Under the pieces are notes generated by a model. That model saw only the letters and a program-made list of their open reading frames with translations, was not told the origin of the DNA and ran no database searches. Both the position numbers and the translations under genes were made by a program. Source: a virus. From it: a stretch of DNA of 42,010 nucleotides. Location of the stretch: IMG/VR virus record IMGVR_UViG_3300013104_000013, positions 1 to 42,010 of that record; one strand, given 5' to 3'. Of the stretch, positions 1 to 42,010 are shown in pieces. Positions within the stretch are counted from its first letter, which is position 1, and each line of letters begins with the position of its first letter.

Positions 1-123
1 CAATGTCTGTGAGAATTGAAGCAACGCTGCCGGATAGTTTTTGCAAGGCCTGCATAATCGTATCGGTAGCAGCAACGGCAACGTGAGTAGTTCCAGCCAC
101 AAACCCAGTAAGTAATGCACCAA
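1..123. repeat. Left copy of 123-bp terminal repeat (circular join)
   Basis: Bases 1-123 are identical to 41888-42010. The repeat lies inside the tail-fibre reading frame, which stays open across the join, so merging the copies restores one 657-codon gene. This is what an assembler leaves when it closes a circular or circularly permuted molecule. A physical direct terminal repeat is less likely because it would split a gene. Confidence 0.95.
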
Positions 124-1735
124 CTGTCCGGGCTAATGTCCAGTACTTATTAGTACTTCCCTCTGGCACATTGTCTGTGGTGCCAGGACTTGCTACAAGT
201 TCAATGTATGTCGACCCGCTCCACCTGTATTGAGCGTTTGTATCCAAGGCGATGTAAATCTTCCCTGTCTCGCCTGTCCCTGGGAATGTAGCAAGATTTG
301 CGTATTCTAAAACATCATCTACATACGAAGGCAGATATACAGAATCAATCAGCGAACTTGAATTAAGCGGAACTACACCATTTGCAGCGCCCTTTTCAGT
401 TGTTGCTATCCTTGCGCCAATCGCAGCCAATTGAGCTGTTGAAACTGGCTTATTAGCATCTGAAGTATTATCAACCTGGCTTAATCCCACTGCAATTTTA
501 TCAAGCAGGGCCAAGGTCTTATTCCCTCTAAAGTATTCCGATGCCAGTCCGGTTGGTAACAAATCCTCTTTGTCTGATAGCGCTGAATTAACAGCTGATT
601 TACTAGGTGCTACGGTTGTGCTTGCAGTTAAGTTATTCTCAACTTTTGCATCAGCATAAGCATTTGAGGCGGTGTTATTAGCGTTGTCACCTGTATTGCT
701 GCCCGACAAAGTAGTAATACCTAAAGCAGCACGTATCTCCGCGCCTGTCATTGAACCTCCGCCACCACCACCAGAATTTCCGTCAGCTCCAAACCCAATA
801 ACATAGTATAACTTCTGGCCCTGGTTATCTATGGTAAGGATGTTTTTTGTATCCTCATCATACCAAGCATTGGCAGGAAAATAAGTGTTAGTGCCAATGA
901 TTGCTGGGTTAGGCATCGAAAGCTGAACGGTTGTAAACTCCAAAGCTCCATGCTTCTGTAAATACGTTCGTCCATCAGCATCACCAGGTACAGGATCTGT
1001 GTCCCATGTTATAATCAAAGGATCATCAGAAGCTTCCAATGTGCCTGACGTTGGTGTGCCTGACGAGCCCCCAGTATTTTTAGCGCCAATAACACTCCAT
1101 GTTGCTGTGCCTGGCACTACATAGTCAAACGGGAAAGTATTTGCCTCTACTTGACTAATGTAATTTTTAAATGGTGCATTGGTATCAACAACAAAATCTC
1201 CCAAGTCGTATGTTTCACCAGAATCATAGGGAAACTTATATGGACCAATATGCTCCCATTCACCAGGACTTGTCTCAGGCGTATTGCCTAAATTTGCATT
1301 AACAAGCGATTTGTAAACGTGATACCCGCTGCCTCCAAGGTTTCGCCATACATAAATATCAGTAGCGTACGAAATAACATTGTTCCACTCATTTGGAGCG
1401 CCATCAACACCGGTATAATGCCAGGCAGTTTCACCAGTACCATTTAAAGTAGGTTCAGTTATGTTATTTACAATTTCAGAACGAAATAAATACTCAGTTC
1501 CATCTATAATATGACTTCTGTACTCATTTAATCCAGTAGGCTCTCCTTCAACCCATGGCTTTAAAACACTGCCACTGGTCGCAATATCTAACTCGCCGCG
1601 TGTAATTAGCGATAGTGGATCGCTCAAGTCATAAGCACCACCATATCTAAGAGGGTTTTTTACAGTAATAAACCCAAGCTTACTAAGAATGGTGTTTACC
1701 TGAAATTTAAAAGACTTTAAATCGTGCTTACTCAT
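1..1735 (-). CDS. Tail fibre protein, N-terminal part (gene crosses the circular join)
   Basis: The frame opens at the ATG complementary to 1733-1735 (M-S-K-H-D-L-K) and stays open to base 1, then continues from the right end of the window to a stop at 41649. The joined protein is 657 aa. It contains carbohydrate-module-like segments rich in Trp, Gly and Thr, a glycine-rich hinge (SGGGGGG) near residue 323, and a C-terminal phage-fibre repeat (see the other part). It follows the collar-domain gene in the late operon, so a host-binding fibre is the likely role. The start lies only 3 bases downstream of a 23-bp dyad. Family assignment rests on composition, repeats and position; the receptor is unknown. 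Confidence 0.8.
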   Translation of the reverse strand, partial: MSKHDLKSFKFQVNTILSKLGFITVKNPLRYGGAYDLSDPLSLITRGELDIATSGSVLKPWVEGEPTGLNEYRSHIIDGTEYLFRSEIVNNITEPTLNGTGETAWHYTGVDGAPNEWNNVISYATDIYVWRNLGGSGYHVYKSLVNANLGNTPETSPGEWEHIGPYKFPYDSGETYDLGDFVVDTNAPFKNYISQVEANTFPFDYVVPGTATWSVIGAKNTGGSSGTPTSGTLEASDDPLIITWDTDPVPGDADGRTYLQKHGALEFTTVQLSMPNPAIIGTNTYFPANAWYDEDTKNILTIDNQGQKLYYVIGFGADGNSGGGGGGSMTGAEIRAALGITTLSGSNTGDNANNTASNAYADAKVENNLTASTTVAPSKSAVNSALSDKEDLLPTGLASEYFRGNKTLALLDKIAVGLSQVDNTSDANKPVSTAQLAAIGARIATTEKGAANGVVPLNSSSLIDSVYLPSYVDDVLEYANLATFPGTGETGKIYIALDTNAQYRWSGSTYIELVASPGTTDNVPEGSTNKYWTLARTVGALLTGFVAGTTHVAVAATDTIMQALQKLSGSVASILTDI

Positions 1736-1738
1736 AAC

Positions 1739-1761
1739 ATGACTTTAATGATATTTGTCAT
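1739..1761. promoter_or_regulatory. 23-bp dyad site A (ATGACT-N11-TGTCAT), before tail fibre gene
   Basis: This is one of four near-palindromic sites with half-sites six bases long and 11 bases between them. It includes TGATATTTGTCA at 1749-1760, which differs by one base from the operator TGACATTTGTCA in front of the repressor. It fills the 40-bp gap between the collar gene's stop (1776) and the fibre start (1735). Unlike the other three sites it has no clear TAnnTTTG element downstream; the nearest match on the minus strand is TAATTTTA (1761-1768). Its role here is less clear: operator, roadblock, or a weak promoter. Confidence 0.6.
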
Positions 1762-1775
1762 AAAATTAGTTAAAA

Positions 1776-3404
1776 TTATTCATTTTCGTTCATATTGGTC
1801 ACAAACCATGTAGCTAATGATGGCTGCATGTTATTATGAGCAAAACCTTTACCGAAAGTTCCAACTGGCTTATCAAATGGACCAGACCTATTATAACCAA
1901 CCCCTCCCCCATATTGATTGTTGTCGATGCCACCAACTCCCTGCCCCATTACGGTAACTACAGGCAATTCATCCTGTGTTAACGTATGTGTCTTTTCTCC
2001 AAATACTTTTTTGGCCTCATTTAAATTCGGGTCTGTAGGGTCTACTCCCACCGGAGCTAAACCGGTGTAATTAGTGCTGCCGTTACGGCCATCAGCTATA
2101 ACCCATCCTACCCATTTCGTATTTTCCCTACCCAGGCCTGTTGCAATATCGAAGTCAAGATCAAATTCACCAGGGAAAGTTTCGACATACATAATTGTCG
2201 CGTTCTTACCAAGATTGATAACAGGTGCTGGGTTCGGATTGTTACCTATACTTACCGGATCCACATCTGTCTGCAGGTAAATAAACTGAATATCAACATC
2301 TACATCAGGACCATCTAAGCCGGTCACATATACTATTGTTGTGCCGGTAAACCAATATGGGACGGTCTGTATGAATTTTGCATCGTCAACATCGAACTCC
2401 CCTATTTCATCCCCGCCTGGTGTAACTCCAAATTTTACCGTCAAGTCACCAGCAGGACCTCGTTTAGTTATTAATATCTGTTCAAGCAGGGATGCCGACT
2501 TGAATACTCCCGGTACATTAAAGTTGTCCGATTTGTTGAAATGATCTGATCGTTGAGCCATTGGATAAAAAATATTGTCCTCATCTTCCGAAGGGACTGT
2601 TTTATACTTGGTGAAATTATTGTTCGCAGGCTGTATGTCTATGCTCGCCCCAGCGAATGAGTTATCGTCATTGGTTGAAATCTCGTAGTCACTACCTTCT
2701 ACAATCTGGTAGTAGATGTTATTATACTTTACCTGGTCAACAGATTGAATAAAATTAACCTTGTCAATAACCCATGGCGGCAACCCTACCCTGTAGCCAA
2801 GATAGAATTTGAACTTCCTGAATGGCGTAGCGCTCAACAGTGTTGAATTTACGCTTTGATCGACATAAATAGCCCGATTGTTACCAGGCGAATAGTCTTT
2901 TATAGCTGATTCTACCCTGAAATTAAACACTATACCAGTTTCAAATATGACATCTAGGTCATTCACGCTGTTTTTATATTGCAGAAGTAGCGTATTTTCC
3001 TGGGTTTGGCTTACACATATAGGCTCAGACATGATTAGATGCTCATCGTCATTTTCATCCGTATAGCTGAATTCTGTGTAATATTTGCCAACAGGCAAGG
3101 TAATAAACTCAAATTCCAGCTCATAAACCTTGAATGTCTGACCTACTATGACTGTAGGTTTTTCGGACCATGAAGCAGTTCCTATAATGGCATCAGTAAC
3201 AATGTCTCTGAATAGTAGATCCGTCGGTTCAAAATCCGACACTATCTGGAGCCTTAACACATCTGATACCTGCCACTTCTGGAAATAGCATTTAGGGTTT
3301 TGATAACTCAATACCTGGTCAACAGCGAAATTACCGTCAAAGCTATTGTTTATGTTTGACGTGTCAATAAAACGTAAAGGGTTGAGTATTGCTATATTGA
3401 ACAT
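1776..3404 (-). CDS. Tail protein with C-terminal collar-like domain
   Basis: The 542-aa protein begins one base after the upstream gene's stop. The N-terminal 380 residues are beta-rich with no family I recognise. The last ~120 residues resemble phage tail-collar domains: GWVIADGRNGSTNYTG, then VFGEKTHTLTQDELP, a glycine-rich stretch, and a closing N-N-M-Q-P-S-L-A-T-W. In collar domains the segment after the ELP motif usually carries a metal-binding H-N-H; here it reads V-V-T-V-M-G, so that motif is missing. Between the tail-tip gene and the fibre gene, it probably forms the base of the fibre or part of the baseplate. Confidence 0.7.
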   Translation of the reverse strand: MFNIAILNPLRFIDTSNINNSFDGNFAVDQVLSYQNPKCYFQKWQVSDVLRLQIVSDFEPTDLLFRDIVTDAIIGTASWSEKPTVIVGQTFKVYELEFEFITLPVGKYYTEFSYTDENDDEHLIMSEPICVSQTQENTLLLQYKNSVNDLDVIFETGIVFNFRVESAIKDYSPGNNRAIYVDQSVNSTLLSATPFRKFKFYLGYRVGLPPWVIDKVNFIQSVDQVKYNNIYYQIVEGSDYEISTNDDNSFAGASIDIQPANNNFTKYKTVPSEDEDNIFYPMAQRSDHFNKSDNFNVPGVFKSASLLEQILITKRGPAGDLTVKFGVTPGGDEIGEFDVDDAKFIQTVPYWFTGTTIVYVTGLDGPDVDVDIQFIYLQTDVDPVSIGNNPNPAPVINLGKNATIMYVETFPGEFDLDFDIATGLGRENTKWVGWVIADGRNGSTNYTGLAPVGVDPTDPNLNEAKKVFGEKTHTLTQDELPVVTVMGQGVGGIDNNQYGGGVGYNRSGPFDKPVGTFGKGFAHNNMQPSLATWFVTNMNENE

Positions 3405-5414
3405 CTATGTTAAGTTTAGAAGGTTATTGTCTGGGGTTAATAATAATTCGAGTTCTTGCTCTGTATTCCTGGCTATATCGATTGAAGCATTTAGGATAAA
3501 TCCCTTTAGGGTAACTCCTTTCCACACAAAAGATATGTATCCGAAGGGCATGGTGTCAAACAGAATCCTGGCCCCAAAAGGTAAAGAGCATGAAATTGTT
3601 GCCAGGTGGGGGATAAAATATTTTTGAGGTAATGAAGAAACCTGTATGTTTTCGTTCTCCTTAACCCCTACACTATCAATTACTGTTCGTAATTCAGCAT
3701 TCTTTTCCGCGCTGGCAAAGTTTATATAATACCCATCCATTTTGTCCAGGACGCTTCTTAAATAAGCGCCATGCCTTAATAGGTTTTTCTTGGGGGTTAT
3801 TCTTAAATTGTAAGACCCGGCACCAACTCCATCTGGCAATCCGGTTACACTTTGGTATGACGAACCTAAAATAGGCCGGTACAATTCCCCGTCCTTGTAA
3901 CAGTCTATAATGAATGTGTCGTTATCACTGCTTGTGTCGTTGGATTTTTTTGGAGCATCGGTTTTCTTAATGTTATAGTCTACCCGCATTTTTTCTATGC
4001 CGTATTGATCTGCCCTGGCTTCACTTACCCAATCCATTGTAGTTTGAACCCTGGTTATTGGCCATTCCCACTCCTGACCTGAATTGTATTCCTCAAGGCC
4101 GTTCTTTTCGTCTGTATTACCGTCATCATAACCAACCTTTGCTCCACTCGCCATGTACGATTCCGCGCATTTAATGCGGCATTTTGATACCTGGCCTACA
4201 TTGCATATTTGCAAGTTACGGGTAAAGTACGACCTTAATTCAAGTCGAATAGCGTTGTTTTCCACCCCTAATCCTGTGTCATCGATGCTATTTAGCGTCT
4301 GAAATAATTGTTTAAGTGAAAACTGTATTTTGGCGTTCTCAATCTCACGTATAGCGTTTCCAGACGTAAATATTAAGTTCTCCCATGTGGTGGAAAGCAG
4401 GTTAGATATTGCCTCAGTGCCTGGTGTAACCCTGCGCATAACTCTTTTGAAGAAATCAGCAGCTTTTATCCCCTTGCATTTTGACGGGTCTGATACAGAA
4501 TTGTAACCTGCAGTGAAGCTTGTAGATTCTGAAATTGTTAGCCTGTTGCTACCGGTTCCGTTCGTCCTGAAGTAGAGGAACAGCTTCTGGCCGGCAGTCA
4601 TGTTTATGGTCTTATCAAACTCCACGTCATAACTACCACCTACACTTGCTGATGGATCGGAATATATAGTTTCTACAGTAGTATTCGTTTGGTCCTTAAT
4701 TAATATCGCAAACCCAGGGCCACCATTGAACAGGAAGTAACTGCCCTTTACCCGACCTTTTATTGTTACCTGTTGGTTTCTTGTAGCACGCAGAAACCAG
4801 TTTCCACTATCAGCAAATGACGTATCTCCTACAGCCTGAAATGATGTGCTTTGAGACTCAACAAATCCGGATTGAAAAGACCCTGATGTGATAGATACCT
4901 CTGGAATAAACCGATTTTGATTAGGGCCTGACGGAGTAAATATCCAGTCAGCACTTTCATTGAACTTCACGCCGGGAAGTTCCATTGTAACCACGTCATC
5001 ACCTATAAGATCATATTCATATTTGGTGTTTTCATAAGCTTTGATACGCTCAGAAACTCCTGACTGCATAAGTGTAACAATGAATTTGTCTTTTTCGTCA
5101 TCTGCCTTTGAGAAATCTATATCACCGATAAAAGCTGTTTCGTAAGCAAGATTTGACCTGTTTTGCTGCTTAACTTCAAATACTACTCCGGCCTGAACAC
5201 CTTTTGAATAATATGCCCTTCTGAGTATGGAAGCGCCATCCAACACGAATTCTAATGGAAAGCCAAATGTTCTGATCAATCCAAAGTATGATGCGTCACG
5301 TTTGTATGATACTTTAGAGTTGTTATCCCAGCCGTCTGGAGCAAAAACAATCTCTGTAGTCACATTGTCTACTGTGAGGAAATACCGAAAATCATGTCCT
5401 AAAACCTCGTTCAT
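3405..5414 (-). CDS. Large tail-tip/baseplate protein
   Basis: The 669-aa protein directly follows the tape measure gene, with TAATG stop/start overlap at 5412-5416. This is the slot of distal-tail and tail-tip (Dit/Tal-type) proteins in siphoviruses. It has no signal peptide or membrane segment and is mostly beta-strand-like. A middle part (roughly residues 190-290) has the pattern of a carbohydrate-binding beta sandwich. The function is assigned from position and size, not from a catalytic motif. Confidence 0.6.
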   Translation of the reverse strand: MNEVLGHDFRYFLTVDNVTTEIVFAPDGWDNNSKVSYKRDASYFGLIRTFGFPLEFVLDGASILRRAYYSKGVQAGVVFEVKQQNRSNLAYETAFIGDIDFSKADDEKDKFIVTLMQSGVSERIKAYENTKYEYDLIGDDVVTMELPGVKFNESADWIFTPSGPNQNRFIPEVSITSGSFQSGFVESQSTSFQAVGDTSFADSGNWFLRATRNQQVTIKGRVKGSYFLFNGGPGFAILIKDQTNTTVETIYSDPSASVGGSYDVEFDKTINMTAGQKLFLYFRTNGTGSNRLTISESTSFTAGYNSVSDPSKCKGIKAADFFKRVMRRVTPGTEAISNLLSTTWENLIFTSGNAIREIENAKIQFSLKQLFQTLNSIDDTGLGVENNAIRLELRSYFTRNLQICNVGQVSKCRIKCAESYMASGAKVGYDDGNTDEKNGLEEYNSGQEWEWPITRVQTTMDWVSEARADQYGIEKMRVDYNIKKTDAPKKSNDTSSDNDTFIIDCYKDGELYRPILGSSYQSVTGLPDGVGAGSYNLRITPKKNLLRHGAYLRSVLDKMDGYYINFASAEKNAELRTVIDSVGVKENENIQVSSLPQKYFIPHLATISCSLPFGARILFDTMPFGYISFVWKGVTLKGFILNASIDIARNTEQELELLLTPDNNLLNLT

Positions 5415-8400
5415 TAGCTGAAATTTCTACTGATGTAATCACTCATGTTATATACCTGTACTATCGGTGGCTTTGCTTGCTTTTGTCTTGACAAGGCTTT
5501 TTCAATCCTAGATGTACTGTTTCTTTGCTCCATAATAAGCCTGTCAATATCAATATTACCTGGCCCAATAAAAGTCGAACTCAATTGAGGTTTAGCGATC
5601 ATACGCTTTAACTCTGGTCCGCTGATAATTTGAGTCCCGGCAGAAACATGCGTCAATGTTGGTTTATTCGGAGTTAACGAAGTGGAACCGTCAGGATCTA
5701 TCCTCAATTCGTGTTCGTATCCATCACCTACCCATGCAAGCCCTGAATAGTTATCGCTTTTCTTTTTACCATCTTTGTACTGCGGGATTGGTGTAGCCAG
5801 AACTGCGGCTATCTGGACTGCTCCTATAGCGCCCTGTGCAATTGCAAGGGGAATTCCTATAGGCCATCCAAATTCAGCATAGGTTTTCATTATAGCCTCA
5901 GCAGTACTCATCCCAATGTTGGCAATACTCATAGCTTTTTGGAACCTAGCTTTTCTTTGATCTATCTCCCTTTGACGCTTCTCTAAAGCTTCTTTATTTG
6001 CTAAAGCGGTAGCTTCTATGACAGCAATTTTATCGGCTTTCTCCTGCTCTGTGAGTAGACTGTTATTTACATTGTCAATTTCTATCTGTTTACGCTTCTC
6101 GCCCAGATCAATTTCATTTTGAATTCTGTTCTTGTCGTTTTCAAACGTACCCTCTACTATAGATACTGCCAGATTGGAAATCTCTGTTTGAAATTGTTTC
6201 TTTTTGTCTGCAAGTTGCTTGTCAACTTCCGCACGTCTTTTGGCGTTTTCTTCCTCAGTTTTTGCTACCTTATTATTGTCCGCAATCAACCCTTTAGTGA
6301 CATATTCGCTTGCCTCAAGTTTAAGTTTAGCTAGTTTCTTTTCATATTCAGCGCGCTGATCAACACTTAACGACGAAATATTTAATAGTTCTTCAGTTTG
6401 TCTAATTTCCTCATTGATATATTTAAGGAAATACTCCTTTTGAAGTTGTAGCCTTAATTCTTCATGCTGCTTTTCGCTAATAGTTCCGTTGTTATACGCT
6501 TGGTTTAATAATTGGAGTTTTAATGATTCTTCATTATTAATTGCATTTAGTACCTCTTGATTAGCGCGAAGCCTTGCTTTCATCTCGTCGGATAACTGAT
6601 CTTCCATCAGTTTTTGGAGCATTTCTCTCCCCTCGGCCCTAACATCCTGCAACTGCGTTTGCCTCTGTTCTTCAAGAAAAACTATCTTGTCTTTATTTCC
6701 TTTGGCTTTCTTTAGTTCTCGATCATAATTAATACGGACAAGTTCTTCACTCTGGTTAATGTAAACATCTAATGTGGACAATCTTAACTCGTAAGATTCT
6801 TTTTCATTGTCTATAATCCTTTTTGAAGCATCTTTAGTGCGTTCTACCCGTTCGCGCTGAGCATCAAACTCCGAAGTGTCAATTTTCCCTTTTCCCTTTT
6901 TATTTTTACTGTCGAACTCCCCGCCAAAAAAGTCTGCAAATCCTGATGCTTTAGCAAGTTTTGCCGCTTCAGTCTGAAGCTTTTCAAATATCCCCTTTAG
7001 TGTATTTTGTTGGTTTTCTGCAGCCGTAGCCAGCTCCTTTGTCCTCTCTTTGATTAAAGTCTTTGTGACGCTATCATCCTGAGTAAATGCAGCTTTTAAT
7101 CGTTGTGCAAAGCTTAAATTTTCAATTTTTTTATCTCCAGGAGCCCCTGTAATTGCCAAATCCTTTTCCCCTTGGGCTCGGACCTTTTCGGCTTCAAAAG
7201 CACTTTCTGCGGCCTCTTTTAGTGCTAATTGTGCAGCTGCTTTAAGCAGGGTAACTTTTATGTATGCTTCAGCATTCTTATTTAAAGCAGCCTCAGCATC
7301 ATTTAGGTTTGTAACCTCACCAGTTGTTTTTCCTATCGTTTCATTATATTGATTTAATACCTTTTCTTTATCTAGAAATCCTTCCTTAGCTAGCTTTATG
7401 TTAACTCTGAGTTCTGAAACATTCATTATGGCTTCCTTGACCCCGCTATCTTTCATAGCTTCGCCTAACAGCCTTTGTCTTTCGGTAAACTCATCCAATG
7501 CTTTTGTACCCTGAAATGTTGCCGATATAAAGTCGCCAATTTCTTTTCCGTAAACAGTTAGCAATGTAATCCCTACACTTAGAGCGGTGCCCCATGAAAA
7601 CACAGACGCCGCCAGCTGCTTAAATAAGCCAGGCACTTTCTGACCTTCTGCCCTCATCGCTTTAATTTCCGCCTGAGTCTGCTTTATTTGGTCAAAGAAT
7701 ATAGGCAAGTTATTGGATAGCGCCATAAATCCTGTCTGTACGCTATAAGTAAAGGCAGGGAACTCTCTTGTTAATTGGTTTACTGAGTTGGTCAACCCAT
7801 TAAATCCACTTTTGTAGTTGCCTACATTTCTTTGATTCTTACCAAGAACTGCATCAATTGCTTTTAGTCTAGCGTCCAGTTCAGATACCGATTTCGCCGC
7901 TTCTTTAAACTGCTTACTGTTCTCACCGTAAATTATCGCTAAATCCTGCGCCCTTTTACGTTGCTTTTCCAGTTCATTTGAAAGTATCGTATACGGGCGG
8001 CTATTATTTGCTATCTGCTCTGCTGTTTTTTTATAGGCCGCCTGCTTCTTTTCTTCGGCTAATATTTCTTTCTTGCTTGCGTTCTCAAGCTGCTTGGCCT
8101 TTTTTTCTTGCAGTTGCTGCTCTTTTTGTATCTTCCTTTCAAAATCTGCAGCCGCCTTTGTTCTAAAGTTTGCCAGCTTATCCTCCGCCATCATACGCTC
8201 AGCTGTCAATTTCTTTAGGCGCTCTTCCAGGATAGCGATTTTTTTCATCAATTGTTCAAGATCCGAAAACGTTTTAACGCTTGCCATCGATGCCCCAAAT
8301 TTCTGTGCGTTAAGTATGTTCTGTACCAGGACTTCATTAGTTGCTTCCAGCGCTTTCTCAAGCTTTGCAATCTGGGCATACGCCGCCTCACTAACTAATT

Positions 8401-8425
8401 CATTAATTAACTGTTCGTTGGCCAT
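5414..8425 (-). CDS. Tail tape measure protein
   Basis: At 1003 aa this is the longest gene in the genome and lies where a tape measure is expected. The N-terminal 200 residues and residues ~520-800 are long charged coiled coil rich in K, E, Q and A. Two hydrophobic segments follow the usual pattern: a short one near residue 275 (FSWGTALSVGITLLTVYG) and one near 865-890 (GWPIGIPLAIAQGAIGAVQI). The C-terminus with GLAWVGDGYEHELRI resembles other Bacteroidota phage tape measures. With about 1.5 angstrom per residue the tail would be around 150 nm (inference). The start overlaps the upstream gene by 23 bases. Confidence 0.9.
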   Translation of the reverse strand: MANEQLINELVSEAAYAQIAKLEKALEATNEVLVQNILNAQKFGASMASVKTFSDLEQLMKKIAILEERLKKLTAERMMAEDKLANFRTKAAADFERKIQKEQQLQEKKAKQLENASKKEILAEEKKQAAYKKTAEQIANNSRPYTILSNELEKQRKRAQDLAIIYGENSKQFKEAAKSVSELDARLKAIDAVLGKNQRNVGNYKSGFNGLTNSVNQLTREFPAFTYSVQTGFMALSNNLPIFFDQIKQTQAEIKAMRAEGQKVPGLFKQLAASVFSWGTALSVGITLLTVYGKEIGDFISATFQGTKALDEFTERQRLLGEAMKDSGVKEAIMNVSELRVNIKLAKEGFLDKEKVLNQYNETIGKTTGEVTNLNDAEAALNKNAEAYIKVTLLKAAAQLALKEAAESAFEAEKVRAQGEKDLAITGAPGDKKIENLSFAQRLKAAFTQDDSVTKTLIKERTKELATAAENQQNTLKGIFEKLQTEAAKLAKASGFADFFGGEFDSKNKKGKGKIDTSEFDAQRERVERTKDASKRIIDNEKESYELRLSTLDVYINQSEELVRINYDRELKKAKGNKDKIVFLEEQRQTQLQDVRAEGREMLQKLMEDQLSDEMKARLRANQEVLNAINNEESLKLQLLNQAYNNGTISEKQHEELRLQLQKEYFLKYINEEIRQTEELLNISSLSVDQRAEYEKKLAKLKLEASEYVTKGLIADNNKVAKTEEENAKRRAEVDKQLADKKKQFQTEISNLAVSIVEGTFENDKNRIQNEIDLGEKRKQIEIDNVNNSLLTEQEKADKIAVIEATALANKEALEKRQREIDQRKARFQKAMSIANIGMSTAEAIMKTYAEFGWPIGIPLAIAQGAIGAVQIAAVLATPIPQYKDGKKKSDNYSGLAWVGDGYEHELRIDPDGSTSLTPNKPTLTHVSAGTQIISGPELKRMIAKPQLSSTFIGPGNIDIDRLIMEQRNSTSRIEKALSRQKQAKPPIVQVYNMSDYISRNFS

Positions 8426-9014
8426 TTGGTGTATTTTCTAAATTAAAAGCCTTGATATCTTTAACAAACTCCATAACTGAGGTTGTTTTTGGGTCGATTG
8501 CGAACTGGTTGAACCGGGAAATCTGCCGGATTAAACCATAGAAATCTTCTTCTGTGGTTTCGCTTTCCGCTCCTTTTATCTTTGAATATTCGGCCTCAGC
8601 CTCCTGCTTCTGCAGCACGTATTTTTTGGATGATGATACAACCCTTCTCAGGTCGTCATTCAACGACTCAGGGGTAAACTTGTACCTGAACCCCATGCTA
8701 ACAAGCGCATCACAAATACGCTTATCATATGAATGGCTTAAAAACTTTAAGCATTCGTTAATGACATTCAGCTTGTGGCCCAAAACGGTAATTTCCTTCA
8801 CCAGGGAGAACAAATGCGCGCTTCTGGGATTGCCGGAAATCGAAGTGTATTCTTCAAATATCCTTTCCCAGATAGATTGCAGGTCAGCTTTAGAAGTTAA
8901 AGCTGATTTATTCTCAGCATACAGCCAGTTTAAATCACCGTGTACAACTATTTTAATGAAGTTGTACAATGGAAGCTCACTGCATGAGTTGTATGTTTTA
9001 CGCGTTCTTATCAT
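8403..9014 (-). CDS. Putative tail assembly protein upstream of tape measure
   Basis: This 203-aa soluble protein overlaps the following tape measure gene by 23 bases and the preceding gene by 4 (ATGA). Its place just before the tape measure is that of tail assembly chaperones (G/GT), and its helical, charged sequence fits. I saw no slippery heptamer and no -1 extension, so the usual programmed frameshift appears absent or replaced by this single gene. No family motif is recognised. Confidence 0.5.
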   Translation of the reverse strand: MIRTRKTYNSCSELPLYNFIKIVVHGDLNWLYAENKSALTSKADLQSIWERIFEEYTSISGNPRSAHLFSLVKEITVLGHKLNVINECLKFLSHSYDKRICDALVSMGFRYKFTPESLNDDLRRVVSSSKKYVLQKQEAEAEYSKIKGAESETTEEDFYGLIRQISRFNQFAIDPKTTSVMEFVKDIKAFNLENTPNGQRTVN

Positions 9015-9457
9015 GTGAATTTAAGCCCTGTTTTTCCTGTAATGTATTTCTGAACTGCTGGCAATATTGTGTCAAGGGAGTAAGTCTTTTTACTATCCTT
9101 GGTTAAACCGAATATTGTATTTCCGTATTGCTTTTTAAGCTTATCTGACTTTGAGTCCTTACTATCAAACTCGAATGTGGTTTTTGTCACATCCAGCGTA
9201 AAACCATTGTAGAAATCTTTTTTGTCAGATAAATCCACGTATCCAAAGCCAGGCTGTGGGTTTTTCCTGTTTTTGTACTGAGCGTAATACTTGTTTTTAT
9301 ACTCCCCTATCTTGTTGCCATCTGCCTTAAGCCCAAATTGAAACATCTGAAGCTGGTTAAGTAGTATTGCATCTGCTTTGGTCCTTACGATAATATCCGG
9401 GACAGCCGATCTTAGGTCAACTGTTTTAACTTTATCTAAAAGGCCCTGTATTGTCAT
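9011..9457 (-). CDS. Hypothetical tail-module protein
   Basis: A 148-aa basic protein, the first gene after the promoter/dyad at 9474-9511. A Lys/Tyr/Asn-rich middle part (GEYKNKYYAQYKNRKNPQPG) precedes a short acidic-basic stretch. It overlaps the next gene by 4 bases. The position suggests a tail completion or minor tail protein; the sequence itself does not identify it. Confidence 0.5.
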   Translation of the reverse strand: MTIQGLLDKVKTVDLRSAVPDIIVRTKADAILLNQLQMFQFGLKADGNKIGEYKNKYYAQYKNRKNPQPGFGYVDLSDKKDFYNGFTLDVTKTTFEFDSKDSKSDKLKKQYGNTIFGLTKDSKKTYSLDTILPAVQKYITGKTGLKFT

Positions 9458-9473
9458 TGTTGTAAGCTTTAAT

Positions 9474-9511
9474 CAAAGATAGTAATTTATGACAATATTG
9501 ATATATGTCAT
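9474..9511 (-). promoter_or_regulatory. Late promoter for tail genes with 23-bp dyad site B
   Basis: The minus strand carries TATCTTTG (9474-9481), a match to the Bacteroidota -7 element TAnnTTTG, 17 bases before the ATG at 9457. Seven bases upstream of it is the dyad ATGACA-N11-TGTCAT (9489-9511), which includes TGATATATGTCA at 9499-9510. No TTTG -33 box lies at the usual distance, so the dyad may replace it as a regulator-binding site. It follows a terminator (9929-9958), so the tail genes probably have their own transcript. Confidence 0.65.
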
Positions 9512-9580
9512 ATTGTTATTATCGTATCTAGACACAGAACCCATGGAATAACATTTCTCCGAAGTTTTATATATTTGGGA

Positions 9581-9925
9581 ATGTTTATATCAAAGGCTGA
9601 TTGGGACGTAATAAAGTGCTTATATGATGCAGGCAGTATCAGTCCTGAAAATTTAATGAGATCATTTACTGAATCTCGTTCTAAAGATATAAACGAGTCA
9701 ATTATCTATTTAACAAGAAAAGGTGTAGTAAATTATTTTTTTACATTTGGTTCTTATAGGGGTAATTCTTCTTATAATTTAACCAGTTATGGGACCACTA
9801 TCGCTAATAGAGGTTTCTTTAGACACAATTTACTACATTTATTTTCCTTACTGAATATTTACAATCCATGGATACAAACTATAATTTCTCTAATAGGACT
9901 ATTTATAGTAATAAAAAGCTGTTAG
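9581..9925 (+). CDS. Small membrane-anchored HTH-like protein (moron)
   Basis: This gene runs against the late operon and is more AT-rich than its neighbours. I chose the ATG at 9581 over a TTG two codons earlier, giving about 114 aa. Residues 1-75 look like a short winged-helix (SKADWDVIKCLYDAGSISPE, then a repeat of helices ending SSYNLTSYG). The last ~25 residues are hydrophobic (WIQTIISLIGLFIVI), a likely C-terminal membrane anchor. It is bounded by the tail promoter on one side and a convergent terminator on the other, the pattern of an independently expressed lysogenic-conversion gene. Function unknown. Confidence 0.6.
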   Translation: MFISKADWDVIKCLYDAGSISPENLMRSFTESRSKDINESIIYLTRKGVVNYFFTFGSYRGNSSYNLTSYGTTIANRGFFRHNLLHLFSLLNIYNPWIQTIISLIGLFIVIKSC

Positions 9926-9928
9926 CCA

Positions 9929-9958
9929 AAAAGCCCCTACTCATTGGCAGGGGCTTTT
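9929..9958. terminator. Bidirectional rho-independent terminator
   Basis: A 10-bp stem, AAAAGCCCCT (9929-9938) with AGGGGCTTTT (9949-9958), and a 10-base loop. Both flanks supply T-runs on the outgoing strand. It sits between the stop of the plus-strand gene (9925) and the stop of the minus-strand gene (9960), so it can end both the moron transcript and the head-gene transcript. Confidence 0.9.
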
Positions 9959-9959
9959 C

Positions 9960-10142
9960 TTATTTTTCTTTCTTAGGCTTCTCAATAGCCTTTTCGTCCT
10001 CTTTGGGCGGTGAAATCTTATTCCACTCAGCTTCAAGGTCATTTAATGGATAGACATTTTTAAAGTGTTCCAAAAACTTAGTCTTTCCAACCTTTTTAGC
10101 CCATTCTTTATTGAACCCAATTTTTGCAGGTTGCGGCTTCAT
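9960..10142 (-). CDS. Small lysine-rich protein after tail tube gene
   Basis: A 60-aa protein with a TAATG overlap to the tail tube gene. The C-terminal third is dominated by K, E and P (SPPKEDEKAIEKPKKEK). It is the last gene before the terminator. It may be a small tail or assembly factor; no family is recognised. Confidence 0.6.
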   Translation of the reverse strand: MKPQPAKIGFNKEWAKKVGKTKFLEHFKNVYPLNDLEAEWNKISPPKEDEKAIEKPKKEK

Positions 10143-11077
10143 TACGCTACAGTTACAGCTATACCTTCGTAACCTTCTACACCATTGCCGGCCAGAACGC
10201 TAGGGGCCGCTGTGTTTACAACAAATGGACCAGCTGCGTTGTAATCCGGATCGGTAGTATCCAGTGTAAACAGGAATGAGCCTGTGTTGGCATCCTTAGC
10301 TACAGAAGTGATTGTTACAGCATTTCCCAGCCTGGTAACCACAAAATTTGTATCGTCAGCCAGTTCATCACCATAAATAGAGTACAAATCAGTACCTGCA
10401 CAACCAGTAGTGGCCCTTAGCCTGAATACTCCTGCAGCGCGTGGCGCAACCAGTGAGAACACGATGTTCTGCAGGCCGTTGATAGCCATCAGATCAGCTA
10501 CATTCAATGAGATAAAGCCCAAGCCGCTGTTAATGTAGGCAGGATTGAAGCTCAACCTGTATGCAAATAAAGCAACGTTAGCTCCGTCATTGAATTTAAA
10601 CGGTGCGGCATAAAAGTAATCCAGAGGAATACCTTTTAAGCTTGTGCCAACCTTTGTGCCAAACAGGACACCTGCAGCGTCAAAGCCAATATAACGGTAG
10701 TTACCACTATTGAACTTCTGAAGCGCGTTGTTGATGCAGTTCCCGCCTTTGGTGTATTGAAACGTAAGGTTGTACTTTCCATCACGTACCGGCACCTGGG
10801 CGCCAAATCCAAAGGTTTGTAAAACTACGTCCTCTGAGTTGTCCGTCATTGTAACAGTCTCCGGTAGAGGGTAAATCCTTAACGCTGGGTTATCATTGTT
10901 TACAGCAGCAAGAATTGCAGCAAGAGCCGCATCTTTACTGGCCAGTTGAGCTTCGGTTAACTCGAAGGAAGCAGGGACAAGAAATCCCCCTACAACGTTC
11001 TTCAATGTCAACGAGCAATCAGCAATACCGGTATTACCACCGGCCGCTGAACATACTATGTTATTTAAAATGCTCAT
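10142..11077 (-). CDS. Probable major tail tube protein
   Basis: The 311-aa protein is rich in A, G, N, T and V with little charge, as expected for an abundant self-assembling beta protein. It lies after the head-tail connector genes and before the tape measure. The last ~90 residues (from TGCAGTDLYS) read like an added Ig-like or beta-sandwich domain. Three features support the call: position, composition and length. No diagnostic motif is visible. Confidence 0.65.
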   Translation of the reverse strand: MSILNNIVCSAAGGNTGIADCSLTLKNVVGGFLVPASFELTEAQLASKDAALAAILAAVNNDNPALRIYPLPETVTMTDNSEDVVLQTFGFGAQVPVRDGKYNLTFQYTKGGNCINNALQKFNSGNYRYIGFDAAGVLFGTKVGTSLKGIPLDYFYAAPFKFNDGANVALFAYRLSFNPAYINSGLGFISLNVADLMAINGLQNIVFSLVAPRAAGVFRLRATTGCAGTDLYSIYGDELADDTNFVVTRLGNAVTITSVAKDANTGSFLFTLDTTDPDYNAAGPFVVNTAAPSVLAGNGVEGYEGIAVTVA

Positions 11078-11087
11078 GTTTTTAGAA

Positions 11088-11666
11088 TTAGATTGCCGGT
11101 TTAGGGCAATAGTTTTCGTTAATTTTTAATCTCAAGTTCTCAATCTCTATGCAATCAACCCAATCATTGAATATATTTGCCTCGTTCCCAAATAAGCCCT
11201 GTTTACCCCAGTAATACCGATATGTAGCTCTGTGTGGTATCCGTGTTGGTGAAACAAGCTGAAACAAGTCGCCTCTGTACCCTATCTGCCTCATCAACTC
11301 CAGGTAAATAGGAGTTAACACTGGCTTAAAGTTCAGTAAGTCTCTTTCCTTTGCCGTGTGGTTTGAATCATCACAGGCCCTTATAACAGCCATGTGAATC
11401 GTAGCTTCACCATAAATACCAACATCAACGCCCCTACTCATGGGCATATCCAGAAAGAAAGCCACCAAAGGATATTTTTTAAACTTTGCAGTGGCTCCCT
11501 GGTCATATTGAGTAAGCGTGTTAATGATCTCCAATGGATGTCCGTACTCATAATGCACACCAGTTATACCTGCATCAAATTCCTGCAACTTCGGCAACAA
11601 TTTGTCCGAAACAGCCTTAACTATTGGAATGAATTCCTCATGCAGATATATTTCCTGTAGTTGCAT
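11088..11666 (-). CDS. Putative tail terminator/completion protein
   Basis: A 192-aa soluble protein between the connector and the tail tube gene, the usual place of a tail terminator (gpU-like) protein. It starts with a short helix (EFIPIVKAVSDKLLPKLQEF) followed by mixed alpha/beta sequence, consistent with that fold. It overlaps the preceding gene by one base (TAATG). Assigned by position. Confidence 0.5.
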   Translation of the reverse strand: MQLQEIYLHEEFIPIVKAVSDKLLPKLQEFDAGITGVHYEYGHPLEIINTLTQYDQGATAKFKKYPLVAFFLDMPMSRGVDVGIYGEATIHMAVIRACDDSNHTAKERDLLNFKPVLTPIYLELMRQIGYRGDLFQLVSPTRIPHRATYRYYWGKQGLFGNEANIFNDWVDCIEIENLRLKINENYCPKPAI

Positions 11667-12208
11667 TATATGTCGTGGGTGTTTTTAAAGTAATAGATCT
11701 CACTAACTGGGCAATGTCGCCACCAATACACATAACACCTCCAATATGGCCGTACGTAATAAGGGTAGGTATCAGTTGAAAGATCAAATAACCGGGCTTT
11801 TACTGCCATTTTATTCCATGCTTTCACCTGTTTACCCCAATTTGATGCAGGCACACTGTTTTCATTCTTAGGCTTAACTTCTCCCGGCCTTGACGTAAGT
11901 GTAGTTAAATTATCCATGTACCAATAGTATACGTAACACACTATCATACGCTTCAAATCTGTTTCATCGCGCAGGGCCAGCCATTTTGGGTCAATAGGCA
12001 AATAAGTAGGGGGATTGGTTGGTGGATCCACTGGTACCAGAACCAGCCCCTCTACAAATTCATTCGACAATTCTTCCCCTAACAGAAGCTTCAAAAACTC
12101 TGGTTCATATTCATCTATAAACCATTGCAAATTTTCACGTGTACCTGGATTGTCCAGCCCCGCTATTAGTTGCTCACCCTTAAAGTCTGTGTAGGTTATG
12201 ATTGACAT
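11666..12208 (-). CDS. Putative head-tail connector (gp6-like)
   Basis: This 180-aa protein follows the capsid cluster. It is helical in the N-terminal half (NLQWFIDEYEPEFLKLLLGEEL) and very rich in Trp and Tyr at the C-terminal end (YYVRPYWRCYVYWWRHC). Similar small proteins after the capsid gene in Bacteroidota phages are annotated as head-tail adaptors. Position and the N-terminal helical pattern support that, at moderate confidence. Confidence 0.55.
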   Translation of the reverse strand: MSIITYTDFKGEQLIAGLDNPGTRENLQWFIDEYEPEFLKLLLGEELSNEFVEGLVLVPVDPPTNPPTYLPIDPKWLALRDETDLKRMIVCYVYYWYMDNLTTLTSRPGEVKPKNENSVPASNWGKQVKAWNKMAVKARLFDLSTDTYPYYVRPYWRCYVYWWRHCPVSEIYYFKNTHDI

Positions 12209-12217
12209 AGCTGTTTT

Positions 12218-12619
12218 CTATTTTCTGTACAACAGATATTTATTATGCACACTGACCTGTGTCCCGGTTGTCGTTGTAATGACTCGCCAGTATAACGCTG
12301 GGTTTGAAGTAAGCGAAACCACAGCTGTAGCGGTTGCATCCGTCAAAGTGTAAGTGTTGTACGTAAACCATTGCTCACCTGAAACTGTTGACAGCTTGTA
12401 CTGAAGAACGATAGTTCCGGCAACAGTGCCTGAAGTTTTCGAAATGTCGTACTTAAATGTAACGGCTGATCTGGATTGCGGGATGGTTACCGAAACCGTG
12501 TCTGTTGCAGCGTTTGTAAGGGTTGTTGGTCCTTTGATCCTGCCTGCATAATCCTGCGCATTCACCCCCACTATGGAGGCGAACATGAGCGCAATTGATA
12601 ATATCAAGACTTTATACAT
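12218..12619 (-). CDS. Small beta-rich protein with Sec signal peptide in head module
   Basis: I chose the ATG at 12619, not the longer frame to 12757, because the upstream 46 codons are the second frame of a real small gene (12612-12785). The 133-aa protein starts with a clear signal peptide: M-Y-K, a hydrophobic core (VLILSIALMFASIVG) and V-N-A|Q. The mature ~110 residues are Thr/Ser/Val-rich beta strands. A secreted product from inside a capsid operon is unusual. It could be a surface or periplasmic protein made late in infection, or a decoration protein whose N-terminus only resembles a signal. Confidence 0.7.
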   Translation of the reverse strand: MYKVLILSIALMFASIVGVNAQDYAGRIKGPTTLTNAATDTVSVTIPQSRSAVTFKYDISKTSGTVAGTIVLQYKLSTVSGEQWFTYNTYTLTDATATAVVSLTSNPALYWRVITTTTGTQVSVHNKYLLYRK

Positions 12620-12785
12620 CTTTCTTTTTGTTTTTAGGATTGGGTTTAACTTCTGTTTTTTCGGTGTCTTCTGCGGCCTCAACAACACCACTTTTGATAC
12701 ATGCCAAAGCAGTTGAGTCAGGCATATCAATGATATCCCCTTCTTTATAGTTGCCAAACTGCTTTTTAATTACCCTAACTTCCAT
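12612..12785 (-). CDS. 57-aa conserved-type head-region protein
   Basis: The frame M-E-V-R-V-I-K-K-Q-F-G-N-Y-K-E-G-D-I-I-D continues to a TAA at 12612-12614, overlapping the start of the next gene. The opening (basic strand, GNYKEGDII, then a M-P-D-S-T-A helix) resembles small phage proteins found next to capsid genes, and the tail is K/P/N-rich. It starts 2 bases after the capsid stop. It is too short for a 60-codon cutoff and easily missed. Confidence 0.75.
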   Translation of the reverse strand: MEVRVIKKQFGNYKEGDIIDMPDSTALACIKSGVVEAAEDTEKTEVKPNPKNKKKDV

Positions 12786-12787
12786 AG

Positions 12788-14095
12788 CTATACCTCCGCT
12801 GAAATTGCAGCTTTGATCGTTGCAATATCATCGTAGATGAACGCTTGCTGATCAAGCTTTTTAACGAATGCATGGAACCGACTTTCTCCCAGGATAACGA
12901 ACTGATTTTTTATAAAATCATCGTTAATCCAGCCAATTTTTACAACATATCCAACATAGTCAGAGACATTGTATTTGCTCATATCTGCAACGAATATCTT
13001 TCCAGCCGGAATCATTTCGTCAGGAATGATAGTTACACCACCGATAACAACACGATTAAATAAACTGGCTTGAGGATATAAAGGCAAACCTCTTTCGTCT
13101 TTAGCTGAAACAAGTTCAGTGAAAAAGTCAACAGGATTAACCATAACCAAAGATGGCAGGTAAGGCATTTCGTCTTGATAGTTATGAGTAACATAAACAT
13201 CAGTTAAAGATGCATTTACAACATCCATAAAATTAGGGAACCTAACTTTATTCGCCATTGAACCAGCCACAAAAGCACGACCGTATAAAGTGGCTCCCTT
13301 AGGTTCTTCACCAGTTCCAGTTCCAAACAACACAGCACGCTGTTTTTTAATGTCGTGCTTATCCCTCAGATAGCCTAAAGCGATTGATTGAAGTCCAGGA
13401 ATATCTTTAACCGATTCTTCAGTTAAATGCTCCCATGCTGCAATTTTTACCGGAGTTGCGTACCTGGTTTCGATCTTGAAATCTATTTGAGGCTTAGGCG
13501 CGCCCTCAGCAACAAAACCGTAATCACCATCTTTAGGGATACTTTCTGTATACGGATACGCTGCAAGCGAAGTGTTAAACCTGTTTACAAGTTCGTTTAC
13601 AATTGTGTTCCTCAGGTTCACTCTAGAAGGAGGGGCCATTTGAACACCTACCAACGCAGGTATACCATCAGGGTTAGTTGCAGATCCGGCGGTTCCGATA
13701 ACGCCTGCAGCGGTAACGGTTGCATCACCAGCGGTTAATGCGCCTACGGCTTTAACTTCAAACGAAACTGTACCATGCCCGGCTTTACGAAGTCCTTTGA
13801 TAGTTTCAAAGTTTTCAACAATAAAGTCGTTTACAGCTTTTTCAAGGCTTGTTGTTGCCGATGTTCTTCCAGATTCAACAGCCTGGTTGGCTTTCTCTTT
13901 AGCTTCGTTAACTTCGGTTTTAAGGCCTTTGATTTCTTCTGCCTGAGCTGTAATTGTTTCATTTAAAGGCTCTAATGCCTTATCAAGGGATTTCTTAGCC
14001 TGATCGGCTTCGTAAGTTCTTTTATCTTCTGCATACTGATCCCTTTCAGCCGCAGTCATCTTACTTAATTCATCTTCTGTTTTGTACTTAAACAT
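12788..14095 (-). CDS. Major capsid protein, HK97 fold
   Basis: The start is taken at the ATG complementary to 14093-14095 (M-F-K-Y-K-T-E-D-E-L), one base after the protease stop, giving 435 aa; a longer frame from 14161 would overlap the protease. Residues ~10-95 are a charged coiled coil, the delta/scaffold domain removed by the protease in HK97-type heads. The remainder has the usual HK97 pattern, including an E-loop-like region, a conserved FVAEGAPKPQIDF segment and TVKIAAW-type strand (here TPVKIAAWEHLTEES). The neighbouring portal and protease confirm the assignment. Confidence 0.92.
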   Translation of the reverse strand: MFKYKTEDELSKMTAAERDQYAEDKRTYEADQAKKSLDKALEPLNETITAQAEEIKGLKTEVNEAKEKANQAVESGRTSATTSLEKAVNDFIVENFETIKGLRKAGHGTVSFEVKAVGALTAGDATVTAAGVIGTAGSATNPDGIPALVGVQMAPPSRVNLRNTIVNELVNRFNTSLAAYPYTESIPKDGDYGFVAEGAPKPQIDFKIETRYATPVKIAAWEHLTEESVKDIPGLQSIALGYLRDKHDIKKQRAVLFGTGTGEEPKGATLYGRAFVAGSMANKVRFPNFMDVVNASLTDVYVTHNYQDEMPYLPSLVMVNPVDFFTELVSAKDERGLPLYPQASLFNRVVIGGVTIIPDEMIPAGKIFVADMSKYNVSDYVGYVVKIGWINDDFIKNQFVILGESRFHAFVKKLDQQAFIYDDIATIKAAISAEV

Positions 14096-14096
14096 C

Positions 14097-14921
14097 TTAG
14101 TAAAGATTTGGGTTAAAAAATTTGTTAATTGGCTGAGTGTCTTTCGACGGGTCATATACATCTGAAGGTGATTGCTCGGACTTCATGTTGTTTTCAAGTG
14201 TTGGGGTAACATAGTTGCTACCGAATAGTACTGCTGATATCTCCAAAAGCTTAGCTTCCAGTACAGCCCAGAAGTATCCAGTTTGGTCTGCTACTTCATT
14301 ATTTACTATAAGAGGATAATACTTATCCCAGTTCTCCTTTTCCTCTTTATAGTACTTCTCTTCAGAATTAATGCAAAGGACAACATCAACATATTGCATC
14401 CCTACTGAGTGGTTATTAACCCACCCGTTTTTATACTGGTCGAACATCAAAGGATTCCGTGATGACTTAACTAGGGCATCTGCGATCAAAGCCTCCGTGT
14501 CACCTTCGAAACTTTCACCTAAGTCTTTCCACGGCATAGTTTTGACATAAACCTTTGAGTCGCTCGCTATAACCTTGTCAAACTCACGCTTATGCTCCTG
14601 TAGAAGAACCTTTTTATTTGAAGCTTTAAGCGTTCTTTTCCAAAGTCCATCAACATGGAGATCCCTATGGCTATCCAATAAGTTGGTTGTATTGCCTACT
14701 ACTCTAATTTTAAGCTCAGTAGGGTTATCCAATACAGCGTCATTACCTTTAGTAACTACTCCCTTTTCTGTAACATCGTCAAACAGCAGGCAATCAAAGC
14801 CATCTGTAAACTTTACAGCCGACTTTTTCAACATAAGAAGATTAGACTTCTCATCTTTCATAGCCTTGAACATTTGGCTCTGGCTAGGAAAACTTTTATT
14901 TAACTCATGGCAAAAAATCAT
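14097..14921 (-). CDS. Prohead maturation protease (S78-like)
   Basis: The 274-aa protein shows three landmarks of HK97-type prohead proteases in order: a His segment (VLLQEHKREFD, His110), a Ser segment (NNHSVGMQY, residues 169-177, Ser172), and LLEISAVLFGSN at 225-236, which corresponds to the family's ExSxVxxPA region. It lies between portal and capsid, as usual. It should cleave the capsid delta domain during head maturation. The start ATG overlaps the stop of a 45-aa gene (ATGA). Confidence 0.85.
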   Translation of the reverse strand: MIFCHELNKSFPSQSQMFKAMKDEKSNLLMLKKSAVKFTDGFDCLLFDDVTEKGVVTKGNDAVLDNPTELKIRVVGNTTNLLDSHRDLHVDGLWKRTLKASNKKVLLQEHKREFDKVIASDSKVYVKTMPWKDLGESFEGDTEALIADALVKSSRNPLMFDQYKNGWVNNHSVGMQYVDVVLCINSEEKYYKEEKENWDKYYPLIVNNEVADQTGYFWAVLEAKLLEISAVLFGSNYVTPTLENNMKSEQSPSDVYDPSKDTQPINKFFNPNLY

Positions 14922-15055
14922 TTCTGTATAGGTTTATTTACATACTTCATCTTATCCTTCACGGAATCCTTTATAGGGCCGTCAGGCAGCTTGTCTTTAA
15001 TTTGTTGCAGCTTGTCCGTTGTTGTTGCTGGTCGTTGATCTTTTTGCTGGCTCAT
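14918..15055 (-). CDS. 45-aa protein between portal and protease
   Basis: This short frame (M-S-Q-Q-K-D-Q-R-P-A) begins inside the portal's 3' end in another frame and stops with TGA overlapping the protease ATG (ATGA at 14918-14921). The overlap bridges a 75-base gap that would otherwise separate the two genes, which supports real translation. The product is highly charged and Lys/Gln-rich with no motif I know. Confidence 0.55.
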   Translation of the reverse strand: MSQQKDQRPATTTDKLQQIKDKLPDGPIKDSVKDKMKYVNKPIQK

Positions 15056-16283
15056 AATCTAGTTCCGTAAATTCAGTGTCCAAAAAGCTGTTTATCTCTT
15101 CCTCTTTTACCCCAGCTTTCATAAGGTTTAATAGCGTATCAGATTTGATTTTATCTGTCTCCGCCTTACGTTTAGCAAATACCTGCATAAACGAAAGATG
15201 GTCCCAGGACATCAGTATTGTTTTGTTTTTATAACCGAAACGCTTGTTAAAGGAATTCATCAATTGCTCTCCGGCCGGGCTAAGTGTATACTCTACATGG
15301 GCACCTCTTGCCTCCTGTTGGTTATCATAGGTTGCTCCTTTAAGACTGGCTTCCAGAACATCGCGAGGTATTCCGAACTCAGACCCTATCTTAAAATAGT
15401 CGTCCCAATACGATGCATCTAAAGCCCCTATAACATCTGCTCTTTCAACAAATCGCTTTATATCGATCATTGACTTAACAGCATGAACGACTTTACGACT
15501 ATTCATTTTCGATTCAATATCTTGCTTCTCTTGATCGCCTAGTGGGGTCTTTGTGACATCTTTAGGGTCTGCCTGTCCGGCGACCATGTACTTACCTAAA
15601 TACCGAACATTTATGTTTTTGCTTTTTACACTTGCCTTTGAGTTAGAAATTATTTCATAAAGCGCATCAATAGTACTGCGACCCTTGAACCAGTTGCCTG
15701 TACCGTTAGATAAGTCTGACACATGCGAAATCTTACCCCATTTTATTTTCTCTTGAGCTGTATTACCTTCGTAAGTGTAAGTTATCTCCTGATCGTTTAT
15801 CATCCTTTCGGCTTCCTTTGAAAATATCAGTCGATCTTTGTATTCCCTCAACTTATCTGGGAATTGAATTTTGGACGAATCAAGGAAGTATAGCTTGTTG
15901 CTTTCGCTTAATACGCTGTCGCTGTCTACATAACAATAAGCATTACCAATCATCTTCCAGAACATATAATCCCATAGAAATTGGCTCCGCTGCTGAAAAG
16001 GATTAGGATTATTGATTAAATCAAGAAATGGATCATCTTCAATAGATTTCCCTTTCCTGTACACATAAACCTTTCCTAAGGAAAACATATCGCATTGAAG
16101 TTTGAATACCTTCAGTACAGCCGGATTATTGAATACTACTCCTATTTTAAGGGCGTCCGTGGAATACTGACCGAAGTCTGAATTAGGATCAAGTATAAAG
16201 TAGTCGTCAGGGCCTGTAACACTTTCGTCTAAGTATTTATTTAACCCAAATATTGAAGCTCCTAAATTCTGAAACCAGTTCAA
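14997..16283 (-). CDS. Phage portal protein (HK97 type)
   Basis: The 428-aa protein follows TerL and has the portal pattern: an N-terminal segment with FNNPAVLKVFKLQCDMFS, DPFLDLINNPNPFQQRSQF near residue 84, FWKMIGNAYCY near 108, and a C-terminal helical region. Portals form the dodecameric vertex through which DNA enters. The last 60 bases overlap a 45-aa gene in another frame. It is preceded by a promoter-like box and dyad site C. Confidence 0.92.
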   Translation of the reverse strand: MNWFQNLGASIFGLNKYLDESVTGPDDYFILDPNSDFGQYSTDALKIGVVFNNPAVLKVFKLQCDMFSLGKVYVYRKGKSIEDDPFLDLINNPNPFQQRSQFLWDYMFWKMIGNAYCYVDSDSVLSESNKLYFLDSSKIQFPDKLREYKDRLIFSKEAERMINDQEITYTYEGNTAQEKIKWGKISHVSDLSNGTGNWFKGRSTIDALYEIISNSKASVKSKNINVRYLGKYMVAGQADPKDVTKTPLGDQEKQDIESKMNSRKVVHAVKSMIDIKRFVERADVIGALDASYWDDYFKIGSEFGIPRDVLEASLKGATYDNQQEARGAHVEYTLSPAGEQLMNSFNKRFGYKNKTILMSWDHLSFMQVFAKRKAETDKIKSDTLLNLMKAGVKEEEINSFLDTEFTELDYEPAKRSTTSNNNGQAATN

Positions 16284-16303
16284 ACCATTTATAATTTATA
16301 ATT

Positions 16304-16333
16304 CAAATATATGACAATTATGCTATTTGTCAT
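16304..16333 (-). promoter_or_regulatory. Promoter-like element with 23-bp dyad site C, before portal
   Basis: The minus strand has TATATTTG at 16304-16311, 20 bases before the portal ATG. It abuts the dyad ATGACA-N11-TGTCAT (16311-16333), sharing one base. The right half contains TGCTATTTGTCA (16321-16332), two changes from the repressor operator. No -33 TTTG is found at the normal spacing. It probably gives an extra, regulated entry point for head genes after the terminase pair. Confidence 0.65.
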
Positions 16334-16368
16334 AAAAGTAAGAATTTTAATTTTAATTGTGCAAACGA

Positions 16369-17763
16369 TTATCCACCTATTAGGATTTCTTCTCGCTGCA
16401 GGTGCTGAGCTATATATCTGGCAGGGTCCAGAAGGTGATTGTTTAAATCTTCCGGTTCTTCCTGAACAATTCCATAATTGTCTACCTTCCTGCTGTAGTT
16501 TTCCTGTTCGTAGGCTAAATTCTTACTACAGGAAGTGTAATAAACCGTTATATCATTAAGCAAATCAATCCCATCAATTACTGAGCCTGGTGGTTTCAAT
16601 GCGGCTACTGCATAATCCCACCCTGCCGAACGGAGTGCCAGTATCTTTGATGTCCTGTTATTATCGCAAATGACAAGCAGATCTTTGCTTATTCCGAGTT
16701 TGCCAAACAACCATGAAACAATACCGTTCTTTTCTCCGTTCTCGTCCGGTGTGTTTATTTGAGCGAGCTCAACATCTGACATTTTTGCTCTCCACTCGTT
16801 TTCACTTAAGTAGTTTAGCTCATGAAGGTATAAGGCATTATCATAACACTTGCTCTCTATGATGCCCCAAGGATGGACTGAACCCCAGTCACAGCCTATA
16901 ATTTTAGTTGCGTGTATTTTGAGATATTCATCGTAACTGATTTCTTTAAAATGAAATATCCGGTTAGGCTTCTCTGCCTTTAAACCTAGGCCGTATACAC
17001 TCCAATTGAAAGCAGACGCACTTTTCTTATGTTCATTCTCCCGACACCTGGACAATTCTTTCAATTGCTTAGGAGTGAAACAAAGCGGGTTGTTAACTAT
17101 GTCATATTCTTTTGCCTGGTTTTCATTTAATACGCCAGAAATAACAATGTCACACATGGATACTGGCTGATAAGATAGTATTTTGCGCTTTTGCTCTATT
17201 GGGCAGAATGGGTTGTCCTTAAACGTGCTATGAAGTACAATGGCTCTTGGATCTTTCTCCAGGTCGTCGGACCAATGCCCCATCTTTGGATTTAAGTCCA
17301 GAATAACGAAATCAGTTGTTCTTTGATCTATCTGGTCAAACGTGTCCTTACTTATCTTGTAAGGTTCGTTAAACCATGCGCCATCTTGTGTAAGACCATG
17401 TACGGTATTTGCATCATCAGTGCCGTGAATTTCAAATGTGCTATCAGTATCATATGTGAAAATTGACTCTGTTTTATTGAATTCTTGGTTTACTTTGTAT
17501 CTATTAGTTCGCTTAAGGTGTTTTAAGGTGTCATTTAAGACCGTTTTTTTGCAATCTGTTTTAGTATCACGCCATACTGTCATCCGTTTATTCAGGTTAG
17601 ATCTACAATATGTGTCGTAAACGTCAATCAGCGAAGTAGTTTTACTACTCCTGGATGATCCCTTAAGTATGAAATATCTATATTTCCTGGACCCGTCATC
17701 GTTAACTTCATTGATGGCAGCCCAGAGCTGATGAAACACAATTGTAACTTCCAATTCGTTCAT
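16369..17763 (-). CDS. terL: Terminase large subunit
   Basis: The 464-aa packaging motor has a Walker A GSSRSSKT (35-42), a Walker B-type GAWFNE (128-133), a coupling motif HSTFKDNPF (178-186), and nuclease acidic residues in GCDWG (Asp292), VICDN (Asp367) and NHLLDPARY (Asp446). Arrangement and length are typical of phage TerL. It overlaps TerS by one base (TAATG). It cuts and translocates concatemeric DNA into the prohead through the portal. Confidence 0.95.
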   Translation of the reverse strand: MNELEVTIVFHQLWAAINEVNDDGSRKYRYFILKGSSRSSKTTSLIDVYDTYCRSNLNKRMTVWRDTKTDCKKTVLNDTLKHLKRTNRYKVNQEFNKTESIFTYDTDSTFEIHGTDDANTVHGLTQDGAWFNEPYKISKDTFDQIDQRTTDFVILDLNPKMGHWSDDLEKDPRAIVLHSTFKDNPFCPIEQKRKILSYQPVSMCDIVISGVLNENQAKEYDIVNNPLCFTPKQLKELSRCRENEHKKSASAFNWSVYGLGLKAEKPNRIFHFKEISYDEYLKIHATKIIGCDWGSVHPWGIIESKCYDNALYLHELNYLSENEWRAKMSDVELAQINTPDENGEKNGIVSWLFGKLGISKDLLVICDNNRTSKILALRSAGWDYAVAALKPPGSVIDGIDLLNDITVYYTSCSKNLAYEQENYSRKVDNYGIVQEEPEDLNNHLLDPARYIAQHLQREEILIGG

Positions 17764-18497
17764 TACTCATCATCTTCGTTTGGCGGAATAACACGTATGT
17801 TCAGTATAGGAGAATCAGGTTTTTTCTGACTGTTGTCTTTTTCATACTTACCATTGATCTTCAATATCTTTTCCTGGGCATCCAAAGCAGAATACCCCTC
17901 TACTTCCAAGCCGTGTGGACCATACTTAAGCTTTTTGATTTTACCCTTCTCCTTGTCGGCTACAAGAAGGTTAACATCCAGCTGCATTTCCTTAGCCAGG
18001 TACTTATCGCTTTCCATTATGCGGTAAGCCTTTGGGTTTCGTTCAAGTTCGATTTCCATCCTGACAACCTGAGCGCGTTCAAAATTCAGGCCCTCTTGAA
18101 ACTTATCAAATGCCTCTCCCTCAAAACCCATCCTATCGCAATACATTTCCTCCCTGAGTATGTATTCGTTTTTCTGTTTAATGACATCTGCCAGCGGAAC
18201 CTCAATCAAATCAGTCTTAACCACCTTTACCGGTACATAGTAATCGGTTAAATTAGATTGGGCAATGTCGCTGACAAGCTTAACAACTTCGTCACCGGTC
18301 AAAACAACCTCTTTCAGCTTTCCTTCTATGTAGGCTTTTACATGAGGTCTATTGTAGATCTCGTAACCTTGCTCTTTCGCTCCCTTTGCCGGGCAACCTG
18401 CCTTTCTAGCCGCAAATGCTTTGACTGGCTTAATTAGGTAAGCTTCTGCAAACAGCAGTTCTTTATCACTTAGCTTTATTTGAGTTGTTTCATCCAT
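17763..18497 (-). CDS. terS: Terminase small subunit
   Basis: The start is set at the ATG complementary to 18495-18497 (M-D-E-T-T-Q), not at a TTG 13 codons upstream that would lie inside the promoter. The 244-aa protein has a Terminase_2-type N-terminal HTH: LSDKELLFAEAYL, AARKAG near residue 34, and a downstream helix with RPHVKAYIEGKL. A central coiled region follows. It selects phage DNA for packaging and couples to TerL, which begins on its stop codon. Confidence 0.88.
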   Translation of the reverse strand: MDETTQIKLSDKELLFAEAYLIKPVKAFAARKAGCPAKGAKEQGYEIYNRPHVKAYIEGKLKEVVLTGDEVVKLVSDIAQSNLTDYYVPVKVVKTDLIEVPLADVIKQKNEYILREEMYCDRMGFEGEAFDKFQEGLNFERAQVVRMEIELERNPKAYRIMESDKYLAKEMQLDVNLLVADKEKGKIKKLKYGPHGLEVEGYSALDAQEKILKINGKYEKDNSQKKPDSPILNIRVIPPNEDDE

Positions 18498-18533
18498 CAG
18501 CTTCAAAATGTGAAGTATTGTGAAGTAATTGCT

Positions 18534-18570
18534 CAAATATACAAATTATGATTAATATGATATTTGTCAT
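18534..18570 (-). promoter_or_regulatory. Main late promoter with 23-bp dyad site D, before terminase
   Basis: TATATTTG lies at 18534-18541 on the minus strand, about 37 bases from the TerS ATG. Six bases upstream is ATGATT-N11-TGTCAT (18548-18570), with TGATATTTGTCA at 18558-18569. No TTTG -33 box is seen at 17-21 bases, and the dyad covers that position. This marks the boundary between early/middle genes and the late operon, so it is the best candidate for the late switch. Confidence 0.7.
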
Positions 18571-18578
18571 AAATCACC

Positions 18579-19169
18579 TCACAAAAAATCCTCTTTAATC
18601 TTTTTCCTGTACTCTTGGATAATGGCGATGACCTGCAGTTTGTCCCAGTGTATGGTATAGTTTCTCCACTGGTCAAGTTCTTCGACTTTTTCAATCCCGA
18701 TCTTTTTGATTAAGTTTTCACGATATGGGATAAGATGCCCGGACATGAAGCTGTTGCACTTTCTACATTGACCATGCACATTATTTTCGTTGTATCTAAG
18801 AAATGAATGGTTGCCTCTGGAATAGTAATGACCTGCATCCATTTGTCTTAGCGATTTAGGGGTGTTACAGCTTATACAAACGAAGTAACCATCTTTGGCG
18901 TCCCTTTTCCTTATGTAAGCATTGAAAGCGTCCTGAGCGATCTCTTTGAGTTGTTCCAGGGATTTATCGAATAGCTTTGATGTTTTCTTGCTTGCTTCGA
19001 TTTTAATTGATCTGGGAGTCTCTTTTGCGGGCCTGTCAGCTTTACGGTCTGAGCATACCTTTGCCCGGTGCTTTGCATAGTCAATCTTACACCGGCCGGC
19101 AGTAAGGAAGGTGTTTCGGTTGCAGTCTATGCAAGGGCCTACTATCGGTTTAATGGTTGAGTTTCTCAT
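18579..19169 (-). CDS. ninG: NinG-like recombination/HNH nuclease protein
   Basis: The 196-aa protein matches lambda NinG: two N-terminal Cys (CIDCNRN), a central basic helix, CISCNTPKSLRQMDAGHYYSR with H-Y-Y-S-R, then NNVHGQCRKCNSFMSG and LIPYRENL. The Cys pairs and His form a zinc-stabilised HNH-type fold. In lambda NinG (Rap) acts on recombination intermediates. It is the last early/middle gene before the late promoter. Confidence 0.88.
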   Translation of the reverse strand: MRNSTIKPIVGPCIDCNRNTFLTAGRCKIDYAKHRAKVCSDRKADRPAKETPRSIKIEASKKTSKLFDKSLEQLKEIAQDAFNAYIRKRDAKDGYFVCISCNTPKSLRQMDAGHYYSRGNHSFLRYNENNVHGQCRKCNSFMSGHLIPYRENLIKKIGIEKVEELDQWRNYTIHWDKLQVIAIIQEYRKKIKEDFL

Positions 19170-19528
19170 AGTTCCTGTCCTAACACTGAAAATATAAGGT
19201 TCTGCAGCTGATGAACGTATCTTATTTTTACCATCTCAACATCCTTAAAGTAAACGGTGTAGTAATCATCAACATCGAACTTAATTACTTCCAGGGCTGC
19301 TCCTTTAATTTTGTAGCTTACACCTAAAATAGCCCTATCGTTAAGTTCAAACCCAAACTTTACCAGCCATTCTTCGGTTATTGGTATTGGCTCTAGATAA
19401 TCATAGAAAACGAGTGACTGTGCGACCTCGCCTTTCAAGTTGTATTTAACCCTTGCGCTATTTTGCCGTAACTCTGTAACCACTCCTTCATTGACAAGAT
19501 TGCCTATTCTTAATTGTTCTGCTTTCAT
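19166..19528 (-). CDS. Conserved Bacteroidota phage protein (RIGNLV/YVHQLQNL type)
   Basis: A 120-aa soluble protein opening with LRIGNLVNEGVV and closing with YVHQLQNLIFSVLG. Proteins with this start and end, plus a middle LTEEWLxKFGF-like segment (here ITEEWLVKFGFELN), are frequent in Bacteroidota phages and prophages. No biochemical role is known to me. It overlaps NinG by 4 bases. Confidence 0.75.
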   Translation of the reverse strand: MKAEQLRIGNLVNEGVVTELRQNSARVKYNLKGEVAQSLVFYDYLEPIPITEEWLVKFGFELNDRAILGVSYKIKGAALEVIKFDVDDYYTVYFKDVEMVKIRYVHQLQNLIFSVLGQEL

Positions 19529-19529
19529 A

Positions 19530-19868
19530 TTATTGTTTTTTAAGTACTACAGTTGTTTCAGGGTTGAGGCCAAGGGAGTAAATGAAATCATCTGGTGTGC
19601 CATGTTCAAAAGGATATCCAGTATCTTTCAATCTTGGCAGCAAATCGTTTAACTGATCTTCGATCTCACTAGCTTTACCGAGTAGTTGCCAGTTGCCCGG
19701 TGGAATTGGGAATAGGTGTCTCAATTTGTGAGATGGAATAAAGGGCATACTGTAAAACACTTGGTTTCCAATTATGAAATCATCAAACACTATGTCAGTA
19801 GCGTCTTTTGGGAACTCGCAGAAGAGCAACTTCTGTCCATCTTGGGTTGTGTAGATGTGCTGTTTCAT
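19530..19868 (-). CDS. Hypothetical early/middle protein
   Basis: A 112-aa soluble protein, mixed alpha/beta, with a Pro-rich middle (PFIPSHKLRHLFPIPPGNW). Its start overlaps the upstream gene's stop by 4 bases, so it belongs to the coupled chain of small genes between 18.6 and 23.5 kb. No motif recognised. Confidence 0.65.
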   Translation of the reverse strand: MKQHIYTTQDGQKLLFCEFPKDATDIVFDDFIIGNQVFYSMPFIPSHKLRHLFPIPPGNWQLLGKASEIEDQLNDLLPRLKDTGYPFEHGTPDDFIYSLGLNPETTVVLKKQ

Positions 19869-20347
19869 GGCTTAACCCTTTCTAATGTTTGTTTAAACAG
19901 CTTTTTTGCCTCGAACGGCTTACCTGAATATGATGGATCTAAAGCTAAATAAGCCTGTTCTACAACATTACGTAATTCGTCGGCATATCGCTCCAACTCC
20001 TTAACCCTCAGCTCGGCTGCTTCTGCCCGGGCTTTGTATTGCTGGGCGTAGAGTTCAGCAATAGCTTGAATAGCTTTATCATCAATGAAAGTTCCATAAT
20101 AAATAGCATCGTCCCGGTATGCCTGCCAATTTTCAAAATCGTAGAGATGTTTTGCCACTTTATGTTTACACTGATCCACGCTCAGCACCTCTCCGGTGGG
20201 TTGTTGTTCTACCAAGGCATACTCAATATCCATCGGGTTAACCTGCTCCCCACTCCATGTAACGTCTTTCTGGTCTTTGAAATCCTCAGATTCATCACCC
20301 TTTGTTGACCCGATGTTGAGGAATATTGTTTTTGGTGCGTTTTTCAT
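19865..20347 (-). CDS. Hypothetical protein with C-terminal coiled coil
   Basis: The 160-aa protein is acidic at the N-terminus and helical from about residue 95 (ELYAQQYKARAEAAELRVKELERYADEL), a likely coiled coil that could mediate oligomerisation. It is coupled to both neighbours by 4-base overlaps. Function unknown. Confidence 0.65.
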   Translation of the reverse strand: MKNAPKTIFLNIGSTKGDESEDFKDQKDVTWSGEQVNPMDIEYALVEQQPTGEVLSVDQCKHKVAKHLYDFENWQAYRDDAIYYGTFIDDKAIQAIAELYAQQYKARAEAAELRVKELERYADELRNVVEQAYLALDPSYSGKPFEAKKLFKQTLERVKP

Positions 20348-20652
20348 TCTGTTTCTTTTAGGGTTTGTTTGGCAATTTCCAGTGCTGCCCTATGCATCAT
20401 TGTTGGTGTTGTACCAAAGTATTGTTTGTTATTCCAATTGATGTTGGCAATCCTCTCCAACCCCTCCCTGAACTTCTGTAGTTTGGATTCCAGTTCGGCA
20501 ACAGCGACCCTTTCACAGCATAGTATCAAGTCACAGAGCGCTTTGAATTTATCGGAATCTAACATGTCTCTCTCAAAAAGAGCAAATTGAGCGACGTCTT
20601 CAGGCGTTATGTTCTTGTCGGCCAGTAGATCGGTTAGTTTTCTATACTTCAT
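20344..20652 (-). CDS. Hypothetical helical protein
   Basis: A 102-aa helical protein with heptad-like spacing from residue 50 (AVAELESKLQKFREGLERIA). It overlaps neighbours by 4 and 11 bases. No family recognised. Confidence 0.6.
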   Translation of the reverse strand: MKYRKLTDLLADKNITPEDVAQFALFERDMLDSDKFKALCDLILCCERVAVAELESKLQKFREGLERIANINWNNKQYFGTTPTMMHRAALEIAKQTLKETE

Positions 20653-20998
20653 TTGATAAGGCTTTGGTTATTATGTTGTAAATAAGAGGTGATTTAATAT
20701 TCCTGCTCCTGACGTTTTCGAGCGCTTCCCTGTACCGTTTGTTTTCTGCCTCTAATTCGGTTATGTGGGATTTATAATTTTTTTCATCGACAAATACATC
20801 CTGAATAGTATCACAATCATCACAGATAAAGCCATTCATGTACGCTTCTGATTCGTTTCGCTCTGTTGGTTCTATAACTCCATTTTCGTACGGTTCCTGA
20901 TCTGGATTATAGTACCAATATCCAGACACTAACGCTGTGCGACCACCACATTTAATGCACGTTTGTTTAGGTTCCTCTAAAGTTTTTTGCTTACCCAT
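20642..20998 (-). CDS. Small protein with two Cys-x2-Cys pairs
   Basis: The 118-aa protein carries CIKCGG near residue 14 and CDDCDTIQD near residue 59, two C-x2-C pairs about 45 residues apart that can bind one zinc. The C-terminus is helical (ITELEAENKRYREALE). Such zinc ribbons are common in small phage DNA- or protein-binding factors. It overlaps the methyltransferase gene by 8 bases. Confidence 0.65.
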   Translation of the reverse strand: MGKQKTLEEPKQTCIKCGGRTALVSGYWYYNPDQEPYENGVIEPTERNESEAYMNGFICDDCDTIQDVFVDEKNYKSHITELEAENKRYREALENVRSRNIKSPLIYNIITKALSNEV

Positions 20999-21569
20999 TA
21001 CCTTCCCCCTTCCTCAACTGGCAATAGCCTGCTTCAATGAGTTCTTCCCGTTGCTCAGGCATTTTCATAAACACCATCCAATGCGTATCTCCAGATTTTC
21101 CTGTACGGTGACCGACTATAGGCTTGTAGTCATACTCTATAAGTTTCAATACCTGACCTATCTTGATTTGATTTTCGTTCCATTTGAATATTAGTGTGCC
21201 GAATGGTTCCAGAACTCTCATACACTCATCGAACCCTGCTTTGATATCCAATTCCCATGTTGGAAGCAACACCCCGTACTTCTTGGCCATCCAGCTATCC
21301 TTTCCAAGTTTTAATAAGTGAGGTGGATCGAACACGACCATCTTAAAAGTGTTGTCGGGGTAAGGCATGTTTCTAAAGTCATGTTCTACATCTGGTTTAA
21401 CTTCTAATGATCTACCATCACATAAAGTATGTGTTTCTGTACGTACATCAGCAAATAGCGCCTGTGGGTTTTTCTTGTCAAACCAGAACATCCGTGAGCC
21501 ACAACAGGCATCAAGTATAAGTTTGCGGTTCTCCTTCCGGCTCAAGTCCGGTCTTGTGTTTTGTGTCAT
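20991..21569 (-). CDS. SAM-dependent methyltransferase (DPPH motif)
   Basis: The 192-aa protein has a class I SAM-binding start (LILDACCGSRMFWF, residues 17-30), a second acidic strand (ALFADVR) and the catalytic VVFDPPHL (78-85). The D-P-P-H motif suggests amino methylation of a base or protein side chain. Phages often carry this group as a single gene, and DNA modification that evades restriction is the simplest idea. No target-recognition domain is present. Its ATG overlaps the preceding stop (ATGA). Confidence 0.85.
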   Translation of the reverse strand: MTQNTRPDLSRKENRKLILDACCGSRMFWFDKKNPQALFADVRTETHTLCDGRSLEVKPDVEHDFRNMPYPDNTFKMVVFDPPHLLKLGKDSWMAKKYGVLLPTWELDIKAGFDECMRVLEPFGTLIFKWNENQIKIGQVLKLIEYDYKPIVGHRTGKSGDTHWMVFMKMPEQREELIEAGYCQLRKGEGNG

Positions 21570-21739
21570 GGTTTCCCCTCCGATGTTTTAATAATGTCCT
21601 TAATTCTGTTGTTTGGCATGCACCACTTATACTTGTCACAAAATACATTTACATGCATCCTGCAAACTCTTTGGACTTCCCATTCTAATATTTGACCATC
21701 GTTAAACCTGTCAATTTTGAATTTATCCCCCTTCGTCAT
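21566..21739 (-). CDS. 57-aa protein upstream of methyltransferase
   Basis: The frame M-T-K-G-D-K-F-K-I-D ends in a TGA that overlaps the methyltransferase ATG. A GGAGG-like sequence (TCGGAGGGG) near its 3' end serves the next gene. It fills an otherwise empty 170-base gap. The product is basic with three Cys; function unknown. Confidence 0.65.
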   Translation of the reverse strand: MTKGDKFKIDRFNDGQILEWEVQRVCRMHVNVFCDKYKWCMPNNRIKDIIKTSEGKP

Positions 21740-21741
21740 GG

Positions 21742-21948
21742 TCAATCCTCCTTTAAGTATTTAACAACATCCAGTAAGTCATCAATTAATACGACTACTG
21801 ACCGTTCATCGCTATTTTCGGGACATTCAACATCCATTGTACGTACAATGATTTCAATCAGGCCAGTAGCATTGTTTCTTACAACTTGTTTGTTGAATGT
21901 GATAGTGTCTACGCCTGTTACGTAGCATTTAAGTTCCTGATTTGTCAT
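21742..21948 (-). CDS. Hypothetical small acidic protein
   Basis: The 68-aa protein starts M-T-N-Q-E-L-K-C-Y-V and ends with an acidic helix (VVVLIDDLLDVVKYLKED). Alternating hydrophobic residues suggest a small alpha/beta fold. It begins 5 bases after the upstream stop. No family recognised. Confidence 0.6.
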   Translation of the reverse strand: MTNQELKCYVTGVDTITFNKQVVRNNATGLIEIIVRTMDVECPENSDERSVVVLIDDLLDVVKYLKED

Positions 21949-21953
21949 ACCTG

Positions 21954-22403
21954 TTATTTATTAATTGAGTAAATACTAACTGCCAGATTGCGGCCTATTA
22001 AATCGCGAACATCAAAATGCCATTCAAATAAGTGCTGAACTACCAAATAATCCAGATGATTAAGCCATCTATTGTCGTCCATTAACTGTCTGCATTGGTC
22101 GTGAAAGTTATGTGTGTCATAAAAATCTTCCATCCATTCAATAGGAACAATATTTTCGCCCCTTATCGTGGTTATCTCTCTTTCAAGATCAGATAATGGC
22201 CTGAGAACCGGCCGAAATATCGAAACATCCTTTCCTGTACTGCCGCCCTCATAAGTCACGTGCAATTGGTCAGCGATAAAATAATATCCGTTTACCTTGG
22301 CGTATTCGATGCCTACATAGTCAGATTTATGGTTTAATATTTTGATCTGCAAACCATAGGGCAGATACCATACTATTTCGTGGAGTTGTAGTTGATCTTT
22401 CAT
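21954..22403 (-). CDS. Conserved Bacteroidota phage protein
   Basis: A 149-aa protein with a beta-rich N-terminal half (EIVWYLPYGLQIKI) and the segment FRPVLRPLSDLEREI near residue 84, which recurs in phage proteins of Bacteroides and relatives. The C-terminal half is helical and Trp/His-rich. It overlaps its upstream neighbour by 4 bases. Function unknown. Confidence 0.7.
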   Translation of the reverse strand: MKDQLQLHEIVWYLPYGLQIKILNHKSDYVGIEYAKVNGYYFIADQLHVTYEGGSTGKDVSIFRPVLRPLSDLEREITTIRGENIVPIEWMEDFYDTHNFHDQCRQLMDDNRWLNHLDYLVVQHLFEWHFDVRDLIGRNLAVSIYSINK

Positions 22404-22567
22404 TTGGTAATATTTTCTAAAAAAGTTTCAATTTCTGGCTTTACTATTTGACCTGAAGCTGTATTTAATTGCCCTAAAAGTATTTGAGCATGATTTTTTA
22501 TTTCTGGTGGAGTTTTTGGATTATCTCGAACTTTTATCAACTCATTCCAATGGTCAATATTTTTCAT
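22400..22567 (-). CDS. 55-aa hypothetical protein
   Basis: The start is set at M-K-N-I-D-H-W-N (ATG complementary to 22565-22567), one base after the upstream stop, in place of an upstream ATG that would overlap that gene by 35 bases. The product is a short helical protein. No motif is visible. Confidence 0.5.
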   Translation of the reverse strand: MKNIDHWNELIKVRDNPKTPPEIKNHAQILLGQLNTASGQIVKPEIETFLENITK

Positions 22568-22568
22568 C

Positions 22569-22904
22569 TTACTTTGTTGGGGGTTGTGGTTTAACTTTTT
22601 CAATGAAATGAGTTACAGTTGTGTCATAGGCAATTACTCCTTGTTCAAAAAAACCTGCACCTATATACTTACCTTCATAAACATATTCAGATATTCCTTC
22701 CCTATAGAAATACACATCAGAGCCACGTTTAGGCAGCCTCTCCGTCACAGGCACCCACTCCGGTTGCATTTGGGAGATAGCCCATTTTGCCCCCACATTG
22801 AAACCTTCATCAAAAGGTTCTGCTTTGGTCTTACTGGCATATACTTTATATCCGTTTGCTGACGTTGCCGCTTGGGCTATTTCCTCTGGTGTTATCTGTT
22901 TCAT
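22569..22904 (-). CDS. DUF551-like small protein
   Basis: The start at 22904 is preceded by GGAGGAACC, a strong Shine-Dalgarno sequence, and is preferred over an upstream ATG at 22946. The 111-aa protein contains EWVPVTERLPKRGSDVYFY followed by a THFIEKV end, the pattern of DUF551 proteins common in phages. The function of that family is unknown. Confidence 0.7.
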   Translation of the reverse strand: MKQITPEEIAQAATSANGYKVYASKTKAEPFDEGFNVGAKWAISQMQPEWVPVTERLPKRGSDVYFYREGISEYVYEGKYIGAGFFEQGVIAYDTTVTHFIEKVKPQPPTK

Positions 22905-22917
22905 GGTTCCTCCTTGT

Positions 22918-23121
22918 TTAAATCCTGTATTTTTTGATAACCTCATTCAACTCTTTCACGGAAGCTTCTTTCTCTGACCAGGTGATATAGCAAAGATTTT
23001 CACCAGACACTTCAACCTTTGTATCAAGTATGTCACCATCGTCATATTGCTCCCCTGTTAACCTAAGGGCTAAATTACCTAAGCCTAATTCAATGGTGTG
23101 TTTTTTAACTTCTGTATTCAT
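22918..23121 (-). CDS. Hypothetical small protein
   Basis: A 67-aa protein of alternating beta strands with a final Lys-rich helix (KEASVKELNEVIKKYR). It overlaps the upstream gene by 4 bases and ends 13 bases before the next start. No family recognised. Confidence 0.6.
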   Translation of the reverse strand: MNTEVKKHTIELGLGNLALRLTGEQYDDGDILDTKVEVSGENLCYITWSEKEASVKELNEVIKKYRI

Positions 23122-23462
23122 ATCTCTTTTTCTATTTTGTTTAATAACTCGGTTTCAAGGGAGAGAATTTTACCTCGGTTTGGCCTGATGTGATTGTTCC
23201 CAACTGTAACCTGCTTATGATGAGTGTCAATTTTAGTTGTCCCGTCATGGTAGATAACCTCTGCACTCTCAGCCGCCAACCTCAAAGCCTCCTTTACCTT
23301 TTCCTGGGCGTAGAGTTTGGTTGCTTTATCAACTCTTTCGTTGATAGCCTCGATCAACTTATCTTCCCGTTTAATGGTTCCAAATATGTGCTTTAAATAG
23401 GCTTTAAAATCCTTGTGCTTATATTCCCGTGCTACCTGGTCTTTTACTTCACTTAGTGTCAT
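23118..23462 (-). CDS. Hypothetical helical protein
   Basis: The start at 23462 (M-T-L-S-E-V-K-D-Q) is chosen because a 19-base leader identical to the one before the gene at 23972 ends precisely at this ATG. The 114-aa protein is helical (DKATKLYAQEKVKEALRLAAESAEV) and basic. A role in replication support is possible from position only. Confidence 0.6.
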   Translation of the reverse strand: MTLSEVKDQVAREYKHKDFKAYLKHIFGTIKREDKLIEAINERVDKATKLYAQEKVKEALRLAAESAEVIYHDGTTKIDTHHKQVTVGNNHIRPNRGKILSLETELLNKIEKEI

Positions 23463-23478
23463 AATCTGTAGTTTTTCT
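23460..23478 (-). repeat. Repeated translation leader, copy 1
   Basis: On the minus strand AGAAAAACTACAGATTATG includes the start codon of the gene ending at 23118. The identical 19 bases occur at 23970-23988 before a different gene. Proteins beyond the ATG are unrelated, so the conserved part is the leader itself. Confidence 0.7.
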
Positions 23479-23513
23479 ATATTTGATTTATGCGTAAACA
23501 ATTTCTACCTGGC

Positions 23514-23645
23514 TTATCCACAAAAGGGAAGATCATCTTTGTTGTCATTGTTGTCTTGTTTTTCTTGGCTACCAGAATACTTCTGCGTAGGTAGGGTTAG
23601 GTTTTGCCTAATTGTAACTACCTGTATTTCAGCTCCCGGATAAAA
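23514..23645 (-). pseudogene. Possible relic of a single-strand DNA-binding protein C-terminus
   Basis: An open stretch with no ATG, GTG or TTG start follows directly after two in-frame stops (TAATAA) of the 107-aa gene. Its translation ends N-N-D-N-K-D-D-L-P-F-C-G. Acidic residues followed by DDLPF are the hallmark of the SSB tail that contacts partner proteins. The C-G after the Phe and the missing start and OB fold argue against a working SSB. It may be a deletion remnant or a coincidence. Confidence 0.35.
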
Positions 23646-23648
23646 TTA

Positions 23649-23972
23649 TTATAAGATTTTAGCGTAGAATGGATCGTCGGCGTTTCCGGCAAAGAAGTTT
23701 TCAAGTAGTTCGTAATAAAGAACTTCGTTACCCGGCTGTCCACCTTCGGCACGAAAATATTTATCTCCGTTCTTTTCAGCCCACGATAAGGAGTCTACCA
23801 TATGTGGAACACTTATCTTCTTGGCGTTGTATGCTGTTAAAGTACCGTAGTCATCCCAAAAACTAACACCCACTTTATGCGCTGCTTTCATGGCCCTGAA
23901 AACGGATTTTGCTGCCTTTAACTGTTCAGGTGTTAAGCTGAATTTTTCAATTTGTTCGTCTGTAATTTCCAT
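23649..23972 (-). CDS. Hypothetical 107-aa protein
   Basis: The start (M-E-I-T-D-E-Q-I-E-K-F) coincides with the end of the repeated 19-base leader. The N-terminal 35 residues are helical (LTPEQLKAAKSVFRAMKAA), and the remainder is mixed with several Trp and Tyr. It ends with a double stop TAATAA. No family recognised. Confidence 0.6.
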   Translation of the reverse strand: MEITDEQIEKFSLTPEQLKAAKSVFRAMKAAHKVGVSFWDDYGTLTAYNAKKISVPHMVDSLSWAEKNGDKYFRAEGGQPGNEVLYYELLENFFAGNADDPFYAKIL

Positions 23973-23988
23973 AATCTGTAGTTTTTCT
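23970..23988 (-). repeat. Repeated translation leader, copy 2
   Basis: Exact copy of 23460-23478, again ending at the start codon. In this copy the flanking GT extends a small hairpin (GTAG-AAAAA-CTAC). Confidence 0.7.
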
Positions 23989-23998
23989 ACCACCGCAA

Positions 23999-24023
23999 CC
24001 CCGAACCTTGGTAGGTGTCGGGG
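23999..24023 (-). other. Stable intergenic hairpin
   Basis: CCCCGAACC pairs with GGTGTCGGGG around a TTGGTA loop, with one bulged base. On the minus strand it lies between the stop of the 62-aa gene (24044) and the start at 23972, with no T-run after it, so it is not a simple terminator in that direction. It may be an RNA-processing or stability element. Confidence 0.45.
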
Positions 24024-24043
24024 CAGGTTATGCGTGTTTTTTC

Positions 24044-24232
24044 TTAATTATAATATCCGTTACAATCCATTGCCTTATGGTAAGGCATAGAGGTGTTATC
24101 ACCAAAAGCATTTAAGCCCCAATTCTGCAACTCAGTTACACAAATAGCTATACGGCCAGCGTTATTCTCATCAAAATAAACCCCTTTTAAATTGATCCTC
24201 TCGTTAATTGAAAGTGATAAGTATGTTTTCAT
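24044..24232 (-). CDS. Hypothetical 62-aa protein
   Basis: A small protein (M-K-T-Y-L-S-L-S-I-N) with beta-type alternation, starting divergently from the plus-strand 74-aa regulator. The minus-strand -7 box at 24274-24281 is 42 bases upstream, so this is the first gene of the downstream half of the early/middle operon. Function unknown. Confidence 0.6.
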   Translation of the reverse strand: MKTYLSLSINERINLKGVYFDENNAGRIAICVTELQNWGLNAFGDNTSMPYHKAMDCNGYYN

Positions 24233-24273
24233 CTTCCTTCATTATTACAAAAGCTTCATTGCTTTTGATAGTT

Positions 24274-24362
24274 CAAATATAATACAATTGTATAATACAT
24301 ATTATCATTGATTTGTCATGTTGTATAAATCATTTGTATTATACTTTTATTCGTTATCTTTG
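24274..24362. promoter_or_regulatory. Divergent promoter/operator region with inverted repeats
   Basis: The minus-strand box TATATTTG (24274-24281) serves the 62-aa gene. The plus strand has TTG (24334-24336), 18 bases, then TATCTTTG (24355-24362), a good Bacteroidota promoter ending 5 bases before the 74-aa ATG. Between them lie the palindrome ATACAATTGTAT (24282-24293) and a 10-base inverted repeat GTATAATACA (24290-24299) / TGTATTATAC (24335-24344). The spacing fits a regulator that binds both promoters, probably the 74-aa protein itself. Confidence 0.65.
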
Positions 24363-24367
24363 CCTTT

Positions 24368-24592
24368 ATGGATTTAAAACAATTCCTTGATGCGAACCCT
24401 TTGATTAACCAAGCTGAGCTTGCCCGTCTAATGTGGCCGGATAATCTTAAAACAGCTAGATCACGTCTTTCAAACAAGCTGAACAATGCAAAGGCCGGGT
24501 CAGGGAAACAACGAATTACAGACGATGATCTGAAACTCGCAAAGGACGCCCTGGTTAAACTTGGTGTTAACATAGATGGTTTTATTAAGTGA
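24368..24592 (+). CDS. Small HTH-type regulator, opposite to operon
   Basis: The 74-aa protein has a helix-turn-helix-like core (NPLINQAELARLMWPDNLKTAR) and a second helix block RITDDDLKLAKDALVKL. Similar small proteins with a Q-A-E-L-A-R-L-M-W-P core occur singly in Bacteroidota phages. The -7 box lies 5 bases upstream of ATG, so the mRNA should be leaderless or nearly so. It ends exactly where the minus-strand GIY-YIG gene ends. I infer an autoregulatory switch within the early/middle operon; the binding site is not proven. Confidence 0.7.
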   Translation: MDLKQFLDANPLINQAELARLMWPDNLKTARSRLSNKLNNAKAGSGKQRITDDDLKLAKDALVKLGVNIDGFIK

Positions 24593-25090
24593 TTACGACT
24601 TTACGTAATTAGGTTCATGCCTGTATGCTAATCGATTCATTTTAATTATCAATCTATGACAGTGACTTGTACCCCTTAAATAAGAATGTATTTGTCTTTT
24701 GTACCTCAAACAGTATTCTTTGTCAATAGCCGGGATGATAAGCCCTGAGTTTAGACCATTAGGGTAAATGGTATCCAAACCTTCAATGTGCTTTAATTCT
24801 TCTGAAAGTAGTTCATGCTTAGTCGATCCTGGCATGGATTTTAATAAATAGAATGTGAAATTGATCGGATGCAGGATTGAAAATAAAGGCCTATCATATC
24901 CGACTTCTCCACGTATATACTGCATAGCTCTAACGCGTATATTCATAGATGATCCCACATATAACAACCTCGTTGATTTGTCGTAAATCAAATACAAGCC
25001 CGGCCCTTCAGGTAAATGGCTGACAGATTTTTTATCCCGTTCCAAACATGCCCCGCTTGTGCCCATTTTATTTTTAGCTATTCTTCCCAT
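24593..25090 (-). CDS. GIY-YIG endonuclease
   Basis: The 165-aa protein contains GPGLYLIYDKSTRLLYVGSS (residues 29-48) and the following Arg (NIRVR), the GIY-YIG core. A Glu-rich helix (ELLSEELKHIEGL) offers the metal-binding glutamate. No separate DNA-binding domain is visible, but the C-terminus is Lys/Arg/His-rich. It may be a homing endonuclease, a host-DNA degrading enzyme or a repair nuclease. Confidence 0.8.
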   Translation of the reverse strand: MGRIAKNKMGTSGACLERDKKSVSHLPEGPGLYLIYDKSTRLLYVGSSMNIRVRAMQYIRGEVGYDRPLFSILHPINFTFYLLKSMPGSTKHELLSEELKHIEGLDTIYPNGLNSGLIIPAIDKEYCLRYKRQIHSYLRGTSHCHRLIIKMNRLAYRHEPNYVKS

Positions 25091-25114
25091 AGTTTACTTC
25101 TTTCAAAAGGTAGT

Positions 25115-25321
25115 TTAAGACCATACAAGCCAAACCACAATACCAATAACCACCACTATTGCTATTATCGCTGGCAAACACCCTCCCCATCCCTTTTCCT
25201 GGCTTACCAGCTCACCTCCTTGCTGTGATATTATCTGCATAGCCTCTGACTTGGTGTAGAGTTCAGTGGTAAGCCCTCCGTTTGAATGTCTTACACGGTA
25301 TAGTTTTTTGTTGAATTCCAT
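25115..25321 (-). CDS. Small C-tail-anchored membrane protein
   Basis: The 68-aa protein has a soluble N-terminal half and a single C-terminal membrane helix (LPAIIAIVVVIGIVVWLVW). The topology suggests a small inner-membrane factor. Early expression fits a host-takeover or exclusion role, but there is no direct evidence. Confidence 0.65.
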   Translation of the reverse strand: MEFNKKLYRVRHSNGGLTTELYTKSEAMQIISQQGGELVSQEKGWGGCLPAIIAIVVVIGIVVWLVWS

Positions 25322-25323
25322 TT

Positions 25324-25593
25324 TTACAATTCGTTTAAGTATTCCAGTTTTTTAATTCTCTCTTTAGCAGCGTCCACAAAAAAGCCAGTCTTTTTAATCC
25401 ATATGTAGTTTTTAAGTGCCAGTATTTCGTCTCTGACCTCATACGACATTGAAGCTGCCTTTCTCCTGTCAATTAAATCCAGTGTTTTAATCCTCTTTGC
25501 TACAACATAGTACGGAACACCTATAGCGCGTGCCATCTGGCTAACTTCCATCTTGTGGCGATTGTCGCTAATGAATTGGTCTAAAAGTGTCAT
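25324..25593 (-). CDS. Small helix-turn-helix protein
   Basis: The 89-aa protein reads M-E-V-S-Q-M-A-R-A-I-G-V-P-Y-Y-V-V-A-K-R-I, a classic HTH spacing, followed by basic helices (AAKERIKKLEYL). It is a likely DNA-binding factor. It overlaps the upstream Cys-rich gene by 4 bases. Confidence 0.65.
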   Translation of the reverse strand: MTLLDQFISDNRHKMEVSQMARAIGVPYYVVAKRIKTLDLIDRRKAASMSYEVRDEILALKNYIWIKKTGFFVDAAKERIKKLEYLNEL

Positions 25594-25850
25594 GGAATTT
25601 TTTCATACTTACCACATGCAGGGAAATTTACCCTATGATCAGTGGCTGGGCCATTGCTAGTCTTCCTCAGATCGCATTTATAATACCTGTTACCATAACT
25701 TTTGCAATACAAGTGGCTGCAATTTTTGCATTTTGCTCCTTCAGGGCCTTTTCCGTACACAGCAATGCATGGATTTATGGTAAATTTTCCACTTTTGTTT
25801 TTGCTGTTACGAGCCTTTAAAACTTCATCTTCTCCAAATAAATTATTCAT
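25590..25850 (-). CDS. Cys-rich zinc-binding phage protein
   Basis: The 86-aa protein has CKNCSHLYC, then YYKCDLRKTSNGPATDHR and FPACGKYEK, giving four or more Cys with a His. The block YYKCDLRK...G-P-x-x-D-H-R-x-x-x-P-A-C is recurrent in Bacteroidota phages. It probably binds zinc; the role is unknown. Confidence 0.75.
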   Translation of the reverse strand: MNNLFGEDEVLKARNSKNKSGKFTINPCIAVYGKGPEGAKCKNCSHLYCKSYGNRYYKCDLRKTSNGPATDHRVNFPACGKYEKIP

Positions 25851-25851
25851 A

Positions 25852-26043
25852 TTACAATAGGTTTAATTGGTTTTCTGGAACAACTTCTACCAAAGGGCTT
25901 AGTATTTTATCTATGGCCATATCGAAATCTTTTTCAAGTCTTTTTGATTCCGATGCGGCAATGCTTGAATTTGTCCTTTTATATTCCGCCTGGCTGAGTC
26001 TCATTTTTTTGCCTAAATCAGCTAATTCAATTATATTTTTCAT
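25852..26043 (-). CDS. Hypothetical small helical protein
   Basis: A 63-aa helical protein (M-K-N-I-I-E-L-A-D-L-G-K-K) that follows the helicase gene by 12 bases. It is one base from the next gene. No family recognised. Confidence 0.6.
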   Translation of the reverse strand: MKNIIELADLGKKMRLSQAEYKRTNSSIAASESKRLEKDFDMAIDKILSPLVEVVPENQLNLL

Positions 26044-26055
26044 CTTATATTCAAA

Positions 26056-27402
26056 TTATAAATCCATGAATTTCATTAGTGCCCCATTGAATCTTAGTGG
26101 CACAGTGTCGCATATTCCATTACGGTTCTTGCCAAATATTACTTCAACTATACCTGCGGTGCTTTCACCATACTCATCTTCGGTATACCCATAGTACTCA
26201 GGACGATAAAGGAACGCTACTTGGTCTGCGTCCTGCTCAATAGAGCCAGATTCACGCAGATCAGAGAGTAATGGCCGTTTGCCATTGATTCCAGGCCTTG
26301 ATTCCAGTGCCCTGCTCAGCTGGGAAAGGGCTATTACAGGAATGCCTAACTCCTTTGCTATGATTTTAAGCCCTCGGCTAATTGTCCCTATCTCCTGTTC
26401 CCTGTTACCTCGCTTATCCTTTGTGCCGGCCATGAGCTGCAGATAGTCTACAACCAACAAGCCTATGCCGTAACGCTCCTTCATTCTTATCGCCTTTGAT
26501 CTCATGGCAGTGATGCTTATACCCGGAGTGTCGTCTATGTAAATGTTTGAATCAACCAGAGGTCCGATCTTATTGTGGATCTGCATCCAGTCGTACTCTT
26601 CCAACCTGCGTTTTTTAATTTTGTCCTGGAACACACCGGACTCGCTGGATATCATCCTGTCCGTAAGCTGCTCCTGACTCATTTCAAGAGAAAAAATACC
26701 AACTGGAACCTTGTGCAATATTGCTGCAGCCTTTGCAGTTTCCAGGACAAAAGCCGTCTTGCCCATTGCAGGCCTGGCCGCAATAATTATTAGGTCTGTA
26801 TTTTGCCATCCGTTGGTTAGCCTGTTAAGCTCTGTAAATCCTGTCCCTACCCCTGTAAGTCCTTCTAAGCTTTGCTTCTGATACTCGTACAACCTGCCCT
26901 TTACAGCGTCAGAAATATGGATATCATTCCGTCCGTAGGTACTTTTAACCGAGTTGTAGACATCGCCCTGGTGTTTCTCCACGAGTTCAAAAACATCTGT
27001 GGTGTCATCGTAAGCGCTAGTTATTGTTTCCGAACAAACCCTTATCATTTCACGCTGTATGAACTTTTGTTCTATGATTTTGGCATGATCTACAATGTTG
27101 GCTGAATTGGCAACCCTACCCATAAGACCAGTGATAAAGAACGGGCCGCCAACCTCTTCTAAAGTTCCTTGGTATCGCAATTCTGCAACTACCGTCATCA
27201 TATCAATAGCGGATGATTTAGCAAACAAGGCACATATTGCCGCGTAAATTCTGCGGTGAGAAGGAACATAAAAACTATCCGGTTTCAGCAGATCAGACAC
27301 CCTTGCTAGTGCTGATGATTCCAAAAGAATGGCTCCTAAAACACATTCTTCCAGGTCTGGGGCCTGAGGTGGTAATTTTCCTATTTGATTACTATTTCTC
27401 AT
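26056..27402 (-). CDS. dnaB: Replicative DNA helicase, DnaB type
   Basis: The 448-aa protein has a DnaB N-terminal helical domain (residues ~12-115), Walker A ARPAMGKTAF (209-218), Walker B LLVVDYLQLM (315-324), SQLSR (360-364) and the arginine-finger region near RESGSIEQDADQV. It should unwind the phage fork with the DUF4373-like protein acting upstream as initiator or loader; the two genes overlap by 4 bases. Full length and intact. Confidence 0.95.
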   Translation of the reverse strand: MRNSNQIGKLPPQAPDLEECVLGAILLESSALARVSDLLKPDSFYVPSHRRIYAAICALFAKSSAIDMMTVVAELRYQGTLEEVGGPFFITGLMGRVANSANIVDHAKIIEQKFIQREMIRVCSETITSAYDDTTDVFELVEKHQGDVYNSVKSTYGRNDIHISDAVKGRLYEYQKQSLEGLTGVGTGFTELNRLTNGWQNTDLIIIAARPAMGKTAFVLETAKAAAILHKVPVGIFSLEMSQEQLTDRMISSESGVFQDKIKKRRLEEYDWMQIHNKIGPLVDSNIYIDDTPGISITAMRSKAIRMKERYGIGLLVVDYLQLMAGTKDKRGNREQEIGTISRGLKIIAKELGIPVIALSQLSRALESRPGINGKRPLLSDLRESGSIEQDADQVAFLYRPEYYGYTEDEYGESTAGIVEVIFGKNRNGICDTVPLRFNGALMKFMDL

Positions 27403-28103
27403 AATTTACTGTGGTCAATTGGTTTTTTACGTTGTGTGGGTACTTCTTCTGGTCTTTTGTTAACCCAGTTGATGAAGTGCGATCTCAAGTCCGGCACATC
27501 TTTCCACAGGACTTTTGATAATCCTTTTTGATCTTTTAGAAACTGGGGAACAAGCAATTCGAGAGCTTCTATTGTTTTCTTAGTTCTTCGGATGGCTAGT
27601 AAAGCAAATTCATCGTTAGAAAAACTTAATTCAACCTCTGCCATTGTGAGAGAAATAAAAGACGCCGGAGTTGTTACCGCCTTTACTACTTCTTCTCCTT
27701 TCTTTTCCTTTCCTTTCTTTTCCTTTATAGCATTGCTATCGGTATGCGAACGCATAGCGTTTGCACCTTCCCATCTTTTTTTTGCCGATTCTTTGGCTTT
27801 AAACGACTTTTCTGCTCTGTCGTCCAATCGCTGTTGTACAGATTTTGACGAAAAATTTTCACCATTAATTACGAACAGATCGAAGTCATTTATGATACTT
27901 TCTATCACATTTTTCTTAGTCTTTAAATCTGATGCAATAAGGTCGCAATCCATTGGCAATGCGTTCGCATTATTGTATAAGTCCTCTATAATTGCCCAGA
28001 ATATGCCATACCCCAAATACCCATGTTTTGCAATCACTTTGCGTATTTTCATGTCCGTGCGGGCATTATAATCGTGCTGAAAATAGTAGGTATCCTTTGA
28101 CAT
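27399..28103 (-). CDS. Replication initiator/loader, DUF4373-like
   Basis: The 234-aa protein begins MSKDTYYFQHDYNARTD, with KIRKVIAKHGYLGYGIFWAIIEDLY, the pattern of Lin1244-type (DUF4373) domains in phage replication proteins. A linker rich in K, E and G (KEKKGKEKKGEE, from about residue 129) joins it to a DnaD-like C-terminal part. It is expected to bind the origin and hand DnaB to DNA. The linker is encoded by a purine repeat (27694-27724) that could slip. Confidence 0.8.
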   Translation of the reverse strand: MSKDTYYFQHDYNARTDMKIRKVIAKHGYLGYGIFWAIIEDLYNNANALPMDCDLIASDLKTKKNVIESIINDFDLFVINGENFSSKSVQQRLDDRAEKSFKAKESAKKRWEGANAMRSHTDSNAIKEKKGKEKKGEEVVKAVTTPASFISLTMAEVELSFSNDEFALLAIRRTKKTIEALELLVPQFLKDQKGLSKVLWKDVPDLRSHFINWVNKRPEEVPTQRKKPIDHSKL

Positions 28104-28113
28104 TATATTTATG

Positions 28114-28494
28114 TTAATGAGTTTGAGAATTGATATGCTCCATTTCAGCTTTCATGAAGCTTAGGATTGATCTAAGCGCATCTAACCGGTGCGATAGGCT
28201 TCTGGTCAATCGTTCGGATAAAGTGTGGTAGTAAGTCTCCTTTTTGGCCTTACCAAAGAATACATACTTCTTATCCGTGGCTGACATTGCAGAATATTGC
28301 TGATCAAGTGCCAGTTCCATAAGCTTTTGATCTTTGGTTGCCTCTGCAAGGGCCATACAGTGAGAAGCGGTGCTTTGCAGTGCGGACAACTCGTTAAGCT
28401 TACCTACAACCTCGTCTCCGTTTGTTTGGTCTATATCCTGGCTTATTGCATTACCGATCTGATCGGTCAACTGCTTTAGTAGTTCTAAGCTCAT
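28114..28494 (-). CDS. Hypothetical helical protein
   Basis: A 126-aa helical protein with a basic C-terminal half (SERLTRSLSHRLDALRSILSFM). It overlaps the next gene upstream by one base. It accompanies the recombination cluster, so a role in recombination or replication is plausible. No motif recognised. Confidence 0.65.
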   Translation of the reverse strand: MSLELLKQLTDQIGNAISQDIDQTNGDEVVGKLNELSALQSTASHCMALAEATKDQKLMELALDQQYSAMSATDKKYVFFGKAKKETYYHTLSERLTRSLSHRLDALRSILSFMKAEMEHINSQTH

Positions 28495-29003
28495 TACTTG
28501 ATGGATATTGTTAGACCTAATTTTCCACTTCTCACAGGCGGATTTACTGTGTAAGTTTCTCCGCTGTTTGTATCAACCATTTCAGTAGGCTTAACTATTT
28601 TCTTAAGTAATTCCTCTCTGGCTTTCAACTCTTTGGTAAGTTCGTCATGCCTGGCTTTCAACTCTTCATATTCCACATCACCACATGAAGAGAAATCATA
28701 TTTAACACCAGACTCGCGTTGTGCTACCTCTGTATTATGAATTGAGTATACCTCACCTTTTGCAAGTCGCTGCTTGTCCTCTGCAATTGGACGGATTGAC
28801 TTTTCAAGTGCAGTAAAGAGTTCCTGGCCCTTCTTCGCGTAAACCAATGCTTTTATCGGATCAAAGAAACCCTCTGTTACTGATAGCGTTGCCATACGTA
28901 CAGTTTCTGATATATATTGCTTGTTTAAATCAATGAGATTAACAAGATTGAAGTTTAGTCCTTCTGGAACTATATTGCTGGTTACTGATAATTGATTTTC
29001 CAT
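28494..29003 (-). CDS. Hypothetical recombination-cluster protein
   Basis: The 169-aa protein is helical with a coiled coil in the second half (YEELKARHDELTKELKAREELLKK) and a short beta end (TYTVNPPVRSGKLGL). It sits between the ERF gene and the replication genes with one-base overlaps on both sides. It may partner ERF; I do not recognise the family. Confidence 0.65.
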   Translation of the reverse strand: MENQLSVTSNIVPEGLNFNLVNLIDLNKQYISETVRMATLSVTEGFFDPIKALVYAKKGQELFTALEKSIRPIAEDKQRLAKGEVYSIHNTEVAQRESGVKYDFSSCGDVEYEELKARHDELTKELKAREELLKKIVKPTEMVDTNSGETYTVNPPVRSGKLGLTISIK

Positions 29004-29551
29004 TATGCTGCTTTTAATTTATCTGCCCACTCTTTTTTAATTCTGAATGCTTTGGTAGTCTTATTTAGAACCTCTTTGTCTCCTGCCTTTATCTTTTCCA
29101 TAGCTTGGTTGAACATTTTCTCTGTTAGCCAAGGCCTGTTGTCCTGACCTTGCTGCTTTTGATTTTCTGTTTTACCAGATGCTTTATTAGCGTCATCATC
29201 TTCAGCCTGAATGCCTAGTTGAGACTGTAAAGCGTATCTTCTGTAGAATGTTATACAGCTACCCACCTTCTGAGGGTCGTTTAACTCAGGCAGCTTTAAA
29301 GAGCTTTCGTTGATCTCACCAGTGTCAAGGTCAATAATCTGTGATACAACATGTCCATCGATGATCGGTTGTAAAAGCAAAAGATCGTTTAACACAAGTG
29401 ATTCTTCTACATGATCCAACAAAAGGTTGATGTCAAAGTAATGGGAATTGTAGTAAGGGTTAGTTAGTGTTTTCCTTATCTTACCAAGTTCAAATTTTAC
29501 TTTAGCAAGCTTTTTGTTTAAGGCTAACTTTTGATTTATAACAGCTTCCAT
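29003..29551 (-). CDS. erf: ERF-family single-strand annealing protein
   Basis: The 182-aa protein shows the ERF signatures NPYYNSHYFDINLLLDHVEE (31-50) and YRRYALQSQLGIQAEDDDAN (103-122). ERF proteins anneal complementary single strands in phage recombination and DNA end circularisation. The C-terminal third carries a Q/K-rich linker followed by a helical end. Confidence 0.9.
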   Translation of the reverse strand: MEAVINQKLALNKKLAKVKFELGKIRKTLTNPYYNSHYFDINLLLDHVEESLVLNDLLLLQPIIDGHVVSQIIDLDTGEINESSLKLPELNDPQKVGSCITFYRRYALQSQLGIQAEDDDANKASGKTENQKQQGQDNRPWLTEKMFNQAMEKIKAGDKEVLNKTTKAFRIKKEWADKLKAA

Positions 29552-29555
29552 TTTG

Positions 29556-29693
29556 TTAAAGATTAATTGTGATTATTGTTAAAATGATTAATACTGCTGT
29601 AGCAATACCCGCAATCTTCAATACCTTGAAGAAGTCTTTTCGCTCTACATCTGATGTAGGCACCTGGAATTCTATTTCTTCAAATATTTTCAT
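29556..29693 (-). CDS. 45-aa single-pass membrane protein
   Basis: The frame M-K-I-F-E-E-I-E-F-Q ends with a hydrophobic run (IAGIATAVLIILTIITINL). Its ATG overlaps the stop of the next upstream small gene (ATGA at 29690-29693), which supports coupled translation. Function unknown. Confidence 0.6.
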   Translation of the reverse strand: MKIFEEIEFQVPTSDVERKDFFKVLKIAGIATAVLIILTIITINL

Positions 29694-29869
29694 CGTCTGT
29701 CGGCATTAAGTTCCTGAATCGTAACTACGTGCGGCTTATCAAAACACATCTTGAATGCTACTATTATAAATAGTAATGCTAACATCAATGCGAAAATCTG
29801 AACAACGGGAACTGGTTTAACCTCCTGGTTTTTATAGTCCATTTTAGTGATGTATTTTGGAGCTTTCAT
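29690..29869 (-). CDS. 59-aa single-pass membrane protein
   Basis: The frame M-K-A-P-K-Y-I-T-K-M has a membrane helix in the middle (VVQIFALMLALLFIIVAF) and a short charged C-terminus. It overlaps both neighbours by 4 bases. Together with the 45-aa gene it forms a pair of tiny membrane proteins expressed early. Confidence 0.65.
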   Translation of the reverse strand: MKAPKYITKMDYKNQEVKPVPVVQIFALMLALLFIIVAFKMCFDKPHVVTIQELNADRR

Positions 29870-30060
29870 CTCATTTCCTCCACATCGAAAACTGGAACAG
29901 CTCCACCATTGAGTACAGATAAAGCATTTTTGTTTTCTTCAATCCTGGCGTACTCTATTGCAAGAGCAGCACCGTTATCAATAGACATTTCTTTTACATC
30001 TTTTTGAAGTTGCGCTATCCTTAGTACAAGAAATTCACGCGTTTTATTTGCCATATTCAT
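29866..30060 (-). CDS. Hypothetical 64-aa protein
   Basis: A helical protein (TREFLVLRIAQLQKDVKEM) whose start overlaps the previous stop (TAATG). It ends with ATGA overlapping the next gene. No family recognised. Confidence 0.6.
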   Translation of the reverse strand: MNMANKTREFLVLRIAQLQKDVKEMSIDNGAALAIEYARIEENKNALSVLNGGAVPVFDVEEMR

Positions 30061-30233
30061 TATGCTGCCAGATTAAATTGTTGACGTATGTTCATTAACT
30101 CTATCTTTCCTGCGATGCACCGGGCCACCATAGCCATATTTTCATCGTAGTTTTTAGGATTGTTGTCCTCCATGGCAAGTCGCTCCGCCAAATCCAGCAT
30201 TTCAATCCTTTGGTTTATCAGTTCAATATTCAT
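30060..30233 (-). CDS. 57-aa hypothetical protein
   Basis: The frame M-N-I-E-L-I-N-Q-R-I ends in a TAA overlapping the next start. It is helical (RIEMLDLAERLAMED) and similar in character to the following gene. It is shorter than 60 codons, but the overlaps make it likely real. Confidence 0.6.
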   Translation of the reverse strand: MNIELINQRIEMLDLAERLAMEDNNPKNYDENMAMVARCIAGKIELMNIRQQFNLAA

Positions 30234-30235
30234 GG

Positions 30236-30349
30236 CTATTTAAGTTTATAGGTTAAATGAAGAATTCTAATAGAGTCCGCAGTTGACAAACCATATTTGT
30301 TATGGTGAGCGCGTGAATTAATAATCTTGTGGATTGCCATATTTTTCAT
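30236..30349 (-). CDS. 37-aa peptide gene (tentative)
   Basis: The frame M-K-N-M-A-I-H-K-I-I runs to TAG at 30236-30238, two bases before the next ATG. It fills part of a 190-base gap between small genes. The peptide is basic with several His. Support comes from spacing only. Confidence 0.4.
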   Translation of the reverse strand: MKNMAIHKIINSRAHHNKYGLSTADSIRILHLTYKLK

Positions 30350-30392
30350 AGCTTTGCTTTGTTAAAAGATTAATTGATTATTCGATTAATTG

Positions 30393-30425
30393 AAGCCGGA
30401 TGTTAAGCCCATTCGGCTTTTTATT
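30393..30425 (+). terminator. Terminator-like hairpin facing the plus strand
   Basis: The stem AAGCCGGATG (30393-30402) pairs with CATTCGGCTT (30410-30419), with one G-T pair, and is followed by TTTATTTATT on the plus strand. No plus-strand gene precedes it, and on the minus strand it lacks a T-run. It overlaps the stop of the 98-aa gene. Two direct copies of GATTAATTGA (30368-30377, 30384-30393) lie beside it. Confidence 0.5.
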
Positions 30426-30717
30426 TATTAGTTCTTACTAATTCGTATGCTGGTCTGTTATCTGATTTAGCTATAGCCTCAATCTGGGCTCTGTCAATCC
30501 TCCATTTTGATGATGAAGCCCCAACATCTTTATGAACTTCAAGCACTCCATCCCTAATCCATTTATCAACCTTACCCCTTTTGTACATTCGGTAAGCCTG
30601 AGACTTGCTTATAGTTGCACCCAGCAAACCAGCCTTAGTTAAGGCTATATTAGCCCCTATTTCAGCTGCATCTGCAAGCATAGATTGAAGGATACTTTTT
30701 GGTAGGGTGATTTCCAT
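30421..30717 (-). CDS. Putative DNA-binding protein (HTH-like)
   Basis: The 98-aa protein contains ISKSQAYRMYKRGKVDKWIRDGVL, which resembles the winged helix of MerR/excisionase-type proteins, then SSKWRIDRAQIEAIAK, a typical wing and closing helix. An excisionase or a helper of early regulation is possible. It begins 3 bases after the upstream stop. Confidence 0.65.
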   Translation of the reverse strand: MEITLPKSILQSMLADAAEIGANIALTKAGLLGATISKSQAYRMYKRGKVDKWIRDGVLEVHKDVGASSSKWRIDRAQIEAIAKSDNRPAYELVRTNK

Positions 30718-30719
30718 AG

Positions 30720-30950
30720 CTATGCTTTTCTGTGAACCAAAAAGAATCCCGGCTCTGATTTCATATCAGTTTTGAATGTCCTACCTGGATATTTCAATTT
30801 CATTTCCCGGCTTAGAAGCGGCGCAATAGCAGGTCTATCCTCTGGCAATGCTCTCAAAGGCTCTCCATTCGCTTCCAGTTTGCCAAGTTCCTCAACCCAA
30901 CTGAATTTCTTTTTTGGAGGCCTAACAACCTTAAGTTTTGCTGTTTTCAT
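30720..30950 (-). CDS. Hypothetical basic protein
   Basis: A 76-aa basic protein (M-K-T-A-K-L-K-V-V-R-P-P-K-K-K) with a C-terminal end FKTDMKSEPGFFLVHRKA. It overlaps the LuxR-tailed gene by one base. No family recognised. Confidence 0.6.
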   Translation of the reverse strand: MKTAKLKVVRPPKKKFSWVEELGKLEANGEPLRALPEDRPAIAPLLSREMKLKYPGRTFKTDMKSEPGFFLVHRKA

Positions 30951-31516
30951 TATATTATACCTTTAATTGTTGCCCAATGAACCATTTCGCTTTTACCAGA
31001 AAGCCCTGTTATATCTTGAATCGTCTGATTATGTTTTTTAACTGTTTCTACAGAAATGAATAGTTTGTCAGCAATTCGCTTATTATCTAATCGCGACAGC
31101 TTAAATACTCGTGTTTGCGCTGCACTTAGCATAATTCCGTTTACCATGATGTTTCCGCACGCCTTACCTTCTTGGGAACACTGCCCTCTAAAAGGGCAAG
31201 GAACATACTCCGGCTCGGATAGATTGCCTTTTGCATCAATGTCTGGCTCATGATTAATTGCCCCGTAATTACACATAGTAAATTTTTCAAGTTTCAATTC
31301 AGGGTCATTGCCCACCAGGGCTTCAATTGCTTTTTCCTTTGCCGGCTGCGACTTCATGGCCCGGAAAAGAATATTTTTAATCGAATTAGAAACCATTGAA
31401 AAATCAACAGGCCGTCCGCCAGACAGACTCATCAATTTCAAAGAGCCACTATCAAGTACAGTAAAGAACTCTGTTGAGTTGTCAAGTAATCCAGCAGGTA
31501 TTCTGTTTGTTGTCAT
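30950..31516 (-). CDS. Early regulator with Cys cluster and LuxR-type HTH
   Basis: This first gene of the early operon encodes 188 aa. Residues 131-185 (LSAAQTRVFKLSRLDNKRIA, then SVETVKKHNQ) form a LuxR/GerE-type HTH. Four Cys (82, 107, 113, 120; e.g. CPFRGQCSQEGKAC) could bind zinc or an iron-sulfur cluster. Proteins of this layout are common as the first early gene of Bacteroidota temperate phages. It is a candidate activator of later transcription; the target is not shown by sequence. Confidence 0.75.
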   Translation of the reverse strand: MTTNRIPAGLLDNSTEFFTVLDSGSLKLMSLSGGRPVDFSMVSNSIKNILFRAMKSQPAKEKAIEALVGNDPELKLEKFTMCNYGAINHEPDIDAKGNLSEPEYVPCPFRGQCSQEGKACGNIMVNGIMLSAAQTRVFKLSRLDNKRIADKLFISVETVKKHNQTIQDITGLSGKSEMVHWATIKGII

Positions 31517-31578
31517 TTTACTACTTATTGGTTATTGAACTATGATTAGTTATATTTACTTTTGTTGTGTTGACAATA

Positions 31579-31630
31579 CAAATATAGATGACATTTGTCA
31601 ACTAAACAAATATATAGATGTCAAATGTCA
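31579..31630. promoter_or_regulatory. Early promoters and two repressor operators
   Basis: The minus-strand promoter reads TTTG (31607-31610), 20 bases, TATATTTG (31579-31586), about 63 bases before the early ATG (31516). Operator 1, TGACATTTGTCA (31589-31600), lies in the spacer between the two elements. Operator 2, TGACATTTGACA on the minus strand (31619-31630), is 30 bases upstream and next to a second TATATTTG (31607-31614). A bound repressor would block the early promoter. The plus-strand promoter for the repressor gene is not clear. Confidence 0.75.
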
Positions 31631-31681
31631 CTATAATTACATAACTATTTGATAATCAGTGCAAAAAATATTAATTTACAG

Positions 31682-32488
31682 ATGACAAACGACACCAGGC
31701 TTGTAAAAAGGAGGTTTATTGAGGTTCGTGAAGCTTTAAAAAAAACACAAGCAGAGTTGGCAAAAGCCATCGGTGTAGACAAATCGGCAATTTCTAAAAT
31801 AGAAAGTGAGAAGGAAATTAAAAGAACTCCTACGTTAAAGGTGTTAATTGCCCTTGAGCAAGAGTTCAATGTAAATAGAAACTATATCACTGACGGGGTT
31901 GGTTCAATATATATAACTGGAAGTAGACCAAGATTAGAAGCAATTCCTAAATTTGTTTACCCAGATCCAGAAATGTTTGAGGGGAATGATCATAAATTTG
32001 CTTACTCAGAGGGCGAAGCAATAGCGATGAGGGTTAAAATTGTCCCCGCTAAATCACAATTAGGGTACTTTAGAGGATTTGGAGACCCAGAATATATGGA
32101 GCAATTCGACTATGAAATTATTGATGTTGATAAAGAGCATTTCGGAAACTACAACGGGTTTGAAACGGTTGGGTGGAGTATGGTTAATACTACATCAGAA
32201 GAGTGGCTGTTAAAAAGTATTTTTCCTGGGAAATTTGTAATTGGAAGGGAATTGGACAGGCATCATTGGAAAAACAAATTGCACATACACAAAAACGAAG
32301 CATGGATAATTGTCCATCGAACTGAGGGTGTAATAACGAAGGAGATAACCAAACATGATGTTGCCACTGGAATGATTACCGTTCATTCTTGGAATCCTGA
32401 TAAGACCGAATACCCCGATGAAGAACTATTCTTAGGTGACATAGGCCAGATTTTTAATGTTGTTAAGATAATCGACCGAAGAAGATAA
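31682..32488 (+). CDS. CI-like phage repressor (XRE HTH plus S24-like domain)
   Basis: I chose the ATG at 31682 over a TTG at 31649. The 268-aa protein has an XRE HTH in residues 8-45 (TQAELAKAIGVDKSAISKIE) and a C-terminal part that matches Bacteroidota CI repressors (GYFRGFGDPEYMEQF). The S24 catalytic pair may be present: G-W-S-M (Ser166, in place of the usual G-D-S-M) and Lys220 in EGVITKEI. No clear Ala-Gly cleavage site is seen, so SOS-type self-cleavage is uncertain. It faces the early operon across two operators. Confidence 0.85.
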   Translation: MTNDTRLVKRRFIEVREALKKTQAELAKAIGVDKSAISKIESEKEIKRTPTLKVLIALEQEFNVNRNYITDGVGSIYITGSRPRLEAIPKFVYPDPEMFEGNDHKFAYSEGEAIAMRVKIVPAKSQLGYFRGFGDPEYMEQFDYEIIDVDKEHFGNYNGFETVGWSMVNTTSEEWLLKSIFPGKFVIGRELDRHHWKNKLHIHKNEAWIIVHRTEGVITKEITKHDVATGMITVHSWNPDKTEYPDEELFLGDIGQIFNVVKIIDRRR

Positions 32489-32525
32489 ATTAATATTAAA
32501 CATTTTATAACAAGTAAATTAACGT

Positions 32526-32888
32526 ATGAAAAACCTATTTGTATTACTTTTATTTGCCTCTTTCGCTTTAAGTAGCTGTAAAAAACAAGAACCATATGAA
32601 GGAGTTGAGTACACCATAAAAACTATAGTTGAAGATGACCTTAGTTACTCAATTAAAATCGGCAACCAACAAACTACCAATTACAATGTTGTTCCACCAG
32701 CAAAAAACGCATCCACAACATTTAATTATGGTGACAAAAAAGGAACTATTGTGACCTTAGTGGCCAAGGTTAATGATTATTACCCAGATAAGCCGATAGA
32801 GGTTATCGTTAGTAAAACTAATACAGGTGAAATTATTACCAGTAAAAAGTCCACCAAAGAAGTAGTTTTAGTTTGGACAATTAAATAG
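32526..32888 (+). CDS. Lipoprotein, lysogenic cargo
   Basis: The 120-aa protein has a lipoprotein signal (MKNLFVLLLFASFALSSCKK) with lipobox L-S-S-C, Cys18 as the acylated residue. The mature ~100 residues form a small beta-rich domain. It is co-directional with the repressor, 37 bases downstream, so it is probably expressed in the lysogen. Surface lipoproteins of prophages often block superinfection or alter the envelope; no direct homology is recognised. Confidence 0.8.
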   Translation: MKNLFVLLLFASFALSSCKKQEPYEGVEYTIKTIVEDDLSYSIKIGNQQTTNYNVVPPAKNASTTFNYGDKKGTIVTLVAKVNDYYPDKPIEVIVSKTNTGEIITSKKSTKEVVLVWTIK

Positions 32889-32890
32889 CA

Positions 32891-33184
32891 ATGAAAAAAG
32901 TAGTATTAATTATCGCGTGTGCTATACCATCTGCTGCAATAGCACAATCTGCGGTTAAATATGACCCATTTGAGTATTTCCTAGCTTTCTTTATTGCACT
33001 AATTGTGATCCTGGTGCTAAGAGAGGTTTTTACTTGGTACTGGAAAGTGAACATTATAGTGAAAAATCAATCTGAACAAATTAAGCAGCAAATTGAAACC
33101 AATAATTTATTGAAGGAACAAATTGACCTTTTGCGCACACAGATAGAAATGAAAATTGATGCTGTAAATAACGAAAAGAGATAA
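32891..33184 (+). CDS. Membrane protein with coiled-coil tail
   Basis: The 97-aa protein starts with a short hydrophobic segment that may be a signal peptide (KKVVLIIACAIPSAAIAQ). A transmembrane helix follows (YFLAFFIALIVILVLREVF) and then a heptad coiled coil (IVKNQSEQIKQQIETNNLLK). It begins 2 bases after the lipoprotein stop, so they are probably translated as a unit. Topology suggests an envelope complex with the lipoprotein. Confidence 0.75.
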   Translation: MKKVVLIIACAIPSAAIAQSAVKYDPFEYFLAFFIALIVILVLREVFTWYWKVNIIVKNQSEQIKQQIETNNLLKEQIDLLRTQIEMKIDAVNNEKR

Positions 33185-33561
33185 TGGAAAAGGAATACAC
33201 AGAAACTTTGCTGAAAGACATTGACCATGCGAAGTCAAATGAAGAAAAAATTCACTTGATGTCGATATTATTGGCTGATCTGGCAAAGGAAAATCAAGAA
33301 CTAAAAGGCGTTATTACTCAATTAACAGAAGGTCAGTCGAATTCAGCAAAATTTGCTACTGAAGCTAACAATTTCAATTCTGAAGCCTTAAATAAAATAG
33401 ATTATCTAGCTGCTACGCTTACCAAAGTGGCTGGAACACTAAGCAAGTATGTTGAGGAAACAAACGCACTGACAGAATCAGTAACCCGAATAACAAATGA
33501 TCAATTTGGATATGAGGAAAGATTCTTGCACCTAGCTAATCTATTAAGCAATGCCAAGTAA
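33184..33561 (+). CDS. Coiled-coil cytoplasmic protein
   Basis: The 125-aa protein has no signal or membrane helix and is almost wholly helical (SNEEKIHLMSILLADLAKENQE). It overlaps the upstream gene by one base and the XRE gene by 11. Its heptads could pair with the coiled coil of the membrane protein, making a lipoprotein-membrane-cytoplasm chain. This is inference. Confidence 0.7.
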   Translation: MEKEYTETLLKDIDHAKSNEEKIHLMSILLADLAKENQELKGVITQLTEGQSNSAKFATEANNFNSEALNKIDYLAATLTKVAGTLSKYVEETNALTESVTRITNDQFGYEERFLHLANLLSNAK

Positions 33562-33889
33562 AGCCACAAAAATAGATTTAGATATAGCAGCCAGGTTTAG
33601 AATGGTGCGCGAGTTCCTGGACCTTTCTGGCTCTCAAATGGGTGAAGTATGCGGCCTGGACCAGTCCATGATCTCTTATATTGAATCCGGAAAGCGTGAA
33701 CTACCAACACATTCTATTAAAAAACTCTACTTGAAGCACGGCATTTCCCCTTTGTACCTGGTATCGAACATACTTCCTATGGTTTATCAAAAGAAAACCG
33801 ATTTGTCCATCGAAGATCAGGTTAACGAACTGCGGGTCGAAGTTGAGTTAATGAAGATAAATTTAGCCCAAACAGCCACCAAAACTTGA
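33551..33889 (+). CDS. Second XRE-family regulator
   Basis: The 112-aa protein has an XRE HTH at residues 12-50 (FRMVREFLDLSGSQMGEVCG, then SMISYIESGKREL) and a C-terminal helical tail for dimerisation (EDQVNELRVEVELMKINL). It ends 2 bases before the integrase stop, on the opposite strand. It may act as a Cro-like or cargo-specific regulator. Confidence 0.8.
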   Translation: MPSKATKIDLDIAARFRMVREFLDLSGSQMGEVCGLDQSMISYIESGKRELPTHSIKKLYLKHGISPLYLVSNILPMVYQKKTDLSIEDQVNELRVEVELMKINLAQTATKT

Positions 33890-33891
33890 CA

Positions 33892-35190
33892 TTACTGGGT
33901 GTTATCAGGTAAATATGGCCCATACTTAGGAATTAACGCAACAACTGATGCCTGAACACGATCTATAAGACTCCAATCTGGTGCAATATAGATGTCTGTA
34001 ACTGTTCTTTCGGTTTGATTTAAAGCCTCTGCAACATCTTCCTTGCTAAACCTACAGATTCGCCTGGCCCATGTGCCTACACAATGTCTGAGGTCGTAAA
34101 AATCAATATTAGGTATACCTGTCACCTCACTTAAAATCAGTAGACCTTTGTCGATAGCTTTGTTTAACCCGCCTTTAGTCGAGTACATCAGCTGCAGCTT
34201 GCCTGCATATTTATCTATCAATAACCGCGCTTCTGGAATTACCTTAACGCTGATAAATGCATTGTCCCTTCGTTTTCTTCTGGTCTTTGCCCGGTTATAC
34301 CCATATCTTGCCCCTATCTTTACAGGATTAGGCATTTCATACATATCGCCAGCATTCATTCCCAGCATGTAGAAAGAAAGCAATGCCAGGTCACGGGCTA
34401 GTTCTGCGCGGCTGCCAGGCGTAAGCTTTGCCCTCATTATGGTTACAACCTCTGATATAGGCCTACTCCTGTGTTCAGTCATCGGAGGTGAGCCGACCTT
34501 ATACTTTTTGAAGGGGTAGTGTGGTATCCTGATAATCCCCCTATCTTCATCATTGAACAAATTTCTGGCTTCATTGAATAATAGCCTTAAATCTCTCATG
34601 TGATTATGAAGTCCAGCGTCAGATAGACCATCCCGGCGCATTTCTACCGTCCCGCCTTTATTCTTTGGCCGGACAAAAACTCTGGGCTTTCGCAGATATG
34701 CTTCGTATTTATTTAGAAAATTATAGTGGATCTCATCAATTCCGGCCGATTCTCTTTTGAAATAATCAACCAAGCTATTATATACTGTCGCCAAAGGCTT
34801 CGCGCTGCTTGCCCTGGGCGAATTCTTCATATCCTCAATGAACTTTTTGCAAAAAGCCAGAAAGTCTATTTTGTCATCCCCTGTTTTCTTGCCGGCCGCA
34901 AGTAAAACAGTCTTTAATTCAACTGCACTCAACCGATCTACTGTCTCTACATTATCACTGATCCAATCCCGGTACTCCTTAAGCTGTGGAGCTACCCGGT
35001 CCAGAACATATGCATCTTTAATGATCAGCGTTTTGCTTTCCTTGCTCTTTTTACCAAGTTGGGACTTGTTAACCCAGTGGTTGGTGTCAATATAAGCGGG
35101 CTTTCCTTTGTGCCAAATTCGTATATTTACATTCCAGGTACCATCAGACTTTTGGTTTCCTCTTTGAATTACTGCGGATATTGTTGCCAT
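33892..35190 (-). CDS. int: Tyrosine recombinase/integrase
   Basis: The 432-aa protein has an N-terminal arm-binding domain (residues 1-85), a SAM-like core (105-210) and a catalytic domain. Box II reads YDLRH (365-369, Arg368) and the nucleophile is probably Tyr401 in TDIYI. The first catalytic Arg is not at its usual place: the segment is SFYMLGMNAGDMYEM, with Asn where Arg is normal, as in some Bacteroidota phage integrases. The GH motif near 391 is N-Q. It should recombine attP (35341-35387) with a host tRNA gene. Confidence 0.9.
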   Translation of the reverse strand: MATISAVIQRGNQKSDGTWNVNIRIWHKGKPAYIDTNHWVNKSQLGKKSKESKTLIIKDAYVLDRVAPQLKEYRDWISDNVETVDRLSAVELKTVLLAAGKKTGDDKIDFLAFCKKFIEDMKNSPRASSAKPLATVYNSLVDYFKRESAGIDEIHYNFLNKYEAYLRKPRVFVRPKNKGGTVEMRRDGLSDAGLHNHMRDLRLLFNEARNLFNDEDRGIIRIPHYPFKKYKVGSPPMTEHRSRPISEVVTIMRAKLTPGSRAELARDLALLSFYMLGMNAGDMYEMPNPVKIGARYGYNRAKTRRKRRDNAFISVKVIPEARLLIDKYAGKLQLMYSTKGGLNKAIDKGLLILSEVTGIPNIDFYDLRHCVGTWARRICRFSKEDVAEALNQTERTVTDIYIAPDWSLIDRVQASVVALIPKYGPYLPDNTQ

Positions 35191-35223
35191 AAGTTCACTA
35201 AGTTTTCACTAAGTTTTAGTGAT
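35191..35223. repeat. Candidate integrase arm sites, left cluster
   Basis: Two direct copies of TTCACTAAGT lie at 35194-35203 and 35205-35214, 11 bases apart. One inverted copy, ATCACTAAAA, lies on the minus strand at 35214-35223. They sit between the integrase ATG and the attP core, where arm-type or autoregulatory sites are expected. Confidence 0.55.
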
Positions 35224-35307
35224 TCAAATTAACAACAATTCCTGTAAATTCTAACATGATATTTTGGAAGATTATGACAATTTGAGGTAAAATCAGCCTT
35301 TAGGACA

Positions 35308-35338
35308 CAAAAAAACCCTCTAAAGCAATTTAGAGGGT
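35308..35338 (-). terminator. Rho-independent terminator after tRNA fragment
   Basis: A perfect 10-bp stem, TTTAGAGGGT (35329-35338) with ACCCTCTAAA (35315-35324), has loop GCAA. On the minus strand it ends in seven T. It starts 3 bases after the tRNA 3' end, so it ends the restored host tRNA transcript in the lysogen and shields the integrase from read-through. Confidence 0.9.
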
Positions 35339-35340
35339 AG

Positions 35341-35387
35341 TGCGCCCACCTGGGCTCGAACCAGGGACCAAAAGATTATGAGTCTTT
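35341..35387 (-). other. attP core: 3' half of a CAU tRNA
   Basis: On the minus strand the sequence forms the anticodon arm AAAGA-CTCATAA-TCTTT (35371-35387) with anticodon CAT (35378-35380), a 5-base variable loop TGGTC, the T arm CCTGG-TTCGAGC-CCAGG, the acceptor 3' strand TGGGCGC (35342-35348) and discriminator A (35341). CCA is not encoded. D arm and 5' acceptor strand are absent, so it is not a working tRNA gene. This is a typical tRNA attachment core that restores the host gene on integration. CAU could be Met or lysidine-modified Ile. Confidence 0.88.
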
Positions 35388-35470
35388 TAACCTTAATTCA
35401 CAACATGTTAATTATTAATTGTTTAAATGCTATTAAAAAATAACGACTAAGTATTTACTCAGTTCTCTTT

Positions 35471-35498
35471 AAAAAGCCCCTCAGTAAGAAGGGCTCTT
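35471..35498 (-). terminator. Terminator of the late/lysis transcript
   Basis: On the minus strand AAGAGCCC (35491-35498) pairs with GGGCTTTTT (35471-35479), one G-T pair, with T-run at the end. It stops minus-strand transcripts coming from the lysis genes before they reach attP and the integrase. Confidence 0.75.
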
Positions 35499-35563
35499 AG
35501 ACTAAGCTCCTTTTAATTTTTTTTACACAGTACGCGCTCATATTATTAGGACTGTACAACACA

Positions 35564-35604
35564 ATTACTAAACATATTAGCTGATTACTAAAAAATTGCT
35601 AAGT
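35564..35604. repeat. Candidate integrase arm sites, right cluster
   Basis: ATTACTAAAC (35564-35573), ATTACTAAAA (35584-35593) and ATTGCTAAGT (35595-35604) share the ACTAA-type core with the left cluster. Spacings are 20 and 11 bases, about two and one helical turns. A weaker match ACGACTAAGT is at 35443-35452. The rest of 35390-35780 is very AT-rich and holds no other gene I can support. Confidence 0.5.
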
Positions 35605-35780
35605 TCACAATTGTTAATTGAAAATTATTTTTATAATAATATTGATTAAATCATTTATAAATTGTTTATAATTGTTCTCAATTACCAACATTTGTATTTG
35701 TAACAATTGAAATAAGTAAAACTAAAGTGGCATCATTTTCGTTATATTCAGTGAACACAAATACAAGAAAGGCGGTAATT

Positions 35781-36029
35781 ATGAAAAATAAAACAATTTT
35801 TCACATGCTAATAGACGCTATTAAATCTTTCTTTACCTCGACTAATGGTCAGTTTCTGATTCACGAGGTTAAACTTCCAATAGAAGTTCGCGAATATGAA
35901 AAAGAGATCTTAAATGATTTTGAAATGAGGGGGCCTAGAGAAGATAAGATCAATTTAAAGCAAGACGCGAACAACTTTAAAAAAGACGTGAAAAATGCTG
36001 TTGATGACTATTATGCAGAACACGTATAA
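35781..36029 (+). CDS. Hypothetical protein of attP-side cassette
   Basis: I use the ATG at 35781, preceded by AAAGGCGG, in place of an upstream ATG at 35727 without a good ribosome site. The 82-aa protein is soluble with a short amphipathic N-terminus (FHMLIDAIKSFF) and a charged helical C-terminus. It is coupled to the next gene by a TAATG overlap. Expressed away from the late operon, it is probably lysogenic cargo. Confidence 0.65.
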   Translation: MKNKTIFHMLIDAIKSFFTSTNGQFLIHEVKLPIEVREYEKEILNDFEMRGPREDKINLKQDANNFKKDVKNAVDDYYAEHV

Positions 36030-36472
36030 TGGCTAAACAGCATAGATCAGTAAGGCAGAATCAAGTTGCTTCCGGCAACGGTAGAGGAGTTTCTTATGAA
36101 CAACATGAAAGCTATGACGACAGTTTACTCCCTGAAGCAGCAGAGCTAGCACGGCTTAAAGACATAGACCCAACTATTATTGATTGGATTAAAGCAAGAA
36201 CAGAAAAAGAACAAGATTCAAGACTTGATTTTAATGCAAGGAAAATGGATTTAATTGAAGCAAGTACAAATAAGGCTTATAGAATTGATTGTTTAACGAG
36301 TACTTATGCTTTTATTATTGTAATAGCCGGTATGTTCTTGTCCTGTTTTTTAATAAAAGAAGGACAAATTCTTACTGGAACTTTTTTCGCTGGCGGCACA
36401 ATAATTTGGGCAGCAAGTCTATTTCTAAATTTTAGAAAAAAACAAGACGAAAAGAAAAGCCCGAAATCTTAG
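36029..36472 (+). CDS. DUF2335-like predicted membrane protein
   Basis: The 147-aa protein has LPEAAELARLKDIDPTIIDW followed by a helix with EKEQDSRLDF, then two membrane helices (STYAFIIVIAGMFLSCFL; FFAGGTIIWAASLFL). This is the layout of DUF2335 proteins: acidic prefix, E/Q-rich helix and a two-helix hairpin. The family's function is not established. Position next to attP and transcription opposite to the late genes suggest an exclusion or defence cargo gene. Confidence 0.75.
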   Translation: MAKQHRSVRQNQVASGNGRGVSYEQHESYDDSLLPEAAELARLKDIDPTIIDWIKARTEKEQDSRLDFNARKMDLIEASTNKAYRIDCLTSTYAFIIVIAGMFLSCFLIKEGQILTGTFFAGGTIIWAASLFLNFRKKQDEKKSPKS

Positions 36473-36485
36473 TAAACAGGCTTTT
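36455..36485. terminator. Weak bidirectional terminator candidate
   Basis: AAAAGCC (36455-36461) pairs with GGCTTTT (36479-36485) around a 17-base loop. It lies between the converging ends of the DUF2335-like gene (36472) and the 261-aa lysis-region gene (36495). The stem is short, so strength is doubtful. Confidence 0.45.
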
Positions 36486-36494
36486 GCATATCAA

Positions 36495-37280
36495 TCACTT
36501 TTTTAGCAACATATACCCCCCTGATACAACACCGTTCCATTGATTTTCAGATGGATCATACATGTATCTTCCCCTTACTTCTACCCTGCCGAGTCCAATG
36601 TTTATGGACGGCCCGGCCGCAAACGACTTTGTCCTAAAGTTGTATTCAGAAATCGCCTGCAGATCAGCTCTAAAGAACGGTTGTTTTTGTTTTACTGTTA
36701 AGGTTCTTGCTCCCTTTATGGTAAACCTTGGATCATTGGAATATATGTCCATGTAAAACCTGTTTCCTGTAAGCCAGTTGCCTTTATTATATTGAGTGGT
36801 GATAAGGTCTGCATCGTATCCTGCGTTGAATGTAGCGCTTTGCATGCTGTCCTTTGGTACATTTACCGAGAGACGGAAATGATCGTCTGAATGGGTGTAT
36901 GTAGTGGCCAACTCAGTAACTTTTCTTTCGAGCTGCTGGTTTCGAACCTGCAGGTTTGCTGCTACTACTGTTACTTGAATCAGTTTATCCCTGGCAATAT
37001 TTAAAGCGGCCACCGTGTCCAGCAGATCAGCGTTTAGTTTGTCCAGTTCATTTGGGTCTATTTCCTTTGCCATTTTAGCAATGGTATGTCCAAGACCGTT
37101 TGCATCTACGCTTTTTGCTATGATGTCTGCCTTTGTCTCAACTTGCTTTTTGGCTGCTTCCTCAATAGGACTTTTGTTCTTGTGGTTATTAGCCTTCTCG
37201 TATAGGATATATAAATAAACACACCCGGCCGTAATGCAGATGAAAGCGCCAACAATCAACCAATTAATTAATGTTTTCAT
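36495..37280 (-). CDS. Membrane-anchored coiled-coil protein of lysis region
   Basis: The 261-aa protein has an N-terminal membrane helix (INWLIVGAFICITAGCVYLYIL), a long coiled coil (residues ~75-125) and a beta-rich C-terminal part (from ~150) that ends in amphipathic strands (VEVRGRYMYDPSENQWNGVV). A tether from inner membrane with a strand-rich end resembles single-component spanins, but it could also be a late envelope protein. It overlaps the 90-aa gene by 17 bases. It is the last late gene. Confidence 0.6.
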   Translation of the reverse strand: MKTLINWLIVGAFICITAGCVYLYILYEKANNHKNKSPIEEAAKKQVETKADIIAKSVDANGLGHTIAKMAKEIDPNELDKLNADLLDTVAALNIARDKLIQVTVVAANLQVRNQQLERKVTELATTYTHSDDHFRLSVNVPKDSMQSATFNAGYDADLITTQYNKGNWLTGNRFYMDIYSNDPRFTIKGARTLTVKQKQPFFRADLQAISEYNFRTKSFAAGPSINIGLGRVEVRGRYMYDPSENQWNGVVSGGYMLLKK

Positions 37281-37536
37281 TTTTCTTATTGTTTGAGACG
37301 CTATCCTTTATCGATTTCAGTTTTTCGATAACGCCAGTGGTTACAAGTAATGAGGTCGTTAATTTGTCATTCTTCTCTCTTTCTTCCTGGTATGCTTTCT
37401 TCCAGTCATCAGCATCGCACGCCGGACGCTTAGCTATAATACCGACAAGTACAAGGCAAACAGAGAACAATACTACTACTGTTGCCCCCCAAGGATATTT
37501 TTGCATTTTTTCTGGTGTCGGTATTCTTACTGTCAT
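37264..37536 (-). CDS. Small inner-membrane protein, spanin-like
   Basis: The 90-aa protein has one membrane helix near the N-terminus (GATVVVLFSVCLVLVGIIA) and a helical, charged periplasmic part (DDWKKAYQEEREKNDKLTTS). This is the shape of an i-spanin. It follows the endolysin by 4 bases. No lipobox partner is found in the same cluster. Confidence 0.55.
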   Translation of the reverse strand: MTVRIPTPEKMQKYPWGATVVVLFSVCLVLVGIIAKRPACDADDWKKAYQEEREKNDKLTTSLLVTTGVIEKLKSIKDSVSNNKKNENIN

Positions 37537-37540
37537 ATAG

Positions 37541-38011
37541 TTATTCTGCTATTTCAAAGTGCATCCAATCATAATTTCTCTCCCGGCCAAGGGATATAAA
37601 CCCATGCTTATAAAAAATATCTATCATTGGTTTGTATTCTGGCCGTGCAAATCTGGCTGTCTTTGACGTTTCGTGTAAAAGGTTCCTATCAGGGTCAATA
37701 TCGATTGCTGTTCCCCAGGAATGCCTCGATAGCGTGCTTGCACTTCCCCTCATCAGTCTGTAATTGAAGCAACCACCGTACAAGTCAATTCCTAATTCTA
37801 CTATCTTGGCATATCCATAGTGAGCCAGGATTTCAGTAAATACCGCAACCAGTCTGTCTGCAATAAGCTTGTGGCATTGTATTTTAGTAACATAGCTATT
37901 TCTGTCCCATGCCACGCGCATTTTAAACGGCAGTGTAATGGTCGTAAGGTATCCTTTGCCTGTTGGGTTAGGGACACCATATCTTTTGTTAAGCTGATCT
38001 GTGGTTATCAT
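37541..38011 (-). CDS. M15-family peptidoglycan peptidase (endolysin)
   Basis: The 156-aa protein carries the zinc ligands of M15/VanY-type peptidases: [12 protein letters not shown] (95-106, His97 and Asp104) and WMHFE (149-153, His151). It has no signal peptide, so it needs the holin to reach the cell wall. It should cut peptide cross-links in the last stage of infection. It overlaps the holin gene by 4 bases. Confidence 0.92.
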
Positions 38012-38238
38012 GGCTTTACGTCGTCAGGGTTAGTTACCGGAAGTTTTGCAACAACAGATATTACCGCCCCAGCTGTAAGTAAATATCCTCCAACTGTAGC
38101 AATCTTTTCAGGTACTCCTGGAATAGCTATTAATCCACCGCCGACAGCAGACAAGTAAAGACCGAAGTATTGTAATTTCTTGAAGAACTTAGGACTGTTT
38201 GCAGTCAACCGGTTCCATAATTCTGTTAAAAATTTCAT
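38008..38238 (-). CDS. Putative holin
   Basis: The 76-aa protein has a basic N-terminal helix and two short membrane helices ([20 protein letters not shown] and [19 protein letters not shown]), followed by a short polar tail. Size, two-helix topology and place directly before the endolysin are typical of a class II holin. Confidence 0.8.
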
Positions 38239-38269
38239 ATGTTTTTATGTGAGCGCCTTTTATTAATGT

Positions 38270-39658
38270 TTAATGTACTATCTTTAAAATGTCTCCTGTT
38301 CGATACACATCTCCAACTACAAGCCCTCCCGATAAAGCAGCAGCATTGTCTGAGTATTCTGAAACTGACCCAACATTCAGAAGTCCAGTAAGTATTGTTT
38401 TAGTAGTTCCTGTTGGAATTTTAATTACAGGAGTACCAACTCCATTTGTAACTAAAAGATCGTTGCTGGAGCCGTGATTTGTTGATATAATTGTCCCATG
38501 ATCGGGATCTTTATATATCTTACCTACTGTATATGAGTCACTCCCCCATGTAAATCCTTTTGATGTCCTTAGTGTTCCTTGAATCTCAACTCTTGTATCT
38601 CTGCCTAGACCTATAGCTACAGTATCATTTAGAATACTAATTCTAGGAATCTCTATATTGTTTGTAGCTGTAACAGCCTGCCATTCTGTATCAAATCCAG
38701 GCGAGGTTTTTCTAATAATAAAGGTATTATAGCCCACTCTTTTCCAGTTTGTTCCATCATATGCCTCTGCTGTTACACCTCCAATGTAATCATTGTTTAT
38801 AGCTGCAGTTGGACTGCTTGGTGTTCCTCTAGCCTTTCTGTTGGTAATATGCGCCCCATGGTCAGAGTCACCATACTCTTCCGATAAAATCCCCCTAGGC
38901 AACAATTCTTCATAAACGTTATATTCGTTAATTACCCTTAATTTTGTAATTGCGGAACTGCCTCCGTCTTCAATTAAAACATTTGTGCTATTTTTTATTT
39001 TGCCCGCCACTGATTTTAACGCTCCAGTAGATGTAAGAGAGTCAGAGTGTATGATTCCAGCTACATCTAAATCATATTTAGGGTTATTTTTATTCACACC
39101 AACATTTCCATTATGGTTAACGACGAATCTTGGCGACCATATGTTACTTGGTACACTTAAAGGCGCCTCAGATGTGGAGATACCAAAAACATTTGTGCTG
39201 TCAGAGGCATCCCCAAAGTACATAACTTGGTATTTTCCACCCTCCATACCTCTTAAAAAAAATGCATTTTGCACACCTGGCTCTGTATCGATGTTGAAGC
39301 CATACAGTGTATCTGCTAATTCTGTATAAAGGAAGTCTACACCTCCAGGGTACTCAAGTAATTTTTGCTTGCTTGAGTAGTTATTAAAGTTTACAACTCC
39401 AGTAATGTTTCCACCGGTAAGCTTTAATCTGTTATCTAGACTGTCGGAAATGGAAGCTTTAATGCTATCTAATGACCTTTGGTTAGCAATGACCTCAAAC
39501 TTGCTGGCTATACTTCCAGCTCGCGTTTTTCCGTCAGTTGATTTATAAATCTGAATAGCCTTGCTTGTTATCGGTGAGCCTGGCAAATTATCCGATGTCT
39601 GCCCATACGCAAATGCACTGACCAGGATAAAAAGTGTAAGTAATTTTAAATGTTTCAT
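38270..39658 (-). CDS. Fibre-like protein with signal peptide
   Basis: The 462-aa protein starts with an evident signal peptide (MKHLKLLTLFILVSAFAYGQ, cleavage before Gln). The remainder has the style of phage fibres: GGNITGVVNFNN, VGVNKNNPKYDLDVAG and a string of short beta strands without Cys. This second feature resembles the segments before chaperone-type (S74) fibre ends, but no S74 Ser-Lys motif is present. It lies 2 bases after the beta-helix gene. A phage tail part would not normally be exported, so a cell-surface or released protein should be considered. Confidence 0.7.
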   Translation of the reverse strand: MKHLKLLTLFILVSAFAYGQTSDNLPGSPITSKAIQIYKSTDGKTRAGSIASKFEVIANQRSLDSIKASISDSLDNRLKLTGGNITGVVNFNNYSSKQKLLEYPGGVDFLYTELADTLYGFNIDTEPGVQNAFFLRGMEGGKYQVMYFGDASDSTNVFGISTSEAPLSVPSNIWSPRFVVNHNGNVGVNKNNPKYDLDVAGIIHSDSLTSTGALKSVAGKIKNSTNVLIEDGGSSAITKLRVINEYNVYEELLPRGILSEEYGDSDHGAHITNRKARGTPSSPTAAINNDYIGGVTAEAYDGTNWKRVGYNTFIIRKTSPGFDTEWQAVTATNNIEIPRISILNDTVAIGLGRDTRVEIQGTLRTSKGFTWGSDSYTVGKIYKDPDHGTIISTNHGSSNDLLVTNGVGTPVIKIPTGTTKTILTGLLNVGSVSEYSDNAAALSGGLVVGDVYRTGDILKIVH

Positions 39659-39660
39659 GA

Positions 39661-41010
39661 TTATTGGGCTCCTATCCCTTGAAATTTTGATTTTAAATTG
39701 TTTGTGTCGGAAACGGCTTCCTCCCAGGTAGGCTTATAGACGTTTCCATCATTCCTGTAAATCACTACATCACTCATGTTATTGATCATGTTGGTTACTG
39801 GCCGCTGAGAACTGTTCAAGTTAAAGCCGAGATTATTAAAGTAGTAAAGTGTTCCCCGCGTATTATACAGATCGAGCAGCTGGCCTTCCCATTCCCGGAC
39901 GGTATTCATTTGCCCAGCGGTATTGTTGTATACACGCGCATTCGCAGCCTTTAACCTGGTCGGAAATTTATCCGCGTATTCCATCATCCAAGGCGGCAAT
40001 TGTATTTCAAATGCACCATACTTGTGGCTGTTAAAGGCAATGTTGTTATAAATCAGTAGTTCTTTTGTTGCTTGCCCGAAAGATGCCGTCCACGCCCGGA
40101 GCAGATTGCCCGAGTGGTTCGTTACTTTGTTGTCATGGAACGAACCATTCCCGTACATGGCAAATACTCCCCAATGGTACCCATTAGGCGCTTTAGGGTC
40201 GCTGAACACATAATTGATATGGTCAATTGTGTTGCCCGAAATTTCAAAATCTTCAGCCGCTCCAACCCAGACCACCGTTCCAATTTGTGGGCAATCTTTT
40301 ACACTATTGTTCAAGAATTTGAAGTTCCGGGTAAGCCCATAAATACCATCATCCTCATATCTACCGTCAGAACTGAAACCCTGCGAGGTATTTACAAACG
40401 AAAGCCTCTCCAGTGTCCAGTTTTTTGATATAGTTGCATCAGTGCCGTCGTAGCGGGTATTGGATTTGTAGGTAATTACATAGTCTCCAATGTTCCGGAA
40501 TGACAAATCATGTAGCTTTACATCGCTGCTCAACCCGTTAAACTGTATGGACCGGTAACTTTGATCAATAAAAGAAGCCCCGAAAAGCTCAAACCCCTGA
40601 ACAGGGCCGAAATCCATGCTCGAATTTTTAAATGTCACGCCGGTAGCATCGATTTTAACATTGCTGCCTTGCTCCAGGTATAGCCATATACCAGTATAAG
40701 TGCCCGGTTTGATTTTGACGGTAACATTGCTCAACTTTCCAAGCAGGATCTGCTTACCGTTTTCAAGAGTGACTTCCTTCACCACTTCCGGAGATGTCAC
40801 TGGCGGCAATGTCGCATTAAGGTAGGCTAGTTTAAAATCGGTGCTTGCGAGCGACGGAACGGCAGTCCTGCCATTTGAGTAATAAATAGTGTTGCCCCTT
40901 ACCTCATACGTTACGCGCTTTTTGGTTGCCGGGTCAACAATATATCCACTTTGCGCCCAAACGTTGGCACAGCTGAAAAGGATGGTAGCTAAAAGCATGA
41001 ACTTTCTCAT
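39661..41010 (-). CDS. Right-handed beta-helix protein with signal peptide
   Basis: The 449-aa protein has a signal peptide (RKFMLLATILFSCANVWAQ, A-x-A|Q-type end) and then about 300 residues of repeated short strands (e.g. VKIDATGVTFKNSSMDFG, then FELFGASFIDQSYRSIQF) as in pectate-lyase-like helices. Such folds bind or cut polysaccharides. The gene is in the late operon between the fibre genes and the second fibre-like gene. It may be a depolymerase used on the producing cell's or target cell's capsule. Catalytic residues cannot be named from sequence alone. Confidence 0.75.
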   Translation of the reverse strand: MRKFMLLATILFSCANVWAQSGYIVDPATKKRVTYEVRGNTIYYSNGRTAVPSLASTDFKLAYLNATLPPVTSPEVVKEVTLENGKQILLGKLSNVTVKIKPGTYTGIWLYLEQGSNVKIDATGVTFKNSSMDFGPVQGFELFGASFIDQSYRSIQFNGLSSDVKLHDLSFRNIGDYVITYKSNTRYDGTDATISKNWTLERLSFVNTSQGFSSDGRYEDDGIYGLTRNFKFLNNSVKDCPQIGTVVWVGAAEDFEISGNTIDHINYVFSDPKAPNGYHWGVFAMYGNGSFHDNKVTNHSGNLLRAWTASFGQATKELLIYNNIAFNSHKYGAFEIQLPPWMMEYADKFPTRLKAANARVYNNTAGQMNTVREWEGQLLDLYNTRGTLYYFNNLGFNLNSSQRPVTNMINNMSDVVIYRNDGNVYKPTWEEAVSDTNNLKSKFQGIGAQ

Positions 41011-41019
41011 ATATTTATT

Positions 41020-41652
41020 TTAAAGGTTTTTCTCAATAATTTTGATTGCGCACAAAATGCCATACTGAACATCACCTGCAGGGGCGACTGACATTGGAAT
41101 TTCCCCTGCAGGTGAAGCTGTTTGGTTTAGAAATTCGACCATATAGAGGGTGTTTTCATTTACCCCATCTAAAAATTGCGTTACGCCATTTACTGTCACG
41201 TTTGTAGCGTCCTGCGGATCGTAATACTTGTATGCTACAGCAAACCTTATATCGTACAATTTGCTGGGGTTTAGGCCCGTTAAGGTTAATAATTTAGGAT
41301 TTGCTGCAAACTGATCCGTGTATACTATTGATTTAAAAACTCCCTCAGGAAAGAACTCATTGCTCAATACCATGTCGTCCATATTGTCCCGGCTCCAATT
41401 AGCACCCCCTGAAATAAGTTTAATATCAGTAGGGTTTCCATCATCTGTCAATAGCACCATATCGCTATCCTCCGGCCACCAGTTCCAACCTTCCAGGGAA
41501 TTTGTAAAACCCGACTGATCACACTTGATGTTTAGTACACGGCCAGGTTCCGGTCCACTGGCTTCCCACACGAGATGAGTACCTTTGTAAAGCTTGCTTA
41601 CCAGTGAATTGCCAAAATAATAGGCTGATATGTCCTGAGTCCCAATTTTCAT
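41020..41652 (-). CDS. Fibre-associated beta-sandwich protein
   Basis: The 210-aa protein opens with KIGTQDISAYYFGNSLVSKL and YKGTHLVWE, a short module found at the N-termini of phage structural proteins. Residues ~40-205 look like a carbohydrate-binding beta sandwich (GWNWWPEDSD, LTGLNPSKLYDIRFAVAYKY). It is translationally coupled to the tail fibre by an ATGA overlap, so it is probably a virion protein at the fibre. It lacks a signal peptide, unlike the next two genes. Confidence 0.7.
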   Translation of the reverse strand: MKIGTQDISAYYFGNSLVSKLYKGTHLVWEASGPEPGRVLNIKCDQSGFTNSLEGWNWWPEDSDMVLLTDDGNPTDIKLISGGANWSRDNMDDMVLSNEFFPEGVFKSIVYTDQFAANPKLLTLTGLNPSKLYDIRFAVAYKYYDPQDATNVTVNGVTQFLDGVNENTLYMVEFLNQTASPAGEIPMSVAPAGDVQYGILCAIKIIEKNL

Positions 41653-42010
41653 ATTATAATGTAGAATGTATTAGCATCAGGAGTCAATCCGTCATACTCA
41701 GCTTGAGTACACGAAACGATGTTATTAACCTTTGATCCAAAAGAATCTGTAGCATTGCTTATTTTGTCAGAAACAGCGGTTTGCACAAAGGCAGTAGTTG
41801 CAATTTGTGTAGTGTTAGTGCCGCCGGATGCAGTAGGCGCGGTTGGCGTTCCTGTTAGTGCAGGAGAAGCTAAGGGGGCTTTCAAGCCAATGTCTGTGAG
41901 AATTGAAGCAACGCTGCCGGATAGTTTTTGCAAGGCCTGCATAATCGTATCGGTAGCAGCAACGGCAACGTGAGTAGTTCCAGCCACAAACCCAGTAAGT
42001 AATGCACCAA
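41649..42010 (-). CDS. Tail fibre protein, C-terminal part (gene crosses the circular join)
   Basis: This is the 3' end of the fibre gene that starts at 1735. A GTG at 41985-41987 is an internal valine, not the start. The segment SPALTGTPTAPTASGG and TTQIATTAFVQ is the short repeat typical of many phage side-tail fibres. The last residues (TQAEYDGLTPDANTFYIII) resemble C-termini seen on other Bacteroidota phage structural proteins. The stop TGA overlaps the next ATG (ATGA at 41649-41652), which indicates translational coupling to the 210-aa gene that follows. Confidence 0.85.
   Translation of the reverse strand, partial: GALLTGFVAGTTHVAVAATDTIMQALQKLSGSVASILTDIGLKAPLASPALTGTPTAPTASGGTNTTQIATTAFVQTAVSDKISNATDSFGSKVNNIVSCTQAEYDGLTPDANTFYIII
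41888..42010. repeat. Right copy of 123-bp terminal repeat (circular join)
   Basis: Exact duplicate of bases 1-123, in the same orientation. Removing one copy gives a 41,887-bp circle. Coordinates on either side of the join should be read as adjacent: position 42010 is followed by position 124. Confidence 0.95.

Follow-up and report, generated by a model that had tools for sequence, protein, structure and literature searches.

The question raised by this locus is whether four similar 23-bp dyads at the late-gene junctions of a phage genome are the sites of one regulator and, if so, which protein binds them and with what effect. The window, that is the whole stretch of DNA analysed, is a 42,010-bp IMG/VR virus record, and the phage is temperate and of Bacteroidota type. 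A sequence-only reading had reported the dyad ATGACA-N11-TGTCAT at four places, and all four were found as described, each with 11 bases between the half-sites.

All four late sites are on the minus strand. Site 1, ATGACAAATATCATATTAATCAT (18548..18570), deviates from the pattern at two positions and is located between NinG (18579-19169) and terS, which likely starts at an ATG at 18497. Site 2, ATGACAAATAGCATAATTGTCAT (16311..16333), is an exact dyad before the portal gene (14997-16283), and site 3, ATGACATATATCAATATTGTCAT (9489..9511), also exact, precedes a tail gene (9011-9457). Site 4, ATGACAAATATCATTAAAGTCAT (1739..1761), has one mismatch, so that the reported one to two changes apply to sites 4 and 1, respectively. 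It ends 3 nt before ATGAGTAAGCACG, and the gene that follows, here called the MSKHD gene, continues past the left end of the window. This gene had been read as a tail fibre, which we could not uphold; its counterpart in the nearest relative (1061 aa) matches no PHROG. The right half is followed by AAA in three of the four sites, as had been noticed for most of them.

Three sites are followed by a -7 box of the TAnnTTTG type, also on the minus strand: TATATTTG at 18534..18541, 6 nt after site 1; TATCTTTG at 9474..9481, 7 nt after site 3; and TATATTTG at 16304..16311, which abuts site 2 (a distance of -1). No -7 box is present downstream of site 4. The reported lack of a -33 element was also borne out, in that none of these three sites has TTTG or TTG 15-25 bases upstream of its box.

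The four dyads are not a product of chance and score far above random expectation. A matrix built from them gives the sites themselves 26.6-29.6 bits, the next place in the window 9.8 bits, and the best place in 100 Markov random sequences 18.2 bits. The bare pattern, ATGACA-N11-TGTCAT with at most two mismatches, occurs five times against 2.1 expected, and 3 of 100 shuffles reach five; the fifth match, at 25571, has an interior unlike that of the late sites. The sites had been described as far from chance, which is true of the full matrix, but the bare pattern is only modestly unusual. The signal is thus carried by the full 23 bp.

Related phages were collected by searches with terminase, portal, head and tail proteins, which gave more than 200 viral loci. 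The window dyad was absent from all relatives fetched first, and this absence initially appeared to refute a conserved regulon. That impression was overturned once the junctions themselves were read. In the nearest relative, G001 (L004, IMGVR_UViG_3300031911_000637, which appears also as L076), the junctions hold ATGCTATTTGGCATAATTAGCAT and variants of it, the same 23-bp design with another half-site. G001 has four strong sites, located before NinG-terS, the portal gene, the tail gene and the MAKHD gene, the last being the counterpart of the window MSKHD gene. The same four junctions are occupied in G024 (IMGVR_UViG_3300031133_000416), with a fifth site at 40462 near the start of a long leftward gene set that includes late genes, and in G005, an isolate prophage (IMGVR_UViG_2639762777_000001, isolate genome IMG 2639762777). 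The shorter records L058 (12.4 kb) and L162 (11.5 kb) have three and two sites, respectively, at the corresponding junctions.

Together, the window phage and these five relatives have 22 equivalent sites. The junctions in common, wherever the records cover them, are those before terS/NinG, the portal gene, the tail gene and the MxKHD gene. Equivalents of the portal site and of the pre-tail site are found in all five relatives (G001, G024, G005, L058 and L162), and those of the pre-MxKHD site in G001, G024 and G005. The counterpart of site 1 precedes NinG in G001, G024 and G005, whereas in the window it lies between NinG and terS. Each phage has its own half-site, the six being GTCAT, AGCAT, GTAAT, GTATT, GTATA and GTTAT. 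The proposal of a late regulon is therefore much stronger with the relatives than from the window alone, but in a changed form: the 23-bp sequence is not conserved, while position and architecture are kept and the half-site is specific to the phage.

A few further observations were made in these records. The window portal gene starts with TTG (16281-16283), as do those of L058, G001 and G005, at TTGAACTGG or a close variant. In G001 (L076 numbering) a weaker inverted pair, ATGCTAAATAGAAT, is found at 11350-11363, upstream of an 840-aa gene at 11496, and is possibly a fifth site of this phage. At the pre-tail junction, relatives that lack the dyad (L085, L239, L247, L249 and L250) show a TTAACTTTA-type box near the start codon. 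A prophage search of genome contigs gave one match, a distant terL in Elizabethkingia, and a portal search gave no match in 395 Bacteroidota genomes or in 321 genomes of the family of Elizabethkingia.

The change of half-site between relatives bears on whether the sites could serve a regulator of the host. The late genes of some phages need host proteins, and this counts in favor of a host regulator. Six related phages with six half-sites at the same junctions are not what such a regulator would be expected to leave behind, as it should keep one sequence, and we regard this explanation as very unlikely.

Reading the sites side by side revealed a third, middle half-site, which had been overlooked. 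The layout is h' N4 h N4 h, i.e. three 5-bp halves of which the left is inverted and the middle and right are direct. The first spacer is N4 in five phages and N5 in G005, and the third half follows in direct orientation 9 bp on. In the window the middle half is ATCAT or AGCAT, direct relative to the right half. Of the 110 middle-half positions in the 22 sites, 99 match the consensus derived from the outer halves, and in each of the phages the match is better than in every slid control. Generic three-half searches without thresholds were swamped by AT-rich noise. A strict three-half search returned only the phages with tripartite sites, along with AT-rich false positives in L205, L206, L213 and L242.

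The middle half is also informative with respect to RNA. If the sites were hairpins acting as processing or attenuation signals, the outer halves should pair, and they can do so with -5.8 to -6.3 kcal/mol. These hairpins are weak (z -0.9 to -2.2), and the middle half plays no role in them and yet is conserved. Chance palindromes, the other way to dispense with a binding protein, are excluded by the matrix scores against random sequences. Taken together, we find hairpins or chance most improbable.

The promoter context of the sites was compared across the six phages, tolerating small variants of the -7 box. A -7-like box is found near 18 of the 22 sites and the full TAnnTTTG near 17, the eighteenth being the box at the G024 site at 20064, with one mismatch. 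TAnnTTTG mostly starts 6-9 nt below the site; the other boxes nearly abut or overlap the site end, and the box of the portal site abuts in L058 as in the window. Exact 6+6 dyads just above TAnnTTTG, counted over the relatives, peak at N11 (52 seen against 24 expected), with N12-N14 also somewhat raised. Since the -7 box is placed at -12 to -5 (PMC6847099), a site 6-8 nt above it covers about -43 to -19. Six of the 22 sites have TTTG or TTG with a spacing of N19-21 to the -7 box, always at site positions 7-10; the remaining 16, including all those of the window, have none. The missing -33 element had been offered as a sign of activation; it is a weak argument, because Flavobacterium promoters in general show little conservation of this element (PMC6847099).

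The MxKHD site departs from this arrangement. In the window phage and in G005 it lacks a -7 box and in G024 the box is poor, and the site ends 3-9 nt before the start codon. Such a position suits an activator badly.

The immunity region, where the candidate binders are encoded, is visible in three phages, namely the window phage, G001 and G024; the records of G005, L058 and L162 stop short of it. Three proteins with HTH matches, encoded close together, are common to all three: a LuxR/GerE-tailed regulator (window 30950..31516, minus strand, phrog_10300), a CI-type repressor with an XRE N-terminus (31649..32488, plus strand, probably starting at the ATG at 31682) and a small HTH_17 protein (30421..30717, minus strand), excisionase-like by a weak match.

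The C-terminus of the LuxR-tailed protein is a GerE domain related to those of NarL, GerE and DevR in the PDB. Its scores against PF00196 (GerE) are 23.6 bits in the window (cut-off 23.5), 40.9 bits in G024 and 17.6 bits in G001, the last below the cut-off. The AlphaFold model of the protein (pLDDT 55) is too poor for a fold search. A profile search of 43 + 12 records (a few counted twice, about 50 in all) found the LuxR-tailed protein to have relatives in just two of them, G001 and G024; the remaining records either are devoid of tripartite sites or do not extend to the immunity region. This co-occurrence covers three phages that share ancestry. It is nearly as clean for CI, with one further partial match, and so does not by itself separate the two proteins. 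As a predictor of tripartite sites elsewhere the LuxR-tailed protein fails: phages 6H, Ingeline_1 and Mea-Yong924-1 encode relatives of it, and a scan of them found no tripartite sites.

Another phage protein could also be the binder, such as the small HTH_17 protein or a product of the early operon whose DNA-binding nature has gone unrecognised. HTH_17 proteins are encoded at similar places in the window, G001 and G024, and a large number of the small early genes match no family, which leaves room for such a binder. Nothing positive links either to the sites, and the HTH_17 match in the window is weak (E 0.002), so we consider this alternative unlikely. A small XRE protein encoded before the G024 late genes, with a relative in G001, was rejected as binder, since ten small early ORFs in the window included no counterpart of it. 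Three binders had been named from the window sequence. The LuxR-tailed protein fits best and CI is a possible one, but the second XRE protein (33551-33889) fits worst, as no relative of it was found in G024.

The intergenic region between the CI and LuxR-tailed genes holds a further element that had been overlooked, the inverted pair TTGACAAATGTCAT (reverse complement ATGACATTTGTCAA) at 31588..31601 on the minus strand, built from the late half-site. It lies in the spacer of the promoter of the LuxR-tailed gene, between the -33 TTTG at 31607-31610 and the -7 box TATATTTG at 31579..31586 (both minus strand, spacer 20). The pair scores 17.8 bits; the late sites reach 17.7-19.8 bits on the same scale and the next place 11.8 bits. 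About 0.0001-0.0002 such pairs are expected by chance in 132 bp. It can be a site at which the LuxR-tailed protein represses its own gene or an operator of CI.

This pair also favors a rival account, in which CI would bind the sites as operators and, in the lysogen, keep the late operons silent or prevent read-through into them, like the stoperators of mycobacteriophage L5. The pair of late half-sites in the window falls within the promoter of the first early gene. A CI operator would be expected there, and the position, being one that a repressor would take, counts against an activator. The MxKHD site, against the start codon and lacking a convincing promoter in three phages, would suit a repressor as well. 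Phage-specific variation is known for stoperators (PMC6550527), and in the CI proteins (window 31649-32488; L076 2511-3275; L150 1284-2069) the C-terminal part is kept, while the N-terminal DNA-binding part diverges strongly. In 6H and Ingeline_1, moreover, the late region contains an imperfect repeat of a dyad located near the CI gene. However, the CI/LuxR intergenic region of G001 and G024 does not contain the late half-site, though CI must act there, and this makes CI the less likely binder. Nor is there a strong site on the rightward early genes of G001 and G024. There are only 4-5 sites per phage, and most are followed closely by a -7 box. Overall, repression by CI appears rather unlikely to us.

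Both activation and repression had been offered as the function of the sites. The distribution of the strong sites in G001 and G024, which are confined to operons carrying late genes and absent from the CI/LuxR promoter, favors activation, and we think that the late operons are probably activated by a phage protein. As to its identity, the chances that the LuxR-tailed protein binds the late sites seem about even. The full reading that we favor, a late regulon with tripartite sites through which a phage-encoded regulator activates the late operons, with the LuxR/GerE-tailed protein as the leading candidate, is given a probability of roughly 0.47. In brief, the sites would mark the starts of the late operons, and a dimer would occupy the inverted pair and probably make a further contact at the third half, at about -43 to -19. 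The bound regulator may then help the host RNA polymerase at a promoter with a good -7 box and little else. Made early after induction, it would switch the late operons on. The putative DNA-reading helix of the LuxR-tailed protein varies among the phages, as does the half-site, and in the window phage the protein may in addition bind within the promoter of its own gene, at 31588-31601.

Dyads of other kinds were seen in more distant Bacteroidota phages. A second class, TTATTTAGAATNATTCTAAATAA and variants, lacks the middle half-site and is found before TAnnTTTG boxes in L090 (8349), L092 (8349), L072 (9648), L094 (8618), L138 (5832 and 8532), L041 (1642) and L140 (5306), in several cases at the terL-portal junction. 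Cellulophaga phage Ingeline_1 (L236) has a 24-bp palindrome, AATATACATAAATTTATGTATATT, at two late-gene junctions (4445 and 32695), one copy perfect and one with one change, and a half-conserved copy at the start of a CI-like gene (14779). In phage Mea-Yong924-1 (L237), TTAACACGCTGTCCTTTTT occurs five times (13079, 17588, 19623, 23760 and 28680). The copies differ at no more than two positions, most of them lie shortly before annotated genes, and the repeat is probably a promoter or regulatory element of this phage. Flavobacterium phage 6H (L235) has a GGTAAAAC...GTTTTAC-type dyad at 34109 and 45801, which occurs near a CI-like XRE gene as well as where a leftward block of genes begins.

More broadly, we tentatively suggest a GerE-domain late activation system of Bacteroidota phages, with promoters of three half-sites, in which all late sites of a phage change their half-sites together and the four positions are kept. 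If so, related phages would carry late switches that are mutually unreadable, a late-gene counterpart of immunity specificity. The group offers a ready-made regulon: each phage has four promoters, six half-site specificities are represented, and the candidate proteins are few, so that the switching on of late genes in these phages becomes a question for gel shifts and reporters. If several sites and their regulator change in concert within a single group of phages, they would also lend themselves to studying how the specificity of transcription factors evolves.

In the open literature we found no late-gene regulator of Bacteroidota phages and no such late regulon, and the comparison is therefore with other groups. 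Phage P2 has four late promoters that share one dyad, serve separate late operons and depend on one phage-encoded activator, the zinc-finger protein Ogr/Delta (PMC3931495). The window phage is similar in having one dyad common to several late promoters. In contrast, the P2 dyad is TGT-N12-ACA, whereas here it is ATGACA-N11-TGTCAT with a middle half, and here the half-site changes between close relatives. Phage Mu also has four late promoters (lys, I, P and mom), with the site of activator C next to or over the -35 region (PMC4461284). Number and placement are alike in the window phage, but the site is another one and the promoter has a Bacteroidota-type -7 box. Searches of the window, G001, G024 and G005 for Ogr_Delta (PF04606) and Mor/C (PF08765) had no hit at E 1. 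In its working the arrangement resembles the late regulons of P2 and Mu, but with different sites and no such proteins found it belongs to neither family. The stoperators of mycobacteriophages are asymmetric 13-bp sites of phage-specific sequence, bound by the immunity repressor and present in up to about 30 copies per genome (PMC6550527). They resemble the late sites in being repeated along the genome with a sequence that is specific to the phage (six half-sites in six phages), but the late sites are 23-24 bp, consist of several halves, number 4-5 per phage and are tied to the starts of late operons. Another parallel is ComA, a regulator of the GerE/NarL fold that recognizes an inverted pair with an N4 spacer (N5 tolerated) and a downstream direct element near the promoter (PMC4797271). 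ComA reads TTGCGG hexamers with a direct spacer of 5 nt and a direct period of 11 (or 10) bp, whereas the late sites consist of pentamers of other sequence with a direct spacer of 4 nt and a period of 9 bp. The inverted pair with N4 (N5 in G005) and a downstream direct element is nevertheless the arrangement of all 22 sites in the six phages, and the leading candidate binder in the window phage is likewise a GerE-domain protein.
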